Source: Phycisphaera sp. (lineage in GTDB: Bacteria; Planctomycetota; Phycisphaerae; Phycisphaerales; SM1A02). From it: a stretch of DNA of 64,000 bases. Position numbers and translations under genes: made by a program. This document shows, piece after piece, positions 1-64,000 of this stretch (position 1 is the stretch's first letter; each line of letters begins with the position of its first letter). The stretch spans positions 124,001-188,000 of the forward strand of contig WGMP01000012.1 of NCBI GenBank assembly GCA_016124975.1, read 5' to 3'. The notes below the pieces were generated by a model that worked only from the letters and a program-made list of their open reading frames with translations, did not search any database and was not told the DNA's origin.

Positions 1-192
1 GGGCAGGGCATTTCACGCCGCATGCTCGAGGCGATCGAGCGTCACCCCGATCTCCAGACCCTGCGGCGATGGTGCCTCGCGACTCGCGATGCCCATGGTC
101 TCTACGAGAAGTTCGACTATCGCCCCGTTCCCGCTGACCGCTGGATGGAGAAGCACTGCCCGAAGGAGCGTTGGCAGGGCGGCGGCGCATGA
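1..192 (+). CDS. GNAT-family N-acetyltransferase, C-terminal part only
   Basis: The reading frame is open from the first base of the window and stops at 190-192, so only the last 63 residues are present. They contain LATRDAHGLYEKFDYRP followed by RWMEK, the usual C-terminal signature of GNAT acetyltransferases: strand 5, the 'ATxDAHGLYxxFGF' helix of the acetyl-CoA fold, then a tryptophan/Met-Glu tail. The substrate cannot be told from this end. The gene is convergent with the aminotransferase-fold gene ending at 393, and nothing else is seen in the 200 bases between them. Family assignment is fairly secure; the 5' part lies outside the window. Confidence 0.75.
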   Translation, partial: GQGISRRMLEAIERHPDLQTLRRWCLATRDAHGLYEKFDYRPVPADRWMEKHCPKERWQGGGA

Positions 193-392
193 ATCGAGCC
201 GACAACCAACAGCGTCCAAGGGACATCTGCTTCCTGCACACGCCCTGATTCACCGAAAGCGCCCGCGACAACGAGGGCAGGCGCTACGACTGCGCATCCC
301 CAACGACACATTCCTCGACGGCGCGCTCGCCGCACGCTTCTGCAGCGACACGCCACCCGATCGGGTGGCATCGTCGGCGCGAGTCGCGTTCC

Positions 393-1853
393 TCAGAGGA
401 CTTCGTCCAGCGCTTCGCAGGTGAGCGCGAGTTCCTCCGTCGAGTTGTAGTGCTGGAGACTCAGCCGCGCCACGCCTGCGGCGGGGTCGATGTTCAGGCT
501 CGGATCGGTGGCGAGCTGCTCGACCAGTCGCTTCGAGTACGCGTGGCCATGCCGCATCGCGATGTTGCGGGCTCCGAGGTGACGGCAGATCTGAAGCGGC
601 GTCGCCTTCGTGCTCGTGAAAGAGATCGTGCCGACCCGGCTCCGCTCCGCATGACTCGGGCCGACGATGCGGACTCCCGGCTTGCGCATGAGATACTCGA
701 TGAGCTGCGCGGTGTGCCGCTCCTCGAGGTCTGCGATGATCGCGAACGCCCGATCGACGATCGTGCGCGAGGGGGGATCGGTCCAGTCTCCCTGTTCGCG
801 CCGCGCGATGGGCGCGCTCGGCCCGTCGAGTGCCGCCAGCTCGCACATGAAGTCCCACATCGCGGCCACGCCCGCTGCTGCCTCGTGGCTCGCCCCTCCG
901 AGCTCCCACTTGTTCGGCGCCGTGTTGTCGAGGAAGTAGTGGTTCGGGCCGATCAGCTCGTTCATCGCCTCGCGCGTTCCGAACATCGCGGCCATGTGCG
1001 GCCCGAAGACCTTGTAGGTCGAGTAGGTATACCAATCGCAACCAAGCTCGGCCATGCGTGGCGCGTGGTGCGGCGCATACGCGACGCCGTCGACGAGAAT
1101 GCGCGCTCCCGCGGCGTGCGAGATCTCGGCGGCGCCGCGCATGTCCCAGATTTCACCGAGGATGTTCGAGACCTGCGGCACGACCACAAGCAGCGTGCGC
1201 GCGTTCACGAGCGTGCGGAGCGTGTCGAGCGAGGGCCGCCAGTCGCATTCGCTCGAATCAGGCCGCTTCCCGTCGCGCACCGGCTCCACATGCCACGGCA
1301 CGATCCTGTAGCCGCGAAGCGCGAGCCGCATCCACGGGCCGATGCCCGCCTCGTGCCCCGCGGTGCAGACGACGATCTGGTCGCGCGAGAGAAGTCGGTC
1401 TCGGAACGATCCATGCGCGTCGCCACCGTGGTTCGCGCCGAGCCTCTCGAGATGCTCGCGGAGATCGGACGGCGCCGATTCAGGATTGCGGCATGTGTCG
1501 CGTGCGTCGGCATGCGCGGCAGCGAGATGATAGCTGAGCACGGTGGCCGATGATCCGAAGAACACATCGCCCATTCCGGCGCCGACCTTCGCGCCTTCGC
1601 GGTCGCCGCCCGCGGCCTCGTGCGCGCCAAGAAACACCTTGACGACCTCGCGCGCCCGAGGAATGACCGCCGACGCGCGCTTCGACAGCGCGAACTCGCC
1701 ACCAAGATGCACGAACGACTGCTCCATGTACCGACGCATGGCGTCGATGACGCACTGCGGCATCTGCGATCCGCCTGCGTTGTCGAGCATGACGGTGCCG
1801 GTCGAGAGACCGGGAAAGAGCGAACGGATGGCAGGGAGGTGTGCGAGCGGCAT
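393..1853 (-). CDS. Aminotransferase class V-fold PLP enzyme (cysteine desulfurase-like)
   Basis: The 486-residue protein has the class-V PLP-enzyme layout. An N-terminal LDNAGGSQMP segment matches the 'LDNAAT/G' start of the SufS/CsdA group. VDGVAYAPHH carries the PLP-binding Asp, and STYKVFGPH carries the Schiff-base lysine, Lys281. A C-terminal small domain follows (VARLSLQHYNSTEEL). Class-V enzymes include cysteine desulfurases, kynureninases and isopenicillin-N epimerase-like proteins. I do not see a clear catalytic-cysteine loop, so desulfurase activity is not claimed. The family usually has about 400 residues; the extra length lies in an insertion at about residues 80-150. The start is ATG at 1853. 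An imperfect inverted repeat (1869-1956) lies just upstream and may be its control region. Confidence 0.85.
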   Translation of the reverse strand: MPLAHLPAIRSLFPGLSTGTVMLDNAGGSQMPQCVIDAMRRYMEQSFVHLGGEFALSKRASAVIPRAREVVKVFLGAHEAAGGDREGAKVGAGMGDVFFGSSATVLSYHLAAAHADARDTCRNPESAPSDLREHLERLGANHGGDAHGSFRDRLLSRDQIVVCTAGHEAGIGPWMRLALRGYRIVPWHVEPVRDGKRPDSSECDWRPSLDTLRTLVNARTLLVVVPQVSNILGEIWDMRGAAEISHAAGARILVDGVAYAPHHAPRMAELGCDWYTYSTYKVFGPHMAAMFGTREAMNELIGPNHYFLDNTAPNKWELGGASHEAAAGVAAMWDFMCELAALDGPSAPIARREQGDWTDPPSRTIVDRAFAIIADLEERHTAQLIEYLMRKPGVRIVGPSHAERSRVGTISFTSTKATPLQICRHLGARNIAMRHGHAYSKRLVEQLATDPSLNIDPAAGVARLSLQHYNSTEELALTCEALDEVL

Positions 1854-1868
1854 ATCCGCGGAATGTTA

Positions 1869-1956
1869 GGTTCTGTCTGGCGGATCACCGAAGCCCAAGG
1901 TCTAAGGCTTTGGGATGCCGCGTGGATCGACGGCCGATGATCCGTCAGACAGAACC
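1869..1956. repeat. 19-bp inverted repeat upstream of the PLP-enzyme gene
   Basis: The arms at 1869-1887 (GGTTCTGTCTGGCGGATCA) and 1938-1956 (TGATCCGTCAGACAGAACC) are reverse complements except for one base. Next to each arm a second short pair, CCCAAGGT at 1894 and ACCTTGGG at about 1953, is also inverted. The repeat lies between the start of the class-V aminotransferase-fold gene and a dockerin-like gene remnant. It could be an operator, the edge of a small mobile element, or a hairpin left from a terminator. No T-tract is seen. Confidence 0.6.
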
Positions 1957-1989
1957 TTGGGCCTTCGCAGCCGTATCTCGAACGACTGC

Positions 1990-2184
1990 AGCGACTGCCC
2001 GTCCGCGCCCGCGTGTCCCTCGGATCTCACCGGTGACGGAGCGGTCGGTGCCCCGGACCTCGCGACGCTGCTCGGACTCTGCGGCCCGTGCGGCGAGTCT
2101 TGCTCCGCAGACCTCGACGGCGACGGCACGGTCGGAGCGCCCGACTTGGCCACGCTGTTGAGCGATTGGAATTCCTGCGGTTCA
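1990..2184 (+). pseudogene. Remnant of a dockerin-type secreted protein
   Basis: In one frame this stretch encodes two calcium-loop repeats, DLTGDGAVGAPDLATLLG and DLDGDGTVGAPDLATLLSDW, joined by a Cys-rich linker. That is the C-terminal dockerin-like module seen in other genes of this window (13770, 16174). There is no credible gene upstream: the 19-bp inverted repeat ends only 34 bases before it. The frame also runs on past the expected end (after DWNSCG) without a stop until 2349. I therefore read it as a decayed C-terminus with its stop codon lost. The remaining 235 bases up to 2420 show no gene. Confidence 0.6.
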
Positions 2185-2419
2185 CCCGTGCGCCGGTTCG
2201 TAGCGAGCATCGTTCCTCCCGACCCGTCCAGCGTTCGGCACGATCTCCGCGAGCAGAAGGCAGTGACAACCGTGGCGACCGTCGCGCCATCCCGCGCCGC
2301 CGATCGGTGTGGGATGGCGCGATGCCCAGTCCGCCATGCTGGCTGGTGACCATGCTCGACACCGCGCGCCGCTGATCCCCGAGTTCAGGGTGCATGTCCT
2401 CTTCGCGCCGGGTCGATCA

Positions 2420-4414
2420 CTATGGTGTACGCCATCGAGGCGATGTGCCCGACGACAGGCGCAAGGCAATCGACCCGACGCAGGCGAACGAGCGGACAAA
2501 GGCCCCACGGCGCAACGCCTCGATGGTGCGCTTCGGGTTGATGATGCTGCGCCCGGGATCCTCTGGCAGCGGATCGGCGTTGGCGCGCACAAGGTCCATG
2601 ATCTCCGTGGGCTTCAGTTCGGGGCGCAACGCCAGCATCTTCGCCGCGAGATTCGCGAGCTGCGGTCCCGAGAGCGAGGTTCCGCTCCACCTGACCCGCG
2701 CTCCGCCGGGAAGAAAGCTCTCCACCAGATCTCCATTCGCGAACAACTCGACGGACTCGCCGGTGTTCGTGAAGCTCGTCAGGCGGTCGGCGCTGTCGAC
2801 GGCACCGAGCGTCACCATGTTCGGGATGCGCAGACCTGCGGGGATCAACTCGACGAAATCCACATCCTCGTTGTTGTTGCCGGCGACGGTGATGAACAGC
2901 ATCTCCGGCGCGCTGCGAATCGCCGCTTCGAGCCCTTCGCGCATCGCGAGGTACATCTCTCGGCCCAGTCGCCGGCGCTCCTCTGGCGACGCGCCGATGT
3001 TCCATGCCTCGAGCAGGCTGCGGCAGTCGCGCGGCGAGTTCCCCCAGCTCATGTTCACCACGCGGACGTTCGCTCGCTTCAGATACGCGATGTTCCGTGC
3101 GCAGAAATCGGCCCACTTGCGTCCGTAGGCGACCGGATCGGAGAGATCGGCGACTCCCGCGCCCATCGAGCTGTCCGCGATTGAGAGCACCCGCACGAAC
3201 GGATTCCCCTCGACCGCGACTCCCGCGACGTGCGTTCCGTGAACATAGAAGAACATGCGCTCAAGGTCGGAGAGCAGGAGTTCCTGCTCCGCCGGCTCCA
3301 TCGCGGATACGCGCGACATGTAGTCGCGCGCCCGCGGGCTGTCGATGCCGGCCACGGCCTCGAGCTGACCTGCGAAAAGCTCGAGCGCCCGCGCGCGGTC
3401 GGTTGTGAGCGCCCGAAGGGAGGCAAGTTCGCCCTCGATCGGAAGCGCGCCCCCCGAGAACGAGATGCCGTGGCGGTCGTCGATGAAGCCGTTGCCGTCG
3501 TCGTCGACGCCATTGCGGCGCTCGAGCGGATTCGTCCACATGTTCCGTGGGTAGAGCGAGGCGTCGATCCCTGTATCCCAGATCGCGATGACGGTCGGCG
3601 ATGCCTGCTCGCTGGCCTCGAGCGCGATCGTGCGGGGCGTCCACAAGTCCTGAGGCTCCGCGTTCGCTCCGAGCCCGGAAAGCACCTCGCCTGCGACCTC
3701 GGCCGCGATCGGCGCGATCTTCGCGCGGAAGACAAGCGCATCCCGCAGATCGAGAAGAGAGCGCGCCACCTCGACCGTGATCTCCCCGCCCGCCGCCGAG
3801 AGCAGGGGATCCATCGTCGAGGCGATGACGGCCTCGACCGACTGCGGAGTGATCGCCGCTCCACCGCGTTGGATGGTCGCGAGCATCGTGCGCGCGACAT
3901 CCGGCGGAATCGCCGCGTACTCGTCGCGGAGCCGCGCGCGAAAGGCCTCGCGGAACCGTGGGTCATCCGCGTCTCGAGTTCCGGCGGCCTTCTCGGCTGC
4001 GATCCGCGCCCGAAGCGACGGGCCGAGGGAGTGCCTTGCGACGGCCTTCGACTCGAGTGCGCGCGCCCTTTCTGCGTACGCAAGCGCCGACTGCGCGTCG
4101 CCCCTGGCGAGATAGGCCTGGTAGATCGCGAGATACCGCTCCTTCAAGGCGTTGCCATTGTCGATGCGGAACTTCTTGAGGTCGGCGAGCGCGTCGGTAA
4201 GGAGGGCATCGGCGAGCGGCAGCACGCGCGAATCGTCGCGGAGAAACTCGACCGCAGGGCCGCGTACGCTGTAGGTACGGCGCGGCAACTCGTCTGCCGT
4301 GTGCACGAGAACTCGCTCGTCGGGCTGCGGGGACGAGTCGGGCGACGCGCATGCGCTCGCCAAGCAGGCTGCAAGAAGGAGACTGGTCGCGCCACGCATG
4401 GACTGCAGGATCAT
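2420..4414 (-). CDS. S8 (subtilisin-family) serine peptidase, predicted lipoprotein
   Basis: The protein has 664 residues from ATG at 4414, chosen because a GGAG lies 7 bases upstream and the signal peptide then begins at residue 1; an upstream ATG at 4468 would add 18 residues. The N-terminus is basic/hydrophobic with LLAAC, a good lipobox. The subtilase triad is complete: Asp280 in AIWDTGID, His395 in HGTHVAGV, and Ser580 in WSGTSLSGP. The oxyanion Asn is likely in the VAGNNN motif. About 250 residues precede the catalytic domain and look like a helical pro- or sensor domain. The Asp-His spacing (115 residues) is long for the family. It probably acts at the cell envelope. The transporter-like gene lies 83 bases upstream on the same strand. 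Confidence 0.88.
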   Translation of the reverse strand: MILQSMRGATSLLLAACLASACASPDSSPQPDERVLVHTADELPRRTYSVRGPAVEFLRDDSRVLPLADALLTDALADLKKFRIDNGNALKERYLAIYQAYLARGDAQSALAYAERARALESKAVARHSLGPSLRARIAAEKAAGTRDADDPRFREAFRARLRDEYAAIPPDVARTMLATIQRGGAAITPQSVEAVIASTMDPLLSAAGGEITVEVARSLLDLRDALVFRAKIAPIAAEVAGEVLSGLGANAEPQDLWTPRTIALEASEQASPTVIAIWDTGIDASLYPRNMWTNPLERRNGVDDDGNGFIDDRHGISFSGGALPIEGELASLRALTTDRARALELFAGQLEAVAGIDSPRARDYMSRVSAMEPAEQELLLSDLERMFFYVHGTHVAGVAVEGNPFVRVLSIADSSMGAGVADLSDPVAYGRKWADFCARNIAYLKRANVRVVNMSWGNSPRDCRSLLEAWNIGASPEERRRLGREMYLAMREGLEAAIRSAPEMLFITVAGNNNEDVDFVELIPAGLRIPNMVTLGAVDSADRLTSFTNTGESVELFANGDLVESFLPGGARVRWSGTSLSGPQLANLAAKMLALRPELKPTEIMDLVRANADPLPEDPGRSIINPKRTIEALRRGAFVRSFACVGSIALRLSSGTSPRWRTP

Positions 4415-4497
4415 GGGTACTCCATGGAGGAGAGGCGGAACGAAACGAGGCGAAGATCCCGAGGCCACGAGATCCCGGGCAATTGGGCCACGCTGAT

Positions 4498-5898
4498 TCA
4501 GGTTTCTCCGTGCTTCGGCACTTCACGAATCGGAACGGCGCTGGATCCAAGGCGCCGGAGCATCGAGCCAAGCACGACGGCGACCACGATCCAGAGGAGC
4601 GACAACGGGATCCACAGCGTCCAGTTCGGGATCGGCGACGAGAGCTGCATCCACCCGGCGACGGCGGCGAGCCAGGTGGGCGCCCACCCGCCGAGCATGT
4701 CGCCGGCCCGGTACACGAAGGTGTCGATGAATGCCTTCGACTTGTACTTTTCGTCTGGCGAGAGCGGCGTGAAGAGCACTTCGCGCGCGGGCCTGTCGAT
4801 GGCGTAGTGGACGCCACGGCGCATGACCTGATACCCGAAGAGAACGGGCACGCTTCCAGTCGCAGCGAGCGCGCCGAAACCCGCGAAAGTCAGCGTTGGA
4901 AGAACGGAGAGCGTGCCGCCGACTCCGATCAAGCGGATGATCTGACGCGTGAGGAAGAGCTGCGCGAGAAGCGTGAGGGCATTCGTGTAGAAATCGAGCC
5001 GGGCGAACGCCTGCGTGCGCTCGGTGTCGCTTGCGAAATGGGTTGCGATTATCCTCGCCTGCTCGACGTAGACCAGCGTGCTCGTCACGGTGAACAGCAG
5101 CATGTAGAGCGAGAGCACCTTCAGGTAGCGGCTGCCGGCAATCAGTCGGAAGCCGGCGAGCGCGTCGCGGGTCGGCTCTCGCTCCGCGCCGTCGGGCGCC
5201 GCGCGCTCACCCCGCCCGATCAGGCTCCGCGCGCAGAGAATGGCGCCCGCAAGCGGGACGAGCGCGGCAAGGAAGACCCACTCGCGCGAGAGCGCCGGAA
5301 AGCTGGCGATCGTCCACGCCGAGCCGCCGTCGCCGAGGGGCGGCTGTATCGACAGCGTTCCCCCGAGCAGCGCGTTGACGATCACGGGACCGCAGATCGC
5401 GCCGAGTGTTCCGCCTACGGCCACCACGCCGAAGATCTTCTTCGCCTGCTCCTCTCGGAAGATGTCGGCCATGATCGACCAGAAGATCGAGACGACGAAC
5501 AGGTTGAAGACGCTCAGCCACACATAGAACGCATAGCCGAGGAGATGAAGCGTCTCCGGAGCGAGGGTCCGCGCGGCCACGAAGAAACCGACGATGTTGA
5601 GCCCGAGAAACGCATGTGCCGCCGGCACGAAGCGACGGCGCGGCAGGCGCGAGACGAGCAGGGCGTACAGCGGATTGGCGACGAGCATCGCCACAAGCGT
5701 CGCGGTCATGAGCCACGGCAGCTTGTCGGCGCCCCTCTCGATCGCCATCGTCTCCCGGATCGGCCGAAGCATGTAGTAGGCAGTGAGGATGAGGAAGAAG
5801 TAGGCCGCCGACAGGAGGAGCGCCCGCCATCCCGCGACGCGCGGGGGAGCGGAGCCGGGCTGCGGCGCGCCGGGGAGATGGGTGTTCGAGGCAGACAT
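4498..5898 (-). CDS. NTP/NDP-exchange-transporter-like / MFS membrane protein
   Basis: The 466-residue protein has about 12 hydrophobic segments. Its N-terminal YYMLRPIRETMAIERG motif is characteristic of bacterial relatives of the ATP/ADP translocase (NTT/Tlc) family, which are often annotated as MFS transporters. Other helices include FGVVAVGGTLGAICGP and WSIMADIFRE. In free-living bacteria the substrate of these proteins is unknown, so nucleotide exchange should not be assumed. ATG at 5898 is preferred to a GTG seven codons upstream; neither has a strong ribosome-binding site. It is co-oriented with the S8 protease 83 bases downstream, possibly as an operon. Confidence 0.8.
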   Translation of the reverse strand: MSASNTHLPGAPQPGSAPPRVAGWRALLLSAAYFFLILTAYYMLRPIRETMAIERGADKLPWLMTATLVAMLVANPLYALLVSRLPRRRFVPAAHAFLGLNIVGFFVAARTLAPETLHLLGYAFYVWLSVFNLFVVSIFWSIMADIFREEQAKKIFGVVAVGGTLGAICGPVIVNALLGGTLSIQPPLGDGGSAWTIASFPALSREWVFLAALVPLAGAILCARSLIGRGERAAPDGAEREPTRDALAGFRLIAGSRYLKVLSLYMLLFTVTSTLVYVEQARIIATHFASDTERTQAFARLDFYTNALTLLAQLFLTRQIIRLIGVGGTLSVLPTLTFAGFGALAATGSVPVLFGYQVMRRGVHYAIDRPAREVLFTPLSPDEKYKSKAFIDTFVYRAGDMLGGWAPTWLAAVAGWMQLSSPIPNWTLWIPLSLLWIVVAVVLGSMLRRLGSSAVPIREVPKHGET

Positions 5899-6005
5899 CG
5901 AAGCCGTGGCGCGGCACACTGTGTTACGGTAACAATAAGCAATAGTTGCGAAAAAACCTAGAAAGACAACGCACGCCCCATCGTCGGGGTCGTAGGCTTG
6001 AAACC

Positions 6006-7070
6006 ATGGACATCAATCTCCTCTCCTGGCTCTCCACATCCCTTTCCCCGCTCTCCCGCCTCGCGCTTCCTGGCGCCGTCGCGGCTGGCGTTGCGGTCGG
6101 AATCGCATCCCATGCCGCGGCGGCCGACTCGGCGGCGACCATGAAGGCGGTTCGCATCCATGACTACGGAGATGCCTCGAAGCTTGTGTTCGAGGATGCG
6201 CCGAAGCCCTCTCCCGCGAAGGGCGAGATGCTGGTGAAGGTGCAGGCGGCGGGCGTCAACCCGGTCGACTGGAAGATCCGCTCGGGATTGTTCCGAGGCG
6301 GTCTCGACTTCACGATGCCCGCGACGCTCGGCTTCGATATCGCAGGCGAGGTCGCTGAGGTCGGCGAGGGCGTCAAGAAGTTTGAGAAGGGCGACAAGGT
6401 CTTCGCCTATCTCGCCCTCAACCGTGGCGGTGGGTACGCGGAATACGCGATCGTGAAGGAGAATGAGGCCGCCGCGATGCCGAAGGAACTCGACTTCGTG
6501 AAGGCGGCCGCGACGCCTCTGACCGCGCTGACGGCGTGGCAGTGCCTCTTCGATGTCGCGAAGCTCGACAAGGGGCAGACCGCGCTCGTGCACGCGGGTG
6601 CGGGCGGAGTCGGTCACTTTGCCGTCCAACTCGCGAAGTGGAAGGGCGCGAAGGTGATCGCGACGGCATCGGCTGGCAACATCGAGTTCGTCAAGTCGCT
6701 CGGCGCGGACGAGGTGGTCGACTACAAGTCGGTACGGTTCGAGGATGTCGTGAAGGATGTGGATGTCGTGCTTGACACGGTCGGCGATGACACCACCAAC
6801 CGTTCCGCGGCCGTGCTCAGAAGGGGCGGAATCCTCGTGTCGATTGCGGGCGACCCCGACCCTGCGAAGTTCGCGGAGCGCGGCGTGCGCGTCGCCACGC
6901 ATCTCGTCGAGCCAAACGGCGAGCAGCTGGCGAGGATCGCCAAGCTCATCGAGTCCGGCGGCGTCAAGCCGCATGTGAGTCAGCAACTTCCCCTGAAGGA
7001 CGCCGCCAAGGCGCATCAGCAAAGCGAGTCGGGACGCACGCGCGGCAAGATCGTGCTCGTGGTTGGATAG
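6006..7070 (+). CDS. NAD(P)-dependent quinone oxidoreductase (zinc-less MDR) with signal peptide
   Basis: The 354-residue protein starts at ATG 6006. Residues from about 41 onward are a complete medium-chain dehydrogenase/reductase of the QOR type. AGVNPVDWKIRSG is the catalytic-domain signature and HAGAGGVGHFAVQLAK the Rossmann dinucleotide motif, followed by GADEVVDY. No structural-zinc cysteines are seen. The oddity is the N-terminus: a leader, hydrophobic LPGAVAAGVAVGIASHA, then AAADSAATMKAVRIH. This looks like a cleavable signal peptide, whereas the family is normally cytosolic. An internal ATG at MKAVRIH (6141) would give a leaderless, normal-length enzyme, and I cannot exclude it as the true start. 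Confidence 0.85.
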   Translation: MDINLLSWLSTSLSPLSRLALPGAVAAGVAVGIASHAAAADSAATMKAVRIHDYGDASKLVFEDAPKPSPAKGEMLVKVQAAGVNPVDWKIRSGLFRGGLDFTMPATLGFDIAGEVAEVGEGVKKFEKGDKVFAYLALNRGGGYAEYAIVKENEAAAMPKELDFVKAAATPLTALTAWQCLFDVAKLDKGQTALVHAGAGGVGHFAVQLAKWKGAKVIATASAGNIEFVKSLGADEVVDYKSVRFEDVVKDVDVVLDTVGDDTTNRSAAVLRRGGILVSIAGDPDPAKFAERGVRVATHLVEPNGEQLARIAKLIESGGVKPHVSQQLPLKDAAKAHQQSESGRTRGKIVLVVG

Positions 7071-7142
7071 CGGCGCGCGCCCCGGGCTCGACCGCATGCG
7101 CGACGGGCTCCGCGCGGCCGCGCGCATTGCGCCCGCGATGGA

Positions 7143-7253
7143 TCATCCTCCCGAACGACGCGACGAGGCGGGCGACCTTGCTCGAGCCTTCGCGACCGTG
7201 GCGCGAAAGGCGGGATCATCGATCTGGACGGGCAGTCGTCGTCTCGCTCGCAT
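7143..7253 (-). pseudogene. 5' remnant of a DUF2924 gene
   Basis: Reading from ATG at 7253, the first 20 codons (MRARRRLPVQIDDPAFRATV) match the start of the DUF2924-type gene at 26497 (MRTRRLLPVQIDDPTFRAMI). The DNA is about 85% identical over 60 bases by eye. Identity then ends and the frame stops after 36 codons. About 28 bases beyond its start, at 7281-7300, CTTTGGGTAACTTCCC resembles the core of the dispersed repeat that flanks the other DUF2924 genes. It is a small fragment, but the match is specific. Confidence 0.5.
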
Positions 7254-7322
7254 GCGTCGGCTCTAGAGGAATCACGATGCCTTTGGGTAACTTCCCAGGC
7301 TGTCTTTAGGGAGTACGGTCGC

Positions 7323-8480
7323 TTGGATACAAACGCAAAGCGCCCAACACAGGCCGCTCCCTCGGGGGCTTGGAAGGGTCTTCTCGTCGGACTGCTGGTC
7401 GGCGGCTCTTTCGGCGCTCTCATATGGGTCGCTTGGCGGGCGCTCCCGCAGATCGACCTGGGGCTTTCTGAAAATCGACTGGCCCAGCAGTTGTCAAATG
7501 CCAAGGAGATTCTGACGGTTTGGGACGTTCTCGCGTTTCCCGTGTTGATGATCATCGTTCTCGGCACTCACGAACTCGGACATGTTTTCGGCGGACTGTC
7601 ACAGGGGATGCGACTCCTGCTGTTCATCGTCGGACCGTTCGGCTGGCACGCCTCGTCTTCCGGCCCGAGATTCGTGTGGAACACGGATCTGGCGCTCATG
7701 GGAGGTCTCGCCGCCATGCTGCCAACAAGAGGCGGAGCCAGTCGTCGACAGTTCCTGGTGTTCATCGCTGGAGGTCCGCTCGCCAGTCTCTTGCTTGCGA
7801 TTCTCGCGATCGCATCGGCATCGATATCCGACCCACGCTTCGCGGCGTACTTCACCATCATCGCGGGCACATCGCTTGGAATCTTCCTTGCCACTCTCAT
7901 TCCTGTGAGATTGGGTGGCTTCAAGAGTGATGGCCTGCAGATCATCGATGTGCTAAGGGGAGACAGATCGGCCATCGAACGAAACACAGTCCTGCACGTG
8001 TTCGCGCAGAGCTTGGACGGCGTTCGTCCTCGCGATTGGGACCCAGCGACAATCGATGAGCTCTCGAGGCTGGACAGCCAAGATCCAATGCAGCGTGCCA
8101 GCGGCTTGCTGTATCTGCTCGCCCGCGCAATGGATTGCCAAGACCATGCCCATATCGCGCGCTACCGATCGTTGCTCGAGGAAAGCGTCGGGGAATACCC
8201 ATCGGGATTCAGGCAATCCATCTCCATTGAACTCGCCATCTGTGCGTGGCTGGCTGGGGATGCCGACGCGGTTCGCCGGCACATCAACGCGAGTAAGGGT
8301 GGGTTCGTCGAGAGATCCCGTAGGCTTCTGGCTCAGGCTGCCCTCGCGAGACTCGAGGGCAGGTACGGGGACTGCGAACGGGATCGCCTGCTTGCAATCG
8401 ATGCACTGGTACACGCATCCGACGCAGGGCAGAGAAAACTGACGGAAGATCAGCTTGCGATGTTGCAAGCGAAGTCTTGA
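7323..8480 (+). CDS. M50-like (site-2-protease family) membrane metalloprotease
   Basis: The 385-residue protein has an N-terminal transmembrane segment, then a helix carrying HELGH (His83, Glu84, His87), the zinc motif of site-2 proteases. Two further membrane helices follow (FLVFIAGGPLASLLLAI and the next segment), then GGFKSDGLQI, which corresponds to the family's second metal-ligand motif (NPDG/xxDG). The C-terminal 170 residues are soluble and helical, possibly a TPR-like repeat. The substrate is unknown. The start is TTG at 7323, preceded by AGGGAG about 11 bases upstream; no nearby ATG fits. Its base composition is slightly less GC-rich than its neighbours. Confidence 0.75.
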   Translation: MDTNAKRPTQAAPSGAWKGLLVGLLVGGSFGALIWVAWRALPQIDLGLSENRLAQQLSNAKEILTVWDVLAFPVLMIIVLGTHELGHVFGGLSQGMRLLLFIVGPFGWHASSSGPRFVWNTDLALMGGLAAMLPTRGGASRRQFLVFIAGGPLASLLLAILAIASASISDPRFAAYFTIIAGTSLGIFLATLIPVRLGGFKSDGLQIIDVLRGDRSAIERNTVLHVFAQSLDGVRPRDWDPATIDELSRLDSQDPMQRASGLLYLLARAMDCQDHAHIARYRSLLEESVGEYPSGFRQSISIELAICAWLAGDADAVRRHINASKGGFVERSRRLLAQAALARLEGRYGDCERDRLLAIDALVHASDAGQRKLTEDQLAMLQAKS

Positions 8481-8642
8481 GCATCGATTGACTGAGGATC
8501 GGCACGCGACACCGATACGCTCACCCCGCTCTCGAGTGCCAAGGCTGGACCAGGCCGACGCCCACCTCGCGAATCACGCCGTCCCGCCGGTGCCGGTAGG
8601 GCAGTGGGTGATCTCGGTACCGAAGCGATTGCGGGGCATGCT

Positions 8643-8770
8643 TGCCGACCGGTTGAACTCCCTGATGGAAACCGCTTCGAACTCCAGATGGCATTCTCGG
8701 CGCGCCAGGGGGGTGTAGGCCGATTCCGTCGAGAGCTGCGCACGGGTGCTGATCGGAACGCTGGCGAGAC
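8643..8770. repeat. Dispersed repeat, copy R1
   Basis: This is a partial, diverged copy of the family described at 21981-22362. It contains GACCGGTTGAACTCCC, then GAAACCGCTTCGAACTCCAGATGGC, the GCGCGCCAGGGGGGTG block, and the end block GGTGCTGATCGGAACG. Its hairpin arm is degenerate. It lies between the M50-type gene and the 3' end of the first S41 gene, within an otherwise gene-free stretch (8481-8787). Confidence 0.6.
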
Positions 8771-8787
8771 GATGCGCCACTTGCGTC

Positions 8788-10359
8788 CTACCGGGGAATC
8801 GCATCGCGCTCGCGCAGCGCCTTGATCGCAACCTCGACCGCACGCGCGCCGCCGTCGTCGTCGGGGACAAGGATGTCGGGCTCGACGGGCCCGCCGTTCT
8901 CGGGGGCGCCCGACGCGCCGAGGAAGTACGCAGTGCAGAAACTGACGATGAGGCCGCTGTTGGGCAACTGGGCGTATCCCACGTCGCCGAGTTCATTCGC
9001 TCGCGCACCGGTCGGCCGCCCGACGACGAGCATCATCTGAAAGGTCTTCGCGACATCGGCCGTCATGCGAGCGGATGAGTATGTGCCCGGTCCGATCAGG
9101 AGCGCGGAAGGGCCGTCAAAGCGTCGCCGGATATCCGGATTCACCGCGATCGGCTCGTCCTTGTTGATCCAGATCTGCTCGCCGAATGCGAGTCTCCCGT
9201 AGTCCCCCAAGAAGAGCGGCCGCGAGAGAGAGGCCCACCAGACGAGGGATCTCTCCATGTACTCCTCGTAGGCTTGGGAGCGCTTCCAGAGCTTGCCTCC
9301 GAAGAGACGGTAGGGACGGTCGCTCACCGATGCGAGCAGCAGTTCGCCGTTCTCGCTGTTGCCGCCGCCGTTGGCGCGGATGTCGACGATGAGACCGCGG
9401 GCCTTACGCGACTCGAGTTCCGTGAACACGCGGTCGAGTTCCTTCGCCCACGCGGCTTCGGTCCCCGAACTCATCGAGTCCCAGGTCAGCAGGCCGATGT
9501 CCTCGCCCGACGCATCGCCCACCCAGCGGAAGGACCACGGGAGCTTCGAAGGCTGTCCGGAGGATCCCGCACCGCCCTCGGCGGAAGTTGCGACATCGAA
9601 CGGGTTGCTGTGTGTCGAAGCCACGACGCCTGGATCGTCGATCTCGATCATCGCACCCGACGCGTCGCGCAGCAGGATGCGATACGGCGCCTCGAGTCCC
9701 ATGCTCCAGAGATCCACCGCAGCGGACCTGGCAATGCTGTCCCGCAGCGATGCCTCGGTCTCGGAAGAGACCATGGAGCGCAGCCGCCCGCGAAGTTCCG
9801 CCGCATCAACTCCCGCAAACGAGACGAGCGTCGCGTCCTCCGGAAGTGATTCGACGCCGTCCTTTGCACGAAGCGACAGCGCGCTTCCATCGTCGATGAA
9901 CCGATACGACGGCAGCCGTCCGCCGCCCGCCACCCACGCGTTCCACTCGGCGGTCGGCACGAAGGTGTAGATGTGTCCGACGCCATACGAGGCGGCGAGC
10001 TCGTTGACGAGCGCCGAGAATCGGCGTCGATCGAGTGGGCGGTCGATCGACGCCTTGAGCCGATCACGCGTCCTCGCGACATGATCGAGCCTCGCATGCT
10101 TCTCGAGATCGGGTGCGGTCTCGAGCTGGAGTTGACAGAACCAGTCGAGATCCGCGCGCAGCGCGTCAGGCTCGTGGAGCGTCCCGGCGACAACCTTGTC
10201 CGACTCAGGAAAGGGGTTCCGGATTGCGGCCACGCGGAGGTCATTGATCGAGCATCCGCTGATGAGCATGAATGCCACGATCGCAACGGAGGCGACTGCC
10301 GCACCTGCTGCAAGCCGTCGCCATCGCCGAAGAGTCTCGCGTTGATTGAAGTGTGACAT
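8788..10359 (-). CDS. S41-family (C-terminal processing/tricorn-like) peptidase, lipoprotein
   Basis: The 523-residue protein has a basic leader, a hydrophobic helix and lipobox LISGC, so it is probably anchored in a membrane facing the periplasm. The C-terminal half is an S41 domain: DIRANGGGNSENG is the core glycine motif, GPGTYSSARMTAD carries the likely nucleophile (Ser429), and GRPTGA follows. The conserved tail is PENGGPVEPDILVPDDDGG. No PDZ domain is obvious. It is a tandem paralogue of the next gene upstream (10404-12026). Most of the two genes is clearly diverged, but a block around 9351-9535 is nearly identical to 10971-11155. Confidence 0.88.
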   Translation of the reverse strand: MSHFNQRETLRRWRRLAAGAAVASVAIVAFMLISGCSINDLRVAAIRNPFPESDKVVAGTLHEPDALRADLDWFCQLQLETAPDLEKHARLDHVARTRDRLKASIDRPLDRRRFSALVNELAASYGVGHIYTFVPTAEWNAWVAGGGRLPSYRFIDDGSALSLRAKDGVESLPEDATLVSFAGVDAAELRGRLRSMVSSETEASLRDSIARSAAVDLWSMGLEAPYRILLRDASGAMIEIDDPGVVASTHSNPFDVATSAEGGAGSSGQPSKLPWSFRWVGDASGEDIGLLTWDSMSSGTEAAWAKELDRVFTELESRKARGLIVDIRANGGGNSENGELLLASVSDRPYRLFGGKLWKRSQAYEEYMERSLVWWASLSRPLFLGDYGRLAFGEQIWINKDEPIAVNPDIRRRFDGPSALLIGPGTYSSARMTADVAKTFQMMLVVGRPTGARANELGDVGYAQLPNSGLIVSFCTAYFLGASGAPENGGPVEPDILVPDDDGGARAVEVAIKALRERDAIPR

Positions 10360-10403
10360 GCTGTGCCTGCGGACAAGGGATGATCGGCCGACTTCGGAAG
10401 CCG

Positions 10404-12026
10404 TCAGGGCTGTGCCGGCTGCGCATCGCGCTCGCGCAGCGCCTTGATCGCGACCTCGACCGCGCGCGCGCCGCCGTCGTCGTCGGGGACGAGGATGTCC
10501 GGCTCGACGGGTCCGCCGTTCTCGGGGTCACCCGCGGCGCCGAGGAAGTACGCAGTGCTGAAGCTGACGATGAGGCCGCTGTTGGGCAACTGGGCGTAGC
10601 CGCATTCACCGATCGAGTTGACCGGTTCGCCTGTCGGCCGCCCGACCAACAGCGCCATCTTGTAGCTCTTCGCCATGTCCGCGGTCATGTTCGCGGAAGA
10701 GAAGGTCCCCGGCCCGACCAGCAAGGCGACCGGGCCGTTGAAGCGGCGCTTGAGGTCAGGGTCGTTCGAAGGTGGAACATCCTTGGCGAACCACCGCTGC
10801 TCGCCCAGATCGAGATCGCCGATCCCCATGAAGCTCCTCCACGGCAGGATGCGGGCCCACCACTCGAAGGACGCCTCCATGAACGCGTCGTAGGCCCTCG
10901 ACCGCTTCCAGAGCTTGCCGCCCGTGGCACGGTAGGGATTGTCGCTCACCGACTCGAGGAGCAGCCTGCCGTTCTCGCTGTTGCCGCCGCCGTTGGCGCG
11001 GATGTCGACGATGAGACCGCGGGCCTTGCGCGACTCGAGTTCCGTGAACACGCGGTCGAGTTCCTTCGCCCACGCGGCTTCGGTTCCCAAACTCATCGAG
11101 TCCCAGGTCAGCAGGCCGATGTCCTCGCCCGACGCGTCGCCGACCCAGCGGAACGACCATGGATCGGCCGCGGGCTTGGCGGCTGCGCTGCCCTGGTCTC
11201 CGGCCTCGTCGTCCGCCGAGACACGCTCGAATGTCCTCCGCTTGCGCTGCGCAGGAATGCCCGCGTCCTTGATCTCCACGATCGCGCCCGTCTCGTCGCG
11301 AAGCACGATGTCATAGGGCGCCTCGAGTCCCATGCCCCACAGAACGACCGGTGCGGTGCTGGGGATGTTTCCCTGCAGGGAGGCCTCGGTCTCGGCGGAG
11401 ACCGAGGCCCGCATGCGAGCACGGAGCTCGTCAGCGCCGATTCCCGCGAAGGACACGAGCGTCGCGCCTTCGGGAAGGGGAGCGAGGCCATCCCGCGCTT
11501 GGATCGACAGGGTGTTTCCATCGTCGATGAACCGATACGACGGCACCCGGCCTCCGCCTGACGCCCACGCGTTCCAGTCGGCGGCGGGCGTCAGCGTGTA
11601 GATGTGTCCGGCGCCGTAGGACGCCGCAAGCTGGTCGACGATCGCCGAGAAGCGGCGTCGGTCGAGCGGCCGGTCGATCGAGGCCTTCAGCCGTTCGAGC
11701 GTCGCGGTGGCGTGGTCGAGCCGCGTGTACTTCTCGATGTCCGGCGTCGCCTCGAGTTGGAGCGCGTGGAAGTGGTCGAGATCTGCGCGCAGCGCCTCGG
11801 GGTCATGCAGCTGCGCGATGGCCGCATCGTCCGTGGCAGGAAACGGCTCCCGCATGCCGGCCGCGCGGAGGTCATGGACCGAGCAACCGCTGCACGAGAT
11901 GAGGGTCGTCGCGCCGAGCAGCGTGAGAGCAGCGCCTGCCAGAAGCGCGCGTCTCGGTCGACGCCGCATGGAGAGCGTTGGGGAAGGAGACGGGAAGCGT
12001 TCCGGCGATTGGTTGTCGGCGTTCAT
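10404..12026 (-). CDS. S41-family peptidase, lipoprotein (paralogue of 8788 gene)
   Basis: The protein has about 540 residues from ATG at 12026. ATG at 11969 is an alternative that starts directly at the RRRPRR signal-peptide leader; neither has a clear ribosome-binding site. The hydrophobic segment ends in a Cys-containing lipobox-like stretch (LISCSGC). The S41 motifs are complete: DIRANGGGNSENG, GPGTFSSANMTAD, GRPTGEP, and the same PENGGPVEPDILVPDD tail as its neighbour. It lies 44 bases upstream of the first S41 gene on the same strand, which fits a tandem duplication and perhaps co-transcription. A central insert (about residues 265-295) differs from the paralogue. Confidence 0.87.
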   Translation of the reverse strand: MNADNQSPERFPSPSPTLSMRRRPRRALLAGAALTLLGATTLISCSGCSVHDLRAAGMREPFPATDDAAIAQLHDPEALRADLDHFHALQLEATPDIEKYTRLDHATATLERLKASIDRPLDRRRFSAIVDQLAASYGAGHIYTLTPAADWNAWASGGGRVPSYRFIDDGNTLSIQARDGLAPLPEGATLVSFAGIGADELRARMRASVSAETEASLQGNIPSTAPVVLWGMGLEAPYDIVLRDETGAIVEIKDAGIPAQRKRRTFERVSADDEAGDQGSAAAKPAADPWSFRWVGDASGEDIGLLTWDSMSLGTEAAWAKELDRVFTELESRKARGLIVDIRANGGGNSENGRLLLESVSDNPYRATGGKLWKRSRAYDAFMEASFEWWARILPWRSFMGIGDLDLGEQRWFAKDVPPSNDPDLKRRFNGPVALLVGPGTFSSANMTADMAKSYKMALLVGRPTGEPVNSIGECGYAQLPNSGLIVSFSTAYFLGAAGDPENGGPVEPDILVPDDDGGARAVEVAIKALRERDAQPAQP

Positions 12027-12183
12027 AGGGCGAACTCGTGTGTCGCGAATCGGTGGGCACTCGTGCCGGGGGAGCGACGCCGCGACGATTGGGAAATCGT
12101 ATTGAAGCGTTTTGTACAACGCACCCTGATTCGGTTCGCGCGCGTTTCGCGCGCCTGTCCACGCGGTCCGCCACTCCCCGATC

Positions 12184-12240
12184 GGGGGCGAAGGGCGGTT
12201 CTTTCGCTGCCTGAGCGCGGGGTGCTGAGCGGAACAGGGG
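12184..12240. repeat. Dispersed repeat, copy R2 (end block only)
   Basis: GGGCGAAGGGCGGTTC, then TTTCGCTGCCTGAGCGCGG, then GGTGCTGAGCGGAAC line up with the last 55 bases of copies R3 and R5 (CGATTCCTTCGCTA...GGTGCTGATCGAAACG). The rest of the repeat is missing. It lies in the 330-base gap upstream of the second S41 gene and downstream of the serine-hydrolase gene. Just left of it is a short GCGCGC...GCGCGC hairpin at about 12136-12153. Confidence 0.5.
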
Positions 12241-12357
12241 CGAATTGGCGACGAAGTCTCGACCCGCTGAGGTTGGTCCGAACCACCGCACGAGACCGGC
12301 CCCATCGCGGTCGCCACCAATGCCGGCATGGGAGACGCGCCGCACCCAAACGGTTGA

Positions 12358-13746
12358 TCACCGCTCGTTCGTCGCCGGACCGAGCAGTCGCGCGAAGAAC
12401 TCCTCGTCCTTGAAGTCGAGGTTCAATCTCGAGTAGTCGCCCGCCATCACCAACCTAGGCATGTCCGCGTTGGCGAATCGCACGATGACGAGCTTCTCGA
12501 CCGGGTCGATCCACAGGCGTTGCTGGCCCGCGCCCGCGGCCATGACGAGGTCGGGCAGGCGTCCCGGCACGATGCCCTTGTCGCTCACCTGGTCGGATGA
12601 CCGGGCTCGCTCGGATCCCGCCCCGTCGGCGACGCCCGAGCCCGGCTTGTCCGAGGGCTTGTTCAGCCAGAAGGTGAACCCGTATGCGGGATTCGACGAC
12701 GAACTCACGAAGCAGCCAGCGAGACTTTCCTTCGGCAGCAACTGCTTGTCCTCCCACAAGCCGCCGAGCCGAACGAGTTCGCCGTACTTCGCCCACTGCC
12801 GCGCCGTGAGCACCGCGCCGTCGCCCATCGCCCGGTCCCCCGAGCCGTCGCGTGCCCACTTCAGGTCCGTCAGGCCGATCGGCGTAAGGATCTTGCGGTT
12901 CAGGTAGTCCCATGGTCGTTCGGGTGCCGTGCCCGCGGCCTGCGCCTTCGCTTCGAGCTTCCGCTTGAAGAACTCGCCGAAGGCGTAGAGATGAACCTCG
13001 CTGTACGCGAACGTCGTGCCCGGCTCGGCGACCGCGGGCAGCCCGAGCACCAGGGCGTAGAGATCCTTCTTTTTCTCCGCCCAGAGCCGCCGCGGGGCTT
13101 CCAGCCCGCTCGAGAACGACAGGAGGTGCCGCACCGTGATCTTCGACTTCCGTGGGTCCGCCTGCCACTCCGTGATCGTCTCGGCGACGGGCTCGTCGAG
13201 GGTGAAGAGGCCGTCCTCAATGGCAGCGACCGCCACCGGTCCCCAGAAGCTCTTGGTGCCAGAGGCGATCTGATAGGCCTTGTCGGGGTTGGATCCCTCG
13301 ACGTGCTGCTCGAAGACGATCTCGCCGTCCTTCATGACGAGCAGGCACAGCCCCGCATGCTGCGCCGAGTACTCGGATGCCGCCGCATAGCGTGCGATCT
13401 CCTCGGCGGACCCCTTCGCGACGGCGGGCGCGCTGAGCTTCGCCTTCGGCGCGTCGGCCTCGGGCTTCGCGTTCTTGCCGCCCATGCCGGCGATGGCGCG
13501 GAACTCGGCGCGGGTGACCTTCCCGTCGCCGTCGCGGTCGAGGCGGTCGAACAGGTCGGGAAGGCGCTGGGTTCCGGGGAACTTCCTGAGCTCGTCGGCC
13601 GAGAGCGAGCCATCGCCGTTCGCGTCGAGCCTCGGGAAGACGGAATCCGGATCGCGCCTCGGTGGATCGTTGGACTGTGCGTGCGCCCGCGATGCGACGA
13701 GCGCTGCGAGAAGGGCGATGGAAAGTCTCTGAATGATCGGTTGCAT
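12358..13746 (-). CDS. EF-hand + beta-lactamase-fold serine hydrolase, secreted
   Basis: The 462-residue protein starts at ATG 13746 with a signal peptide (IALLAALVASRAHAQS). Two canonical calcium EF-hand loops follow: residues 41-52 (DANGDGSLSADE) and 70-81 (DRDGDGKVTRAE). From about residue 110 the protein is a class-C beta-lactamase/esterase-type serine hydrolase with SGTK (Ser162, Lys165) and a possible YSE second motif. Close relatives are annotated as 'serine hydrolase' and many are esterases or peptidases, so antibiotic resistance should not be inferred. Calcium-binding modules before this fold suggest an extracytoplasmic, calcium-stabilised enzyme. The dockerin-tailed esterase lies 23 bases upstream on the same strand, probably in an operon. 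Confidence 0.85.
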   Translation of the reverse strand: MQPIIQRLSIALLAALVASRAHAQSNDPPRRDPDSVFPRLDANGDGSLSADELRKFPGTQRLPDLFDRLDRDGDGKVTRAEFRAIAGMGGKNAKPEADAPKAKLSAPAVAKGSAEEIARYAAASEYSAQHAGLCLLVMKDGEIVFEQHVEGSNPDKAYQIASGTKSFWGPVAVAAIEDGLFTLDEPVAETITEWQADPRKSKITVRHLLSFSSGLEAPRRLWAEKKKDLYALVLGLPAVAEPGTTFAYSEVHLYAFGEFFKRKLEAKAQAAGTAPERPWDYLNRKILTPIGLTDLKWARDGSGDRAMGDGAVLTARQWAKYGELVRLGGLWEDKQLLPKESLAGCFVSSSSNPAYGFTFWLNKPSDKPGSGVADGAGSERARSSDQVSDKGIVPGRLPDLVMAAGAGQQRLWIDPVEKLVIVRFANADMPRLVMAGDYSRLNLDFKDEEFFARLLGPATNER

Positions 13747-13769
13747 GCGGATGAACTCCCGAAGCCTCG

Positions 13770-14819
13770 CTACGGGCGGCAGTCTCCCCATGCGGCGAGC
13801 AGTGCGCCGAGGTCCCCTCCATCCACCAAACCGTTGTCATCGAGGTCTGACGCAGGGTCCGTAGAGCCCCAGGCGGCGAGGAGCATCCCGAGATCCGCGC
13901 CATCGACGCTGCCGTCCCCGTTGATGTCCGCCGGGCAGGGCGTGCACACAGTCTCTTCTGACACGATCTGCGAGAAGAAACGGGTCCAGACGAGGTCCGC
14001 AGCGCCCGGCTGGTACACGTGGCTTGACCCCTGCACCTCGGTGAACCAGACAGGCGCAGCTCCCATGTACTTGCTCGTGACATAGGTGCGAGTGATGCCG
14101 TAGGTCAGTTGCTCGGTGACGGTGCTCTCGAATGTCGCCTTGTTGTTTGCAACCCAGAAAGCCAGCTGCTCTTGGTCCTGCTGGCTGCGTGGCCGCGCGT
14201 TCGCTCCCGTTCCCGTCGTGAAGTTCTCGTTGCTACCCCGCCAGATCCAGACGGGCATGGGAGGGGCGGGGGAAATCTCTGATTCGCTTCCGCCATATGC
14301 GGTGATCCAGCCGCCCGATACGGGCGCGATCGCAGCAACCAGGTCTGGCCTGTAGGCGGCGAACGAGTTCGTCATCATGGCGCCGTTCGAGAAGCCCGTC
14401 ATGTAGGTGCGGCATGCAGCCGTTCCGTAGTCGAGCTGCACCCGCGCGATCAGCGCGGCAAGGAAGCTCAAGTCGTTCGGCGGGGCGCCGGTGAAGTCGA
14501 AACTGTTCCACGCGAACTTGCCGTTCGTGCCGACAGGAACGCCGCCTGTTGGATAGACGACCACAATTCCCGACTGGTCGCTCACGGCATCCCAGCCTGA
14601 AGTGGCCTGGAAGTCGGGGCCTGTCGAGAACGACGGATGCAACGCGACGACGAGGGGGTGTTGGGCGCCGGCCGAGAAGCCTGGAGGCAGGTGCACGATG
14701 TAGGAGCGGGTCAGCCCTTCATGCTGCATCGTCGCATTGATGTTGGTTTGCGCGAGCGCCTGTGACCCGCACAGCATCACGAGTACGACGGCCGCGACCG
14801 GGTATGTCTGCATTGTCAT
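13770..14819 (-). CDS. Secreted PHB-depolymerase/LpqC-type esterase with dockerin-like tail
   Basis: The 349-residue protein starts at ATG 14819, supported by GAGG about 8 bases upstream. It has a signal peptide (VVLVMLCGSQALAQ), then an alpha/beta-hydrolase of the poly(3-hydroxyalkanoate) depolymerase/feruloyl-esterase group. The oxyanion region is VVALHPSFS, the nucleophile Ser144 is in GFSNGAM, and the His is probably in GSSHVYQPG. The last about 60 residues are two GDG-type calcium loops (DINGDGSVDGADLGMLLAAWG and DLDDNGLVDGGDLGALLAAWG), a dockerin-like cell-surface or sorting module common in this group of bacteria. The natural polymer substrate cannot be named from sequence. It is followed closely by the EF-hand serine hydrolase. 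Confidence 0.85.
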   Translation of the reverse strand: MTMQTYPVAAVVLVMLCGSQALAQTNINATMQHEGLTRSYIVHLPPGFSAGAQHPLVVALHPSFSTGPDFQATSGWDAVSDQSGIVVVYPTGGVPVGTNGKFAWNSFDFTGAPPNDLSFLAALIARVQLDYGTAACRTYMTGFSNGAMMTNSFAAYRPDLVAAIAPVSGGWITAYGGSESEISPAPPMPVWIWRGSNENFTTGTGANARPRSQQDQEQLAFWVANNKATFESTVTEQLTYGITRTYVTSKYMGAAPVWFTEVQGSSHVYQPGAADLVWTRFFSQIVSEETVCTPCPADINGDGSVDGADLGMLLAAWGSTDPASDLDDNGLVDGGDLGALLAAWGDCRP

Positions 14820-14999
14820 CGAATTGTCCTCAGAGGACCGAACGCGGACAGGAGGATGGCATTGCCCTGCGCGAACGGCAAACGCGGAGTTCAATGGCGA
14901 TCTGACGAACCTCGGTCCGTGTGCAGTTTGGTGAAGGATCCATAACTGGCCCGTTGAGTCCGTGGCCGCCACCTGAAGTCCGTCGGACGGGGGTCCGAT

Positions 15000-15400
15000 C
15001 TTCAACGTTCAAAGACGCGCATGCACGCTTGAGCAGGCCGAGGTGCCTTGGGACCAAGTTCATGGGGCCCTTTCGATCTCCCCCTGATCTCTTCCGCGTG
15101 TGAACCCATTCAGAGAGCGCGTGAGAGCGGGGCGGCCATTTCGCCGTTTCCCCACCGTTCGGATCAGACCCTTCTGCTCTCTCCACAAACCCGAGAGCGC
15201 GCAACCCCCGCCACGACGCGCCGGCAGGGGGTTGCTCTCGGGTCAGCCTGTAAACAAACCGGTCGGCCCCATTCGAGGCCGGCCGGTTGAACTCCCCAAG
15301 CGAAAGGTCTTCAAGGCTTGGATGGCGTTCTGATCGCGCCAGAGTAGGGTGCAGGCCGATTCCTTCGCTATCGGGGAGCGGGGTGCTGATTTGAACGGTG
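15000..15400. repeat. Dispersed repeat, copy R3, with two strong hairpins
   Basis: The left part (about 15105-15245) is rich in GAGAGCG-type motifs and holds a long imperfect hairpin, ACCCGAGAGC...CAACCCCC against GGGGGTTGCTCTCGGGT (about 15187-15242). Next comes a second hairpin, AACCGGTCGGCC against GGCCGGCCGGTT (15257-15289). The family's right block follows: AACTCCCCAAGCGAAAGG, TCTTCAAGGCTTGGATGGCG, GCGCGCCAGAG, then GGTGCTGATTTGAACGG, ending near 15400. The next bases are the truncated beta-helix gene. The layout matches R5 best. The rest of the 14820-15411 gap shows no gene. Confidence 0.65.
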
Positions 15401-15411
15401 GTGAAATGGCG

Positions 15412-15767
15412 AGCAGGACATCTCCGCACCCGGTGTGACGCTGACCGGATTCATCATTCGCAATGGCCTCGCCGTCGACGGCGGCGGCATCAGGCTGGCG
15501 AACGCATCTCCGTGGTTCGTCGACTGCGTGATCTCCGGCAAGAGGGCAAGCGGAAACAGCGGAGGCCTGTACTGCGCCTCCGGCGCTCCGCTCCTCGAGC
15601 ATCGTCGGGTCATCGACAACATCGCCATGCAGGGTGGCGCCGCCGCGGACACTTCGGCGCTCCTGGACTTCTGGGGTGCGACGAACCCGCGCTTCGCCGA
15701 CCTGAACAGCGACGGCGTGATCAACGGCATCGATGTCTTCGTCCTCTTCAACGCCTGGGGAACCTGA
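15412..15767 (+). pseudogene. 3' fragment of a beta-helix/dockerin secreted protein
   Basis: The frame is open from the end of repeat R3: QDISAPGVTLTGFIIRNG, then GGGIRLANASPWFVDCVISG, typical of parallel beta-helix 'right-handed' repeat proteins. It ends in a dockerin-like loop, DLNSDGVINGIDVFVLFNAWGT, with a normal stop. There is no start, no signal peptide and none of the several hundred N-terminal residues such proteins need. The coding part begins exactly where the repeat ends, so the gene was probably cut by the event that placed the repeat. An internal ATG or GTG might still yield a roughly 110-residue product. Confidence 0.65.
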
Positions 15768-16173
15768 GGCCGCTCGGACGAGCGCATCTTCCTCCGCCCC
15801 GCGCGACGCGCGCCGTCCGCGGGACGGTTTCTTGCCGCCCCACCGCGTCCGCGAGGCAATGTTTCCAATTCTGATCCCCTTCAGGCTCACATTCTGCATG
15901 ACGTCGCGGTACTTGCGTATCAGGATTCGGACGCTCCTTCCCGCGTTTCGAATGCAGAGTCGTCCGCTCCCCACCCCCGTGCGACTGGCCATCGCCGCAA
16001 CGCTCGCGTGACCGCAGCGGCCAAAGGACGACGGACTCTCGTCGCGCAGGACCTCGGCCTTGCCGACGGCGACAGATTGCCCGAATCATTCGACCTTGAT
16101 CATGATTGAGATGGCTTCGACGATTGACCTCGTACACGCGCCGTGATTGCGCGGACGCTCTGGAGATCCCCAC
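15768..16173. other. Gene-free stretch before the FG-GAP/dockerin gene
   Basis: I see no convincing gene in these 406 bases. The only clear signal is a GGAG ribosome-binding site about 9 bases before ATG 16174. A TTGACC lies at about 16119, but I cannot pair it with a good -10. Confidence 0.4.
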
Positions 16174-18216
16174 ATGCAAAACAGCCGCTTGCTCGCCTGC
16201 CTTGCCGCCGCCACCGCCGTCGTGGCCTCGGCCCACGCAAACGTCACCACCATCGAGGTCGACTCGGTCGCGACCGAGGTGCTCGGCACGCCCGTGGCGA
16301 TCCACCGGATGTACGCGCGGCTGGAGCCCCCGTTCACGAAGGTCCTCGTGGTCGGGAACTTCCAGATCGTGCTGGGCTCCGCGCTCTTCTATCACCGCGA
16401 CTTCGAGTCCGAAGGCGCGCTCAGCACCGAGCTGGGCAATTGGAGCCCGTACCAGACCTCCACGCTCATGTCCGCGGGCGACAGCTATGTCATCCTGGGC
16501 GGAAACGCCGGTGCCGCGGCGAATGGATCGATCATGTTCTTGAACTGGCTGAACTCGGAGTTCGCGAACGCGCAGCCGACTTTCCATGGCGAGACAGCGC
16601 CAGGAGTGGACTGGGCTTCGGCCAACACCTCTCAAGGCGTCGCCGACGCGAGCGGCCGGGTGCTGCTCGCGCAGTTCGTCACGCGGCGCGAGGATGCATT
16701 CACCGCGCGGTTTGGTCTCCTCCTGGGCGCCCAATCGAAGCCCGGCTACTCCTGGCTCGGACAGTACTTGGCCGATGTCACGCTCGGCGCTCCCGCCGAC
16801 GAATGCCCTGATGACCCCGGCAAGGTCCTGCCGGGGCAGTGCGGCTGCGGCAGCGCGGACATCGACTCGGACGGCGACGACGCAGCCGACTGCATCGACC
16901 GCGAGCTCGCGCTCGTGCAGCGCATCGACTTCGCGGCACCCGAGAACTTCACCGGTGTCGGTACCGCCTCGGACATTCGCGTGGACGGCGATCATGCGAT
17001 CGTCGGAGCACAGGCGTCGACCACGCAGTTCGGTACGGCCACGATCCTCAGTCGCGAAACAGGCAAGGACGGAGTCAGCCGCTGGATCACGCGGGGCCGC
17101 ATCGGCGGTGTTGGCGAGCAGACCTGGCCGGCCGGCCGCAGGGCCATTGCGATCAGCGGGGACCGCGCCGCCGCGCGCGTCCGCAACGGCTCGCAATACC
17201 CGGCGGTCGCGCTTCACGAGCGCGCCGCCGACGGTTCCTGGCCTCTCGTGCGCGAATTCGCGCCCGATTCCCAGGCGGGGAACCTCGCGTCGGGCTTCGG
17301 AACAGGCGTCGCGCTTCACGGCGATTGGCTCGCGATCTCGTCGACCTGGTCGAGCACGAGCCAGCCGCAGGGGATCGGCCGCGTGGAGCTCCATCGTCGC
17401 GATGCGAGCGGCTGGACGCTCGCCGCGACCATCGAACGCGTGACGCAGGACGGCTACGCGTTGCTCGGCCGCACGCTCGCCCTCGGCGACGGCGTCCTCG
17501 CCGCAAGCGACGGCCGGGCGGTCTTCATCTACCGGCAGGGCAAGGCTGGAACCTGGGACCTTGCACAGCAATTCTCGTCGCCCGACGGCTACGACGTCCT
17601 TGGGTTCGGTGAATCGCTTGCGCTCGACGGCGATGTGCTTGTCGCCGGATGCTCCGCGCTCTACTCGGGAACTCCGCACGCAATCGGCGGCGCCGTCGTC
17701 TATCGCCGCGGCGCCGACGGGCTCTTCGCGCAGGAAGCCGTGCTACGCCCCGAAGAGCTCGTGCTGCCGCTGGCGCCCTCGGTGGGATCGAAGAACGGCT
17801 TTGGCGATGTGGTGACCGTTTCGGGCGACACCGTTGCCGTCGGTGCACCATCGACTGACCGCGCGTATGTCTTCCGCCGCGGCAGCGATGGCGCGTGGCG
17901 CTGCGCGAATGTCATCACGAGGAATGCGGTCCAGAACATCTCCTTCGGACACGGGCTCGCGCTCGCGGGCGAGCAGCTCCTCGTCGGAGCACCTGATTTC
18001 AGCCAGAGCGCCCCTGCGCGGCCGTGGGTCGATGTGTTCGACCTCGATCCTGCGCGCTTCGGCGACCTCGATGGTGATGGCGCGATCGGGCCGTCCGACC
18101 TCGCAGCACTTCTCGACATGTGGGGCACGGGAAGCGCCACCGCGGACCTCGACGGCGACGGCGTTGTCGGGCCGCAAGACCTTGTGCTGATCCTCGGACT
18201 CTGGTCGACGCCGTAA
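16174..18216 (+). CDS. Large secreted FG-GAP-like repeat protein with dockerin-like tail
   Basis: The 680-residue protein starts at ATG 16174, chosen for the GGAG upstream and because a signal peptide (LLACLAAATAVVASAHA) then begins at once. Residues about 20-210 form a domain of unknown type. A Cys-rich thrombospondin-3-like segment follows (DECPDDPGKVLPGQCGCG, then DIDSDGDDAADC). Residues about 255-620 contain repeated blades such as GFGTGVALHGDWLAISS, LGFGESLALDGDVLVAG and GFGDVVTVSGDTVAVGAP, the FG-GAP/integrin-like beta-propeller pattern. The C-terminus has two dockerin-like loops (DLDGDGAIGPSDLAALLDMWG and DLDGDGVVGPQDLVLILGLW). It is probably a cell-surface or secreted binding protein; the ligand is unknown. 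Confidence 0.85.
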   Translation: MQNSRLLACLAAATAVVASAHANVTTIEVDSVATEVLGTPVAIHRMYARLEPPFTKVLVVGNFQIVLGSALFYHRDFESEGALSTELGNWSPYQTSTLMSAGDSYVILGGNAGAAANGSIMFLNWLNSEFANAQPTFHGETAPGVDWASANTSQGVADASGRVLLAQFVTRREDAFTARFGLLLGAQSKPGYSWLGQYLADVTLGAPADECPDDPGKVLPGQCGCGSADIDSDGDDAADCIDRELALVQRIDFAAPENFTGVGTASDIRVDGDHAIVGAQASTTQFGTATILSRETGKDGVSRWITRGRIGGVGEQTWPAGRRAIAISGDRAAARVRNGSQYPAVALHERAADGSWPLVREFAPDSQAGNLASGFGTGVALHGDWLAISSTWSSTSQPQGIGRVELHRRDASGWTLAATIERVTQDGYALLGRTLALGDGVLAASDGRAVFIYRQGKAGTWDLAQQFSSPDGYDVLGFGESLALDGDVLVAGCSALYSGTPHAIGGAVVYRRGADGLFAQEAVLRPEELVLPLAPSVGSKNGFGDVVTVSGDTVAVGAPSTDRAYVFRRGSDGAWRCANVITRNAVQNISFGHGLALAGEQLLVGAPDFSQSAPARPWVDVFDLDPARFGDLDGDGAIGPSDLAALLDMWGTGSATADLDGDGVVGPQDLVLILGLWSTP

Positions 18217-18249
18217 GCGCGCCAGGCGCGCCGGTCTCGCCGCCGCTAG

Positions 18250-18537
18250 GCGGCTGTCCACCAGGATGTCTCAAGGGTGCCACACTCGGCCTGCTGCTGT
18301 GAACCGAGAGCAGAGCGCGCGTGAGAGCGCGGCTTGAGGGTGTTTCGGGAGCGATCCGAGCCCAGTTGATTCGAGAGCTCGAGAGAGCGCAAGAGAGCGC
18401 AACGATGCCCCCGAGATGTTGCCTTGGGCGTCAGGACCGATGTTTCAGCACCCCGCATCAATGAACAAGCGGGTTGGCCGTTCTCGGCCAACCCGCTTTG
18501 GTAACTCCCGGATCGAAACGGCTTCAAACCCCGGCAC
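18250..18537. repeat. Dispersed repeat, copy R4
   Basis: This copy is full-length on the left side and similar to R5 over about 260 bases. Shared blocks are GCTGCTGTGAACCGAGAG, GAGAGCGCAAGAGAGCG, ATGCCCCCGAGATG and TTGGGCGTCAGGACCGATGT. The hairpin GCGGGTTGGCC-GTTCTC-GGCCAACCCGC (about 18469-18496) is followed by TTTGGTAACTCCC. About 30 bases of hairpin sequence are identical to R5. The right block is short (GAAACGGCTTCAAACC) and ends at the 3' end of the fic gene (18540). TTTGGTAACTCCC and the hairpin stem are also identical to the sequence at the 3' end of tRNA-Asn (26793-26817). Confidence 0.7.
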
Positions 18538-18539
18538 CG

Positions 18540-19724
18540 CTACCCCCGCCCCTCGTCCGCCGTCAGCGCCTGCAGGTATGCCTGGTACGCGTAGACGCGG
18601 TCGCGCTGCCTTCCGCTGGTCTCGCGCAGGACGCCGATGCGCTCGAGCACCTCGACCGCCTTGCGTGCGGTGGGCGCGGTGGTGCCCAGCAGTTTCGTCG
18701 CATTCGGCACCGTGACGATCGGATTTGACGGCAGCAGGTCGAGCAGGTGGATCGCCGCCACGGTGGCGGCCGCGTGCGACATGAGCCGGCCGCGGTCCTT
18801 GCCCGTGAGCGCGAAGATGCGCTGAGCGACCGCGACGCCGTCCTGGGCGGACTCCTCGACGCACGCCAGGTAGAACTGGGTCCAGCCCTCCCAGTCGCCG
18901 TCGGTGCGCACGGCGGAGAGCCGGTCGTAGTACTCGCGCTGGTGGCGCTTGAACGAGTGGCTCAGGTACAGGATGGGCGAGCGCATCACGCCCCAGTGCT
19001 CCAGCAGCAGGGTGATGAGCAGGCGCCCGATCCTGCCGTTGCCGTCCAGGAAGGGGTGGATCGTCTCGAATTGCACGTGCGCCAGCCCGGCCTTGACGAG
19101 CGGCGGAAGCGGATCGCGCCCGTGGATCCGCGTGTGGATCCATCGGTCGAGGTCGGAGAGCAGCCCCGGCACCGCATCCGCCGGCGGGGGCACGAACCGC
19201 GCATTCCCGGGCCGCGTGCCGCCGACCCAGTTCTGGCTCGTTCGGATCACGCCGGGCTTCTTGTCGCCGCCACGCCGAGTGCTCGCACCCTTCATCAGTC
19301 GCCGGTGCGCCTCGCAGAGGAGGCGCGAGCTCAGGGGCAGTCCCTTTGGCTTCGCGAGCTCGCGACGCGCGTAGGTCAGGGCCTCGACGTAGTTGCAGAC
19401 CTCTGCAGCGTCGTCTTCATGCGTGGAGCGCGCGGTGGCCTCGAACTCCAGGACATCGCGCAGGGTGGCCTCGGTGCCCTCGATCTGCGAGGTCAGCACG
19501 GCCTCCTTCCGGACGAAGCCGTACAGGAACCACTCGGTGCTGGGCACCAGGCTCGCCGCCACCTCGAGCCGGCCGATGGCCGCCATGGCGCGTGCGCAGG
19601 CGGTATCGACGGGTCCTTCGACGCGCAGCGCGGGTGCGGCTGGGGGCAGGGCAGTCGGCACGAATGCGCGCACGGTCTCGCCGGCGACGGTGGAACTCCG
19701 GTAGTTTCCGGTGGTGCGGGGCAT
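18540..19724 (-). CDS. Fic-family protein (class II, with inhibitory motif)
   Basis: The 394-residue protein has an N-terminal DUF4172/Fic_N-like region. The inhibitory motif T78-SQI-E82-G83 matches the (S/T)xxxE(G/N) helix that blocks ATP in class II Fic proteins. A complete catalytic loop, HPFLDGNGRIGR (His223), follows, and then a C-terminal winged-helix-like domain (TVPNATKLLGTTAPTARKAVEVLERIGVL), which suggests DNA binding. Known Fic proteins transfer AMP from ATP to Ser/Thr/Tyr hydroxyls; the target here is unknown. The start is ATG 19724 with AAGGAG upstream. A promoter with a built-in palindrome lies at 19751-19779. No antitoxin gene adjoins it; inhibition is in cis. Repeat R4 abuts its 3' end. 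Confidence 0.9.
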   Translation of the reverse strand: MPRTTGNYRSSTVAGETVRAFVPTALPPAAPALRVEGPVDTACARAMAAIGRLEVAASLVPSTEWFLYGFVRKEAVLTSQIEGTEATLRDVLEFEATARSTHEDDAAEVCNYVEALTYARRELAKPKGLPLSSRLLCEAHRRLMKGASTRRGGDKKPGVIRTSQNWVGGTRPGNARFVPPPADAVPGLLSDLDRWIHTRIHGRDPLPPLVKAGLAHVQFETIHPFLDGNGRIGRLLITLLLEHWGVMRSPILYLSHSFKRHQREYYDRLSAVRTDGDWEGWTQFYLACVEESAQDGVAVAQRIFALTGKDRGRLMSHAAATVAAIHLLDLLPSNPIVTVPNATKLLGTTAPTARKAVEVLERIGVLRETSGRQRDRVYAYQAYLQALTADEGRG

Positions 19725-19750
19725 GGGAAGCGCTCCTTTCTCAGGGCATC

Positions 19751-19779
19751 ATGCTAGGAAACGATCGCTTCCTAGTCAA
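19751..19779 (-). promoter_or_regulatory. fic promoter with palindromic operator in the spacer
   Basis: On the minus strand TTGACT (19779-19774), a 17-base spacer and TAGCAT (19756-19751) make a good sigma70-type promoter for the fic gene. A near-perfect 22-base palindrome, CTAGGAA-ACGATCGC-TTCCTAG (19754-19775), fills the spacer and overlaps both hexamers. That position is typical of a repressor site, and the Fic protein's own winged-helix-like C-terminus is one candidate for the repressor. This is inference from position only. Confidence 0.6.
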
Positions 19780-20001
19780 TGGGGCAGGGAAAGGACCGTT
19801 TGCTTGGTGCCTTGGCGGGGCCAGAGATTTCGCCCCGACTTTCTTACGGCGGGTTGCCCCCTCGCGGAACCGCTGGCCCGTTGCCCCCGAGTTCTTCGCA
19901 GCTCGAGTGGCATCAAGACGGGGTGAAGACCACTGCGGATCAGCACTCGTCGCGATTGTGGCATCGATCGCATCTCACCGCCGACTTCCTGTGCAACCGA
20001 C

Positions 20002-20532
20002 TCATGCGCCGGGGCGCTGCGCGCGCTTCCATCGCTCGATCTCTCGCGCGAGATGCGACGGACGGAATCCTCGGCCCGAGATCAGCCGCTTCCAGTCGGG
20101 AGCATGGTCAAAGTGCTGAAGTTGAACGTGGTAGTAGTTGATGTATTCAAGTACCGCGAGGAGGAGCAGCACCGCGGGCGCCAGAAACTGGGCGGATAGC
20201 TGCGGTCCTCGGTTGAAGCACTCCATGCCGAGCGCGACCGCCGTAGCCGCGCAGAGCCCGAGTGCCGGCCAGCGCAGTCGAAGGAGCAGGGGGATCCAGG
20301 TCTTCGTTGCGTCCGGTTCGCCTCGTGCCTTGCGGAGCATCATCCGCAGCACGATGGTGCCGATCACGAGAAGGAACGAGCACGCGAGGCACGACAGCAC
20401 CAGCGCGACCGAAATCGTTCCGCCTGAACGGAGGACGAGGTAGATGGCGATGGCGGGGATGAACACGGCATTGCCCGCCTCGATCTTCCAGTAGGTTGTG
20501 AGACGGCGTATTGGCACTGAGTTGGGGTTCAT
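20002..20532 (-). CDS. Small integral membrane protein, function unknown
   Basis: The 176-residue protein starts at ATG 20532. It has four hydrophobic segments (around AVFIPAIAIYLVL, LVLSCLACSFLLVIGTIVL, WPALGLCAATAVALG and LAPAVLLLLAVLEYI) with a basic loop between helices 2 and 3 and a soluble basic tail (FDHAPDWKRLISGRG). I do not recognise a family. It is transcribed divergently from the winged-helix regulator starting at 20656, a layout often seen when the regulator controls its neighbour. The 277-base gap on its other side, up to fic, contains only the fic promoter. Confidence 0.7.
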   Translation of the reverse strand: MNPNSVPIRRLTTYWKIEAGNAVFIPAIAIYLVLRSGGTISVALVLSCLACSFLLVIGTIVLRMMLRKARGEPDATKTWIPLLLRLRWPALGLCAATAVALGMECFNRGPQLSAQFLAPAVLLLLAVLEYINYYHVQLQHFDHAPDWKRLISGRGFRPSHLAREIERWKRAQRPGA

Positions 20533-20617
20533 CGCGTGGTCTTGCTGCAGCTTCGGAGGGATAGGGCGAGTGTTCCAGGCGTTCGGGCGGGCGAGTCGGT
20601 CCGCTCGATTGACAAAG

Positions 20618-20645
20618 TTGCAAAAGTGCCAAACGAGTCTATCAT
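20618..20645 (+). promoter_or_regulatory. Candidate promoter of the winged-helix regulator
   Basis: TTGCAA (20618-20623), a 16-base spacer and TATCAT (20640-20645) resemble a sigma70 promoter. Transcription would begin about 3-6 bases before the ATG at 20656, implying a nearly leaderless mRNA. A TTGACA at 20609-20614 is an alternative -35 but lacks a well-spaced -10. This is moderate evidence only. Confidence 0.4.
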
Positions 20646-20655
20646 AGTGTGCTCG

Positions 20656-21306
20656 ATGCCTCGACCGGCACGCATCCGCATCAGCTCGACGAAAGCGTGG
20701 AAGGCGTTTCTCTCGCCCGTGCGGCGGCAGATCGTCGAGTCGATGCAGCGGCAGGGGCCCTGCTCGATTGCGGAGGTCGCGCGCGACATCGGACGGCCGG
20801 CCGACGGGCTCTACAGGCATGTCGCCGTGCTGGTGAAGTCTGGCTTCCTGCGCGAGATCGGCGCGCGCGCTGCACAGCGCAACATCGGGCGCATGTTCGA
20901 CGCGACGGCCAACGACTTCCTCGCTCCGCGCGTCAGTCGGCGCGCATCGGCGGACGCGCGGAACACCGTTGTCCAGACAGCGGAGGCGCTCGCCAAGTCG
21001 TCGATCCGCGCGCTCCGAGGGTCCGCAGCGGCGGGTCGCATCCACTGCGAGCGGGGCGACCGCAACTTCGTCGTCATGCATGTCAACTCGTGGCTGACTC
21101 CGGCGCGCTTCAGCGAGGTGCGCGCACTCGTCATCCGTCTGGCGAGCATCATCGAGCGTGGCCGGACCGACCGCACCGGAGAACCGTACGAAGTGTTCGC
21201 CATCGCCGCGCCCGTGACGCGCAGGGGCGCGCCTGGCCGCACGGGCCGCACGAAGAGCCAGAAGCGCAGCGACAAGAAGCTGCGCGCACGAGGTTCGCGC
21301 GTATGA
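20656..21306 (+). CDS. Winged-helix (ArsR-like) transcriptional regulator
   Basis: The 216-residue protein starts at ATG 20656. Upstream in-frame codons exist but overlap the promoter. Residues about 12-80 form an ArsR-type winged helix: AFLSPVRRQIVESMQ, then GPCSIAEVARDIGRPADGLYRHVAVLVKSGFL. The central region (residues 90-185) looks like a ligand or dimer domain with INR-like HCERGDRNFVVMHVN. The tail is very basic (TRRGAPGRTGRTKSQKRSDKK). No metal-binding cysteines are seen, so it need not be a metal sensor. It is divergent from the small membrane protein and probably regulates that pair. Confidence 0.75.
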   Translation: MPRPARIRISSTKAWKAFLSPVRRQIVESMQRQGPCSIAEVARDIGRPADGLYRHVAVLVKSGFLREIGARAAQRNIGRMFDATANDFLAPRVSRRASADARNTVVQTAEALAKSSIRALRGSAAAGRIHCERGDRNFVVMHVNSWLTPARFSEVRALVIRLASIIERGRTDRTGEPYEVFAIAAPVTRRGAPGRTGRTKSQKRSDKKLRARGSRV

Positions 21307-21387
21307 AGCGGATCGCGTGTTACGTCGTCAGCCTGGTCGTCAGGGGTGCGGACTGTGAACAAGTCGGTCGACCTCGCAGCAGGCCTG

Positions 21388-21933
21388 TCATCGTGGCGCT
21401 GCGCTGAGTCCGAAGAACAGAAACCCGTTCCAGTGCTTCCCGGTGATCGCCTTCGCGACCGCGCTCAGCGAGCGGTAGCGGTGCCTGCCGAGCATGAACC
21501 CGTCGTCCGTCACCGTCACGCGGTAGTCGCGATCACCGAAGTGCCTCACGAGCACCGTGCCGGGTGGTGGAATGCGTCGGTCCCGGCCCTCGGCGGTGCA
21601 CGGTCGCTCGAACGCGTCCGCGGCTGGTCTGGGCATGGGAACGCAGGGTGGCAGGGTCTCGAGGTAGCTCGCGAAGCCGGCCTCACAGCCGAAGTCCTTC
21701 GCCACCTCCCGGGCGACCGCCAGCGCCACCGGCATTCGGTGGCTCAGGTCGATCTCCCGAAGGCGGGTCCTGATCGCGCGGACGAGCCAGCCTCGGTTTC
21801 CCGAAGTCGTCTCACGGCCGAAGGTGTGGCGATAGACCTCCCGCAGCTCGCGCGGTCGCATCTGCTCGACTCGGACGAGGCGGGCGGCGAGGGCAGGGTC
21901 GACGATGATGGATGGGGTAGGAGCGGTGGGCAT
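21388..21933 (-). CDS. DUF2924 family protein (mobile-element associated)
   Basis: The 181-residue protein starts at ATG 21933. The N-terminal part reads RVEQMRPRELREVYRHTFGRE, then SGNRGWLVRAIRTRLREI. The C-terminal part has IPPPGTVLVRHFGDRDYRV, then GRHRYRSLSAVAKAITGKHWNGFLFFGL, the conserved DUF2924 domain. This family has no established biochemical role but is typically found beside phage and integrative-element recombinases. It is the only full-length copy in the window; two truncated relatives occur at 7143 and 26096. All three lie next to a copy of the dispersed repeat. No recombinase gene is present nearby. Confidence 0.85.
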   Translation of the reverse strand: MPTAPTPSIIVDPALAARLVRVEQMRPRELREVYRHTFGRETTSGNRGWLVRAIRTRLREIDLSHRMPVALAVAREVAKDFGCEAGFASYLETLPPCVPMPRPAADAFERPCTAEGRDRRIPPPGTVLVRHFGDRDYRVTVTDDGFMLGRHRYRSLSAVAKAITGKHWNGFLFFGLSAAPR

Positions 21934-21980
21934 GGAGCAGGGATCGAAAGTCCCCCTACCTATTTCATTTGCCCCTGCGC

Positions 21981-22362
21981 GACCGCCGTCAACCAGAGTG
22001 TCTGAAGAATGCCACGTTCGTGTCCGCTGCTGTGAACCGAGAGCAGAGAGCGAGAGAGAGCAACCCCGCGTGAACGCGGCTTGGGGGCGCTTCGGGCGCG
22101 ATCCGAACGCGGTTGATGCGAGAACCCGGGAGAGCGCAAGAGAGCGTGAAGATGCCCCCAAGATGAAGCCTTGGGCATCAGGATCGATGTTCCGGCACCC
22201 CGCACCAATAAACAAGCAGGTTGGCCGTTCTCGGCCAACCCGCTTTGGCAACTCCCCCAGCGAAACGTCTTCAAGGCTTAGATGGCGGTCTGAGCGCGCC
22301 AGAGGGGGTGCAGGGCGATTCCTTCGCTACCCGAGCGCAGGGTGCTGATCGAAACGATCCTT
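21981..22362. repeat. Dispersed repeat, copy R5 (most complete)
   Basis: Left block (21981-22200): GCTGCTGTGAACCGAGAG, GAGAGCGCAAGAGAGCG, GATGCCCCCAAGATG and TTGGGCATCAGGATCGATGT. Hairpin block (about 22215-22245): GGTTGGCC-GTTCTC-GGCCAACC, followed by CTTTGGCAACTCCC. Right block (22256-22362): CGAAACGTCTTCAAGGC, GATGGCGG, GCGCGCCAGAGGGGGTGCAGGG, ATTCCTTCGCTACCC and GGTGCTGATCGAAACG. The left and hairpin blocks are shared with R4 (and weakly with R6); the right block is shared with R1, R2 and R3. It lies between the DUF2924 gene and the BlaI promoter. Confidence 0.7.
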
Positions 22363-22465
22363 GGACGAGCCTCGGGTGTTTGGCGGCTGGCGATGCCGTG
22401 CCTGTTTCCGGCCGGCTGCTGCGGATTCAGGTAGCGCTTCGTGTGCGAAGGGTCATAGACCACGC

Positions 22466-22511
22466 TTGACTTCTACGACATATAGTCGTATTCTGCACGA
22501 CACTCAGTCGT
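22466..22511 (+). promoter_or_regulatory. blaI-type promoter with twin operators
   Basis: TTGACT (22466-22471), a 17-base spacer and TATTCT (22489-22494) form a near-consensus promoter for the BlaI/M56 operon. Two dyads share the half-site ACGAC...GTCGT: ACGACATATAGTCGT (22475-22489), inside the spacer, and ACGACACTCAGTCGT (22497-22511), over the start point. Their centres are 22 bases apart, about two helical turns. BlaI/MecI repressors bind just such paired dyads, so autorepression is very likely. Confidence 0.8.
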
Positions 22512-22544
22512 ATTCCGGCTCTGTCGATCCAAGGAGACCTCCGC

Positions 22545-22919
22545 ATGACCGCGAACTCTCTCGCAAACGCCGAACTTTCCGTCATGGAACTGCTGTGGGG
22601 CCATGGAAGCCTGACGGCGCGCCAGATCCAAGACGAACTCTACGGCGAGTCGGATCGCTCGCAGCACGGCACGGTGCAGCGCCTGCTGCAACGCCTGGAG
22701 GAAAAGGAAATGGTGAAGCGCGAGAAGACCGGGGCCGCGAACGCGTTCTCGGCGTGCATCTCGCGCGAGGAGTACGCGGGTGGGCAGCTCGAGACGCTCG
22801 CCGAGCGCCTCGCCGGCGGCTCGATCGCGCCGCTTCTCTCGCACCTCATCGAGCAGAAGCGCCTGAGCCGCACCGAGCTCCGCCGCCTGCGTGAACTCCT
22901 CGACAGGAGGAAGCCATGA
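22545..22919 (+). CDS. BlaI/MecI/CopY-family repressor
   Basis: The 124-residue protein has the usual length for the family. The winged helix is ELSVMELLWGHGSLTARQIQDEL, then GTVQRLLQRLEEKEMVKREK, followed by a helical dimerisation tail (LAGGSIAPLLSHLIEQKRLS). Start ATG 22545 follows AAGGAG. The stop overlaps the next gene's start (ATGA at 22916-22919), so it is translationally coupled to the M56 protein. In known systems the M56 sensor protease triggers cleavage or release of this repressor. The regulon here is unknown and need not involve beta-lactams. Confidence 0.9.
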   Translation: MTANSLANAELSVMELLWGHGSLTARQIQDELYGESDRSQHGTVQRLLQRLEEKEMVKREKTGAANAFSACISREEYAGGQLETLAERLAGGSIAPLLSHLIEQKRLSRTELRRLRELLDRRKP

Positions 22920-24895
22920 CGCTCACGGTGCTGGAGTACGCGCTTGGGAACGCGTTGCTGGCCTTGCCGCTCGCGGCGCTCGCATGGACGATCGGCCGCA
23001 CCCGGCGAAACCCGTCGGTCGCGCACTTCGCCTGGGTGCTCGTCATGATCCGCCTCGTCATGCCGCCGATCGCGTCGGTGCCATGGTTGTCGATCCAGGT
23101 TCCGGTCTCGGCCGCGGTCGTCGTCCAGCCGTCCGCTCCGCGCGCCGCTGATTCGTCGGCGTTCGACTCGCGCGTCGCCGAGCAACCGACGGAATCGGCC
23201 GACGACTCCGCGATCGGCATCGCGACCGGCGCCGCGACCCTGAACGAGGCCGCCGTGCAGGGTTCAGCCGGCCTTTCCTCCGAACCACAGGTCGCCGGGC
23301 CCATCCTGGTCGATCGATGGTCGGCGCTCGGTCTCGTCTGGCTTGCGGGAACGGCTCTCGTGATCGCCGTCTCGGCCGCGCGGCTGCTGCGCTTCCAGCG
23401 CATGTTGCGCGCCGCCAGCTCGCCCGCCGATCCGCGGGTCCGTCGTCTGGCGGAAACGGCCGCGGCAGACCTCGGCTTGCCGCTCCGCGCCGAGATCGTC
23501 GTGATCCCGGCCAGCACCGTGCCGTTCGTGTGGAGCTGCTTCGGGCGCCCGCGCATCGTGCTTCCTGCGTCGATCGTCTCCGAGATGTCCGACGACGAGC
23601 TGCTCCTCGTCCTGACGCACGAGCTCGCCCATGTGCGCCGCTGCGACCACCTCGTCCGCTGGCTCGACTGGGCCGTCGTCGCGTGGCTCTGGTGGAACCC
23701 GCTCGCATGGATCGCGCGCCGAGGTCTTCGAAGGACCGAGGAACTCGCCTGCGATGCGCTCGTGCTGCGCACGCGCGGTGCGGCGCAACACACCTATGGA
23801 AGCTGCCTCCTCTCCGTTGCGGAGGCATTGAACGGGTCTGCGTTCCGCGCGCCGGCCCAGATCTGCACGATGGGTGACGGCGGATCACTCGAGGAAAGGA
23901 TCAGATTCATCATGTCCGAAGCATCCAGCAGCCGTCCCTCCATGCCATTGCGGGTTCTTGCCACCGCCGCCGCGAGCGCTTCGATGCTCGCCGGCGTGGT
24001 CTGCGCCGGACCGGCCCAGCCGGTCTTGGCCGCCGTTCCGTCCGAGCAGCCTTCCGCGCAAGCGGCGACATCGAGCGCCGCCGCGCCACGCGACGCCGAT
24101 CGCTCGAGCCACACGCTCGAAGCGTCCATCGAGGGCGCGAAGTCGCTGCATGTCGAATCGATGAACGGCGCGATCAAGATCGTGCGCGACGATTCCGCGA
24201 AGGTCATGCAGGTGACGGCTGTGATCGATTGGACGGATGTCTCGCTGTGGGGGAGCTTCCCGGAGGGGACGACGATCAATGTGGGCGATGGCGAGACGAC
24301 AATCACGACGCGGTCCGCAGGAAAGCGGCAGCGGCTCTCCGCCGCCCAGCGCAAGGAGTTGATCGACAGCGCGAAGCTTGTCGCAGAGAAGGATGCAGGT
24401 GGACGCGTGACCGTGCGCGTCGAGCTTCCCGAGTCCGAAGGCTGGCGTCAGTTGCCTGCCGTCAACATCACGATCCGCACCGCGGCGCTCGCCGATGTGC
24501 ATGCCGAGTCGATGAACGGCGCGATCAAGACGATCGGCGACCTCGGCAGCCTGCATGTGGAGACGCTGAACGGTGCGATCGATGTCTCGGGCATCGCGTC
24601 CGCGCTGCGTGCCGAATCGACGAACGGCGAGGTCCGGATCTCGCTCGCCGACAACGCCGCCGCGTCGGTCGATGCCGAGTGCACGAACGGCCGCCTCGTG
24701 CTCGAGTTGCCCGCATCGTGGAACGGAAAGGTGAATGCCTCGACGACCTTGGGAACAATGGTCGTGAAGGACATAGACGGGACGACGACCCCCGACCTGA
24801 CGGGTGCATCCTTCAAGGGCACGGTCGGCTCGGGCAAGGGCGCGGTCGCCTCGCTGGATGTCACCAATGGTTCGATCGAGGTGCGCAAGCGCTGA
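22916..24895 (+). CDS. M56 (BlaR1-type) membrane metalloprotease fused to a DUF4097-like domain
   Basis: The protein has 659 residues. The N-terminal half is M56: transmembrane segments around residues 5-25 and 140-160, then HELAH (235-239) with ELACDALVL downstream as the further ligand. A third membrane segment lies near residue 350 (VLATAAASASMLAGVVCAG). Instead of a penicillin-binding sensor the C-terminal roughly 260 residues form repeats (LHVESMNGAIKIV, VHAESMNGAIKTIG, LHVETLNGAIDVSG, LRAESTNGEVRIS) of the DUF4097/DUF4098 beta-helix type found in putative adhesins. This domain probably lies outside the membrane and may be the sensor. It is coupled to the BlaI gene upstream. Confidence 0.88.
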   Translation: MTLTVLEYALGNALLALPLAALAWTIGRTRRNPSVAHFAWVLVMIRLVMPPIASVPWLSIQVPVSAAVVVQPSAPRAADSSAFDSRVAEQPTESADDSAIGIATGAATLNEAAVQGSAGLSSEPQVAGPILVDRWSALGLVWLAGTALVIAVSAARLLRFQRMLRAASSPADPRVRRLAETAAADLGLPLRAEIVVIPASTVPFVWSCFGRPRIVLPASIVSEMSDDELLLVLTHELAHVRRCDHLVRWLDWAVVAWLWWNPLAWIARRGLRRTEELACDALVLRTRGAAQHTYGSCLLSVAEALNGSAFRAPAQICTMGDGGSLEERIRFIMSEASSSRPSMPLRVLATAAASASMLAGVVCAGPAQPVLAAVPSEQPSAQAATSSAAAPRDADRSSHTLEASIEGAKSLHVESMNGAIKIVRDDSAKVMQVTAVIDWTDVSLWGSFPEGTTINVGDGETTITTRSAGKRQRLSAAQRKELIDSAKLVAEKDAGGRVTVRVELPESEGWRQLPAVNITIRTAALADVHAESMNGAIKTIGDLGSLHVETLNGAIDVSGIASALRAESTNGEVRISLADNAAASVDAECTNGRLVLELPASWNGKVNASTTLGTMVVKDIDGTTTPDLTGASFKGTVGSGKGAVASLDVTNGSIEVRKR

Positions 24896-24951
24896 GTCGC
24901 TGCGTTGTTGCGGAGTTTCCTGTGTTCTTCCGTCAGTTCTTTGGACTTTTC

Positions 24952-26139
24952 ATGCGATCCATGGTTCGTCACGCTGCGCACGCGCTGGTACTTGCGCTCT
25001 GCTTCCTCGCCACGATTCCAGGATGCGCGTCGACCCGCGGCCAGGAGCATGCGCCCGACCCCGCCATGGAGGTGGTCCAGGTCCTCAACGAGTTGGTGGT
25101 GAGCTACGAGACGGCGATGGCCGAGGGGCAGCCAGCGAAGGCGCGCGAAGCCGCGGAGCAGCTGCTTGCGCGGGAGCCTGCGCCATGGGCCCAGTTCATG
25201 CTGGCCGCGGCGTGGGCAGCCGAGGGAAATCGCAACGAGGCGTTCCGCGTGCTGTCCGTTGCGATCGAGTCGTTCGGCCGCGACCCGGTCGGAGCCGGTC
25301 CAGTGGCGATCGACTACGCAACCAGCTTGGGGTCTGCAGACAACTCGAGTTGGGAGAGCCTGCGGTCGGATCCACGCTTCGCGGCCTTGGTTGCCCGGGC
25401 GAAGGCCGTCGCGTGGCAGCCCGAGCCACTGGCCTTCGACGCGGGTCCAGCCGAGCAACCGGTTCGCATGAAGCGCCCGGCGGTCGAATCGGAACCGTTG
25501 CGCACGCTGCGGGAGGCGTACAAGCTTGACGCGGTGGTCGCGGGCGCGACCGACGACATCGATCGCGTTCGGCGCATGTGCCACTGGGTGCACGAGCGGA
25601 CCTCGCATCAGGGCTGGAACGGGGAGCTCCCGAGCGATGCACTTGGGCTGCTGCGGCTCGCCGAGAAGGGCGGCCAGTGGCGCTGCGTCGAGTTTGGCAT
25701 TGTCATGGCCGAGTGTCTGAACGCCGTGGGCATTCCGGCGAGGACCGTTGGCGCCAAAGTACGAAACGTCGAGACCGAGCTGTTCGGCGCCGGGCATGTC
25801 TTCGCCGAGGCGTGGCTCGATGATCGCCAGCGCTGGGTCTTCGTCGACGCGCAGATGGACATCGTGGGCGTCGGATCAGACGGCACTCCGATGAACTCGG
25901 TCGAGTTCCGAGACTCTCTCTCGCAACCCAATCCGCCGATTGCCTATCACCCGGCACTCGCGCTCTGCCTCTACTACTTTGATTCCAACTTCGATGCGGC
26001 CAACGGCAAGCGCACCAGCATCGTGCTTGGCCCGGTCGGCTCGAAGGTGCCGACGAAGTTCCAGCGTGTGCATCCCTCTCCCGCGCCGGATCGCTTTACG
26101 CATCGGCTCGCTGACTTCTATGCACCACCCGTGCCGTGA
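24952..26139 (+). CDS. Transglutaminase-like lipoprotein
   Basis: The 395-residue protein starts at ATG 24952. The signal peptide ends in IPGC, a plausible lipobox. Residues about 35-140 are helical and TPR-like (AREAAEQLLAREPAPWAQFMLAAAW). The C-terminal half has a transglutaminase-like Cys-His-Asp triad: Cys245 in QWRCVEFG, His282 in GAGHVFAEAW, and Asp299 in WVFVDAQMD. Such proteins act as cysteine proteases or amidases or are inactive scaffolds; the substrate is not predictable. It lies 56 bases after the M56 gene on the same strand, so it may belong to the BlaI-controlled operon. Its 3' end overlaps the truncated DUF2924 gene by 44 bases on the opposite strand. Confidence 0.8.
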   Translation: MRSMVRHAAHALVLALCFLATIPGCASTRGQEHAPDPAMEVVQVLNELVVSYETAMAEGQPAKAREAAEQLLAREPAPWAQFMLAAAWAAEGNRNEAFRVLSVAIESFGRDPVGAGPVAIDYATSLGSADNSSWESLRSDPRFAALVARAKAVAWQPEPLAFDAGPAEQPVRMKRPAVESEPLRTLREAYKLDAVVAGATDDIDRVRRMCHWVHERTSHQGWNGELPSDALGLLRLAEKGGQWRCVEFGIVMAECLNAVGIPARTVGAKVRNVETELFGAGHVFAEAWLDDRQRWVFVDAQMDIVGVGSDGTPMNSVEFRDSLSQPNPPIAYHPALALCLYYFDSNFDAANGKRTSIVLGPVGSKVPTKFQRVHPSPAPDRFTHRLADFYAPPVP

Positions 26140-26497
26140 GCCGTGCGTGAAGGTCCGTAGCTGACTCGGCCCGAGCGCATCTGTTCCCTCCATCCGAGGG
26201 GCTCGGGGTCGGGCGTTGATACGGGACCGCGGCGGGATCGATTGTGCATCGCAGGTCTTTCGCGATCGCCTCCGCGCACCGGAGCGCCTCGGGCATCATG
26301 TGGCTGAGCTCGATCTCCTCGAGCCGTCGGATGATCCGGCGGCGCAGCCAGGCCCCGTTGCCCGACGACGTCTCCTGCCCGAAGAGGCGTGCGAACACCG
26401 CCCGCATCTCGCGGGGCGTCATCCGTTCGATCCGCCCGATCATGGCGCGGAAGGTGGGATCGTCGATCTGGACAGGCAGCAGTCGTCTCGTTCGCAT
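26096..26497 (-). pseudogene. Truncated DUF2924 gene
   Basis: From ATG 26497 the first about 90 residues (RIERMTPREMRAVFARLFGQE, then SGNGAWLRRRIIRRLEEIELSHMMPEAL) match the N-terminal half of the DUF2924 protein at 21388. The C-terminal DUF2924 core is missing. It is replaced by about 40 unrelated residues that run into the 3' end of the transglutaminase-like gene. I read it as a gene cut from the 3' side by a rearrangement. It is transcribed away from tRNA-Asn, about 310 bases downstream of it on the same strand. Confidence 0.65.
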
Positions 26498-26574
26498 GAA
26501 TCGGCTCCTGGAAAAGCGAAGTCCCTCTATCTGCTACTTCTGCCGGTGCGCGAGGTTTGTCAGGTCCAGAGGCC

Positions 26575-26811
26575 GATGAACACGCGAGACGGGGCGCGAA
26601 ATCGTGTTAAAGAGAACAGAGAGCACTCGAGAGCGGCGCTGCGAGACGGCCCCATGCGGTCGACTTCGCGGACCCATTCCCCGATGCGAAGACGCCGATG
26701 CGAGAGCGTGAGAGAGCGCGCCGATGCCTCTCCGCGCGTCCCAATGCGTGTTTCAAGAGCCCGGCATGTGAAAAAGCGGGTTGGCCTGTTTGGGCCAACC
26801 CGCTTTGGTAA
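26575..26811. repeat. Dispersed repeat, copy R6, attached to tRNA-Asn
   Basis: This is a diverged left block (GAGAGCACTCGAGAGCGGC, GCGAGAGCGTGAGAGAGCGC, GTGTTTCAAGAGCCCGGCATG) followed by the hairpin GCGGGTTGGCC...GGCCAACCCGC and CTTTGGTAACTCCCC. It runs directly into the 3' end of tRNA-Asn. Here the hairpin is the tRNA's terminator. R4 and R5 carry the same hairpin and the last bases of the tRNA without the tRNA itself, so this copy is the likely parent. Confidence 0.6.
26771..26806 (-). terminator. Rho-independent terminator of tRNA-Asn
   Basis: On the minus strand a perfect 14-base stem (AAAGCGGGTTGGCC with its complement, 6-base loop) begins 5 bases after the tRNA and is followed by a run of five T (26775-26771). 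Confidence 0.85.
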
Positions 26812-26884
26812 CTCCCCGAACTGGACTCGAACCAGTGACATGCGAGTTAACAGCTCGCCGCTCTACCAACTGAGCTATCGGGGA
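26812..26884 (-). tRNA. tRNA-Asn (anticodon GTT)
   Basis: A 73-base cloverleaf. Acceptor arms are TCCCCGA and TCGGGGA with G as the discriminator base, as expected for Asn. The D-arm is GCTC...GAGC. The anticodon arm GCGAG-CTGTTAA-CTCGC gives GTT. The T-arm is ACTGG-TTCGAGT-CCAGT. CCA is not encoded. A promoter and terminator flank it. It appears to be the anchor of the dispersed repeat family. Confidence 0.97.
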
Positions 26885-26902
26885 ATGGGTTGTGGGATGG
26901 GA

Positions 26903-26930
26903 AGGATACCGTCCGACGCGGCATCGTCAA
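26903..26930 (-). promoter_or_regulatory. Promoter of tRNA-Asn
   Basis: On the minus strand TTGACG (26930-26925), a 16-base spacer and TATCCT (26908-26903) lie about 19 bases before the tRNA. The same TATCCT -10 with a 16-base spacer occurs ahead of the 23S gene. Confidence 0.65.
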
Positions 26931-27084
26931 GCCGTGGCGGGCACTTGAGTTCGGTTGAGCGGGAAACGGGGAAGAAGCGCCGATTGCGCGCGCGGGAGGG
27001 GGGTTTCGTGGGGATCGTGCAAGGTCTCGGCCTCGTTCGGGCATCGGTCGACGGCAGGTGCCCGCCCCGCGGTAGGCTCCGCGC

Positions 27085-28047
27085 ATGCAGAACCTCGATC
27101 GACGGTCGTTCACAGCCCTCTCGGGTCTCGCGGCGCTTGGCGCGGCGGTGGGCCTGCCGCTTCGGACGGCGCGCGCGGCGGAGAGCCCGCTGGGCGCCTC
27201 ACGCGCACTGCGCTTCGCGCATTTTACAGACCTCCACATCACGCCCGACCGCGACAGCGAGCCCGGCATGAAGAAGGCGTTCGAGACGGCGCAGGCCGAC
27301 GGCATCGAGATGATCCTCACGGGCGGTGACCTCATCATGGACTCGTTCGAGACGAAGCGCGAGCAGGTCGACCGCGAGTGGGCGCTGCTGCACAGACTCT
27401 TCGCCGAGCACTGCAAGGTGCCCGTCGAGCACTGTCTCGGCAATCACGACATCCTCGGCTGGTGCCGCAGCAAGGCCGAGATGAAGGGCGATGAACCCGA
27501 CTTCGGCTACGCGCGCGCCCTCGCCGAACTCAAGCTCGCCGAGCGCTGGCGCAGCTTCGACCGGAACGGCTGGCACTTCATCGTGCTCTCGTCGGTCGAG
27601 CCCGACCCGAACGATGAGTGCGGCTATCTCGCGCGTCTCGTCCCCGAGCAGCTCGCGTGGCTCGAGGCCGATCTTGCGAAGAACACGCTGCCGACCGTCG
27701 TCGTGTCGCACGTTCCGATCGTGTCGGTGACCGCCATGATGCGCGGCAAGGGCATCGCCCGCGGCCAGAAGAGCGAGATCAGCGGCGGTCTCCTGCACCT
27801 CGACTCGAACGCGGTGCACGCACTCTTCCGCAACTCGGGCACGGTGAAGCTTGTCCTCTCGGGCCACATGCATCTCGTCGACCGCTGCGAAGCCGACGGC
27901 GTCACCTACGCCTGCAGCGGCGCCATCAGCGGCGGCTGGTGGAAGGCGACCAAGACCTACTGCGATCCGTGCTACGGCCTCGTCGACCTGATGTCGGACG
28001 GCTCGTTCACGCTCGCCGTGAAGCCAACAGGCTGGACGAACGCGTGA
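27085..28047 (+). CDS. Calcineurin-like metallophosphoesterase, Tat-exported
   Basis: The 320-residue protein has a twin-arginine leader (LDRRSFTALSGLAALGAAVGL, cleavage near ARAAES), so it is likely folded before export. The dinuclear-metal phosphoesterase motifs are all present: FTDLHITPD (motif I), GGDLI (II), GNHD (III), SHVPI (IV) and GHMHLVD (V). It belongs to the broad class of 3',5'-cyclic-nucleotide/Icc-like exported phosphoesterases; the substrate is not predictable. It is monocistronic and convergent with the GxxExxY gene. Confidence 0.88.
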   Translation: MQNLDRRSFTALSGLAALGAAVGLPLRTARAAESPLGASRALRFAHFTDLHITPDRDSEPGMKKAFETAQADGIEMILTGGDLIMDSFETKREQVDREWALLHRLFAEHCKVPVEHCLGNHDILGWCRSKAEMKGDEPDFGYARALAELKLAERWRSFDRNGWHFIVLSSVEPDPNDECGYLARLVPEQLAWLEADLAKNTLPTVVVSHVPIVSVTAMMRGKGIARGQKSEISGGLLHLDSNAVHALFRNSGTVKLVLSGHMHLVDRCEADGVTYACSGAISGGWWKATKTYCDPCYGLVDLMSDGSFTLAVKPTGWTNA

Positions 28048-28105
28048 TAGATGCGATCCCGCATTGGGATTTCCTCACGGAGGCACGGAGGAGGTCGCTG
28101 CAGAT

Positions 28106-28486
28106 TCAAATCTGTCCGTGGACGATTCGGGTGATCCCGTGCTTCATCAGTTCGTCGCCGAAGTTCAGTAGGTATCCGAGCCGCAGTCCCGTCAGCCTGA
28201 GATAGGTCAGTAGCTGCTTCTTGTGAGCAGGATGCACTCTGTCGACGGACTTGAGCTCGAGGATCACCTTGGCGCCGACGATCATGTCGGCGCGGAATCC
28301 CTCGTCAAACTGCTCGCCCTCGTACTCGATCGGGATGACGACCTCGCGATGGACCTCAAGTCCGCGCCTCTCAAGCTTTCGCGCCAGGGTCGCTGCGTAG
28401 ACCGACTCCAGAAGTCCAGGGCCAAGATCCCTGTGCAACTCAACAGCACAGTCGACGATCACGCTCCCGATGTCATTCTCATGCAT
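28106..28486 (-). CDS. GxxExxY protein
   Basis: The 126-residue protein has the family's name motif at G24-LL-E27-SV-Y30 and a PD-(D/E)XK-like core (FRADMIVGAKVILELKSVD) that resembles a nuclease fold. The family is small, widespread and of unknown function; members are common in planctomycetes and cyanobacteria. The start is ATG 28486. It has no obvious partner; serS follows 100 bases away on the same strand further upstream. Confidence 0.88.
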   Translation of the reverse strand: MHENDIGSVIVDCAVELHRDLGPGLLESVYAATLARKLERRGLEVHREVVIPIEYEGEQFDEGFRADMIVGAKVILELKSVDRVHPAHKKQLLTYLRLTGLRLGYLLNFGDELMKHGITRIVHGQI

Positions 28487-28585
28487 CCCGATCCCTCCCT
28501 TCCCCTCATCCTCTGTGCCTCCGTGCCTCCGTGAGAGACCTTAGGCGCGTCCGCACCTCAACGCACGCCTGCAGCCAAGCCGCGC

Positions 28586-29983
28586 TCACCCGATCTTCGC
28601 GACGCCGCCCATGTAGGGCCGCAATACGTCAGGCACGACGACAGAGCCGTCGGACTGCTGATGCATCTCGAGCAGCGGAATCAACACGCGTGGGCTCGCG
28701 ATCACCGTGTTGTTCAACGCATACGCGAAGCGCGTCTTCCCTTGCTCGTCCTTGTAGCGGAGGTTGAGGCGACGGCACTGGAAGTCGCCGAGGCGGCTCG
28801 CAGAGTGCGTCTCGCCGAACTCGCCCGTGGGCGCGCCGTCCTTGCCGGGCTCGCCGCGGCCCGGCATCCAGCTTTCGATGTCGATCATGTCCTCGTTCTT
28901 GACGCCGAGGTCGCCCGAGCAGCACTGAAGCAGGCGATACGCGAGGCCAAGCGACTGGAGGATCATCTCGACCGTCTCGATCATTTGCGCGTGCCACGCA
29001 CGGCTCTCCGCTTCGTCTGCCCTGCATACGACGACCTGCTCGACCTTGTCGAACTGGTGGATGCGGTAGAGGCCCGCGGTGTCCTTGCCCGCAGCGCCCG
29101 CCTCGCGGCGGAAGCAGGTCGACGCCGTGCAGTACTTGAGCGGCAGCTGGTCAAGCGACAGGATCTCGTCGGCGTGCAGGCCCATCAGGCCGACTTCGCC
29201 CGTTCCCGTCAGGAACAAGTCATGCCCCGCACCGCGCGCGGCTTCGTCGATGTGATACGCCTGCTCGCGGCCCGCGGGAAAGAAGCCCGTGCCGACCATG
29301 CACTCCTCCTTCACGATCACGGGAACGCCCATCGGCTTGAAGCCGCGGCGATCGGCCATGAAGTCGAGCGCGTAGCGGAGCACCGCCTGATGGAGCCGCA
29401 TGCCGAGGCCGGTCAGCACATAGTGCCGCGTGCCCGACATCTTCACGCCGCGCTCGAAGTCGACGAGCCCGTGCGTCTTCACGAGCTCAAGGTGCGTGCG
29501 CGGTTTGAAACCGCGATTCTCGGCGAAGGTCTTCGCGAAGTCCCATCCTGCAGGCGCCCAGCGGCGGATCTCCTTGTTGTCTTCGCTGCCCTTGCCGCGC
29601 GGGACATCGGCGGCGGGGGGCTGCGGCACCTGAAGCCACAGCGCCTTGAACTCGGGATCGATGGCATTGAGGTGACGCTCCTCCTCGGCCGCGAGCGCTT
29701 TCAGCTCGGCGGGCTTCGCCTCGAGTGCAGCGATCTCCATCTCAAGGCGGTCCTTCTCGTCGCCCGCCGCGCCCTTGAGCTTCCCCTTCAGCTGGCCGAT
29801 CTTCGGCCCGATCTCCTTCGAGATCTTGTTCTGCTCGCTGCGGGCGGTCTCAAGCCGCGTGAGGATCGCGCGCCGCGCCTCATCGAGCGCAAGCAGTCGG
29901 TCGATGTCGACCGACATGCACTTGTCGCGCACGCCGTTGCGGTACTTGTCGGGGTTCTCGCGAAGATCCTTCAGGTCGATCAT
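28586..29983 (-). CDS. serS: Serine--tRNA ligase
   Basis: The 465-residue protein begins MIDLKDLRENPDKYR, the standard SerRS start. An N-terminal coiled-coil arm (residues about 30-110, ARSEQNKISKEIGPKIGQ) reads the tRNA long arm. The class II catalytic domain follows: motif 2 at STCFRREAGAAGKDTAGLYR with HQFDKVE, and motif 3 in the C-terminal region near SVVVPDVLRPYMGG. It charges tRNA-Ser in the cytoplasm. It is slightly longer than the usual 425-430 residues because of inserts in the catalytic domain (for example near ESWMPGRGEPGKDGAPTG). Start ATG 29983. Confidence 0.97.
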   Translation of the reverse strand: MIDLKDLRENPDKYRNGVRDKCMSVDIDRLLALDEARRAILTRLETARSEQNKISKEIGPKIGQLKGKLKGAAGDEKDRLEMEIAALEAKPAELKALAAEEERHLNAIDPEFKALWLQVPQPPAADVPRGKGSEDNKEIRRWAPAGWDFAKTFAENRGFKPRTHLELVKTHGLVDFERGVKMSGTRHYVLTGLGMRLHQAVLRYALDFMADRRGFKPMGVPVIVKEECMVGTGFFPAGREQAYHIDEAARGAGHDLFLTGTGEVGLMGLHADEILSLDQLPLKYCTASTCFRREAGAAGKDTAGLYRIHQFDKVEQVVVCRADEAESRAWHAQMIETVEMILQSLGLAYRLLQCCSGDLGVKNEDMIDIESWMPGRGEPGKDGAPTGEFGETHSASRLGDFQCRRLNLRYKDEQGKTRFAYALNNTVIASPRVLIPLLEMHQQSDGSVVVPDVLRPYMGGVAKIG

Positions 29984-30096
29984 GGAAGGCGGAAGATAGC
30001 GGAGACGCGCTTCGAGCGGCGGCTGCTGGCGACAGCCGCCTTTGGCGCGACAAGCACCGGAGGGAGCGCCCCAAGCACCAGAGGGAGCCGCCGCGG

Positions 30097-30165
30097 CGGC
30101 GACCGCTCAAACACGCGGCGACCGCTCAAACACGCGGCGACCGCTCAAACACGCGGCGACGCTCA
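30097..30165. repeat. 19-bp tandem repeat between serS and nadK
   Basis: Three exact copies of CGGCGACCGCTCAAACACG (30097-30153) and a partial fourth run up to the 3' end of nadK. There are no spacers, so it is not CRISPR. The repeat is probably replication slippage. Confidence 0.9.
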
Positions 30166-31005
30166 AGACCTGTAGCTCGGCGGCGCCGCCCACCGCATCT
30201 TCGCGCGGAGGGCATCCCAGTATCGGTTCGACGGATTCGCCACGAACAGCGCCTTGCGCGCATGCTCGCGCATCCGCACCGTGTCGCCCGTCCCGAGCGC
30301 GATCTGCCGCTGGCCGTCGAGGATGACGCAGGTGCCGTCGTTCACGCGGCGCATGGAGAGCGCCACGACATCGCTCGACCGAACGACCACGGGTCGAAAC
30401 GCCAGGCTCTGCGCGCAGATCGGCGTGATCGTCACTCCGCCGACGTCGGGATGGACGATCGGCCCGCCCGCGCTCGCGCTGTAGGCGGTCGAGCCCGTCG
30501 GCGTCGCCACGATCACGCCGTCGCCGACGATGTCGACGCCCGTGTCGTCGTCGTCGATCCGCAGCGACATCTCGATCATGCGGTGCGGGCTCCCTGCGGT
30601 CACGACCGCATCGTTGATCGCGGTGCCCGATTCGCGCTTGCCGTCCGCGTGCTCGACCTCGACGGCGAGCAGCACGCGTTCGCGCAGCGGAGGACTCGCC
30701 GAGAAGACGAGCCCCGCGTGCTTCTCGAGGTCGGCCGCGTCGAACTCCGCGAGAAACCCGAGTCGTCCCGCGTTCACCCCGACGATCGGCCGCCCGAAGT
30801 CGAGGAGCCGCCGCGCCTGCGAGATCAGCGTGCCGTCGCCGCCGACGACGACCGCGATGTCGAACGCGGTCTCGCGCGCGAGCGGCTCGTCGACCGACTC
30901 GATCTCGGAGACCTCGCTGTGCCGCGCGATCACGGGGCGGACCGTGTCGGCGGTGCGCGCGGCCTCGGACTTCGCGCGATTGACGATGAGAAGCGCTCGT
31001 GGCAT
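30163..31005 (-). CDS. nadK: NAD kinase
   Basis: The 280-residue protein has VVVGGDGTLIS (the GGDGT motif), GVNAGRLGFLAEF, GDGVIVATPTGSTAYSASAGGP and a downstream TPICAQSLAFRPVV block, all diagnostic of ATP-NAD kinase. The enzyme phosphorylates NAD to NADP in the cytoplasm. Its start (ATG 31005) lies 8 bases after the stop of the ABC ATPase gene on the same strand, so the two are co-transcribed. Confidence 0.95.
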   Translation of the reverse strand: MPRALLIVNRAKSEAARTADTVRPVIARHSEVSEIESVDEPLARETAFDIAVVVGGDGTLISQARRLLDFGRPIVGVNAGRLGFLAEFDAADLEKHAGLVFSASPPLRERVLLAVEVEHADGKRESGTAINDAVVTAGSPHRMIEMSLRIDDDDTGVDIVGDGVIVATPTGSTAYSASAGGPIVHPDVGGVTITPICAQSLAFRPVVVRSSDVVALSMRRVNDGTCVILDGQRQIALGTGDTVRMREHARKALFVANPSNRYWDALRAKMRWAAPPSYRS

Positions 31006-31013
31006 TGGGTTTC

Positions 31014-31961
31014 TCAGCTGACAAGGCCCTTCGTGAGCCGCATGAACGCGGTCTCGAGGCTGATCTCCTCGGGCTGAAGCCGCGCGAGGCGGAAGCCCTG
31101 CGCAAGAAGACGAGCCGCCAGCTCGCTCGCAGCGATTTCCGCGTTCGGCTCGAGCTGCACGTCCATCCGCTGCCCGCCGTCCTCGAGCATCAGCTCGACC
31201 TTGGCCACGCCGCGCACCCCCCGAAGAAGCTTCGCGGCGTCCTCGTGCCGCGACTCGACGGAGATCTGCACGACCTTGCCGACCTTCGCCTTCTGCATCA
31301 GCTCGCTCACCGCGCCCGCGAACACGAGCTTCCCTTGCTCGACCACGCCGACCGCGTTGCAGAGGTCCGCGAGCTCGTACAGGATGTGCGACGAGATCAG
31401 GATCGTCTTCCCGATGCGCCGAAGCTCCTTGAGGAGCTCGCGCATCTCGATGCGCGCGCGCGGGTCGAGGCCCGAGCTCGGCTCGTCCATCAGGAGCACC
31501 TTCGGATCGTGGATCAGGACGCGTGCCACCGCGAGGCGCTGCTGCATGCCGCGCGAGAGCCCGTTCACCTCGCTGTCCGTCTTGTGCGTGAGGTCGGTCA
31601 GCGCCAGCACCTCCGCGATCGTCCGCTCGCGCCTCGCGACGGGCACCGCGTAGCAGGCCGCGAAGAACTCGAGGTATTCGCTCACCGTCATGTCCTGGTA
31701 CGCGCCCATGAAGTCGGGCACATAGCCGATCAGCGGACGGATCAGGTGGTTCTGGTAGCCGACCACCTTGCCGTCGATGCGCGCCTCGCCCCAGGTCGGC
31801 TTGAGGAGCGTCGCGAGGATCTTGATGGTCGTCGTCTTCCCCGCTCCGTTCGGGCCGATGAAGCCGAAGCAGGTGCCTTCCTCGATGGTGAGGTTCAGGT
31901 TGTCGAGCGCGACGAACTCGCCGTACTTCTTCGTGAGATTGACCGTCTCGATCATCGGCAT
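31014..31961 (-). CDS. ABC transporter ATP-binding protein (ABC-2/GldA-like)
   Basis: The 315-residue protein has Walker A GPNGAGKTT (about residues 36-44), the signature LSRGMQQRL, Walker B VLLMDEPSSGLDP, and the switch His in SSHILYELADLC. The roughly 75-residue C-terminal extension is typical of the ABC-2 group, which includes GldA-type gliding and NatA-type exporters. No permease gene is present. The adjacent upstream gene encodes a large membrane-anchored protein, which may be the partner. GAGG lies about 8 bases before ATG 31961. nadK follows 8 bases downstream. Confidence 0.92.
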   Translation of the reverse strand: MPMIETVNLTKKYGEFVALDNLNLTIEEGTCFGFIGPNGAGKTTTIKILATLLKPTWGEARIDGKVVGYQNHLIRPLIGYVPDFMGAYQDMTVSEYLEFFAACYAVPVARRERTIAEVLALTDLTHKTDSEVNGLSRGMQQRLAVARVLIHDPKVLLMDEPSSGLDPRARIEMRELLKELRRIGKTILISSHILYELADLCNAVGVVEQGKLVFAGAVSELMQKAKVGKVVQISVESRHEDAAKLLRGVRGVAKVELMLEDGGQRMDVQLEPNAEIAASELAARLLAQGFRLARLQPEEISLETAFMRLTKGLVS

Positions 31962-32026
31962 GGAGGAAACCTCATCCAGTCACTCGTTCGCGCGTCGACG
32001 AGCCATCGGCTTCGCGACGCGTCCGT

Positions 32027-34627
32027 TCATCCTTCGTCGGCACCGAGCGGCACGGGGGCCGTCTCCTCGCGTTCCGAACCCGATCCATCCCCGATCGCAT
32101 CGTCGCGCGACGCCGAGGTGGGCACCCGCTCCGGCGTCACCGACCCGAGGTCGACGGGCAGCGGAATGACCCAGCGGACCACCACCTTCCCCGACGACTC
32201 GACCGTCTCGCCGTCGACCGTCAGGGGATATGGAAGCGGCGTGTCCCCAAGCGTCCCGATCACGATGAGGCACGGCTCCGCGAACCAGCGTCCGAGGTCG
32301 AGCTCCCGCTCCGACTGGCGGACGATGCGGAGGATCTTCGGGTCTTGCGGCGGGTTCTGGAGGTAGGGCGGTGGCTCCAGCATCGAGTAGATCGACAGCA
32401 TCTCGAACGCACGCGCGAACGAGAGCTGGTCGCTGCCGATGCCGAACCCTGGCGCGAGATTCTTCGAGGCGGCGTAGAGGTCGTCGTAGTAGCGCGCCGC
32501 GATGGCGCGCTGGAGCTGCACGCCATCGCTCAGGGGTCGCGCACCGATCGTCTGCGCGAGGTCGAGCGGCTGGCCCGCCGCCCAGGTCGGAAGCGACACC
32601 ACGACGCCTCTGTTCGGAACGAGCCCCTTCAGCCGCCGCGACTCGATCTTCCCGTCCGCGACGAGCGTCGGAAGCGGGTTGCGCAGCGGCCAGATGTGGA
32701 AGACCTGCACATCGACGAGGCTTTGAGGGAGTCCGTGCCGCAGCGCGCCCGAGATCTGGATTCTCGGAGGGGAGGCGGAGCGGTCGACCGTCACTTCGAT
32801 CGGATCGGTCACGGTGGGAAGCGTGCCCCAGGCGGTGTCGACCGCGCCGAGCCAGCGCGTCGTGAAGTCGATCGAGGTCGCGCGCGAGGGAGCCGTCGCG
32901 ACACCCGTCCGTTCAAGCGGGACCTGGTATCGCTCGCGGCTCGGGAAGGACTGCGAATCGACGCCGATCGGCCGCCACGAATCGATCGTGTTGCGGAGCC
33001 CGCGTTCTCCGTCGGGGTCGAGGGCGACCTCGACCGACCCGTACGCGGGCGAGAAGAGGGAAAGCCAACCGACCGCCCTCCGTAGCTCGCGCTCGGTGCC
33101 GTCGGAAGGCCCAGGCGGCGGCGAGACGATGTCGAGCACCGTGAGATGGCGAATGCGCGCCTCTCGCCCAGCGAAGGAGTTGCCGACAAGAAGGATTCCC
33201 GTCGCGAACACGGCCGCCACCGCCAGGTACGCGACCCACGACCATCGTTCGCGCTTCCAGGTCTTCAGCACGGCGAAGCCAAGTGGCCCGGCGACGAGCC
33301 AATACAGCGCGAAGATCGTGGTGGCGGCGAGGATGCCGACGGCGGCTTGTCCCGCCAGACCGATTTCGCGGGCGATCAGCGGCCCCGCCTCGATCGTGCG
33401 CGAGTATCCGCTGCCGCGGACGAGCCGGTCCTCCTTCTGCATGCGGTCGAACTCGACGCCGCTCGGCGTGTCGGCGCGGCGCCCCAGGATGCGGTTCCAG
33501 AACACGTCGACCTGCGGAAGCTGCGGCGACTGGAGCCCGCGTGAGGAAAGCTCCTCGACGTCGATTCCGAGCAGCGTGATGTGCCCGAAGCCGAACGCGC
33601 GGCGCACCGCGACGAGCCTTCCGTCGATCGAGTCGTCCGACAGGATGGGCGCGCCGTCAGGCCCGCGACGCGCTGGAACCGCAAGGAACGGCCTCCACGG
33701 TCGGTTCAGCGTCGCGTCGTCGAACACGTTCAGCCGCATGCGCGCGTTTGGGTCGCGAAGCCGCGAATCGAGCGACAGCATCGGAAGCAGGTCCGCCACG
33801 CGCACATCCTCGACGCGCATCGGCGTCGAGGTCGGCAGGAGGTCGCTCAGCGGATGGCGGTCGGGCGCGCCGACGGCCCAGCTGTCGCCCGCCGCGGGCA
33901 GCGAGATCACCAGGTTGCCGCCGCGCTCGACCCACTCGCGCAGCGCACGCGCAGGCTCGTCGGCCAAGCGCGCGGGCGACGCGTTCGCGCTCGCCCAGAT
34001 CACGCTGTCGAACGGCGCATATCCCTCCCAGCGGTCGGGCAGCGAGTCGACCGAAGTCGCGTTCGCGATCTCCACCGTCGAGTGCATCGACGGGCTCGAC
34101 GAACCGTCCCGCGCGGGTCCGATCGTCTCGAGGCCGAGCGACCGTCCGCCGATCACGAGGATCGCGTCGCGCTCGGCGGGCACCACGACGGGCGGGTTCT
34201 CCGCGACCTGTGGCGCGACCTTCACGGTTCCGAGGTCGCGCACGCGCCGTCCGTCGGCGCGTTCATAGATCCGAAGGTCGAAGATGCTCGACTGGAGCGT
34301 GCCTTCGCCGAGCGGCGGAAGCACCCCGTAGATCCAGCGGCGCTGCGCCTGCCCCGGGTTGAGCACGAAGCTGCGCGAATACTCCGCGATGTCGAGGTCC
34401 GCGTTGGGGAGTTCGAGCGAGGCCTCGACCTCGACGGGCGCGTCGAGCGCTGCGCGAAACTCGACGAGCATCGCGACGGGCCCGGCCCCGCGGACCACGT
34501 CCCCCGTCCCGAAGTGGATGACCTTCACCTCGACCGACTGCGCCGAAGCGAGGCCTGCCGCGCACAGCATCGCCCACAGCGCGGCGAGAAAGGGCAGGGC
34601 GGAAAGGCGGGCCGACGGTCGGTGCAT
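32027..34627 (-). CDS. Large membrane-anchored protein, partner of ABC ATPase
   Basis: The 866-residue protein starts at ATG 34627, the first start that gives a signal peptide (LPFLAALWAMLCAAGLASAQS). An N-terminal beta-rich domain is followed by a class-I glutamine-amidotransferase-like Rossmann region (VILVIGGRSL region; REWVERGGNLVISLPAAGDSW), as in GldG/DUF4350-type proteins. Two transmembrane segments sit at about residues 425-450 and 460-482, followed by a soluble domain of about 380 residues. The function is unknown. Order on the strand is this gene, ABC ATPase (65-base gap), nadK. In planctomycetes such proteins accompany ABC-2 exporters and MoxR/DUF58 loci. Confidence 0.72.
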   Translation of the reverse strand: MHRPSARLSALPFLAALWAMLCAAGLASAQSVEVKVIHFGTGDVVRGAGPVAMLVEFRAALDAPVEVEASLELPNADLDIAEYSRSFVLNPGQAQRRWIYGVLPPLGEGTLQSSIFDLRIYERADGRRVRDLGTVKVAPQVAENPPVVVPAERDAILVIGGRSLGLETIGPARDGSSSPSMHSTVEIANATSVDSLPDRWEGYAPFDSVIWASANASPARLADEPARALREWVERGGNLVISLPAAGDSWAVGAPDRHPLSDLLPTSTPMRVEDVRVADLLPMLSLDSRLRDPNARMRLNVFDDATLNRPWRPFLAVPARRGPDGAPILSDDSIDGRLVAVRRAFGFGHITLLGIDVEELSSRGLQSPQLPQVDVFWNRILGRRADTPSGVEFDRMQKEDRLVRGSGYSRTIEAGPLIAREIGLAGQAAVGILAATTIFALYWLVAGPLGFAVLKTWKRERWSWVAYLAVAAVFATGILLVGNSFAGREARIRHLTVLDIVSPPPGPSDGTERELRRAVGWLSLFSPAYGSVEVALDPDGERGLRNTIDSWRPIGVDSQSFPSRERYQVPLERTGVATAPSRATSIDFTTRWLGAVDTAWGTLPTVTDPIEVTVDRSASPPRIQISGALRHGLPQSLVDVQVFHIWPLRNPLPTLVADGKIESRRLKGLVPNRGVVVSLPTWAAGQPLDLAQTIGARPLSDGVQLQRAIAARYYDDLYAASKNLAPGFGIGSDQLSFARAFEMLSIYSMLEPPPYLQNPPQDPKILRIVRQSERELDLGRWFAEPCLIVIGTLGDTPLPYPLTVDGETVESSGKVVVRWVIPLPVDLGSVTPERVPTSASRDDAIGDGSGSEREETAPVPLGADEG

Positions 34628-34717
34628 TCGCGCGAGAGTGTACACGGGAAGCGGCGTCCTTCGACGAATCGGCGGGCCCCGCTCAACCGGCGGGTCCGTC
34701 GGGCCGATCCTCCCGAC

Positions 34718-34921
34718 ATGGATGCATACGCGGTCCTCTGCACGCTCGCCGGCACCTATCTCGGTTGTCTGCTCGTCCTCGGCGTGATGGCCACGCGCAT
34801 CGACGACGCGCACCGGTTCAACAAGCTGATCCGCGAGACGCGGAGGCTGCGCCACAACTTCGCGACGCCCCGCGACGCGCGCAAGAGGAAGGAAGACAAC
34901 ACCCCGGTCATGGAGGTGTAG
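34718..34921 (+). CDS. Small membrane protein, unknown
   Basis: The 67-residue protein from ATG 34718 has one transmembrane helix (VLCTLAGTYLGCLLVLGVMA) followed by a very basic tail (RFNKLIRETRRLRHNF, RDARKRKEDN). It lies in a divergent gap from the large ABC-partner gene and converges on the M20 peptidase. The composition is natural for a real membrane peptide, but there is no family match that I know. Confidence 0.5.
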   Translation: MDAYAVLCTLAGTYLGCLLVLGVMATRIDDAHRFNKLIRETRRLRHNFATPRDARKRKEDNTPVMEV

Positions 34922-34938
34922 CCGAGGCGCGGCGCGGG

Positions 34939-36396
34939 TCAGGCGCGCTCGAGCGCCGCGAACTCCGCCAGCATCGCGGCATGGCTTCGGATCGCATGGC
35001 GATAGCACGCAAGCTCGAACTTCTCGTTCGGCGAGTGCACGCAGTCGTCGTCGAGGCCGAAGCCCACGAGAAGCGAGTCGACTCCGAGGATGCGCGCGAT
35101 CGAGCCGACCGCCGGAATGCTCCCGCCTGTTCCGATGAGGAGCGGATCGCGCCCGAAGACGGCGCGCAGCCCGCGCTCGGCTGCGTTGAGGTAGCCGGAG
35201 CTCTCGCGCACCTCGATCGCAGCGTTGGCGCCGTGCCGCTCGAACTCCGCGCGGCAGCCCGCGGGAAGGCGCTCGCGCACGAACGCCTCGAAAGCGGCCG
35301 CGATCCGCTCGGGATCCTGCCGCGACACCAGGCGGAAGCTCACCTTGGCCGTCGCATGGGCCGCGATGACGGTCTTCGCCCCCTTGCCCGTGTAGCCGCC
35401 GAAGATCCCGTTGACATCGCAGGTCGGCCGCGACCAGGTCCGCTCGAGCGTCGAGCGGCCGCGCTCGCCGTAGCCCTGCGAGAGACCGATGTCGCCGAGG
35501 AACTCGCCCTCGTCGAACCCAAGCGACTCCCACTGCGCCTTCGTCGCGGGCGGAAGCTCGGCCACGCCGTCGTAGAACCCGGGGATCGTCACGCGTCGGT
35601 CGCCGTCGTGCAGTTCGGCGAGGATCTTCGCGAGCACGTTCACGGGGTTCGGCACCGCACCGCCGTACATCCCGCTGTGAAGGTCCCGGGTGGGTCCATG
35701 CACCGTCACCTCCGAGTAGACGAGGCCGCGCAGGCGGGTCGTGATCGCAGGCGTCTCGATGTCCCACATGCCCGTGTCGCTGACCACGCACACATCCGCC
35801 GCCAGCCGCTCGCGCGCCTCGTGGAGGAACGGCTCGAGGCTCTTGCTGCCTGACTCCTCCTCGCCCTCGATCATGAGCGTGACGGGGCAGGGCGGGCCGC
35901 CGGCGGCTTCATGCCACGCGCGCAGCGCCTCGACGATGCCCATGACCTGCCCCTTGTCGTCGACCGCGCCGCGCGCGACCACGCGCCTCCCGCGCGGGCC
36001 CTCGACGAGAGCGGGCTCGAACGGCGGACTCGTCCAGAGTTCGAGCGGATCCGCAGGCTGTACGTCGTAGTGGCCGTAGTAGAGGATCCGCGGGCGCCTC
36101 GCGGCGTCCGGGCCGACGCCCGGGTGATGCGCGACCACCATCGGATGGCCAATCGTCTTCGCGGCCTCCGCCGTGAAGCCGAGCTCGCGCAGCTCCGCGA
36201 CGAGCCACTCGGCGCAGCGCCGCGTCTCGTGGTCGAACGCCGGGTCGGTGCTGACGCTCGGGATGCGGAGAAAGTCGCAGAGCCGCTCGGTCGAGCGGTC
36301 GAAGCCGCGATCTGCCGCGGCGAGGACCGCAGGAAGGACCTGTGCAGGTGCGGGGTGCGACGAGTGTGGCGAGCGCGTGTCGACAGGCTGCTGCAT
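34939..36396 (-). CDS. M20-family dipeptidase
   Basis: The 485-residue protein has the full dinuclear-zinc layout of M20 dipeptidases: YYGHYDVQPAD (His109, Asp111), ARGAVDDKGQV, IEGEEESGS (base and ligand Glu), SDTGMWD and a C-terminal VHSPNEKFEL with the last His ligand. The insert domain HGPTRDLHSGMYGGAVPNP mediates dimerisation. It hydrolyses di- or short peptides in the cytoplasm; the exact specificity is not visible. There is no signal peptide. Start ATG 36396. Confidence 0.92.
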   Translation of the reverse strand: MQQPVDTRSPHSSHPAPAQVLPAVLAAADRGFDRSTERLCDFLRIPSVSTDPAFDHETRRCAEWLVAELRELGFTAEAAKTIGHPMVVAHHPGVGPDAARRPRILYYGHYDVQPADPLELWTSPPFEPALVEGPRGRRVVARGAVDDKGQVMGIVEALRAWHEAAGGPPCPVTLMIEGEEESGSKSLEPFLHEARERLAADVCVVSDTGMWDIETPAITTRLRGLVYSEVTVHGPTRDLHSGMYGGAVPNPVNVLAKILAELHDGDRRVTIPGFYDGVAELPPATKAQWESLGFDEGEFLGDIGLSQGYGERGRSTLERTWSRPTCDVNGIFGGYTGKGAKTVIAAHATAKVSFRLVSRQDPERIAAAFEAFVRERLPAGCRAEFERHGANAAIEVRESSGYLNAAERGLRAVFGRDPLLIGTGGSIPAVGSIARILGVDSLLVGFGLDDDCVHSPNEKFELACYRHAIRSHAAMLAEFAALERA

Positions 36397-36438
36397 GGCG
36401 CGAAGTGTACGGTCGCCACGCGTTGGCGCGGCGGCTCG

Positions 36439-36771
36439 TCAGCCCTGCACGACGAAGGCCGCGAGTCCGAGCGCGACGACGGCGAGGCCGATCACCACCA
36501 CGCCGAAGAAGAACATCAGCCAACGCTCGACGAGCCGCCACTCGACCGCAGGCGGCTCTTGCCTCGACATCCGCGCCGCGCGCGCGGGAGCCTGCTCGAG
36601 TTTATCGATCCCTTCCATCTCCGCATAGCTCTTCGGCGGGCGCACCGCGAAGTCGCACGCGCATCGGGGACACGCGGCCTGCGCGGGTCGATCCACGAAG
36701 CGGCCCGCATATCCGCAGGCAACGCACTGCCGCTGGTGCAGTCGGGAGAGGTCCTTTGCCCGAATCGCCAT
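36439..36771 (-). CDS. Zinc-ribbon membrane protein, unknown
   Basis: The 110-residue protein starts at ATG 36771. It has two CxxC knuckles (Cys16/19 in CVAC and Cys34/37 in CPRC) that form a zinc ribbon, a short charged linker and a C-terminal transmembrane helix (WLMFFFGVVVIGLAVVALGLAAFVV). It is probably tail-anchored with the ribbon in the cytoplasm. It is divergent from the next gene, sharing a 103-base control region. Confidence 0.7.
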   Translation of the reverse strand: MAIRAKDLSRLHQRQCVACGYAGRFVDRPAQAACPRCACDFAVRPPKSYAEMEGIDKLEQAPARAARMSRQEPPAVEWRLVERWLMFFFGVVVIGLAVVALGLAAFVVQG

Positions 36772-36874
36772 GCGCCGAGCATAGCACCGTCCGTGCGGGA
36801 ACCAAGCGGAAAGTTGCGGCGATGCGCTCATCGGCGAATGCCGAGGCCCGCAAACCCTGCGATACTCCACGCCC

Positions 36875-37561
36875 ATGGCCCGCGCGCGTCCTCAAGCGCG
36901 CGGTCGCCTCGCGGAGCCCGCCCCGATGCGCCTCGATCAGTGGATTCAGCACCTCACGGGACTCTCGCGCATGGCCGCGGAGGACGCGCCGCGACTGCCA
37001 CCCGACCGCACGCTCCTCTCGGGCGAACGCGGCGAGCAGCTCCTCTGGCGCGCCTGCGCGGGCGAGGCCACCCCATGGCGGGAGCGTGTCCTCCGCGAAG
37101 TGGAGCCTGTGCGCGCGCCGCTCCTCCAACCCGACGCCTATCTCGCGATCGAGGTCTGGGCCGAGTGCGAACTCTCGGCCCTGCACGCCCTGCACAGACT
37201 CGCCCGCGGCCCCGAGGGCGACGGGGGCCTCCGGGCGCGTCCCGAAGCGCGTCCCGAGCCGCGCCTCGAAACGCGCCTCGAGGCGCGTCTTGAGGGAGCG
37301 ATCCTCTGGCACCTCGAGCACACGCAGCCCGACAACTCGACGAACCGTCCGTGGGCGCTGCATGCGTTCCTCCTCCTCGCGGAGGCCCGCGGACCCGACG
37401 ACGGGCTCGCCCGCGAGGCCGCGCTCTACGCGGAGACCCTGCTGCACAACATGGTTGCGACCGATGCGCGCGACGAGCCGCTCTCACGATGGATCCTCGC
37501 CGACGCCGCGCGCGAGCTCGCCCGATTCCGCGCACCACCGTCGCCGCAGTCGCCCGACTGA
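36875..37561 (+). CDS. Hypothetical protein (helical)
   Basis: The 228-residue, cytoplasmic, largely helical protein is not recognised. A low-complexity run RARPEARPEPRLETRLEARLE (about residues 119-139) is made from a GAR/CGC-rich tandem repeat. The frame is supported by natural composition, by ATG 36875, and by the next gene starting 18 bases after its stop on the same strand. It is probably co-expressed with the membrane protein at 37580. Confidence 0.6.
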   Translation: MARARPQARGRLAEPAPMRLDQWIQHLTGLSRMAAEDAPRLPPDRTLLSGERGEQLLWRACAGEATPWRERVLREVEPVRAPLLQPDAYLAIEVWAECELSALHALHRLARGPEGDGGLRARPEARPEPRLETRLEARLEGAILWHLEHTQPDNSTNRPWALHAFLLLAEARGPDDGLAREAALYAETLLHNMVATDARDEPLSRWILADAARELARFRAPPSPQSPD

Positions 37562-37579
37562 TCCCGTACGATCCGCGCC

Positions 37580-38782
37580 ATGTCGGTGCCCTCCAACGCC
37601 CACACGCCGAGGCTCGGCTCGCTCTTCGGCGCGATCACCAGCGCCATGCAGCCCGCGCGCATGCCGCTCGCTTTCCTCCTCGCGCTCCTCGTTCCCGTGC
37701 TCGCATCGCTCGTCGATCGACTCGACGGCGGGCGTCCCGTCGCCATGCAGCCCGACGGATGGATCGCGATCGACTCCGACAGGCTTTTCGCAAGCTTCCC
37801 GCAGACCATGTCCGCCTCGGCGCCGCGGGGCGTCTTCGACGACCAGGGAATCGAGCGCCCGAAGGGGGTCGGTACCGCGTTCCTCGCCGAATGCAGGCTC
37901 TCCCTCCGCCAGGCGGCCGTCGCGCTTGTGCGGCTTGACGCCAAGCTGGCCCTCCAGTCGCTTCGCGGCGCACTCATCGACGCTCCTGCGCGCGCCGTGC
38001 GCGCCGCGCCGCTCGCCTCGACCGCGGCGCTTCTCGTCGGCCTCGCCGCCTCGAGCGTCGTCGCAGGCGGGCTCTGCCGCATGGCCGCGGTGCATGCAGG
38101 TCGCCGCGCGCGGCTGACGGTGCTCGAAGGCGCCGCCTACGCGCGCGAGCGCGCGCTGCGTCTTGCCGCGCTCCCCGTCCTTCCGGCAATGGTGGTGGCG
38201 CTGCTTGCGCTTCCGATCCTCCTCTTCGCCGTCCTCCTGCGCGTGCCCGCGCTCGACATCCTCGCAGGGGCGCTGTTCGTGGTGCCGGTCCTCGTGGCGC
38301 TCCTCGGCGCGATCCTTGCGGCGGTGTCTGTCGCGGCGTTCCCGCTCATGCCCGCAGCGGTCGCCGTCGAGGACTGCGACTCAGGCGACGCCATCACCCG
38401 CGCGGCCTCGCTCGCGCTCTCGCGCCCGCTCCTCTGGCTCTCGATCCTCGGCGTCGGAGCGGTGACGATGTTCCTCGGCGGCGCCATCGTCTCCGCCGTC
38501 ATCGGCCTCGCAGGATGGGCGCTGTCCGAACTGCTCGTCGCCGCGGGCGGCGACTTCGGCAAGCTCCTCGCCACGGGCACGACGGCGCAGCTCGAGTCGC
38601 TCGAGGGAACGCGCTCGATCGCCGCGACCGCGCTCGACCTCTGGGCAGGCCTCTTCCGTCTGCTCTGCGGCGCCTACCTCGTCTCGCTCTTCTTCGATCT
38701 TTCGACGCGCGCATACCTCCTCATGCGCGCACGGATCGACGGCGAGCCGCCTGCGACGGTGTCGGGTTACGGAGTCGGCTGA
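37580..38782 (+). CDS. Polytopic membrane protein, unknown
   Basis: The 400-residue protein has about six hydrophobic segments, at residues about 30-45, 148-168, 195-225, 228-262, 290-325 and 355-380. It lacks any motif I recognise; the general look (Ala/Leu-rich helices, AVEDCDSGDAITRAASLA between helices) resembles glycerophosphoryl-diester-phosphodiesterase membrane-domain or DUF-type proteins, but I do not claim that. It follows the helical protein gene by 18 bases and overlaps the convergent YceH gene by 16 bases. Confidence 0.7.
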   Translation: MSVPSNAHTPRLGSLFGAITSAMQPARMPLAFLLALLVPVLASLVDRLDGGRPVAMQPDGWIAIDSDRLFASFPQTMSASAPRGVFDDQGIERPKGVGTAFLAECRLSLRQAAVALVRLDAKLALQSLRGALIDAPARAVRAAPLASTAALLVGLAASSVVAGGLCRMAAVHAGRRARLTVLEGAAYARERALRLAALPVLPAMVVALLALPILLFAVLLRVPALDILAGALFVVPVLVALLGAILAAVSVAAFPLMPAAVAVEDCDSGDAITRAASLALSRPLLWLSILGVGAVTMFLGGAIVSAVIGLAGWALSELLVAAGGDFGKLLATGTTAQLESLEGTRSIAATALDLWAGLFRLLCGAYLVSLFFDLSTRAYLLMRARIDGEPPATVSGYGVG

Positions 38783-39429
38783 GCGCCCGTCCCACGGAGG
38801 AAGGCGACCTCCTCCTCGAGCCGCGCGACGCGGGCCTCGAGCGCCGCGAGACGCCCATCGCGATCGGACGCCCGCTCTGGAGCGCCGCCATCCCCCGCAC
38901 GCACGCCTTGCGTCGCTGCGGCGCCCAACGGGTGCAGATCATCGCAGAGGAGCTGCTGCCAACGCGGCGCCCGGCTCCCGGGCAGCGGGGCCAGTTCGCG
39001 AACGAGCGGCGCCTCGCGGCCAGCGAGCCCGCCGAGCGCGCCCTCGACCGCCTCGATCGACTCGAACGGCTGCATCCGCGCCGCGCGTGCACGGAGTTCG
39101 CCTACGGTCTGCGGCCCGCGCAGGAGCAGCTCGCAAAGAAGCGCGAGCTCGGGCGCGCGCAGCCCGAGCGCCTCGCCGGCGGTGTGTCGGAACTTCTCGA
39201 CGCGCGAACCCGTGAAGCTCACGTCTCGGACAAGTCCCTTGCTCCGAAGTCCGTCGAGCGCCGTCAGGGCGCGGTCGTCGTCGAACTCGACGACGGGATC
39301 GCGGTTCGACTTCTGCGAGACTCCCGTCACCAGCGAGTTGAGCGAAAGCGGATACTGCGCAGGCGTCGTGAGCGCCTTTTCGATGAGCGTGCCGAGAACG
39401 CGGCATTCGTCGGGGGCGAGCGTGGGCAT
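38767..39429 (-). CDS. YceH-family (DUF480/UPF0502) protein
   Basis: The 220-residue protein has the diagnostic start LAPDECRVLGTLIEKALTTP, then QYPLSLNSLVTGVSQKSNRDPV and ELALLCELLLRGPQTVGELRARA, two winged-helix domains. The last 30 residues are a coiled coil (LAALEARVARLEEEVAFLRG) typical of the family. The role is unknown; a DNA-binding or envelope-related function is suspected. Start ATG 39429 lies 22 bases from the divergent ATG at 39452. Confidence 0.92.
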   Translation of the reverse strand: MPTLAPDECRVLGTLIEKALTTPAQYPLSLNSLVTGVSQKSNRDPVVEFDDDRALTALDGLRSKGLVRDVSFTGSRVEKFRHTAGEALGLRAPELALLCELLLRGPQTVGELRARAARMQPFESIEAVEGALGGLAGREAPLVRELAPLPGSRAPRWQQLLCDDLHPLGAAATQGVRAGDGGAPERASDRDGRLAALEARVARLEEEVAFLRGTGAQPTP

Positions 39430-39451
39430 GGAGCAAGCGTACACTTCGCGC

Positions 39452-40096
39452 ATGGATTCGTCGCAAGGCAGGGGTCGTGCAAAGGTGGAGCGCTCCGAGG
39501 TCGCGCGCGCGGCCGTGCGCGCGCTCGCGGAGGGGCGCGCTGCGGATCTCGCGGACGCCGTCGAGCGCGGCATCGCGGAGATGGGGGCGAGTCCGCGCGG
39601 ACGCCGTCCGACGCGCGCGGAGCTGCGTGCCCATGCGCAGGCCCACGAGGAGTCGACCGTGGGCACCGCAGGCCGCGGCCGCCGCATTGCCGCGGTGCTT
39701 GAGGAGGCGCTCGAGGTTCTGTCGATCCTCGAGCAAACCGTCGTCTCGCGCGATCCCGAGGGCTGCGCGCGCCGCCCGCCCGCCGTCTACGGACGCGCGG
39801 CCCGCGGCGAACTCGACCTCGATCCCATCGTGCATGTCCGCGTCGAGACATCGCTCTCGGCCGCGACCCTCGCACAGGCGCTGTTCGACCACGGTGCGCC
39901 CGACCCGACCTGCGGCTCCATCGAGACGCGCTACGGCCGCCTCGACGAGATCAGGCTCGATGGCGCGGAGTCGGCGTTCCGCATCGTGCGAATACCGCCA
40001 CGCATGACGGTCGACCGCGACCGCGATCTCGTGCGGGGCGTCCCCATCGAGCACGCCGACTACGAGCAACTGTCCGCACACGCGCCCCGTCGCTGA
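39452..40096 (+). CDS. Hypothetical protein
   Basis: The 214-residue protein starts at ATG 39452. An N-terminal Arg/Ala-rich helical region (SEVARAAVRALAEGRAADLADAVERG) is followed by an alpha/beta domain (ELDLDPIVHVRVETSLSAATL...YGRLDEIRLDG). No family is recognised. The divergent arrangement with YceH leaves only 22 bases between start codons, so promoters must lie inside the opposite gene's 5' end or be shared. The 237-base gap to rpsA holds no gene. Confidence 0.5.
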   Translation: MDSSQGRGRAKVERSEVARAAVRALAEGRAADLADAVERGIAEMGASPRGRRPTRAELRAHAQAHEESTVGTAGRGRRIAAVLEEALEVLSILEQTVVSRDPEGCARRPPAVYGRAARGELDLDPIVHVRVETSLSAATLAQALFDHGAPDPTCGSIETRYGRLDEIRLDGAESAFRIVRIPPRMTVDRDRDLVRGVPIEHADYEQLSAHAPRR

Positions 40097-40333
40097 TGCA
40101 CGCTGCGCGACGGCACAGCTTCACAAGCCCTGGCACGCCCGCCCGAGGCTGGGCAACGCCATCACGGGGCTGGAAAAGGGCGCAAAAAAGGCGCAGGGAA
40201 CCCACGAGAGGCCCGGGAAATCCTGCGAAGCCAGGGAAAGCCAAGCAGCGCGGGAAAACCCACGAGCCCACAGGTGCTCCGCATGCGCTCCGAGATGACC
40301 CTCTGACGACAATCCGCCCAAGGGCGGTTGCCC

Positions 40334-41680
40334 TCAGGACAGGCCGCCCTTTAGTTCCTTGCCGGAACCCCAGGTTGCGCGGAGCCGACGAAGCGCTGCG
40401 TCTTCCGCGCGCGGTGCAGCGGGGGCATCGTCCTTGCCACGGCGTCGGCTGAAGGCGGTGCCGAAGCCCTCGTCCGCCTTCGGGCCCTTGCCGCCACCAG
40501 CGCCGCCCGCAGCCTGCGGCTCGGGTCTCGCAGGCGGCTCGATGAGCGCCTTGATGGACAGGCTGATGCGCTTCTTCCCGCCGTCGACGCCGAGCACCTT
40601 GCAGGTGACGACCTCGTCCTTGCGCAGCGCGGACTCGACGGTCGGAATGCGGTCGTGGCTGATCTCCGAGATGTGGACGAGGCCCTCGACCCCGGGCGCG
40701 ATCTCGACGAATGCGCCGAAGGGCATCGTCTTCGTGACGCGTCCCGTGACCGTCGCGCCAGGCTCGAGCGACTGCATCGCGGCGACCCCGGGATCCGCGA
40801 CGAGCTGCTTGAGTCCGAGTCCGATCTTCGGCGGAGACTGCGTGTCGTCGATCTTGAGCACGCGCACCTGAACCACCTGCCCGACCTTCACCACGTCGGC
40901 GGGGTTCTTGACGCGCTCGTGCGCGAGGTCCGACACATGGATGAGCCCGTCGACGCCGCCGATGTCGGCGAACGCGCCGTAGCTTTGCACGGAGGTGATC
41001 GTCGCGGTGCGAGTCTGTCCCACCTCGAGCACCGCGAGAAGCTTCTCGCGCTGCTCGGCCCGCTCGGCGGCGATCACGGCCTTGCGGCTGACGACGAGGC
41101 GCTCCTTCTCCTTGTTGAGCTCGACGATCTGAACGGGGAACTTCTCACCGAGGAACACAGAGATGTCGGCGACATGACGCACGTCGACCTGCCCCGCGGG
41201 CATGAAGGCGCGGTGGTGCGCGATCTCCATCTCAAGACCGCCCTTGTTCATGCCCGTGCAGCGCGCCTCGACGATCTGCCCGATCTCGAGGGTGCCCCAG
41301 TCCGCCTTCTGCACGGCGCCCTCGAGGCTCAGGATCGAGAGCCCCTCGTACGGATCGAAGCGCTCGACCACGAAGCCGCGCTCGCTTCCGACGACTGGCG
41401 GCTGCTGATCGCCGCTCTGCAGGAACTGCGCCAGCGGGCAAACGCCCTGCGACCGCGGGCCGAACTCGACGAACACATCGCCCGCGTGGACGCGGATGAT
41501 CGTTCCCTGCCGCACCTGACGACCGCGCGAGGCGGTCTTCGGCGCGGAAGACCCGCCTTCGAGATCCTCGACGGAAAGGCCACCGAGCGCGGCCTCGATC
41601 TCGCGCTCGAGCTCTGCGTCGTAGCTGCTGGTGCGGGCGTTGGGGAAGGACTCAGCGTTGTTCTTTGGGTCAGTCGACAT
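40334..41680 (-). CDS. rpsA: 30S ribosomal protein S1 (four S1 domains)
   Basis: The protein has 448 residues. Four S1 RNA-binding domains begin near residue 58 (QGTIIRVHAGDVFVEF), 135 (GQIVEARCTGMNKGGLEMEI), 218 (GQTRTATITSVQSYGAFADIGG) and 305 (GATVTGRVTKTMPFGAFVEIAPG), the last two closest to canonical. It lacks the last two domains of the 557-residue E. coli S1. The tail is basic and Gly/Ala-rich (FSRRRGKDDAPAAP). It binds mRNA on the 30S subunit or acts as an S1-like RNA-binding protein. Start ATG 41680. The divergent gap to pilM contains a tandem repeat. Confidence 0.88.
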   Translation of the reverse strand: MSTDPKNNAESFPNARTSSYDAELEREIEAALGGLSVEDLEGGSSAPKTASRGRQVRQGTIIRVHAGDVFVEFGPRSQGVCPLAQFLQSGDQQPPVVGSERGFVVERFDPYEGLSILSLEGAVQKADWGTLEIGQIVEARCTGMNKGGLEMEIAHHRAFMPAGQVDVRHVADISVFLGEKFPVQIVELNKEKERLVVSRKAVIAAERAEQREKLLAVLEVGQTRTATITSVQSYGAFADIGGVDGLIHVSDLAHERVKNPADVVKVGQVVQVRVLKIDDTQSPPKIGLGLKQLVADPGVAAMQSLEPGATVTGRVTKTMPFGAFVEIAPGVEGLVHISEISHDRIPTVESALRKDEVVTCKVLGVDGGKKRISLSIKALIEPPARPEPQAAGGAGGGKGPKADEGFGTAFSRRRGKDDAPAAPRAEDAALRRLRATWGSGKELKGGLS

Positions 41681-42037
41681 GTTCGATCTCGGGCCGAGCA
41701 GCGTACCTTCCCGCGCGACTCCCGACCAACAGCGTGGACGGCGATTTTCCGTTCGGTTTTGAGACAGCGCGGGAACACCGCTCATGGACAACCCGAACCG
41801 TCGAGGCCTTGCGGCGTCGGCGCTTCCCAATTCATCGTCTCTGCGCAAGCGGCTCGCCGCGCGGAGTGGAGGGGCGAAAGGTCGCGGGGATCCGCGCAGG
41901 TCGACGGGCCAAGCCCTCCGTCCCTCCGTGCGCGGCCCCGCGTCGATGCCGGGACCGTGAAGGCAACGCGGACGCCGTTGCGCTCGAGGCGCACGGAGCC
42001 AGGCTTGCGGGGGACGGCGGGTGCGTCCGAGAAGTGC

Positions 42038-42176
42038 GCCGCGAGGGTTGGGCCGCGAGGGTTGGGGCGCGAGGGTTGGGGCGCAAGGGTTGGGGCGCGA
42101 GGGTTGGGGCGCAAGGGTTGGGGCGCAAGGGTTGGGGCGCAAGGGTTGCGGCGCAAGGGCCGCGGCGCAAGGGCGC
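42038..42176. repeat. 15-bp tandem repeat upstream of the pilus operon
   Basis: About nine copies of a 15-base unit, GGGCGCRAGGGTTGG, run through the 605-base gap between rpsA and the PilM-PilN gene. The last two copies are degenerate (TTGCGGCGC, GCCGCGGCGC). No gene or clear promoter is seen in the rest of the gap except AAGAGG before ATG 42286. Confidence 0.9.
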
Positions 42177-42285
42177 TTGAGGCGCGCCTGCGTCCGAGAA
42201 TCGTCGATCGGAACCCTCAAGAGTCAAGGTGTCGTTATCATCCGACGCCCGCACGGCGGGCTCCAGCGAACGAAGAGGTTTCACC

Positions 42286-44451
42286 ATGGCCAAGTCGAAC
42301 ACAGCGTGGGGCATCGAGATCGGGCAGTACGCCATCAAGGCGATCCAACTCGAGGAAGTCGGGGACGAGGTCCGCGTCCGCGACTTTGCCGTCATCCCGC
42401 ATGTACAGGTCTTGACAGATCCCGAGCTCTCCTCCGACGGCGACGCGGGCGCCATCGCCAAGGCGACCGCCGTGCTCGAGATGTCGCTGTCCGCCCTGGC
42501 GACGCAGAAGCAGCTGACGGGCCAGAAGGTCGTCGTCAACTTCAACTGGCTCACGGGGCGCGGCTTCGCGCGGTTCGCAAAGCTCCCCGCGGTGTCTCCG
42601 CGCGAGATCCCGAACCTCGTGAAGTACGAGGTCGACCAGCAGATTCCCTTCCCGGTCGACGAGATCGAGTGGGACTACCACGCCTTCGAGAGCGCGGATT
42701 CTCCCGAGGTCGAGGTCGGCCTCTTCGCCATCCAAAAGGAGCCGCTCGAGGAGTTCCTCGCGCTCGTCGGCGAGAAGCTCGGCGTGGATCCCCGCGCGGT
42801 GACGCTCGGTCCGATCGCGCTCTACAACGCGTTCGCCTTTGACCGCGGCATCCCCGAGAAGAACGAGCCCTTCGTGCTCCTCGACATCGGCACCTCGTCG
42901 ACGGACCTGATCGTCGCGCACGGCACCCGCTGCTGGATGCGCACCTTCCCGCTCGGCGGGCACAACTTCACCGAGGCGATCGCCGAGGAGTTCAAGTTCC
43001 CGTATCGCCAGTCCGACGCGCTCAAGCAGGAGAGCGCGACCAGCAAGTACGCCAAGCAGATTATGACCGCGATGCGGCCCGTCTTCGGCGACCTGATCGG
43101 CGACGTCCAGAAGTCGCTCCAGTTCTACGAGTCGCAGAACAGGGGCGTGAAGCTGCGCAATGTCATTGGCATGGGCTCGACGCTGAAGATCCCAGGCCTC
43201 CGCAAGTTCATCGGCATGCAGCTCAACCTCGAGGTCGAGCGCCTCGACCATTTCGAGCGGATCGCGGTCGAAGGCCCCGCGGCCGCCGACTTCTCGCAGC
43301 ATGTCGTCACCTTCGGCGTCGCATACGGCCTCGCGCTGCAGGGGCTCGAGCGCTCCGCCGTGCAGGTCAATCTCCTTCCGCTCGCGAGCATGCGCCAGCA
43401 GGTCTGGCGCAGCAAGACCCGCTGGTTTGCGGCCGCGGCGGCGATCGCCTGCGCCGCGGGCGGACTCATGTTCGCGCGCGGCATCCTCGACAAGGGCGCC
43501 CTCGGCGACGCCGCGGCCGTGACGAGCGCGCAGGCGGTGCTGAACTCGGCGCGCAGCTTCGAGTCGCAGCTGAACAGCATGGCCGCGGATGTCGGAAACC
43601 TCTCGACCAACATGCTGGCGCTGGTCGAGGACCGCGAGGTCTGGCCCTTCCTCGTCAGCGATGCGATCAGCGCGACCGCCGCAGGCAACACGCCCGCCGC
43701 GCTCGGCGACGACTTCACCGTCCTCTCGACGGCTCCCACGAGCGGCGAGCGTCGGCTGCAGGCCACGCTCCGCGACCTCGCGGGCGTCTACAAGCTGAAC
43801 GCCGCGGGCGAGCGCATCATCGAGGTCACGATGGACATCGAGTTCGCGGGGCCTGACCGCGAAGGCCAGCTCGGCGACACGGTGTGCCGCTGGCTCGAGG
43901 ACAACGCGGTGCGTGCGGAAGCGCCGTATGTCATCCAGAATGTCCGCTCGAACAACAACCTGATCACCGACTTCACCGTCACCGAGACGGGCGCGCTCGC
44001 CTCCGCGGGAAGCGGCTCGGGTGGCGCAGCGCAGGGCGGCTCCTCGACGGGGCCCGCCGAGCCAGACGCGGGTGCGCCGATGGGTTCGTTCACCGCGAAG
44101 ACCGAGGACGGCGCCACCAGCAACTTCGGTGGCGTGACGGGTCGGCGCCAGCCGACCGATGGCGCAAAGGTGCAGCGTCCAGGCGGCCTGCTGAGCGGCG
44201 CCGGCGACGCCGGAAGCTCGTTCACCCCGGCTGATGCCAGCCAGGACCAGGGCGCGGGCGCCGGCGGCTTCACCCGCGCGCGCACCGACGACTCCTCGAA
44301 GTCGGCGGTCGACCTCGACAAGATCGCGCCGATTCCCGCGCGCCCCTCGATCTATCCGGCAGGAAGCACGGTCCACCGCGGCAAGGTGACCTTTGAAGTC
44401 AAGCTGAAGGGCGCCGTCGCTGCGAGCGCGGCCCCGGCGGAGGTTCAGTGA
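42286..44451 (+). CDS. PilM-PilN fusion (type IV pilus / T2S inner-membrane platform)
   Basis: The protein has 721 residues. Residues 1-355 are PilM: WGIEIGQYAIKAIQLEEV (actin-like phosphate 1), KYEVDQQIPFPVDEIEWDYH and LLDIGTSSTDLIV. At 361-365 comes VNLLP, the hallmark PilN N-terminal motif that PilM normally grips, then a transmembrane helix (about 382-402) and a periplasmic ferredoxin-like domain ending near residue 570. PilM and PilN are separate proteins in characterised systems, so this is a covalent version. The remaining roughly 150 residues are Gly/Ser/Pro-rich and probably disordered. Start ATG 42286 has AGAGG 7 bases upstream. The stop overlaps the next ATG by one base. Confidence 0.88.
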   Translation: MAKSNTAWGIEIGQYAIKAIQLEEVGDEVRVRDFAVIPHVQVLTDPELSSDGDAGAIAKATAVLEMSLSALATQKQLTGQKVVVNFNWLTGRGFARFAKLPAVSPREIPNLVKYEVDQQIPFPVDEIEWDYHAFESADSPEVEVGLFAIQKEPLEEFLALVGEKLGVDPRAVTLGPIALYNAFAFDRGIPEKNEPFVLLDIGTSSTDLIVAHGTRCWMRTFPLGGHNFTEAIAEEFKFPYRQSDALKQESATSKYAKQIMTAMRPVFGDLIGDVQKSLQFYESQNRGVKLRNVIGMGSTLKIPGLRKFIGMQLNLEVERLDHFERIAVEGPAAADFSQHVVTFGVAYGLALQGLERSAVQVNLLPLASMRQQVWRSKTRWFAAAAAIACAAGGLMFARGILDKGALGDAAAVTSAQAVLNSARSFESQLNSMAADVGNLSTNMLALVEDREVWPFLVSDAISATAAGNTPAALGDDFTVLSTAPTSGERRLQATLRDLAGVYKLNAAGERIIEVTMDIEFAGPDREGQLGDTVCRWLEDNAVRAEAPYVIQNVRSNNNLITDFTVTETGALASAGSGSGGAAQGGSSTGPAEPDAGAPMGSFTAKTEDGATSNFGGVTGRRQPTDGAKVQRPGGLLSGAGDAGSSFTPADASQDQGAGAGGFTRARTDDSSKSAVDLDKIAPIPARPSIYPAGSTVHRGKVTFEVKLKGAVAASAAPAEVQ

Positions 44452-45902
44452 TGGCAAAGCAGCTCCCACCCCAGGTCCAGTCCGCGCTTCTGTGGGCCAA
44501 GTCGAACACCATCGTGGTCGTCTTCTGCGCGATCGTGCTTGTCGTGCCCGCCGCGGCATTTGTCTTCGCAGGCAAGTTCGCGGATGACGTCCGCGAGGAC
44601 GCCCAGAAGAAGGCCTCGGTCCACTCCGATCTCTCCTCGATGGCGAAGAAGAGCGTGAGCCTGCCCATTCCAGGCGGCGAGCCCTTCCCGCTCGCGGGCC
44701 TTCCCAACGAGGACATCGTGCGCGAGTACGAGCAGATCCTCACGAAGGTCGGCGACGACGCGCGCGCCGTGTACACGGCCGCGCGCGACTTCAACGCGGG
44801 CACGGGCGCGGAACTGAAGCATGCCCCCATCGTGCCCTCGTCGGTGTTCCCGAACTACAACAGGGCAAACCGCTCGGACGCTGAAAGCGTGCGCTTCCGC
44901 TTCGGAGACGCTCTGCGAGCCTCCTATGAGCGGCTGCTCGCGGACTGCCGAACGGGCGTGCCGCTCGAGCCAACGTCCCTGAAGAACGCGATCGAAGCCG
45001 CCGAGAAGCGCTTCGTGCAGGGCGAGCTCAAGCAGGAGTCGCGCGCCAAGCTCGACGCAGCGCAGACCGCCGCCCTCGACAAGCAGCTCGGGAAGGCCCG
45101 CATCGAGCAGTACTTCGAGATCGCGAAGCGGATCTCGTTCTATGTGGATCCCGCGGCGTTCCCGATCCCGACGCGCGAGGTGATGAACAAGATCCTCCCG
45201 ACGGGTTCCGATCCCGCGAAGGCCTACGACGCCCAGGACGCCGCGCTCTTCGACGAGCAGTGGAAGTTCTGGATCATCTCGGATGTGCTCCATGCCTTCA
45301 GGGACGCGAACGCGGCGAATCCCTCCGTCCTCCAGGCGCCGCTCAAGCGCGTGATGCAGATCCGCGTTCTCCCCGTGGAGGGGGCGGCGTCCGCATCTGC
45401 GGGCAGCGGCGAGGCAAGCGCGATGGGCGGCGAGGTCGCCGCTGCCGAGGGTGACGCAGCCGCAGGCGATGCGTCTGCGGCCGGCGCAGCGACGGGCACC
45501 GCGACGGCCGCGCTCGGCCCGCCGCAGGTCGATCCGAAGGTCGAGGCGCCGCGTGACTTCTCGCGTCGCTTCACGGGTCGCGTGAGTAACCCCGTCTACG
45601 ACGTGCGCCTTGTCGAGGTGGTGTTCGTGGCCGAAACGGCCCGTCTTCCGCGCATCTTCGACGCCCTGGCGTCTCGCAACTTCATGACGGTGGCCAACGT
45701 GCGGCTTTCTCCCGCGGACCCCTTCGAGGCCGCGCGCGATGGCTATCTCTACGGAGTCGAGCCCGTCAGCGAAGTGCGCGCCACGATCGAGACCATCTGG
45801 CTTCGCGAGTGGACGGCTGTCTCAATGCCCGCCGTCGTCAGGTCGCAGTTCGGAATCTCGACCGCGGCTCCCGCCGCGGAAGAGGCATCGAGCGCGGGTT
45901 GA
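44451..45902 (+). CDS. Membrane-anchored protein in the PilO position
   Basis: The 483-residue protein has one transmembrane helix at about residues 20-42 (NTIVVVFCAIVLVVPAAAFVFA), then a long periplasmic part with heptad-like segments and an Ala/Gly linker (about residues 318-365). The final domain is alpha/beta (GRVSNPVYDVRLVEVVFVAET...IFDALASRNFMTV), compatible with a PilO/GspM ferredoxin-like fold. It sits directly after PilM-PilN, sharing one base with its stop and using GGAGG about 8 bases upstream, so PilO/GspM-like assignment rests mainly on position. Confidence 0.65.
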   Translation: MAKQLPPQVQSALLWAKSNTIVVVFCAIVLVVPAAAFVFAGKFADDVREDAQKKASVHSDLSSMAKKSVSLPIPGGEPFPLAGLPNEDIVREYEQILTKVGDDARAVYTAARDFNAGTGAELKHAPIVPSSVFPNYNRANRSDAESVRFRFGDALRASYERLLADCRTGVPLEPTSLKNAIEAAEKRFVQGELKQESRAKLDAAQTAALDKQLGKARIEQYFEIAKRISFYVDPAAFPIPTREVMNKILPTGSDPAKAYDAQDAALFDEQWKFWIISDVLHAFRDANAANPSVLQAPLKRVMQIRVLPVEGAASASAGSGEASAMGGEVAAAEGDAAAGDASAAGAATGTATAALGPPQVDPKVEAPRDFSRRFTGRVSNPVYDVRLVEVVFVAETARLPRIFDALASRNFMTVANVRLSPADPFEAARDGYLYGVEPVSEVRATIETIWLREWTAVSMPAVVRSQFGISTAAPAAEEASSAG

Positions 45903-46013
45903 CGCCGGAGCAGGGAACGACGGACTGAACTGAACAGCGTTGCGAACACCATCCGAGACACGATTCGAGCGAAGCCGCACCCATGGCATCGCTCGGCAAG
46001 ACAGGACAACAGC

Positions 46014-48029
46014 ATGAAGACCAAGGGCATCTCCTTCATCGAGCAGCACATTGAGAAGATCGTGCTTGGCGTGTCAGGCGCCGTCTTCGTCAGTGTTCTC
46101 GTGTGGCAGCTCTTCCCGAACAGCGTCACGCTCGACGGGCAGTCTGTCCCGTTCGGCGAGATCGATCGTCGCATCGCAGAGAAGACCACGACGCTCAAGG
46201 GCAAGCTCGAGCAGCGGCAGGAGCCTCTCGCGGCCCAGCTCGCCGACCGACTCGCGGAGACGGCGCCGGGGTTCCGCGATCGCCTCGCATCGGGTGTCTC
46301 GCCATCGGGACCGCTCGGGCGCTTCGAGCCCCGCCTTGCGACGCTGCTTCAGTCCGACGGCGCCGCCAGCGGCGAGCCGTTCCATGTTCCGAACTTCCCC
46401 GCGGTCGCCATGCGTCAGACGATGCAGGTCGACGACACGCTCGAAGACTCGGTCGTGCAGCAGTTCCCCGACTTGAAGGCGCGCTTCTCTTCACAGGCCG
46501 GACCGTTCGACATCTCGTGGACCGTGCCGAGCGCCGTCCTCGACCTCGCCACCGTGCGGGCTGAACTGCAGGGAACGAGCCGGGGCGCGCAGATCCCGTC
46601 GCTGTGGTACCGCAACACGATTTTCATCGTCGACATCGAGTTCGAGCGCGAGCGGAAGCTTGCCGATGGCGGGTGGGGCGATGCCGCGATGGTCGCAGCG
46701 CTTCCCGGAGCCTTCAGCTTCCGTGAGGAGATGAAGAAGAACCCCGATGCGGGCCTGCGCGACGCCGCTTGGGAGTACCTCTCCGATACGGCGCGGCAGC
46801 GCCAGATCGTGCAGCCGGACTTCCTTGCAACGAAGCGGAGCAACTTCTCCGCCGGCGCCATGCTCGCGGAGGAGTCGTCCGCGACCTCTGTGGAGGATCC
46901 CGATGTCCGCCGCCTTCGCCGCGAGGTGGCGAAGCGCACGATCGAATACAAGCGGATCGAGGACGATCTCAAGGGGATCGGTGGCCCTCTCGACGAGGCT
47001 CCCCGCGATGATCGCCGCCGCGAGGGCGGTGCATCGGGTGGCGGACAGTCGGGCGGCGGACAGGGCGGTGGTGGCCGATCCGGTGGGGGCGGTGGCGGCG
47101 TCAATCGTCCCGGCGGCGGCCTTTCAGGCGGCAGTGGCGCGGCGGGCGGCATGGCAGGCCGTCCAGGCGGCGGCGCGGCCGATCCGCGCGACGAGGAGAC
47201 GAAGAAGCGGCGCATTGCGATGACCAAGAGGCTTCGTGACCTCGAGAAGCGCATGCAGTCGGCTCAGGAGAGGCTCGATCGCAAGCTTGCGGAGACTGGC
47301 GCTGTCGGCGGCGCGGCGGCCGGACCTGCCTCGACCGAGCTGATCGCGGCGGACTCGCTTGTCGTCTGGGCGCACGATCTCGGCGTTCAGGCGGGGAACA
47401 CCTACCGCTATCGGGCGGTTGCCCGCATCTACAACCCGTTCTTCACCAACGGCGGCGTGCTGGTCGAGGAGCAGAAGTCCCTCGGTGATCCGTTCACGCT
47501 GGGTACGGCGGTCTCCGAGTGGAGCACGCCCTACACCGTGACGCCTCCAATCGCATTCTTCGTTGTCGACGCGGTGCCTGGCGAGGGGCGCCTCGGCATC
47601 GGTTCCGCCACCGTCGACATCTACCGCTACTACGACGGAGTGCGTCGTCGTGAGCGCGTCGCCGTGCAGCCAGGCGAGATGATCGGTGCAGGTCGCTCCG
47701 ACGACGGAATCGATTTCGATACCGGCTTCTACCTCGTCGATGTGATCGCGGATCCCGCGGTCGAGCGGGGGGGAGGCGATCGCCGCGTGTCGGCTATCGC
47801 CATCGTGCAGTCGGCGACCGGCGAGTCCTATCAGGTTCGTATCCCGCGCGACGAACTCGGAAGCCCCATGCGCTCCGCGTTCGACGACGAGATCGAGCTC
47901 GCCAGAGCGGAGACCGCCACGCCAGCAACCCCTGCAGCTCCGTCTGGTGCCGCAGGAGGTGCACCTGCGGGCGGCAATCGCCCCGGAAGCGGTCGTGATG
48001 GAAACACCTCGTCGGGATCTCGCGGCTGA
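46014..48029 (+). CDS. Membrane-anchored Gly-rich protein in the pilus operon
   Basis: The 671-residue protein starts at ATG 46014. An N-terminal amphipathic stretch (KGISFIEQHIEKIVLGVSGAV) leads into a transmembrane helix (about residues 16-36). The centre has a Gly-rich run (about 338-390), followed by a coiled coil (RRIAMTKRLRDLEKRMQSAQERLDRKL). The C-terminal domain (residues 430-640) is beta-rich (YRYRAVARIYNPFF...GSATVDIYRYYDG). No known family is recognised. It follows the PilO-position gene by 111 bases on the same strand and could be the PilP-like or a lineage-specific subunit. Confidence 0.6.
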   Translation: MKTKGISFIEQHIEKIVLGVSGAVFVSVLVWQLFPNSVTLDGQSVPFGEIDRRIAEKTTTLKGKLEQRQEPLAAQLADRLAETAPGFRDRLASGVSPSGPLGRFEPRLATLLQSDGAASGEPFHVPNFPAVAMRQTMQVDDTLEDSVVQQFPDLKARFSSQAGPFDISWTVPSAVLDLATVRAELQGTSRGAQIPSLWYRNTIFIVDIEFERERKLADGGWGDAAMVAALPGAFSFREEMKKNPDAGLRDAAWEYLSDTARQRQIVQPDFLATKRSNFSAGAMLAEESSATSVEDPDVRRLRREVAKRTIEYKRIEDDLKGIGGPLDEAPRDDRRREGGASGGGQSGGGQGGGGRSGGGGGGVNRPGGGLSGGSGAAGGMAGRPGGGAADPRDEETKKRRIAMTKRLRDLEKRMQSAQERLDRKLAETGAVGGAAAGPASTELIAADSLVVWAHDLGVQAGNTYRYRAVARIYNPFFTNGGVLVEEQKSLGDPFTLGTAVSEWSTPYTVTPPIAFFVVDAVPGEGRLGIGSATVDIYRYYDGVRRRERVAVQPGEMIGAGRSDDGIDFDTGFYLVDVIADPAVERGGGDRRVSAIAIVQSATGESYQVRIPRDELGSPMRSAFDDEIELARAETATPATPAAPSGAAGGAPAGGNRPGSGRDGNTSSGSRG

Positions 48030-48402
48030 GCGCTCCGTCGCTGTCGCAATCCCCGATCAGTCATCGCCCCGAGGGGGTCGCGCGAGCCGCGGCCTCCTCG
48101 GGGTGTTCGCTTGTGCGGCAGGGGCGGCAACGGCGAAGTCTGGCCCCCGCGCGGCCACTGGGGCAGGAGGGGTGGCGCTGATCCGCGCGCGTGGATTTGT
48201 TGTGGATGGACCAGCTCCGGACACGCGGTTCGGCGGTGAATCGCAGGCAGGACAAAGTTCTCGCCACCGAAAGTAAGGCGACTCGCGCGTTCTCGGACTT
48301 CCAGAGAACCTTTCACGCCCCACCAAGGTCCGAAGCCACAAAAAGAGCGATCGGTTTCCTCCCTCCACAGGAAATTTTTCCATCTCACCACGCAGAGGCG
48401 TT

Positions 48403-48430
48403 GACAGCCTTGCCGAAATGGCTATCCTTG
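48403..48430 (+). promoter_or_regulatory. rRNA promoter P1
   Basis: TTGACA (48403-48408), a 16-base spacer and TATCCT (48425-48430). It lies about 360 bases before the mature 23S 5' end. Upstream, in the 370-base gap after the pilus operon, an 8-base stem CCCCGAGG/CCTCGGGG (48067-48103) may terminate that operon. Confidence 0.6.
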
Positions 48431-48477
48431 CCCCTCCGCACTCGGACGCGCAGCGCGCAGAAGAGTCGGAAGGATCT

Positions 48478-48507
48478 TTGACAAGTTGCTTGAATAGCGT
48501 GCAAAAT
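48478..48507 (+). promoter_or_regulatory. rRNA promoter P2
   Basis: TTGACA (48478-48483), an 18-base spacer and CAAAAT (48502-48507). It gives a leader of about 270 bases before the 23S gene. The -10 is weaker than that of P1. Confidence 0.5.
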
Positions 48508-48787
48508 GTGTCGCGAGCGCGGCGCATCAAGCGTGCTGATCCGCTGGATTCTCAGGGCAAAGCCTTGGGTTTCAGCAGGCAGTGACGGTTGGGCGCAGCG
48601 TGCATCGCACCGAGATATGAGCACTAGGCGACTGCGCGTTTCATGCAGCAGGTCGAGCCTCCAATGGCAACAGTCATCGGCGTCTCTCCTGGGCATCGAA
48701 TGCGTTGGCCCCATCATGCAAGTGGGGCCGTGATCAAAGACCGCTGTTGTGACCCGTCGAAAGGCGAGCCACGGCATTCGGTAGACG

Positions 48788-51546
<2,759 letters not shown>

Positions 51547-51675
51547 CGCGTCTACCGGCTTCCGTGGCCCCGATCGGGGTTCACAGCCGGAGTCGCCAGT
51601 GCGCATGTCAGGTGCGATGGAAGACACACAATGCTGCTATTCAGCCTTGCAGAACCGAAAGGTTCTTCAAGGATT

Positions 51676-51784
51676 TGTCGGTGACCATAGGCAAGGGGTC
51701 ACACCTGTTCCCATCCCGAACACAGAAGTTAAGCTCTTGCCGCCGATGATACTGCTCAGCGGGAAAGTAGGTTATCGCCGACTT
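51676..51784 (+). rRNA. rrf: 5S ribosomal RNA
   Basis: An RNA of about 109 bases. Terminal helix GTCGGTGA pairs with TCGCCGAC; the conserved centre is CACACCTGTTCCCATCCCGAACACAGAAGTTAAGC (split: positions 51711-51745). It lies 130 bases after the 23S end, with a strong terminator directly downstream. Confidence 0.95.
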
Positions 51785-51788
51785 TATG

Positions 51789-51825
51789 AACAACGCCAGG
51801 GTAAACCCTGGCGTTGTTCTTTTTT
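51789..51825 (+). terminator. Terminator of the 23S-5S operon
   Basis: A perfect 13-base stem (AACAACGCCAGGG with its complement), 4-base loop TAAA, then CTTTTTT. Confidence 0.95.
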
Positions 51826-52452
51826 ACCCTGTTCTCTTTGGCTGAGAGTCAGTGACTCGTTCTCCTGCGGCGGGCATCCGCCTGCGCAGTCGTTCCTCGC
51901 GCAGCTGGGCGGCGGGGTCCCTTCGTGCAGGCAGAGCGGTGTCGCGGGTTCTGCTCGAGCCGAAGGCCGGGACTGCGCTGTCCGAGACATTCGATCTGCC
52001 GTCGAGGTTCCCCTCGGCGGTGGAGTGCGCGTGACCCTTCCAGCGTTCCAAGCATGTCAGTCCTAGGCGTCGGCCACTCGCGTCAGCTGCGGGCGGATCA
52101 TCGGTGTCGTGCCTGCTTTGCGCGGGGGCGGCGAGTTGCAGAACCGTCGCGATGGCGTTGATTGGGCAATCCCGCTCGTTCGAGCGGGGAAGGGTGCAGC
52201 GGCCTTTCAGTCAGAAAGCAGTCGGTTTTTCGATGCCTCCCATTTGAAAGCCTCATCGACACTTGATTCCGCGTAGACTTTCCGCGTGCGGCGAGCTGCG
52301 GAAAGCGCTCGACAATCTCCGTCCTGCCTCGAGACGGTGTATGGTCTCCAGTTCGAACCGCGTGTGCGGCTCGAGGGGCCATCGAGGCCGCGACCGATCG
52401 GCGTCGAGTCGCGATGTTCTTCCAGATGGGGCTGGGAGTGTGCACTGTGCCG
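51826..52452. other. Gap between rRNA operon and RRM gene
   Basis: These 627 bases hold only short overlapping frames on both strands, none with a family signature or good ribosome-binding site. I call no gene here. Confidence 0.5.
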
Positions 52453-53052
52453 ATGTTCAAGATCTATGTGGGAAATCTCGACCCGCGCGTGACAATCGCC
52501 CAGGTTCGGGAGATCTTCTCTCCATTCGCCACCATCGAGGATGCTGTCCTTGTCTCCGATTCGAAGACGGGCAAGCTGAAGGGCTTTGCCATCGTCATGA
52601 TCCGTGACGAGGAGATCGGTCGGGCCGCAGTCAAGGCGACCCAGGGCAAGCGGCTGCTCGGCAAGACGCTGACGATCAACGAGGTGATGAAGAAGGGCGC
52701 CGCTGCGGCAAAGGCGGCGAAGGAGATCAGGCAGGGACCGTTCGGCCCGCACTTCAATCGCCAGGGTGGCGGCCGCGCAGGCGGCGGTCGGGGCGGCCTG
52801 CGTCGGGGACAGAACAGGGGGCCCCGTGGTCCGTCTTCTGGCTTTGGCGCATCAGGTGGGGGGTTTGCCTCGGGACTCGGCGGGCCTGGCGCACAGTCGT
52901 TCCGTCCCATGGACCGTCCCGTGGACCGTCCCGTGGACCGTCCCATGGACCGTCCAAGCGGCGCTCCTCCGCAGCGCTTCGACCCATCTCGTCCGCCATC
53001 TGACGAGCGGTCACACGGAACCGAGTCAGGCGACGCGAGTCGGCCGGAGTGA
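52453..53052 (+). CDS. RRM-domain RNA-binding protein with Gly/Arg tail
   Basis: The 199-residue protein starts at ATG 52453 (MFKIYVGNLDP). Residues 2-80 are an RNA-recognition motif: RNP2 is KIYVGNL and RNP1 is LKGFAIVMI (weak at the aromatic positions). The tail is rich in Gly, Arg and Gln and contains a 12-base DNA repeat (52909-52956) giving MDRPVDRPVDRPMDRP. Small bacterial RRM proteins are typical of cyanobacteria and planctomycetes and often respond to cold. It is convergent with the second RRM gene. Confidence 0.88.
   Translation: MFKIYVGNLDPRVTIAQVREIFSPFATIEDAVLVSDSKTGKLKGFAIVMIRDEEIGRAAVKATQGKRLLGKTLTINEVMKKGAAAAKAAKEIRQGPFGPHFNRQGGGRAGGGRGGLRRGQNRGPRGPSSGFGASGGGFASGLGGPGAQSFRPMDRPVDRPVDRPMDRPSGAPPQRFDPSRPPSDERSHGTESGDASRPE
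52909..52956. repeat. 12-bp tandem repeat inside the RRM gene
   Basis: Four copies of RTGGACCGTCCC encode (M/V)DRP units in the protein's disordered tail. Confidence 0.9.
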
Positions 53053-53147
53053 TCTGAAGGCGACCAGCTCCTTCTGCATCAGGCGGTGTGCCCGTGTGCT
53101 GAGTGTCGGGAATGGCCGCGTCACCCAGCGACTGCGGTTCACCCATA

Positions 53148-53191
53148 GTTCAACCATGGTTCAACCATGCTTCAGGCATGTTTCAAGCATG
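53148..53191. repeat. 11-bp tandem repeat, TTCAnnCATG units
   Basis: Four back-to-back units: GTTCAACCATG twice, then CTTCAGGCATG and TTTCAAGCATG. Adjacent units form palindromes such as AACCATGGTT. It lies in the 372-base gap between the convergent RRM genes, where no gene is seen. Confidence 0.85.
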
Positions 53192-53364
53192 GTTTTGGGT
53201 TCCGCCCGTGGAGTCCGTGCATTTCAGACGATCGGTGGGTCTGGAGCTTGGGATCGCAGATCTAGGGATCTCACGGGTCGGGCCGTTCGTTCGCGGCGTT
53301 CGGCACCCGTGATGTGCCAGCCAACCGGCACGGTCTTCGACGACGAGCAACGCTCCGAAATGAA

Positions 53365-53394
53365 ACGCGCGCGCACCGAATGGTGCGCGCGCGT
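53365..53394. terminator. Bidirectional terminator-like hairpin between RRM genes
   Basis: A perfect 13-base stem (ACGCGCGCGCACC/GGTGCGCGCGCGT) with a GAAT loop. There is no T-tract on either strand, so it may block or protect 3' ends rather than act as a classical terminator. Confidence 0.6.
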
Positions 53395-53424
53395 CACGGA
53401 TGTTGATTGAGGGCGACTGGCTGA

Positions 53425-53913
53425 TCACCAGTCGCTGTCGAAGCGCTGCTCGCGACGGCTGTCGCGATCGCGATCCTGCTCACGACCGCCGCGGCCACCA
53501 CCGCCGCCGCCGCCGCCGCCACCACCGTAGCCGCCGCGGCCACCGCCGCCGCCGCCACCGAAGCCGCCACGGCCACCGCCGCCGCCACCGTAGCCGCCAC
53601 GGCCACCGCCGCCGCCACCGAAGCCGCCGCCACCACCACCGCCGCCGAAGCCGCCGCCTGGACGCGGAGCGCGGGGCTGCGCCTCATTGACGACAAGGGC
53701 GCGGCCCTCGAAGTCCTTGCCATTCAGGTTCTCGATGGCGGCCTGTCCGGCCTCCTTCGAGCCCATGGTCACGAAGCCGAAGCCGCGCGAGCGTCCGGTC
53801 TCGCGATCGGTTCCGATGAACACATCCAGCACCTCACCATGCGCAGAGAAGATTTCACGAAGGCCATCTGGCGTCGTACGATAATTGAGATTTCCGACAA
53901 AGATCTTGAACAT
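53425..53913 (-). CDS. RRM-domain RNA-binding protein with poly-Gly tail
   Basis: The 162-residue protein starts at ATG 53913, with AGGAGG 7 bases upstream. The N-terminal RRM is canonical: RNP2 KIFVGNL and RNP1 SRGFGFVTM, with [16 protein letters not shown] at its end. The tail is an extreme low-complexity stretch of Gly with interspersed Arg, Tyr and Phe (RGG/RGGY boxes), ending [18 protein letters not shown] tails bind RNA and favour condensate formation in other proteins. The long frame continuing upstream to 55944 is an antisense shadow. Convergent with the other RRM gene. Confidence 0.93.
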
Positions 53914-54090
53914 GTCTGGCCTCCTAGGCCAGTTTCGCGCCCTGTGATGCCCGTGGGCAGCCAAGGCCGTAGTGAACTCGCGACGCGCAGGGGACTGACA
54001 GTCAGTGGTGCGGTCAACCGCGGATGATACCGTCTTTCTGTCTGTCAAGGCCACCCAACACCCCGATTTGGGGCAGGTTACACTTTGGGG

Positions 54091-55746
54091 ATGGCATTTC
54101 TCGAGGTGAAGAGCCCCCGTTGGACGAGGCGGATCGACTTCGGATCTGACCCGATTTCGGTCGGGAGGCACCCTGACAACCAGATCCAGTTCAACGACGA
54201 CGGGCTGAGCCGCAAGCACTGCGTCTTCGAAAGGCGGCCCGACGGCTGGTGGGTGCAGGACCTTGGTTCTCGGAACGGAACCAAGGTCAACGGCGTCCGG
54301 GTCGCCAACGCGTCCCTCACGGCAGGGGATGTCGTTCGCGTCGGGAACCTCGAGATTCGCTTCATGGCGCCCGAGGCCCCCGCATCCACGGCAGGCCGCG
54401 CGGGCGGGAACACAGGCGCCGCGACGGTCGACGAGTCCAGACAGGACGCGACGGGCTACGAGGCGGCGATCAGGCGCGTGTGCGAAGCGGCGCTCTCGAA
54501 GCAGTTCGGCCAATCCGACATCGCACTCGTCGATGCTCGAGGCACGGTGCTGCACGCGGCGTCTGGTGCGAACGACGCGATGCCTGCTGAGAGCGTTCGG
54601 CTGATGCGGCTCCTGCTCCTCGCGTGCTTCCGTTCGAGGGCGAGCGATCTGCACGTGGAACCCAAGGCGGACAAGGCGACGGTGCGCATACGCGTCGACG
54701 GGGTGATGGTCACCCTGGTCGAGGATCTGCCGACCGAGGTGTTCCGCCGGCTGATCGGGGTGACGCGCGTTCTCTGCCAGTTCGACCAGAGCGTCAAGGC
54801 GGAGGTGCTCGACGGGCACTTCAGCGTCGAGGTGAAGCAGCGGCGCGTCGACTATCGCGTGAGCCTCACGCCTGCCGTGCACGGAATGAAGCTGGTCCTG
54901 CGCGTGCTCGATCCCGCGAACGCGCCGAGCAGGCTGCATGAGCTCGGGATGCTGCCCTGGATGTATGAGAAGCTCAGGACGGTGTGCAACCGCGACGCTG
55001 GGCTTGTCCTCGCGTGCGGCCCGACGGGCTCGGGAAAGACAACCACGCTCTACTCCTGTCTGCGGGAGATCGACCTCGAGCAGCGCAACGCGATCACGAT
55101 CGAGGATCCGGTCGAGTACCAGATCGAGGGAGCGACGCAGATTCCCATCGATTCGAAGCAGGGGCATACCTTCGGCGGACTGCTCCGCTCGATCTTGCGA
55201 CAGGATCCCGACGTGATCCTGGTCGGTGAGATCCGCGACGCCGAGACGGCGAATGTGGCGATGCAGGCCGCGATGACGGGTCACCTCGTCTTCTCCACGG
55301 TGCATGCACGCGACACCATCGGGTCGGTGTTCCGTCTCCTTGACCTCGGGGTCGAGGGCTATCTCGTGGCGAACGCGCTCGACATCGTCATCGCGCAGCG
55401 GCTCGTGCGGGTGCTCTGCCCGACCTGCCGGCGGCAGACGGCGCCGACGCTGGCGCAGCAGCTGAAGATGGGGAAGGGGATCGAGGGCATGGCCACGATC
55501 TTCGAGCCTGTCGGCTGCGACTACTGCCTCGACACGGGCTACTACGGCCGTCGCGCGCTCTTCGAGCTTCTCGAGATGAACGACATGCTTCGCGAGGTGG
55601 TCTTGAAGCAGCCTACGCCGCAGCAGTTGCGCGAGGTGCTGAAGAGCGGGCTCTTCACCTCGCTGCAGGGATACGGCTTCCAACTGGTCATGAACGGGAT
55701 CACGAGCTACGACGAGGTCGAGCGCGTGTCGGGGCCTGAGAATTGA
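54091..55746 (+). CDS. FHA domain fused to PilB/GspE-type secretion ATPase
   Basis: The 551-residue protein starts at ATG 54091 (a TTG two codons upstream is possible). Residues 1-95 are a phosphothreonine-binding FHA domain: [22 protein letters not shown] and [12 protein letters not shown]. From about residue 165 it is a type II/IV secretion ATPase: LHVEPK region, Walker A GPTGSGKT at 310-317, Asp box, Walker [13 protein letters not shown] and the His box [15 protein letters not shown] CxxC zinc pair (CPTC and CDYC) is typical of PilB/GspE. An FHA domain replaces the usual N1 domain, implying phospho-signal input. The downstream genes are translationally linked. Confidence 0.93.
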
Positions 55747-55751
55747 GCGCC

Positions 55752-56258
55752 ATGCGGCCCTCCGAAGCCTTCGCCGTGCTCGGCATCGAGCCGCGTTTCG
55801 AGATCGCGGCGCGCGAACTGCGCGCCGCGTGGATGCGCCGAGCCGCCGCCGCACACCCCGATGCCGCGGGTGCTGTGGACGAGAGCGCGCGGGTGAACGA
55901 CGCCATGCGGATTCTGGCGGACCCGATCCAGCGGGCGCAGGCACTCCTCGAGCTGAGGGGGGGGCGCGTCGCGGGAACCCGTGCGCTGCCGCAGGCCTTC
56001 CTGCTCGAGATGATGGAACTGCGCGAGCGCGCGGATGCCGCTGCAGGCGACTCTGCGGCCATCGCCGCCCTGCGCGCCGAGGCCGCCGATCGTCGTGAAG
56101 GCGAGATCGCGCGCATCGCGGAGGCGTTCGCCAGCATGAAGGACGGCGCGATCGATGCCGCCGCGATCGAGGACTCGATCCTCGTCATCCGCGCCTTCGA
56201 TCGGATGGTGGAGCAGCTGGCGCGCGAGGAGAGCGGCGCGCGGGGAGATGCGCCGTGA
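55752..56258 (+). CDS. HscB-like J-domain co-chaperone
   Basis: The 168-residue protein starts at ATG 55752; TTG 55743, which overlaps the upstream TGA, is an alternative giving three more residues. The J-domain HPD is intact at 35-37 (AAAHPDAAG), preceded by the typical helix [16 protein letters not shown]. The C-terminal three-helix bundle has [13 protein letters not shown], matching HscB, the partner of HscA and the Fe-S scaffold IscU. hscA and iscU are not nearby, so an Fe-S role is inferred from family only. Confidence 0.8.
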
Positions 56259-57574
56259 TCGGCGGTGCGATGGGCGATGCGATGCCCGATCTCGCGCGGG
56301 AGCTCTGGACCTTTCCCGAACTCGCGGCGATCGACATCTTTCTCTTCGCGCTGATGGTGCCGCTACTCGCGGTCTACGCGTTCTTCAGCTTCATCGAGAC
56401 CACTTACTTCGCGCTCACTCCCGCCGAAAGGCTGTCGCTGCGGCGGGTCTCGCCGCGCGCCGCGGAGATCGTCGAGGGGATGCTCTCGCAGCCGAGGATC
56501 CTGCTCGTCGGATCCATGCTCGGCGCGCTGCTCGCGAGCACGTCCTACTTCGTCGTCAGCTCGGTGCTGGTCACGCGCTTCGAGTCCTCGGTCGCCGTGT
56601 CCGTGGCGCTCGCGGCGCTCTCGCTGTTCGGGATGGTGCTCGCGGCAGAGGTGCTTCCGAAGCTTGTCGGCAACGCCGACCGCGTGCGATCGGCCCGTTT
56701 CGCAGCGCGCCCGACCGCGCTGTTCTGCGCGCTGATCGGCCCCGTGGCGCGCGCGCTCGACCGCTTTATCCTCGCGCCGTTCGGACGGCTCACGGCGGCG
56801 GCGCCATCGGGCGGCGTGGTCGATGCCGCGGAGCTGGCGGCGCTCCTCGAGCAGTCGGCGCGTGCGGGTGCGATCGACCTCCGCGAGCGCGAGGCGATCG
56901 AGGGGGTCATGCGTCTCCGCAGGCTGCGCGTGCGGGACGTGATGACCCCGCGCGTCGACATGGCGTATGTCCACGGCGACTCGGACGACGCCGAGATCCT
57001 TGCGTGCGCGACAGCGGCGCGGCTCACGCATCTTCCCGTCGTCGGGAACGGCGTGGACGATGTCCGCGGAGTCCTCCAGCTCAAGCGCTACTTCCTTCCG
57101 AGGGACCGTCCCGCGCGCGCGGAGTGCATCGAGCCTGCGCGGTTCGTGCCCGAGCTTGCCTCGCTCGAGCAACTCCTCGAGCACTTCCGCCGCACGGGAA
57201 GCAAACTTGCGATCGCGGTCGACGAGTATGGCGGCACCGCGGGCATCGTGGCGCTCGAGGACTGCGTCGAGGAGATCGTGGGAGACATCGCAGGCCTTGG
57301 AGAGCAGCCCGTCGACGCACCCACGGAGGTGGCGGAGGGCGTGTGGAGGATCAGCGGGGAAATGGGCGTGTCGCGATGGAGCGATCTCTTCGGCGCGCGC
57401 GTGGTGTCGCCTCGGTCGAGCACGGTCGCGGGCCTGATCATGCAGCGGCTGTCGCGGCTTGCGCGGGCGGGCGACAGGGTGGAGATCGCGAACCTCGTGC
57501 TCGAGGTCGAGTCGGTCGCGGGCGCGAGGATCGTCAGCGTGCTTGTCTCGCTCCGCGGCGGAGGTGCAGCGTGA
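56255..57574 (+). CDS. CNNM/CorC (DUF21-CBS-CorC_HlyC) membrane protein
   Basis: The 439-residue protein starts at GTG 56255, which overlaps the HscB stop (GTGA) and follows GGGGAG by 8 bases. Three or four transmembrane helices of the CNNM/DUF21 domain (IETTYFALTPAERLSLRR; FVVSSVLV; VLAAEVLPKLVGN) are followed by two CBS motifs (VMTPRVDMAYVHG, HLPVVGNG; AVDEYGGTAGIVALEDCVEEIVGDI) and a C-terminal CorC_HlyC domain. Proteins of this group are linked to magnesium or cobalt efflux. It is coupled to a paralogue downstream. Confidence 0.9.
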   Translation: MIGGAMGDAMPDLARELWTFPELAAIDIFLFALMVPLLAVYAFFSFIETTYFALTPAERLSLRRVSPRAAEIVEGMLSQPRILLVGSMLGALLASTSYFVVSSVLVTRFESSVAVSVALAALSLFGMVLAAEVLPKLVGNADRVRSARFAARPTALFCALIGPVARALDRFILAPFGRLTAAAPSGGVVDAAELAALLEQSARAGAIDLREREAIEGVMRLRRLRVRDVMTPRVDMAYVHGDSDDAEILACATAARLTHLPVVGNGVDDVRGVLQLKRYFLPRDRPARAECIEPARFVPELASLEQLLEHFRRTGSKLAIAVDEYGGTAGIVALEDCVEEIVGDIAGLGEQPVDAPTEVAEGVWRISGEMGVSRWSDLFGARVVSPRSSTVAGLIMQRLSRLARAGDRVEIANLVLEVESVAGARIVSVLVSLRGGGAA

Positions 57575-58578
57575 GCGGTGCGGAGCACATCGTGATGCCC
57601 GCGTCGGAACTGGCGATGTTCGCCGCCATCGCGCTCGCAGGGATCGGGGCCGCGGGGCTCTTCGCGGGCCTCGAGACGGGCATGTACACGATGTCGCTCG
57701 TCCGGCTGTCGGTGCGGGCCTCGCGCGGCGACAGGTCCGCGGCGAAGCTCGAGCGCGAGAACGCGAGGCCGCGTCGGCTGCTTTCGACGCTGCTCGTCGG
57801 GAACGCCATCGCGGGCTGGCTCGCGAGCTTCGGTGTGTCGCAGATCCTCGATGGGCTCGGCTATGGGCCGCTCGAGGTCGTGCTGCTCGATCTCGTCATC
57901 CTGATTCCGCTGGTCTTCGTGTTCGGCGAGATGCTGCCGAAGGATCTGTTCCGCGTGCATGCCGACCGCTGGATGCCGCGCTTCGCAGGCTTTCTTCACG
58001 CCGTTCGGCTGGTGCTGTGCTCGACGGGGCTCGTCCCTGTCGTGGTCGGGCTCGGCGCGGTCGCAACCCGGCTCTTTGGCGGACGGAGCGTCGAGCGCAC
58101 CGAATCGCGCGCGCGAATCGCCGCGATGCTGGCCGAGGGGGCGGGGTCCGAGGGATTGAGCGAGACGCAACTCGGCTTCGCGGACCGAGTGTTCACGATG
58201 CGGGAGGTGACGGTGGGGCAGGAGATGCGGCCGTGGCGGAGCGTCGCCTCGATTCCCGAGACCTGCTCCGGCGAGCAGCGGGCCCGCGTCTTCCTGCAGT
58301 CGTCCGCCAGCCGGCTCCCTGTCGTTGCGTCGGATGGCCGCATCGTCGGGACCGTGGCCGCGGTCGATCACCTCGCCGCCCCCGAGGCGACGAACGCGGC
58401 GATCATGCAGCCTGCCCTCCATCTGGCGTCGAGAATGTCTGCGCTCGAGGCGATCCAGGCGATGCGTCGCGAGCGCGTGCAGCTTGCGATCGTGGCGGAC
58501 AAGGCCGACCGACCGCTGGGGATCGTCTCCATGAAGGATCTTGTCGAGCCTCTGGTGGGTGATCTGGCGGTCTGGTAG
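57571..58578 (+). CDS. Second CNNM/DUF21 membrane protein, shorter
   Basis: The 335-residue protein starts at GTG 57571, overlapping the upstream stop (GTGA), with GGAGG 6 bases before. It has the DUF21 domain (GLFAGLETGMYTMSLVRLSVRA; FVFGEMLPKDLFRVHADR) and two CBS motifs (RLPVVASDGRIVGTV; LAIVADKADRPLGIVSMKDLVEPL), but it stops there and lacks the CorC_HlyC domain. It is probably a partner or dimer mate of its neighbour. Last gene of the FHA-PilB operon. Confidence 0.88.
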   Translation: MSGAEHIVMPASELAMFAAIALAGIGAAGLFAGLETGMYTMSLVRLSVRASRGDRSAAKLERENARPRRLLSTLLVGNAIAGWLASFGVSQILDGLGYGPLEVVLLDLVILIPLVFVFGEMLPKDLFRVHADRWMPRFAGFLHAVRLVLCSTGLVPVVVGLGAVATRLFGGRSVERTESRARIAAMLAEGAGSEGLSETQLGFADRVFTMREVTVGQEMRPWRSVASIPETCSGEQRARVFLQSSASRLPVVASDGRIVGTVAAVDHLAAPEATNAAIMQPALHLASRMSALEAIQAMRRERVQLAIVADKADRPLGIVSMKDLVEPLVGDLAVW

Positions 58579-58625
58579 GCGCAGGGGGGCGGGCGGCCGC
58601 GGTGCGGCGGGGCCTTCGGGCAAGG

Positions 58626-58654
58626 TTGCGGTGCCGAGGGGCCTCGGCTATACT
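58626..58654 (+). promoter_or_regulatory. Promoter of tRNA-Ile
   Basis: TTGCGG (58626-58631), a 17-base spacer and TATACT (58649-58654), 26 bases before the tRNA. Confidence 0.75.
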
Positions 58655-58680
58655 CGGCGGTCCGCCATTCGGCGGAATGC

Positions 58681-58754
58681 GCGCTAGTAGCTCAGCTGGC
58701 TAGAGCACACCCCTGATAAGGGTGAGGTCGAAGGTTCGAGTCCTTTCTGGCGCA
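58681..58754 (+). tRNA. tRNA-Ile (anticodon GAT)
   Basis: A 74-base cloverleaf. Acceptor arms GCGCTAG/CTGGCGC include one G-T pair, and the discriminator base is A. The D-arm is GCTC...GAGC. The anticodon arm CACCC-CTGATAA-GGGTG gives GAT. The T-arm is GAAGG-TTCGAGT-CCTTT. CCA is not encoded. Confidence 0.97.
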
Positions 58755-58773
58755 TCTTGATCGGAACGCGAGG

Positions 58774-58806
58774 CAGCCGCCCAAACGGGCGGCTGTCCGT
58801 GTTTTT
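58774..58806 (+). terminator. Terminator of tRNA-Ile
   Basis: A 9-base perfect stem CAGCCGCCC/GGGCGGCTG, 4-base loop, then TCCGTGTTTTT. It lies 20 bases after the tRNA. Confidence 0.8.
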
Positions 58807-58939
58807 GGAACCCGCGCCGAGGGGAGCCCGACCCTGTCGCGGGGGCCCGTGCCTGCGGGTCTCAGCCGCTATCATCTCCGCCCCTCCCGCATCGTCGGGA
58901 GCGAAACCCCACGCCGAAATTCAACGGAGCCACCGCCAC

Positions 58940-59935
58940 ATGCGTCGCGCGAAGATCTCGATCATCGGAGCAGGAAACACGGGAGCCGCCTGCGCTGTCT
59001 GGGCCGCCTCGAAGGAACTCGCGGACATCGTCCTCATCGACATCAACGACGGCGTCGCGAAGGGCAAGGCGCTCGATCTCTACGAGAGCGCGCCGATCGA
59101 AGGCTTCGACTGCAAGATCGAGGGCGGCAGCGACTACGCGCTCATCAAGGACAGCGACATCGTCGTGATCACCGCTGGCCTTCCGCGCAAGCCGGGCATG
59201 AGCCGCGACGACCTGATCGTGACGAACATGAAGATCGTCTCGGAGGTCGCCGAGAAGGTCGCCCAGAACGCGCCGAACTCGATCATCATCGTCCTCTCGA
59301 ACCCGCTCGACGCGATGGTCTACACCGCGTGGAAGAGCTCGGGCTTCCCGGCGCACCGCGTCCTCGGCCAGGCAGGCTGCCTTGACGTGGCCCGCTTCCG
59401 CGCGTTCCTTTCGCTCGAGCTCGGTTGCTCGATCGAGGACATCCAGGCGCTTCTTCTCGGCGGGCACGGCGACGACATGGTTCCGCTTCCGCGCTTCACG
59501 AGCGTGCACGGCATCCCGATCGACCAGCTCCTCCCGAAGGAGACGATCGACAAGTGCGTGCAGCGCGCGAAGGTCGGCGGCGGAGAGATCGTCCAGCTCA
59601 TGGGCACCTCGGCCTACTACGCCCCCGCGTCGGGCGTGATCCAGATGGCCGAGGCCATCATCAAGGACAAGAAGCGCATCCTCCCGTGCGCCGCGTACTG
59701 CGAGGACGCGTTCGGTGTCGCTCCGGGCGCCAAGGGCGCTGGGTACTTCGTCGGCGTTCCGTGCGTGCTCGGAAAGGGCGGCATGGAGCGGATCGTCGAG
59801 ATCAAGATGAACGCCGACGAGCAGGCGCTCTTCAACGAGAGCGCGCAGCATGTGAAGGACCTCGTCAAGGTCGTGAAGGACCTCGCCGCCAAGCCGAACG
59901 AGCAGGGGCAGCCGAGCTTCCCGAAGCTCGTCTGA
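58940..59935 (+). CDS. mdh: Malate dehydrogenase
   Basis: The 331-residue protein starts at ATG 58940, with GGAG 10 bases upstream. It shows the NAD-binding GAGNTGAACAVW, the substrate-Arg loop GLPRKPGMSRDDL (mobile-loop Arg83 and Arg89 with Asp), VLSNPLDAMVY and the catalytic GGHGDDMVP (His176). This is the LDH-like (MDH type 3) family, which interconverts malate and oxaloacetate with NAD in the TCA cycle. A GC-rich hairpin follows it at 59972-60000. Confidence 0.96.
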   Translation: MRRAKISIIGAGNTGAACAVWAASKELADIVLIDINDGVAKGKALDLYESAPIEGFDCKIEGGSDYALIKDSDIVVITAGLPRKPGMSRDDLIVTNMKIVSEVAEKVAQNAPNSIIIVLSNPLDAMVYTAWKSSGFPAHRVLGQAGCLDVARFRAFLSLELGCSIEDIQALLLGGHGDDMVPLPRFTSVHGIPIDQLLPKETIDKCVQRAKVGGGEIVQLMGTSAYYAPASGVIQMAEAIIKDKKRILPCAAYCEDAFGVAPGAKGAGYFVGVPCVLGKGGMERIVEIKMNADEQALFNESAQHVKDLVKVVKDLAAKPNEQGQPSFPKLV

Positions 59936-59971
59936 GGACGACGGGGCGTCGCGTGGGTCATTCGACACCCG

Positions 59972-60000
59972 CTCGCCCCCGACCCTCGGGCGGGGGCGAG
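59972..60000 (+). terminator. Possible terminator after mdh
   Basis: A 10-base stem CTCGCCCCCG/CGGGGGCGAG with a 9-base loop, 37 bases after the mdh stop. It has no T-tract. Confidence 0.45.
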
Positions 60001-60055
60001 GCGGCGCGAGTCCCGAAACTGAAGCAATCGGACCAGGACGGTCGATCTCAGGCAA

Positions 60056-61135
60056 ATGGATTGCGAAGACGAAGCACCCGATGGATGCGCGAAGGCTGGT
60101 CAAACCCCGCCGTTGTTCCGCATCGATCCAGGGTGGCCGTTCGTCATCGCGGGGCTCTTGCTGCTCGTCGCGGGCGTGTTGATCCCGGCGCAGCGTGATC
60201 TCCATGAACTGCAGAACGCGCTTGAGTTGCATCGGGCCGCCGAGGACCGCGCGGTGCGCCAACTCGGCGCGTACGATCGATTCCTCAACGATCTTGAGGC
60301 GGGAGAGCCGCAGCTCGTCCGGCGACTTGCCGCGAGCGAGCTGAATGTGATGCCCCGCGAGGAGCGTTCGCTGCTCCTCGTTCCCACGCTGAACGCCACG
60401 GTGACCGAGTGGATCGAGTCCTCGGAACCGATCGCGGTTCCCGCGGCGGAGCCGTATCCGGACACGCTTCTCGCGAGGTTGGCGACGGGTCCCCGTCGTC
60501 TCTGGGTGCTGGCGTGCGGCGCGTTCCTGGTCTTCGTCGGTCTCTGTCTTGCACCAGGTGCAGCAGCGCTGCCTCGACCGAGGGTTTCGTGGGGACGGTC
60601 GTCGGGCCCGATGGATCCGCGCGCTGCGGTCTTGGGTGGCGCACTGGCTCCAGCGGTCGTTTCCTCGACCGATTTGGGAGTGGCGGACGGCGCGGCGAGT
60701 CCTTGTTCGGCTGCTACGGCTGAGGTCGAGGCTGAGGTCGAGGCTGAGGTCGAGGCTGAGGTCGAGGCTGAGGTTGAGGCTGAGGTCGAGGCTGAGGTCG
60801 AGGCTGAGGTCGAGGCTGAGGCTGAGGTCGAGGTCGAGGCTGAGGTCGAGGCTGAGATCGAGGCTGAGTCACTTCAGCAGGCCGACTTGGAGGCCGTGTT
60901 GGTCTCTGAGAAGCGTGCAGAGACCGAGACCATGCCCGCCGCGCCTTGCGATCACGCGGAGGCTGCGGATGTGGTGCAGTTTGAGCCTCCGCACTCTGAG
61001 ATTGCGCCCACCGCGGACGTGAATTCGCGATGCGAGCACGGCGTCATCGATGCGTGCGATCGCGCGCTCGACACTGCGAGCCTGTTCGACGGCTTCGCGG
61101 ACGACCGTTGGATCGACACGCGCTCTCGTGATTGA
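60056..61135 (+). CDS. Bitopic/polytopic membrane protein with Val-Glu repeat
   Basis: The 359-residue protein starts at ATG 60056. It has two transmembrane helices (PFVIAGLLLLVAGVLI at about residues 28-46 and LWVLACGAFLVFVGLCLAPGA at about 146-166) with a helical, coiled-coil-like extracytoplasmic part between (DLHELQNALELHRAAEDRAVRQL). A cytoplasmic tail contains about twelve VEAE units encoded by a 12-base tandem repeat (60721-60868), a strongly acidic, probably rigid helix. No family is recognised; the topology recalls septum or spacer proteins, but this is inference. Confidence 0.6.
   Translation: MDCEDEAPDGCAKAGQTPPLFRIDPGWPFVIAGLLLLVAGVLIPAQRDLHELQNALELHRAAEDRAVRQLGAYDRFLNDLEAGEPQLVRRLAASELNVMPREERSLLLVPTLNATVTEWIESSEPIAVPAAEPYPDTLLARLATGPRRLWVLACGAFLVFVGLCLAPGAAALPRPRVSWGRSSGPMDPRAAVLGGALAPAVVSSTDLGVADGAASPCSAATAEVEAEVEAEVEAEVEAEVEAEVEAEVEAEVEAEAEVEVEAEVEAEIEAESLQQADLEAVLVSEKRAETETMPAAPCDHAEAADVVQFEPPHSEIAPTADVNSRCEHGVIDACDRALDTASLFDGFADDRWIDTRSRD
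60721..60868. repeat. 12-bp tandem repeat in the Val-Glu protein gene
   Basis: About 12 copies of GAGGTCGAGGCT with single-base variants (GAGGTTGAGGCT, GAGATCGAGGCT) and one inserted GAGGCT. Length variation between strains would be expected. Confidence 0.95.
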
Positions 61136-61260
61136 AGCGTGGGGCCGCATCGCGGGATCTGCCGCGGGAATTCCTTGGAAATGTCTCCTGCAAAACTGCG
61201 GTGAATCCGCGGCCTGACGCTCAATGCGGGTAGTCTCGCGGCGTGGGAGGGGAGACGAAC

Positions 61261-62721
61261 TTGATTGGTCCAACGGAACAGACAACAGAAGAGACAACAA
61301 AAGAGGCAGCAGAAGAGACGACGGTAGCGACGACCGAAGAACCAACTGGGAAAGCGAGGGAAGAGAGGGAAGAGAGCGCAGCCACGCCTTCGGTCGCGCC
61401 GTTGAACGCGGCCTGCCATCCGCACCGTTCGGAACTCCGCGCTTCGGCTGAGAAGCTTGCGCTCGTCGGGCTTCTTCGCGTTGCGGGAATCGGCCCTGGG
61501 CGGCTTCGTCAGCTTCGGGCGTGCTTTGGTTCCGCGGAGATCGCCCTTTCCGCGGACGCCAGCGCGTTCGCGTCGGCGATCGGGACATCCGAGCACGAGG
61601 CAGCGGCTCTCCTCGACGAGGCGCGGCGTGCAGCGCCGAAGGTCGAGGATGAGCTCGTTGAGCTCGCACGGCTCGGTGCACGGGTCGTGGCCACGGGAGA
61701 CGAGGACTTTCCGGCAATCCTTCTGCCAACGCCCGATCCTCCCGAGCTTCTCTTTGTCCAGGGCGCGCTCGATGCAGGGCCCGAGCCCGCGGTTGCGATC
61801 GTCGGATCGAGGCGTGCCACACCATATGGGCGACTTCATGCGGGGCGCCTTGCGGCGGAACTGGCGGAGCGTGGCATCACCGTCGTCTCAGGTGGCGCGC
61901 GTGGGATCGATGCGGAGGCGCACCGGGGGGCGCTTCGTGCGGGTGGGCGCACGATCGCCGTGCTCGCGAGCGGGCTTTCGCATCCGTATCCCGGCGAGCA
62001 CGCACCGCTCTTCGCTTCGATCGTCGAGGGTGGCGGGGCGGTTCTGACCGAGCAGCCCACGTTCGTTGGCCCGAGGCCCGATCTCTTTCCTCGTCGAAAC
62101 CGCATCATCGCGGGCCTGGCCTTGGTCACCATCGTCGTGGAGGCTGCAAACAGATCCGGGGCGCTCCTTACGGCCCGTCTGGCTGTCGACGACCTTTCCC
62201 GAGACGCGGGGTGCATGCCAGGTTCGCTCGACAGCCCGATGAGCGCTGGCTGTCATCGCGCGATTCGGGAGGGGTGGGCTGCGCTGGTGACAGGCGCGGA
62301 CGACGTCTGCGAGATGCTGCTGTCTGCCCGGAGCCTCCTCGAGGGAGTGGCAGGTTGTGAGGTGGCCGAGGTCGTGCGGCCATCCGCAAGGCCGCGCGCG
62401 CCGCGGCCCTCCGCGGAGGCTCGGCCGAGCAAGCCGCGCACGGATGTTGTCCGACCCGCTGGATGCGGTGCGAGGGAGCTCTCGGGTGACGGAGGTTTGC
62501 TCCTCGCTGCGATCCGAGCACTCGGGCGGGGAGGTCTTGATGAGCTTGAGGAGTTCCTGGCCCGCGAGTCGCACGGTGGGCGAGGGCAGGTCTGGACGGT
62601 TCCGCGGATCGCGGCTGCGGCGCTCGAACTCGAGGTCGCGGGCGCGGTGCGTCGCGACAGCGAGGGAGCGTGGGTCGCCATGCGGTCCTCCGGACGGGAC
62701 TCCGCGGGCTCGCCTCCGTGA
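61261..62721 (+). CDS. dprA: DNA processing protein DprA
   Basis: The 486-residue protein starts at TTG 61261, which has a GGGAGGGGAG ribosome-binding site 6 bases before it; GTG 61243 would lie ahead of that site. The DprA core is complete: IVGSRRATPYGRLHAGRLA, VSGGARGIDAEAHRGAL, GLSHPYPGEH and FPRRNRIIAGLA. A SAM-like HhH N-terminal part (VAGIGPGRLRQLRACFG) and a C-terminal winged helix are present. DprA protects incoming single-stranded DNA and loads RecA during natural transformation. The first 60 residues are an unusual Thr/Glu-rich extension (TTEETTKEAAEETTVATTEE) from an A-rich purine tract. Confidence 0.93.
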   Translation: MIGPTEQTTEETTKEAAEETTVATTEEPTGKAREEREESAATPSVAPLNAACHPHRSELRASAEKLALVGLLRVAGIGPGRLRQLRACFGSAEIALSADASAFASAIGTSEHEAAALLDEARRAAPKVEDELVELARLGARVVATGDEDFPAILLPTPDPPELLFVQGALDAGPEPAVAIVGSRRATPYGRLHAGRLAAELAERGITVVSGGARGIDAEAHRGALRAGGRTIAVLASGLSHPYPGEHAPLFASIVEGGGAVLTEQPTFVGPRPDLFPRRNRIIAGLALVTIVVEAANRSGALLTARLAVDDLSRDAGCMPGSLDSPMSAGCHRAIREGWAALVTGADDVCEMLLSARSLLEGVAGCEVAEVVRPSARPRAPRPSAEARPSKPRTDVVRPAGCGARELSGDGGLLLAAIRALGRGGLDELEEFLARESHGGRGQVWTVPRIAAAALELEVAGAVRRDSEGAWVAMRSSGRDSAGSPP

Positions 62722-63177
62722 CGAGAGAGCATGGCTGACGGTGCATGGAAAGAACCCCGGTTGGGCGAGGATCGGCCTACGCGGCTGTGTGCAGCGCCCG
62801 ATATGACGCGCCGCGGTTCCGTTCGTGCGGGATGTGACGAGCGATCGGCGCCGCGGTTCGCTCCTCGCCCCGGGTCTCTCGTTCAAAGCGGAGGCGGGCG
62901 CTTGAGGCGTCGATAGCCCCCTGCGTTGGATCCGCACGGGAGGCGGTCCTCCGCGCCAGCGCCTTTCGGAGCTGGGTGTGCTGCGGAGGTCGTGAGCCTG
63001 AGGCTCCAGGCGTGGCGAAAGACAGCGCCCGCGCGCGGGGTTTCAGGCGTCTCGCGCCACCTTGGGTACGAGCCCGAGGTGTGCGCGAAGGGTGTCGGTC
63101 GCGTCAGAGGCCATCGGGGCCGAGTCCGAGGACGCGAACGATGGAACGGTGGATGGTTGGGTTGATTGAGTTCCAGC
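62722..63177. other. Gene-free gap between dprA and phosphoesterase
   Basis: No frame in these 456 bases has a family signature or a convincing start. Two short overlapping frames (about 60 codons) occur on opposite strands. I call nothing. Confidence 0.5.
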
Positions 63178-63957
63178 ATGCCTCGTATCGCCATCATTTC
63201 CGATATTCACGGCAATCGCGTCGCCCTCGAGGAGGTTCTGCGCGACTGCGAGGTCCGCAACGTCGACGCGATCCTCTGTCTCGGCGACATCGTGGGCTAT
63301 GGCCCCGAGCCGTCGGAGTGCCTCGCGCTTGTGCGCGCGAACTGCAGGCTGAGCATCCGCGGAAACCACGAGGATGCCGTGCTGAACCCCGCGCATGCTC
63401 GCAGCTGGAACTACGCGGCGCAGGCGGGCATCGCCTACGCGCGGCGCACCATGACGCAGGAAGCGCTCTCGTTCCTCGCGACGCTGCCGTCGTCGTTCGC
63501 GATCTCCGAGACGATTCTCGGGATCCACGATTCGCCGACGCCCAACGAAGAGGGCATGACCTACCTGAAGAGCCGCAACGATGCCATCGAGGCGTTCGGC
63601 TGGTTCGACGAGCGCATCTGCCTGGTCGGGCACACCCATGTTCCGTGCTGCTTCACGACGCGGACGCGGAGCTCGCTCGAGGTGATCGGCCCTGACGACG
63701 TCGATGAGCATCCGGTCTCGTTCGTGGATCGCAGGGCGGAGATCGAACTGCCCGCCTCGGGGCGGTCGATCATCAATCCGGGTTCCGTCGGGCAGCCTCG
63801 GGATCGCGACCCGCGCGCCAGCTACTGCGTCGTCGACCTCGGGCGAAGCGTCGTGGAGCTGCAGCGGGTCGCCTACGACATCGCCGAGGCGCAACGGCGG
63901 ACGCTCGCCGCTGGGCTTCCCGGGGTGCTCGGCGAGCGGCTCGCCATTGGGGCCTGA
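63178..63957 (+). CDS. Cytoplasmic metallophosphoesterase (YfcE/MJ0936-like)
   Basis: The 259-residue protein starts at ATG 63178 (TTG 63166 is possible). Calcineurin-like motifs are present: IAIISDIHGN (I), CLGDIVGYGPEP (II), IRGNHEDA (III), GIHDSP (IV) and LVGHTHVP (V), with the C-terminal INPGSVGQPRDRDPRASY typical of the YfcE/MPN-type group that hydrolyses phosphodiesters. No signal peptide is seen. The substrate is unknown. It is monocistronic; the last 43 bases of the window hold nothing. Confidence 0.92.
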   Translation: MPRIAIISDIHGNRVALEEVLRDCEVRNVDAILCLGDIVGYGPEPSECLALVRANCRLSIRGNHEDAVLNPAHARSWNYAAQAGIAYARRTMTQEALSFLATLPSSFAISETILGIHDSPTPNEEGMTYLKSRNDAIEAFGWFDERICLVGHTHVPCCFTTRTRSSLEVIGPDDVDEHPVSFVDRRAEIELPASGRSIINPGSVGQPRDRDPRASYCVVDLGRSVVELQRVAYDIAEAQRRTLAAGLPGVLGERLAIGA

Positions 63958-64000
63958 GGAGGCGGAAGGCTGGTCGGCCCCGGAGCCGTCCGCCACGCAG

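What the first reader, a model, noticed from the sequence alone, without database searches (positions are those of the whole stretch)
8643..26884. Accessory region paced by a dispersed repeat linked to tRNA-Asn
Six related non-coding elements (R1 8643, R2 12184, R3 about 15000, R4 18250, R5 21981, R6 26575) recur every 3-4 kb and separate small, unrelated cargo modules: S41 proteases, serine hydrolase plus esterase, dockerin proteins, fic with a regulator pair, and BlaI/M56/transglutaminase-like genes. R4 and R5 share about 260 bases including a 30-base hairpin. R4 and R5 also carry that hairpin with the last bases of tRNA-Asn, where it is the native tRNA terminator. The layout suggests repeated insertion or exchange at a tRNA-Asn 3' end, like serial integrative islands or cassette arrays, but no integrase is present. 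It could be an undescribed mobilisable cassette type.
Basis: partly seen in the sequence, partly recalled or inferred. Interest (0 to 1): 0.78.

Follow-up and report, generated by a model that had tools for sequence, protein, structure and literature searches.

The report
Integrase-less gene cassettes stacked at tRNA-Asn
Behind one asparagine-tRNA gene, planctomycete bacteria have stacked small foreign gene packages end to end, each bordered by the docking site of a phage that uses the same tRNA gene, so the stack looks like a phage-linked gene-exchange platform rather than ordinary chromosome.

Summary
The repeats are real, but they are two sequences meeting at one point: a ~108-nt 'arm' (or its last ~28 nt), then GGGGAGTT (the 3' end of tRNA-Asn), then a terminator-like hairpin and tail, all in tRNA direction. 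In the own genome the five strong arm hits lie within 33 kb downstream of tRNA-Asn. Genes upstream of the tRNA are shared in 64 of 66 genome pairs, downstream in 12 of 66. Earlier states of the stack exist: G002 and G011 lack one or more modules, and G005 lacks exactly one 1.4-kb cassette that G003 has. Fic, esterase and S41 are 87-93% identical to another genus, SerS 70%. In genus g17 the same arm closes a 45-kb prophage whose tRNA-Asn end carries DUF2924 and a large serine recombinase; DUF2924 remnants sit beside R5 and R6. Best reading: serial insertion of integrase-less, cis-mobilisable-type cassettes through the attachment system of that phage family. It works like the Dehalococcoides ssrA islands, with a tRNA-Asn target, a tailed-phage owner of the site, and cassettes that bring their own terminators. 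Recombinase activity and present mobility are not shown.

The parts
26811..26885 (-). tRNA-Asn(GTT), the anchor; its acceptor 3' strand GGGGAGTT is the shared core (R6)
   Evidence: the other three G000 matches to the tRNA query are tRNA-Lys, -Gly and -Trp
26773..26810 (-). type A terminator-like hairpin directly after tRNA-Asn (R6)
   Evidence: -27.2 kcal/mol; not listed by the consensus terminator scan
26096..26497 (-). truncated DUF2924 gene (profile 4-71 of 135)
   Evidence: E 1.4e-4, under the curated cut-off;
22250..26810 (.). cassette R6-R5: DUF2924 remnant, transglutaminase-like, M56/BlaR1-like, BlaI-like genes; not present between tRNA and the R5-type tail in G002
22250..22357 (-). 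R5 arm + core (full-length attachment half)
   Evidence: E 3.9e-30
21985..22249 (-). R5 type A hairpin (22214-22245) and tail
   Evidence: (terminator-like site)
21388..21933 (-). DUF2924 gene (181 aa), remnant of the integration module
   Evidence: E 3.9e-27; 87% to the G002 and 81% to the G195 copy, which also follow a type A tail
18503..22249 (.). cassette R5-R4: DUF2924, HTH regulator, a ~176-aa family also found in arrays of G001, G003, G004, G005, G011, Fic (SoFic-like)
18540..19724 (-). Fic protein, 93% to G189 and 90% to both G007 copies; DNA homology ends at the R4 core
18503..18533 (-). R4 short-form attachment half (last ~28 nt of the arm + core)
18239..18502 (-). R4 type A hairpin (18467-18498) and tail
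   Evidence: FG-GAP only
15290..15398 (-). R3 arm + core
   Evidence: E 4.2e-27
15068..15289 (-). R3 type B hairpin and tail; the same tail follows tRNA-Asn in G011 (89%) and G073 (90%)
12175..15289 (.). cassette R3-R2: esterase, beta-lactamase-fold serine hydrolase with EF hands
12175..12235 (-). R2, arm with internal deletion + decayed core
   Evidence: E 1.3e-7
8656..12174 (.). cassette R2-R1: two tandem S41 peptidase paralogues (one scanned as S41, the other by 68% identity)
8656..8760 (-). R1 arm + core
   Evidence: E 2.2e-24

Best explanation
The region is a stack of small elements inserted one after another at the 3' end of tRNA-Asn. Each element's circular form would carry attP = arm + GGGGAGTT + terminator hairpin and tail. 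Recombination with the tRNA 3' end puts the element's own hairpin/tail behind the rebuilt tRNA and leaves arm + GGGGAGTT + the old tail at the far end. Repetition gives tRNA|tail-cargo-arm|tail-cargo-arm|..., youngest next to the tRNA. No recombinase was found in the stack of the window, so its cassettes resemble cis-mobilisable elements. The recombinase most likely comes in trans from phages of this host family that carry DUF2924 and a large serine recombinase (LSR); a prophage of that kind is bounded by the same arm in genus g17. The DUF2924 pieces beside R5 and R6 are probably what remains of that module. SHOWN by comparison: junction anatomy, anchoring, precise borders for several cassettes, earlier states, cross-genus sharing, and association of the arm with a DUF2924/LSR prophage. 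INFERRED: that the LSR performs the reaction, circular intermediates, present mobility, transfer in phage particles.
For: Arm model: strong hits (E<1e-5) in 16 of 181 family genomes and 6 of 45 genera. In G000 the five strong hits are all on C47 at 117.8-146.4 kb, tRNA-Asn being at 150.8 kb, all in tRNA direction (150 of 4935 first-look candidates were scored). Among the 12 of 16 genus genomes with a close tRNA-Asn match, 64 of 66 pairs share a protein cluster upstream and 12 of 66 downstream. The first long gene shared by G009, G013 and G000 behind the tRNA lies 6.3, 22.5 and 90.5 kb away. Earlier states: G002, G011; G005 against G003, one 1.4-kb cassette. Borders at the last base of the core: fic against G189 (1377 bp, 90.6%) and one G007 copy (the other 4 nt short), BlaI-arm against G002 and G011 contigs. 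In G195 two contigs share 145 identical nt up to the last T of GGGGAGTT, then run into different tails. Fic, esterase, S41 87-93% against 70% for SerS, G000-G189. Hairpins after the core: 31 of 47 junctions below the control 5th percentile. Site owner: G063 has tRNA-Asn + tail B + DUF2924 + LSR + terminase, portal, tail genes + arm + core + terminator, 44.7 kb from tRNA to arm. DUF2924 follows tRNA-Asn closely in G063, G112, G018, at 2.9 kb in G099, and follows core + hairpin in G114 with an LSR next to it. G189 and G195 LSRs are sisters of the G063 LSR (93/94, just under the starred level).
Against: No genome of the own genus has an LSR shown to belong to this site: PF07508 in 0 of 16, PF00239 in 2 of 16, at contig ends beside DUF2924, and the G002 one groups with tRNA-Met-associated LSRs. 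In the tree the tRNA-Asn-associated LSRs do not form one clade once unlabelled rows are counted, though deep forks are open. 8 of 16 genus genomes have no strong arm, so other element types also use the hotspot. Arms in G001 (C55), G002 (C175), G011 (C216), G149, G150, G188, G189, G195 and G201 lie on fetched stretches without tRNA-Asn. Viral-contig relatives of the LSR carry no clear arm: 1 weak hit in 27 loci. For esterase, S41 and the G150 M56-BlaI block the homology does not stop at a core. A 108-nt conserved arm is longer than the usual serine-integrase half-site (recalled); only the short form fits. The G195 pair could be an assembly branch. Most genomes are in tens to hundreds of contigs.
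Confidence: 0.72

Rival explanations
1. The stack is a graveyard of full prophages or islands that each inserted at tRNA-Asn and then lost most of their length, recombinase included. Cassettes are remnants and do not move as units.
For: DUF2924 remnants beside R5 and R6, one truncated; decayed R2 and partial R1 tail; no recombinase match on the contig; S41 and esterase share one interval in G189 but two in G000.
Against: Similar small cassettes (fic, BlaI-M56, GntR with membrane protein) recur beside cores in several genera, some at higher identity than SerS; independent deletions would hardly leave the same borders. G003 and G005 differ by one 1.4-kb unit ending in an arm. No phage structural gene was recognised by Pfam among the cassette proteins scanned (not all were scanned).
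Confidence: 0.28
2. A tyrosine recombinase (a lost island integrase, or the cell's Xer pair) does the insertion.
For: tRNA 3' ends are the classical target of tyrosine integrases (recalled; also the start of the Islander abstract in the listing); all 16 genus genomes carry PF00589 proteins; the arm is long and has a related motif (CGTTTCGATC-like) at both ends, reminiscent of tyrosine attP arms.
Against: No PF00589 match on C47 or on the tRNA-Asn/arm contigs of the genus except a weak one (E 1.4e-4) about 187 kb from tRNA-Asn on G013:C6. The prophage that owns the arm encodes an LSR; tyrosine recombinases of G063 were not searched. The arm resembles the tRNA clearly only over the last ~9 nt.
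Confidence: 0.15
3. Homologous recombination through the ~230-nt tails and arms (for example after natural transformation) shuffles and duplicates modules; site-specific recombination matters only for the first insertion.
For: Tails and arms are long enough; G007 has a tandem copy, 99.5% over the 2185 nt before the contig ends, as unequal crossing-over would give.
Against: Many junctions join partners that share little beyond the ~8-nt core, for example arms to several unrelated hairpins, and the G195 pair.
Confidence: 0.2
4. Chance or chromosomal repeats (terminators, REP-like) with no relation to insertion.
For: The hairpins look like terminators; repeats separate genes.
Against: E-values, one orientation, anchoring at tRNA-Asn, cross-genus cassettes.
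Confidence: 0.02

Closest known systems
Dehalococcoides ssrA-specific genomic islands, DsiB/DsiA (PMC3146451; abstract and passages seen)
   Same: Tandem islands downstream of one RNA gene, bounded by copies of its 3' end; serine recombinase beside the RNA-gene end; 15 of 31 islands lack the integration module and are suggested there to be cis-mobilisable elements.
   Different: Target is tRNA-Asn, not ssrA; junctions are arm + core + own terminator rather than a 20-bp repeat; partner gene is DUF2924; the clearest owner of the site is a tailed prophage; no full module found in the own genome.
Cis-mobilisable elements (CIMEs) and accretion (recalled; named in the PMC3146451 passages)
   Same: Cargo flanked by attachment sites, no recombinase, stacked in tandem with relatives.
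   Different: Partner here appears to be a phage, not an ICE; many in one array; attL/attR function untested.
SCC elements of staphylococci, CcrAB (recalled, and PMC3146451 passages)
   Same: Serine recombinases, fixed 3'-end target, composite arrays (recalled).
   Different: Different target and accessory protein; ccr genes were not searched by name, but G000 has no PF00239 or PF07508 match.
Integron cassette arrays without integrase, CALIN (passages in PMC11389934)
   Same: Arrays of mobile cassettes lacking the integrase.
   Different: No folded attC: arm consensus folds at -0.28 kcal/mol; cassettes hold several genes in both orientations; platform is a tRNA.
Tycheposons and other phage satellites (mentioned in a PMC11389934 passage; details recalled)
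   Same: tRNA-anchored cargo elements linked to phages (recalled).
   Different: No own integrase found; replication and capsid-remodelling genes not seen among the proteins scanned.
Serine recombinases of phages WO and AcaML1
   Same: Homologous recombinase, 43-47% over 65-69% of the query.
   Different: Other hosts; their sites were not compared.

Membership tests
Cis-mobilisable element (CIME) | Flanked by attachment sites of an integrative element | tested here: met
   R1, R3, R5 carry the arm + core that closes the G063 prophage; that the sites work is untested
Cis-mobilisable element (CIME) | No integration or transfer genes of its own | tested here: inconclusive
   No PF00589, PF07508, PF00239 match on C47; conjugation genes were not searched
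Cis-mobilisable element (CIME) | Mobilised by a related element after accretion | not testable with these tools
   Needs an excision assay or reads
Dehalococcoides-type ssrA island | Target is ssrA (tmRNA) | tested here: not met
   Target is tRNA-Asn
Dehalococcoides-type ssrA island | Serine recombinase module at the RNA-gene end of complete members | tested here: met
   DUF2924 + LSR after tRNA-Asn in G063; in other genera, not in the own genome; DsiA, Mom and pseudo-tRNA not looked for
Integron / CALIN | Folded attC sites | tested here: not met
   No conserved fold of the arm
Integron / CALIN | IntI integrase in the system | not tested
   PF00589 was searched but IntI was not separated from Xer
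Phage satellite (PICI-like, tycheposon) | Own integrase | tested here: not met
   for the window's contig
Phage satellite (PICI-like, tycheposon) | Packaging by a helper phage | not testable with these tools
   -
LSR-carrying prophage family | Resolvase + Recombinase + zinc-ribbon protein and phage structural genes between att sites | tested here: met
   Met by G063 C26, not by the window, which has only DUF2924 remnants

The most novel reading that the evidence does not exclude
A phage-dependent cassette platform: a DUF2924/serine-recombinase phage family supplies in trans the recombinase that loads small, terminator-carrying cassettes (defence genes such as Fic and AbiEii, peptidases, regulators) onto tRNA-Asn across a bacterial family. 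It would be a counterpart of integrons with a tRNA gene as platform and a temperate phage as the source of the integrase and perhaps as the carrier.
Probability: 0.3. Interest if true: 0.82.

Novelty: new variant of a known kind. Interest (0 to 1): 0.62.

Why it matters
Many genomic islands lack any integrase and how they spread is an open question (stated so in the abstract of PMC11389934, listing). Here the attachment site of the cassettes can be matched to a prophage that still has a recombinase, so the helper idea becomes directly testable with one recombinase, one small partner protein and two short DNA sites. It also suggests a role in site-specific recombination for DUF2924, a family named as of unknown function that sits beside serine recombinases; 3 of the 5.39 million held papers contain the name (listing only). 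By position it also suggests that this recombinase family inserts at tRNA-Asn and tRNA-Met 3' ends.

Tried and rejected
attC-like folding of the arm: rejected, consensus energy -0.28 kcal/mol. Exact arm pattern in viral contigs: one hit, judged chance because only 19 nt match in a contig unlike these genomes (no model match at E 1 or better). Exact pattern in named genomes: 7 stretches; 6 planctomycete-type records carry the full arm, the seventh (Bifidobacterium vansinderenii) matches over 51 nt only (E 0.003) and was judged chance. Gene upstream of tRNA-Asn in 7 of the fetched loci (cluster c9) as a recombinase: judged by eye to be a copper-monooxygenase-like/EF-hand protein, not scanned. 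Arms in LSR-bearing viral contigs: 1 weak hit in 27 loci. Weak model hits (E 0.002-0.1) elsewhere in the genus were treated as noise.

Gene models come from a crude ORF picker of mine (length and GC3-GC2), so gene borders are approximate; cluster c0 (18 members, partly composition) was left out of the pair counts, and fetched lengths behind the tRNA differ a lot (2.6 kb in G002 to 50 kb in G013), which lowers downstream sharing. In the LSR tree two short rows (L074, L215) were left out and one locus (L231) gave no recombinase. In one search loci with minus-strand matches were read in the wrong direction for the core scan; repeated correctly. In one search some core positions are off by a few nt (several tRNA rows, R2, G011, G149, G073), which moves the 55-nt window slightly.
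Full report
WHERE. The window is G000:C47:124001-188000 of a 3.6-Mb, 59-contig genome without a name. Records that share the arm are titled Planctomycetota, Planctomycetaceae, Phycisphaerales and the like (one is titled Candidatus Kuenenia and one Phycisphaera mikurensis, probably names given to bins), so I take the host to be a planctomycete. 16 genomes of the genus and 181 of the family were searchable.

WHAT THE REPEATS ARE. Read in the direction of tRNA-Asn (window minus strand), a junction is [arm] GGGGAGTT [terminator-like hairpin + tail]. The arm is ~108 nt, 74% mean column identity over 11 copies, with no conserved fold. R1, R3, R5 and R0 (outside the window) have the full arm, R2 a deleted one, R4 only the last ~28 nt behind the fic stop codon. 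The tail after the core comes in unrelated kinds: A (R4, R5, R6), B (R3, start in R1), and others (R0, G004, G007). R6 is the tRNA itself. At 47 junctions, tRNA sites included, the 55 nt after the core fold at -27.1 kcal/mol on average against -17.0 for 1000 random windows of the same loci; 31 of 47 are below the control 5th percentile. A consensus scan of 8000-27200 listed only the R5 hairpin of these as terminator-like, and 3 sites in all against 9.0 in shuffles, so 'terminator' rests on the stem-loops and their T-rich tails, not on that scan. If they terminate, each new tail brings its own terminator for the tRNA.

ANCHORING. In G000 the five strong arm matches (E<1e-5: R0, R1, R2, R3, R5) lie on C47 between 117.8 and 146.4 kb, behind tRNA-Asn at 150.8 kb. 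Strong matches occur in 8 of 16 genus genomes (G000, G001, G002, G003, G004, G007, G011, G013) and 16 of 181 family genomes. They share a fetched contig with tRNA-Asn in G000, G003, G004, G007, G011 (C117), G013, G073 and G063. They do not in G001 (C55), G002 (C175), G011 (C216), G149, G150, G188, G189, G195 and G201, mostly short contigs. A tRNA-Asn match over 80% identity was found in 12 of 16 genus genomes. With my gene models, 64 of 66 genome pairs share at least one protein cluster upstream of it and 12 of 66 downstream (means 4.3 and 0.4). The first long gene shared behind the tRNA by G009, G013 and G000 lies about 6.3, 22.5 and 90.5 kb away; isolated matches to nearer G009 genes also occur in G000. 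The tRNA-Asn terminator of G009 and the hairpin displaced to the far end of the G063 prophage share their 9-nt stem arms.

SERIAL INSERTION. One search compares the G000 stack with the other loci. G002 has tRNA-Asn joined directly to the R5-type tail and DUF2924 gene (890 bp, 88%), which in G000 lie 4.6 kb downstream. G011 has tRNA-Asn joined to the R3-type tail and the start of the esterase cassette (550 bp, 89%), 11.5 kb downstream in G000. One search adds the cleanest case: G003 and G005 match through tRNA-Asn and its tail (359 bp, 84%) and again over 4.3 kb farther on (89% and 86%); between them G003 has an extra 1.4 kb with one gene, arm and core, after which a second copy of the core and hairpin (53 bp, 91%) follows. 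These are different states of one stack. Homology blocks end at the last base of the core for the fic cassette against G189 (1377 bp, 90.6%) and one G007 copy (1322 bp, 87.8%; the other copy ends 4 nt earlier), and for BlaI-arm against G002 and G011 contigs; for esterase, S41 and the G150 M56-BlaI block they end elsewhere. In G195 two contigs share 145 nt that end with the last T of GGGGAGTT and then run into tail A or another tail; one contig starts with this stretch, so an assembly branch is possible. G007 holds a tandem copy of a ~4.0-kb unit, 99.5% identical over the 2185 nt before the contig ends.

SHARING ACROSS GENERA. SerS of G000 is 70% identical to G189, 72% to G150, 73% to G073 (not found in G195 or G188). 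Cassette proteins: Fic 93%, esterase 91%, S41 87% with G189; M56 90% with G150; a 144-aa protein 85% and GntR 87% with G073; GntR 88% with G195 (the last three lie in the R1-R0 interval, outside the window). Not all are high: M56 71% with G189, BlaI 78-82%, the GntR-linked membrane protein 50-66%. The order differs: G189 has fic | S41-esterase | arm | M56-BlaI, G000 has M56-BlaI | fic | ... | esterase | S41. Of 10 cargo proteins scanned against PADLOC, 2 match defence families strongly (Fic as SoFic; AbiEii of G195), BlaI weakly, 7 not at all.

THE LIKELY RECOMBINASE. In G063 (genus g17) tRNA-Asn is followed by a type B tail, DUF2924, a 519-aa protein with Resolvase, Recombinase and zinc-ribbon domains (PHROG integrase), a small companion (PHROG 'recombinase'), and phage genes: terminase large subunit, portal, head decoration, tail tube, tape measure. 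The arm + core + hairpin lies 44.7 kb downstream. This is a complete-looking prophage whose far end is the arm of the window. In one search, 33 loci (some overlapping) around DUF2924 or resolvase matches were scanned for tRNAs: tRNA-Asn lies just upstream in 3 (G063, G112, G018) and tRNA-Met in 2 (G024, G032; strand checked); most flanks were only 1.5 kb. DUF2924 lies 2.9 kb behind tRNA-Asn in G099 and behind core + hairpin in G114 (G114 domains). Among 27 viral-contig relatives of the recombinase, 2 have tRNA-Asn and 2 tRNA-Met upstream, and none a clear arm. The recombinases of G189 and G195, which carry cassettes, are sisters of the G063 one (93/94); but 7 of 15 inner branches are open and tRNA-Asn-associated recombinases are not one clade among all 18 rows. 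In the window DUF2924 survives whole beside R5 and truncated beside R6. In the genus no PF07508 was found in 16 genomes; PF00239 beside DUF2924 at contig ends in G002 and G004, of which the G002 one groups with tRNA-Met-associated recombinases.

MECHANISM, SHOWN AND INFERRED. Shown by sequence comparison: anatomy, anchoring, precise borders of several cassettes, different states of the stack, cross-genus sharing, and ownership of the arm by a DUF2924/LSR prophage in one genome. Inferred: the recombinase acts on arm-core-tail and the tRNA 3' end; cassettes are moved in trans or by accretion; the youngest is next to the tRNA. The 28-nt short form (R4, G007 fic copies, G195, G114) would fit a serine-integrase half-site (size recalled); the extra 80 nt of the long arm is unexplained. 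A related motif (CGTTTCGATC-like) at both ends of the arm may be a protein-binding site.

KNOWN OR NEW. The closest described system is the Dehalococcoides ssrA islands: tandem, bounded by RNA-gene 3' repeats, serine recombinase DsiB at the RNA-gene end, 15 of 31 without module (PMC3146451, abstract and passages). The window does not have the ssrA target, so it is not a member, but it works like it. It also fails the folded-site test for integrons. Literature searches listed nothing in their shown rows on tRNA-Asn cassette stacks in planctomycetes; only listings were seen except for three papers of which passages were read (PMC3146451, PMC10083194, PMC11389934), and subscription journals are mostly not held. 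I rate it a new variant of a known kind.

Noticed in passing
L137 (G063:C26) about 10311-10332: About 0.2 kb beyond the prophage end of G063 lies a 22-nt exact copy of the tRNA-Asn 3' end with another upstream sequence and another hairpin, so a different element type may also have used this site.
   Followed up: partly
L129 (G073), about 9226-9242, minus strand: A 17-nt tandem copy of the tRNA-Asn 3' end directly behind the gene in G073.
   Followed up: no
L214 (G024), L217 (G032), L190 (G073:C2), L249, L256: DUF2924 or its recombinase lies downstream of tRNA-Met in several genomes and viral contigs, a likely second tRNA target of the same recombinase family.
   Followed up: partly
twelve genus genomes: tRNA-Asn itself comes in two forms about 81% identical within one genus.
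   Followed up: no
window 48789-51783: 23S and 5S rRNA genes with no 16S match in the window; an inverted repeat flanks the 23S.
   Followed up: no
window 42000-42181, 30096-30160, 60682-60909, 53443-53676: Short tandem repeats of 14, 19 and 12 nt and a GCC-rich low-complexity stretch.
   Followed up: no
G195:C155 and G189:C48 (L183-L186): A ~2,690-aa open frame followed by DUF2924 + serine recombinase, alike in two genomes of genus g60; in G195 two short attachment cores lie 19-25 kb farther on.
   Followed up: partly
window 8788-12329: Two tandem S41-type paralogues, 68% identical, inside one cassette.
   Followed up: no
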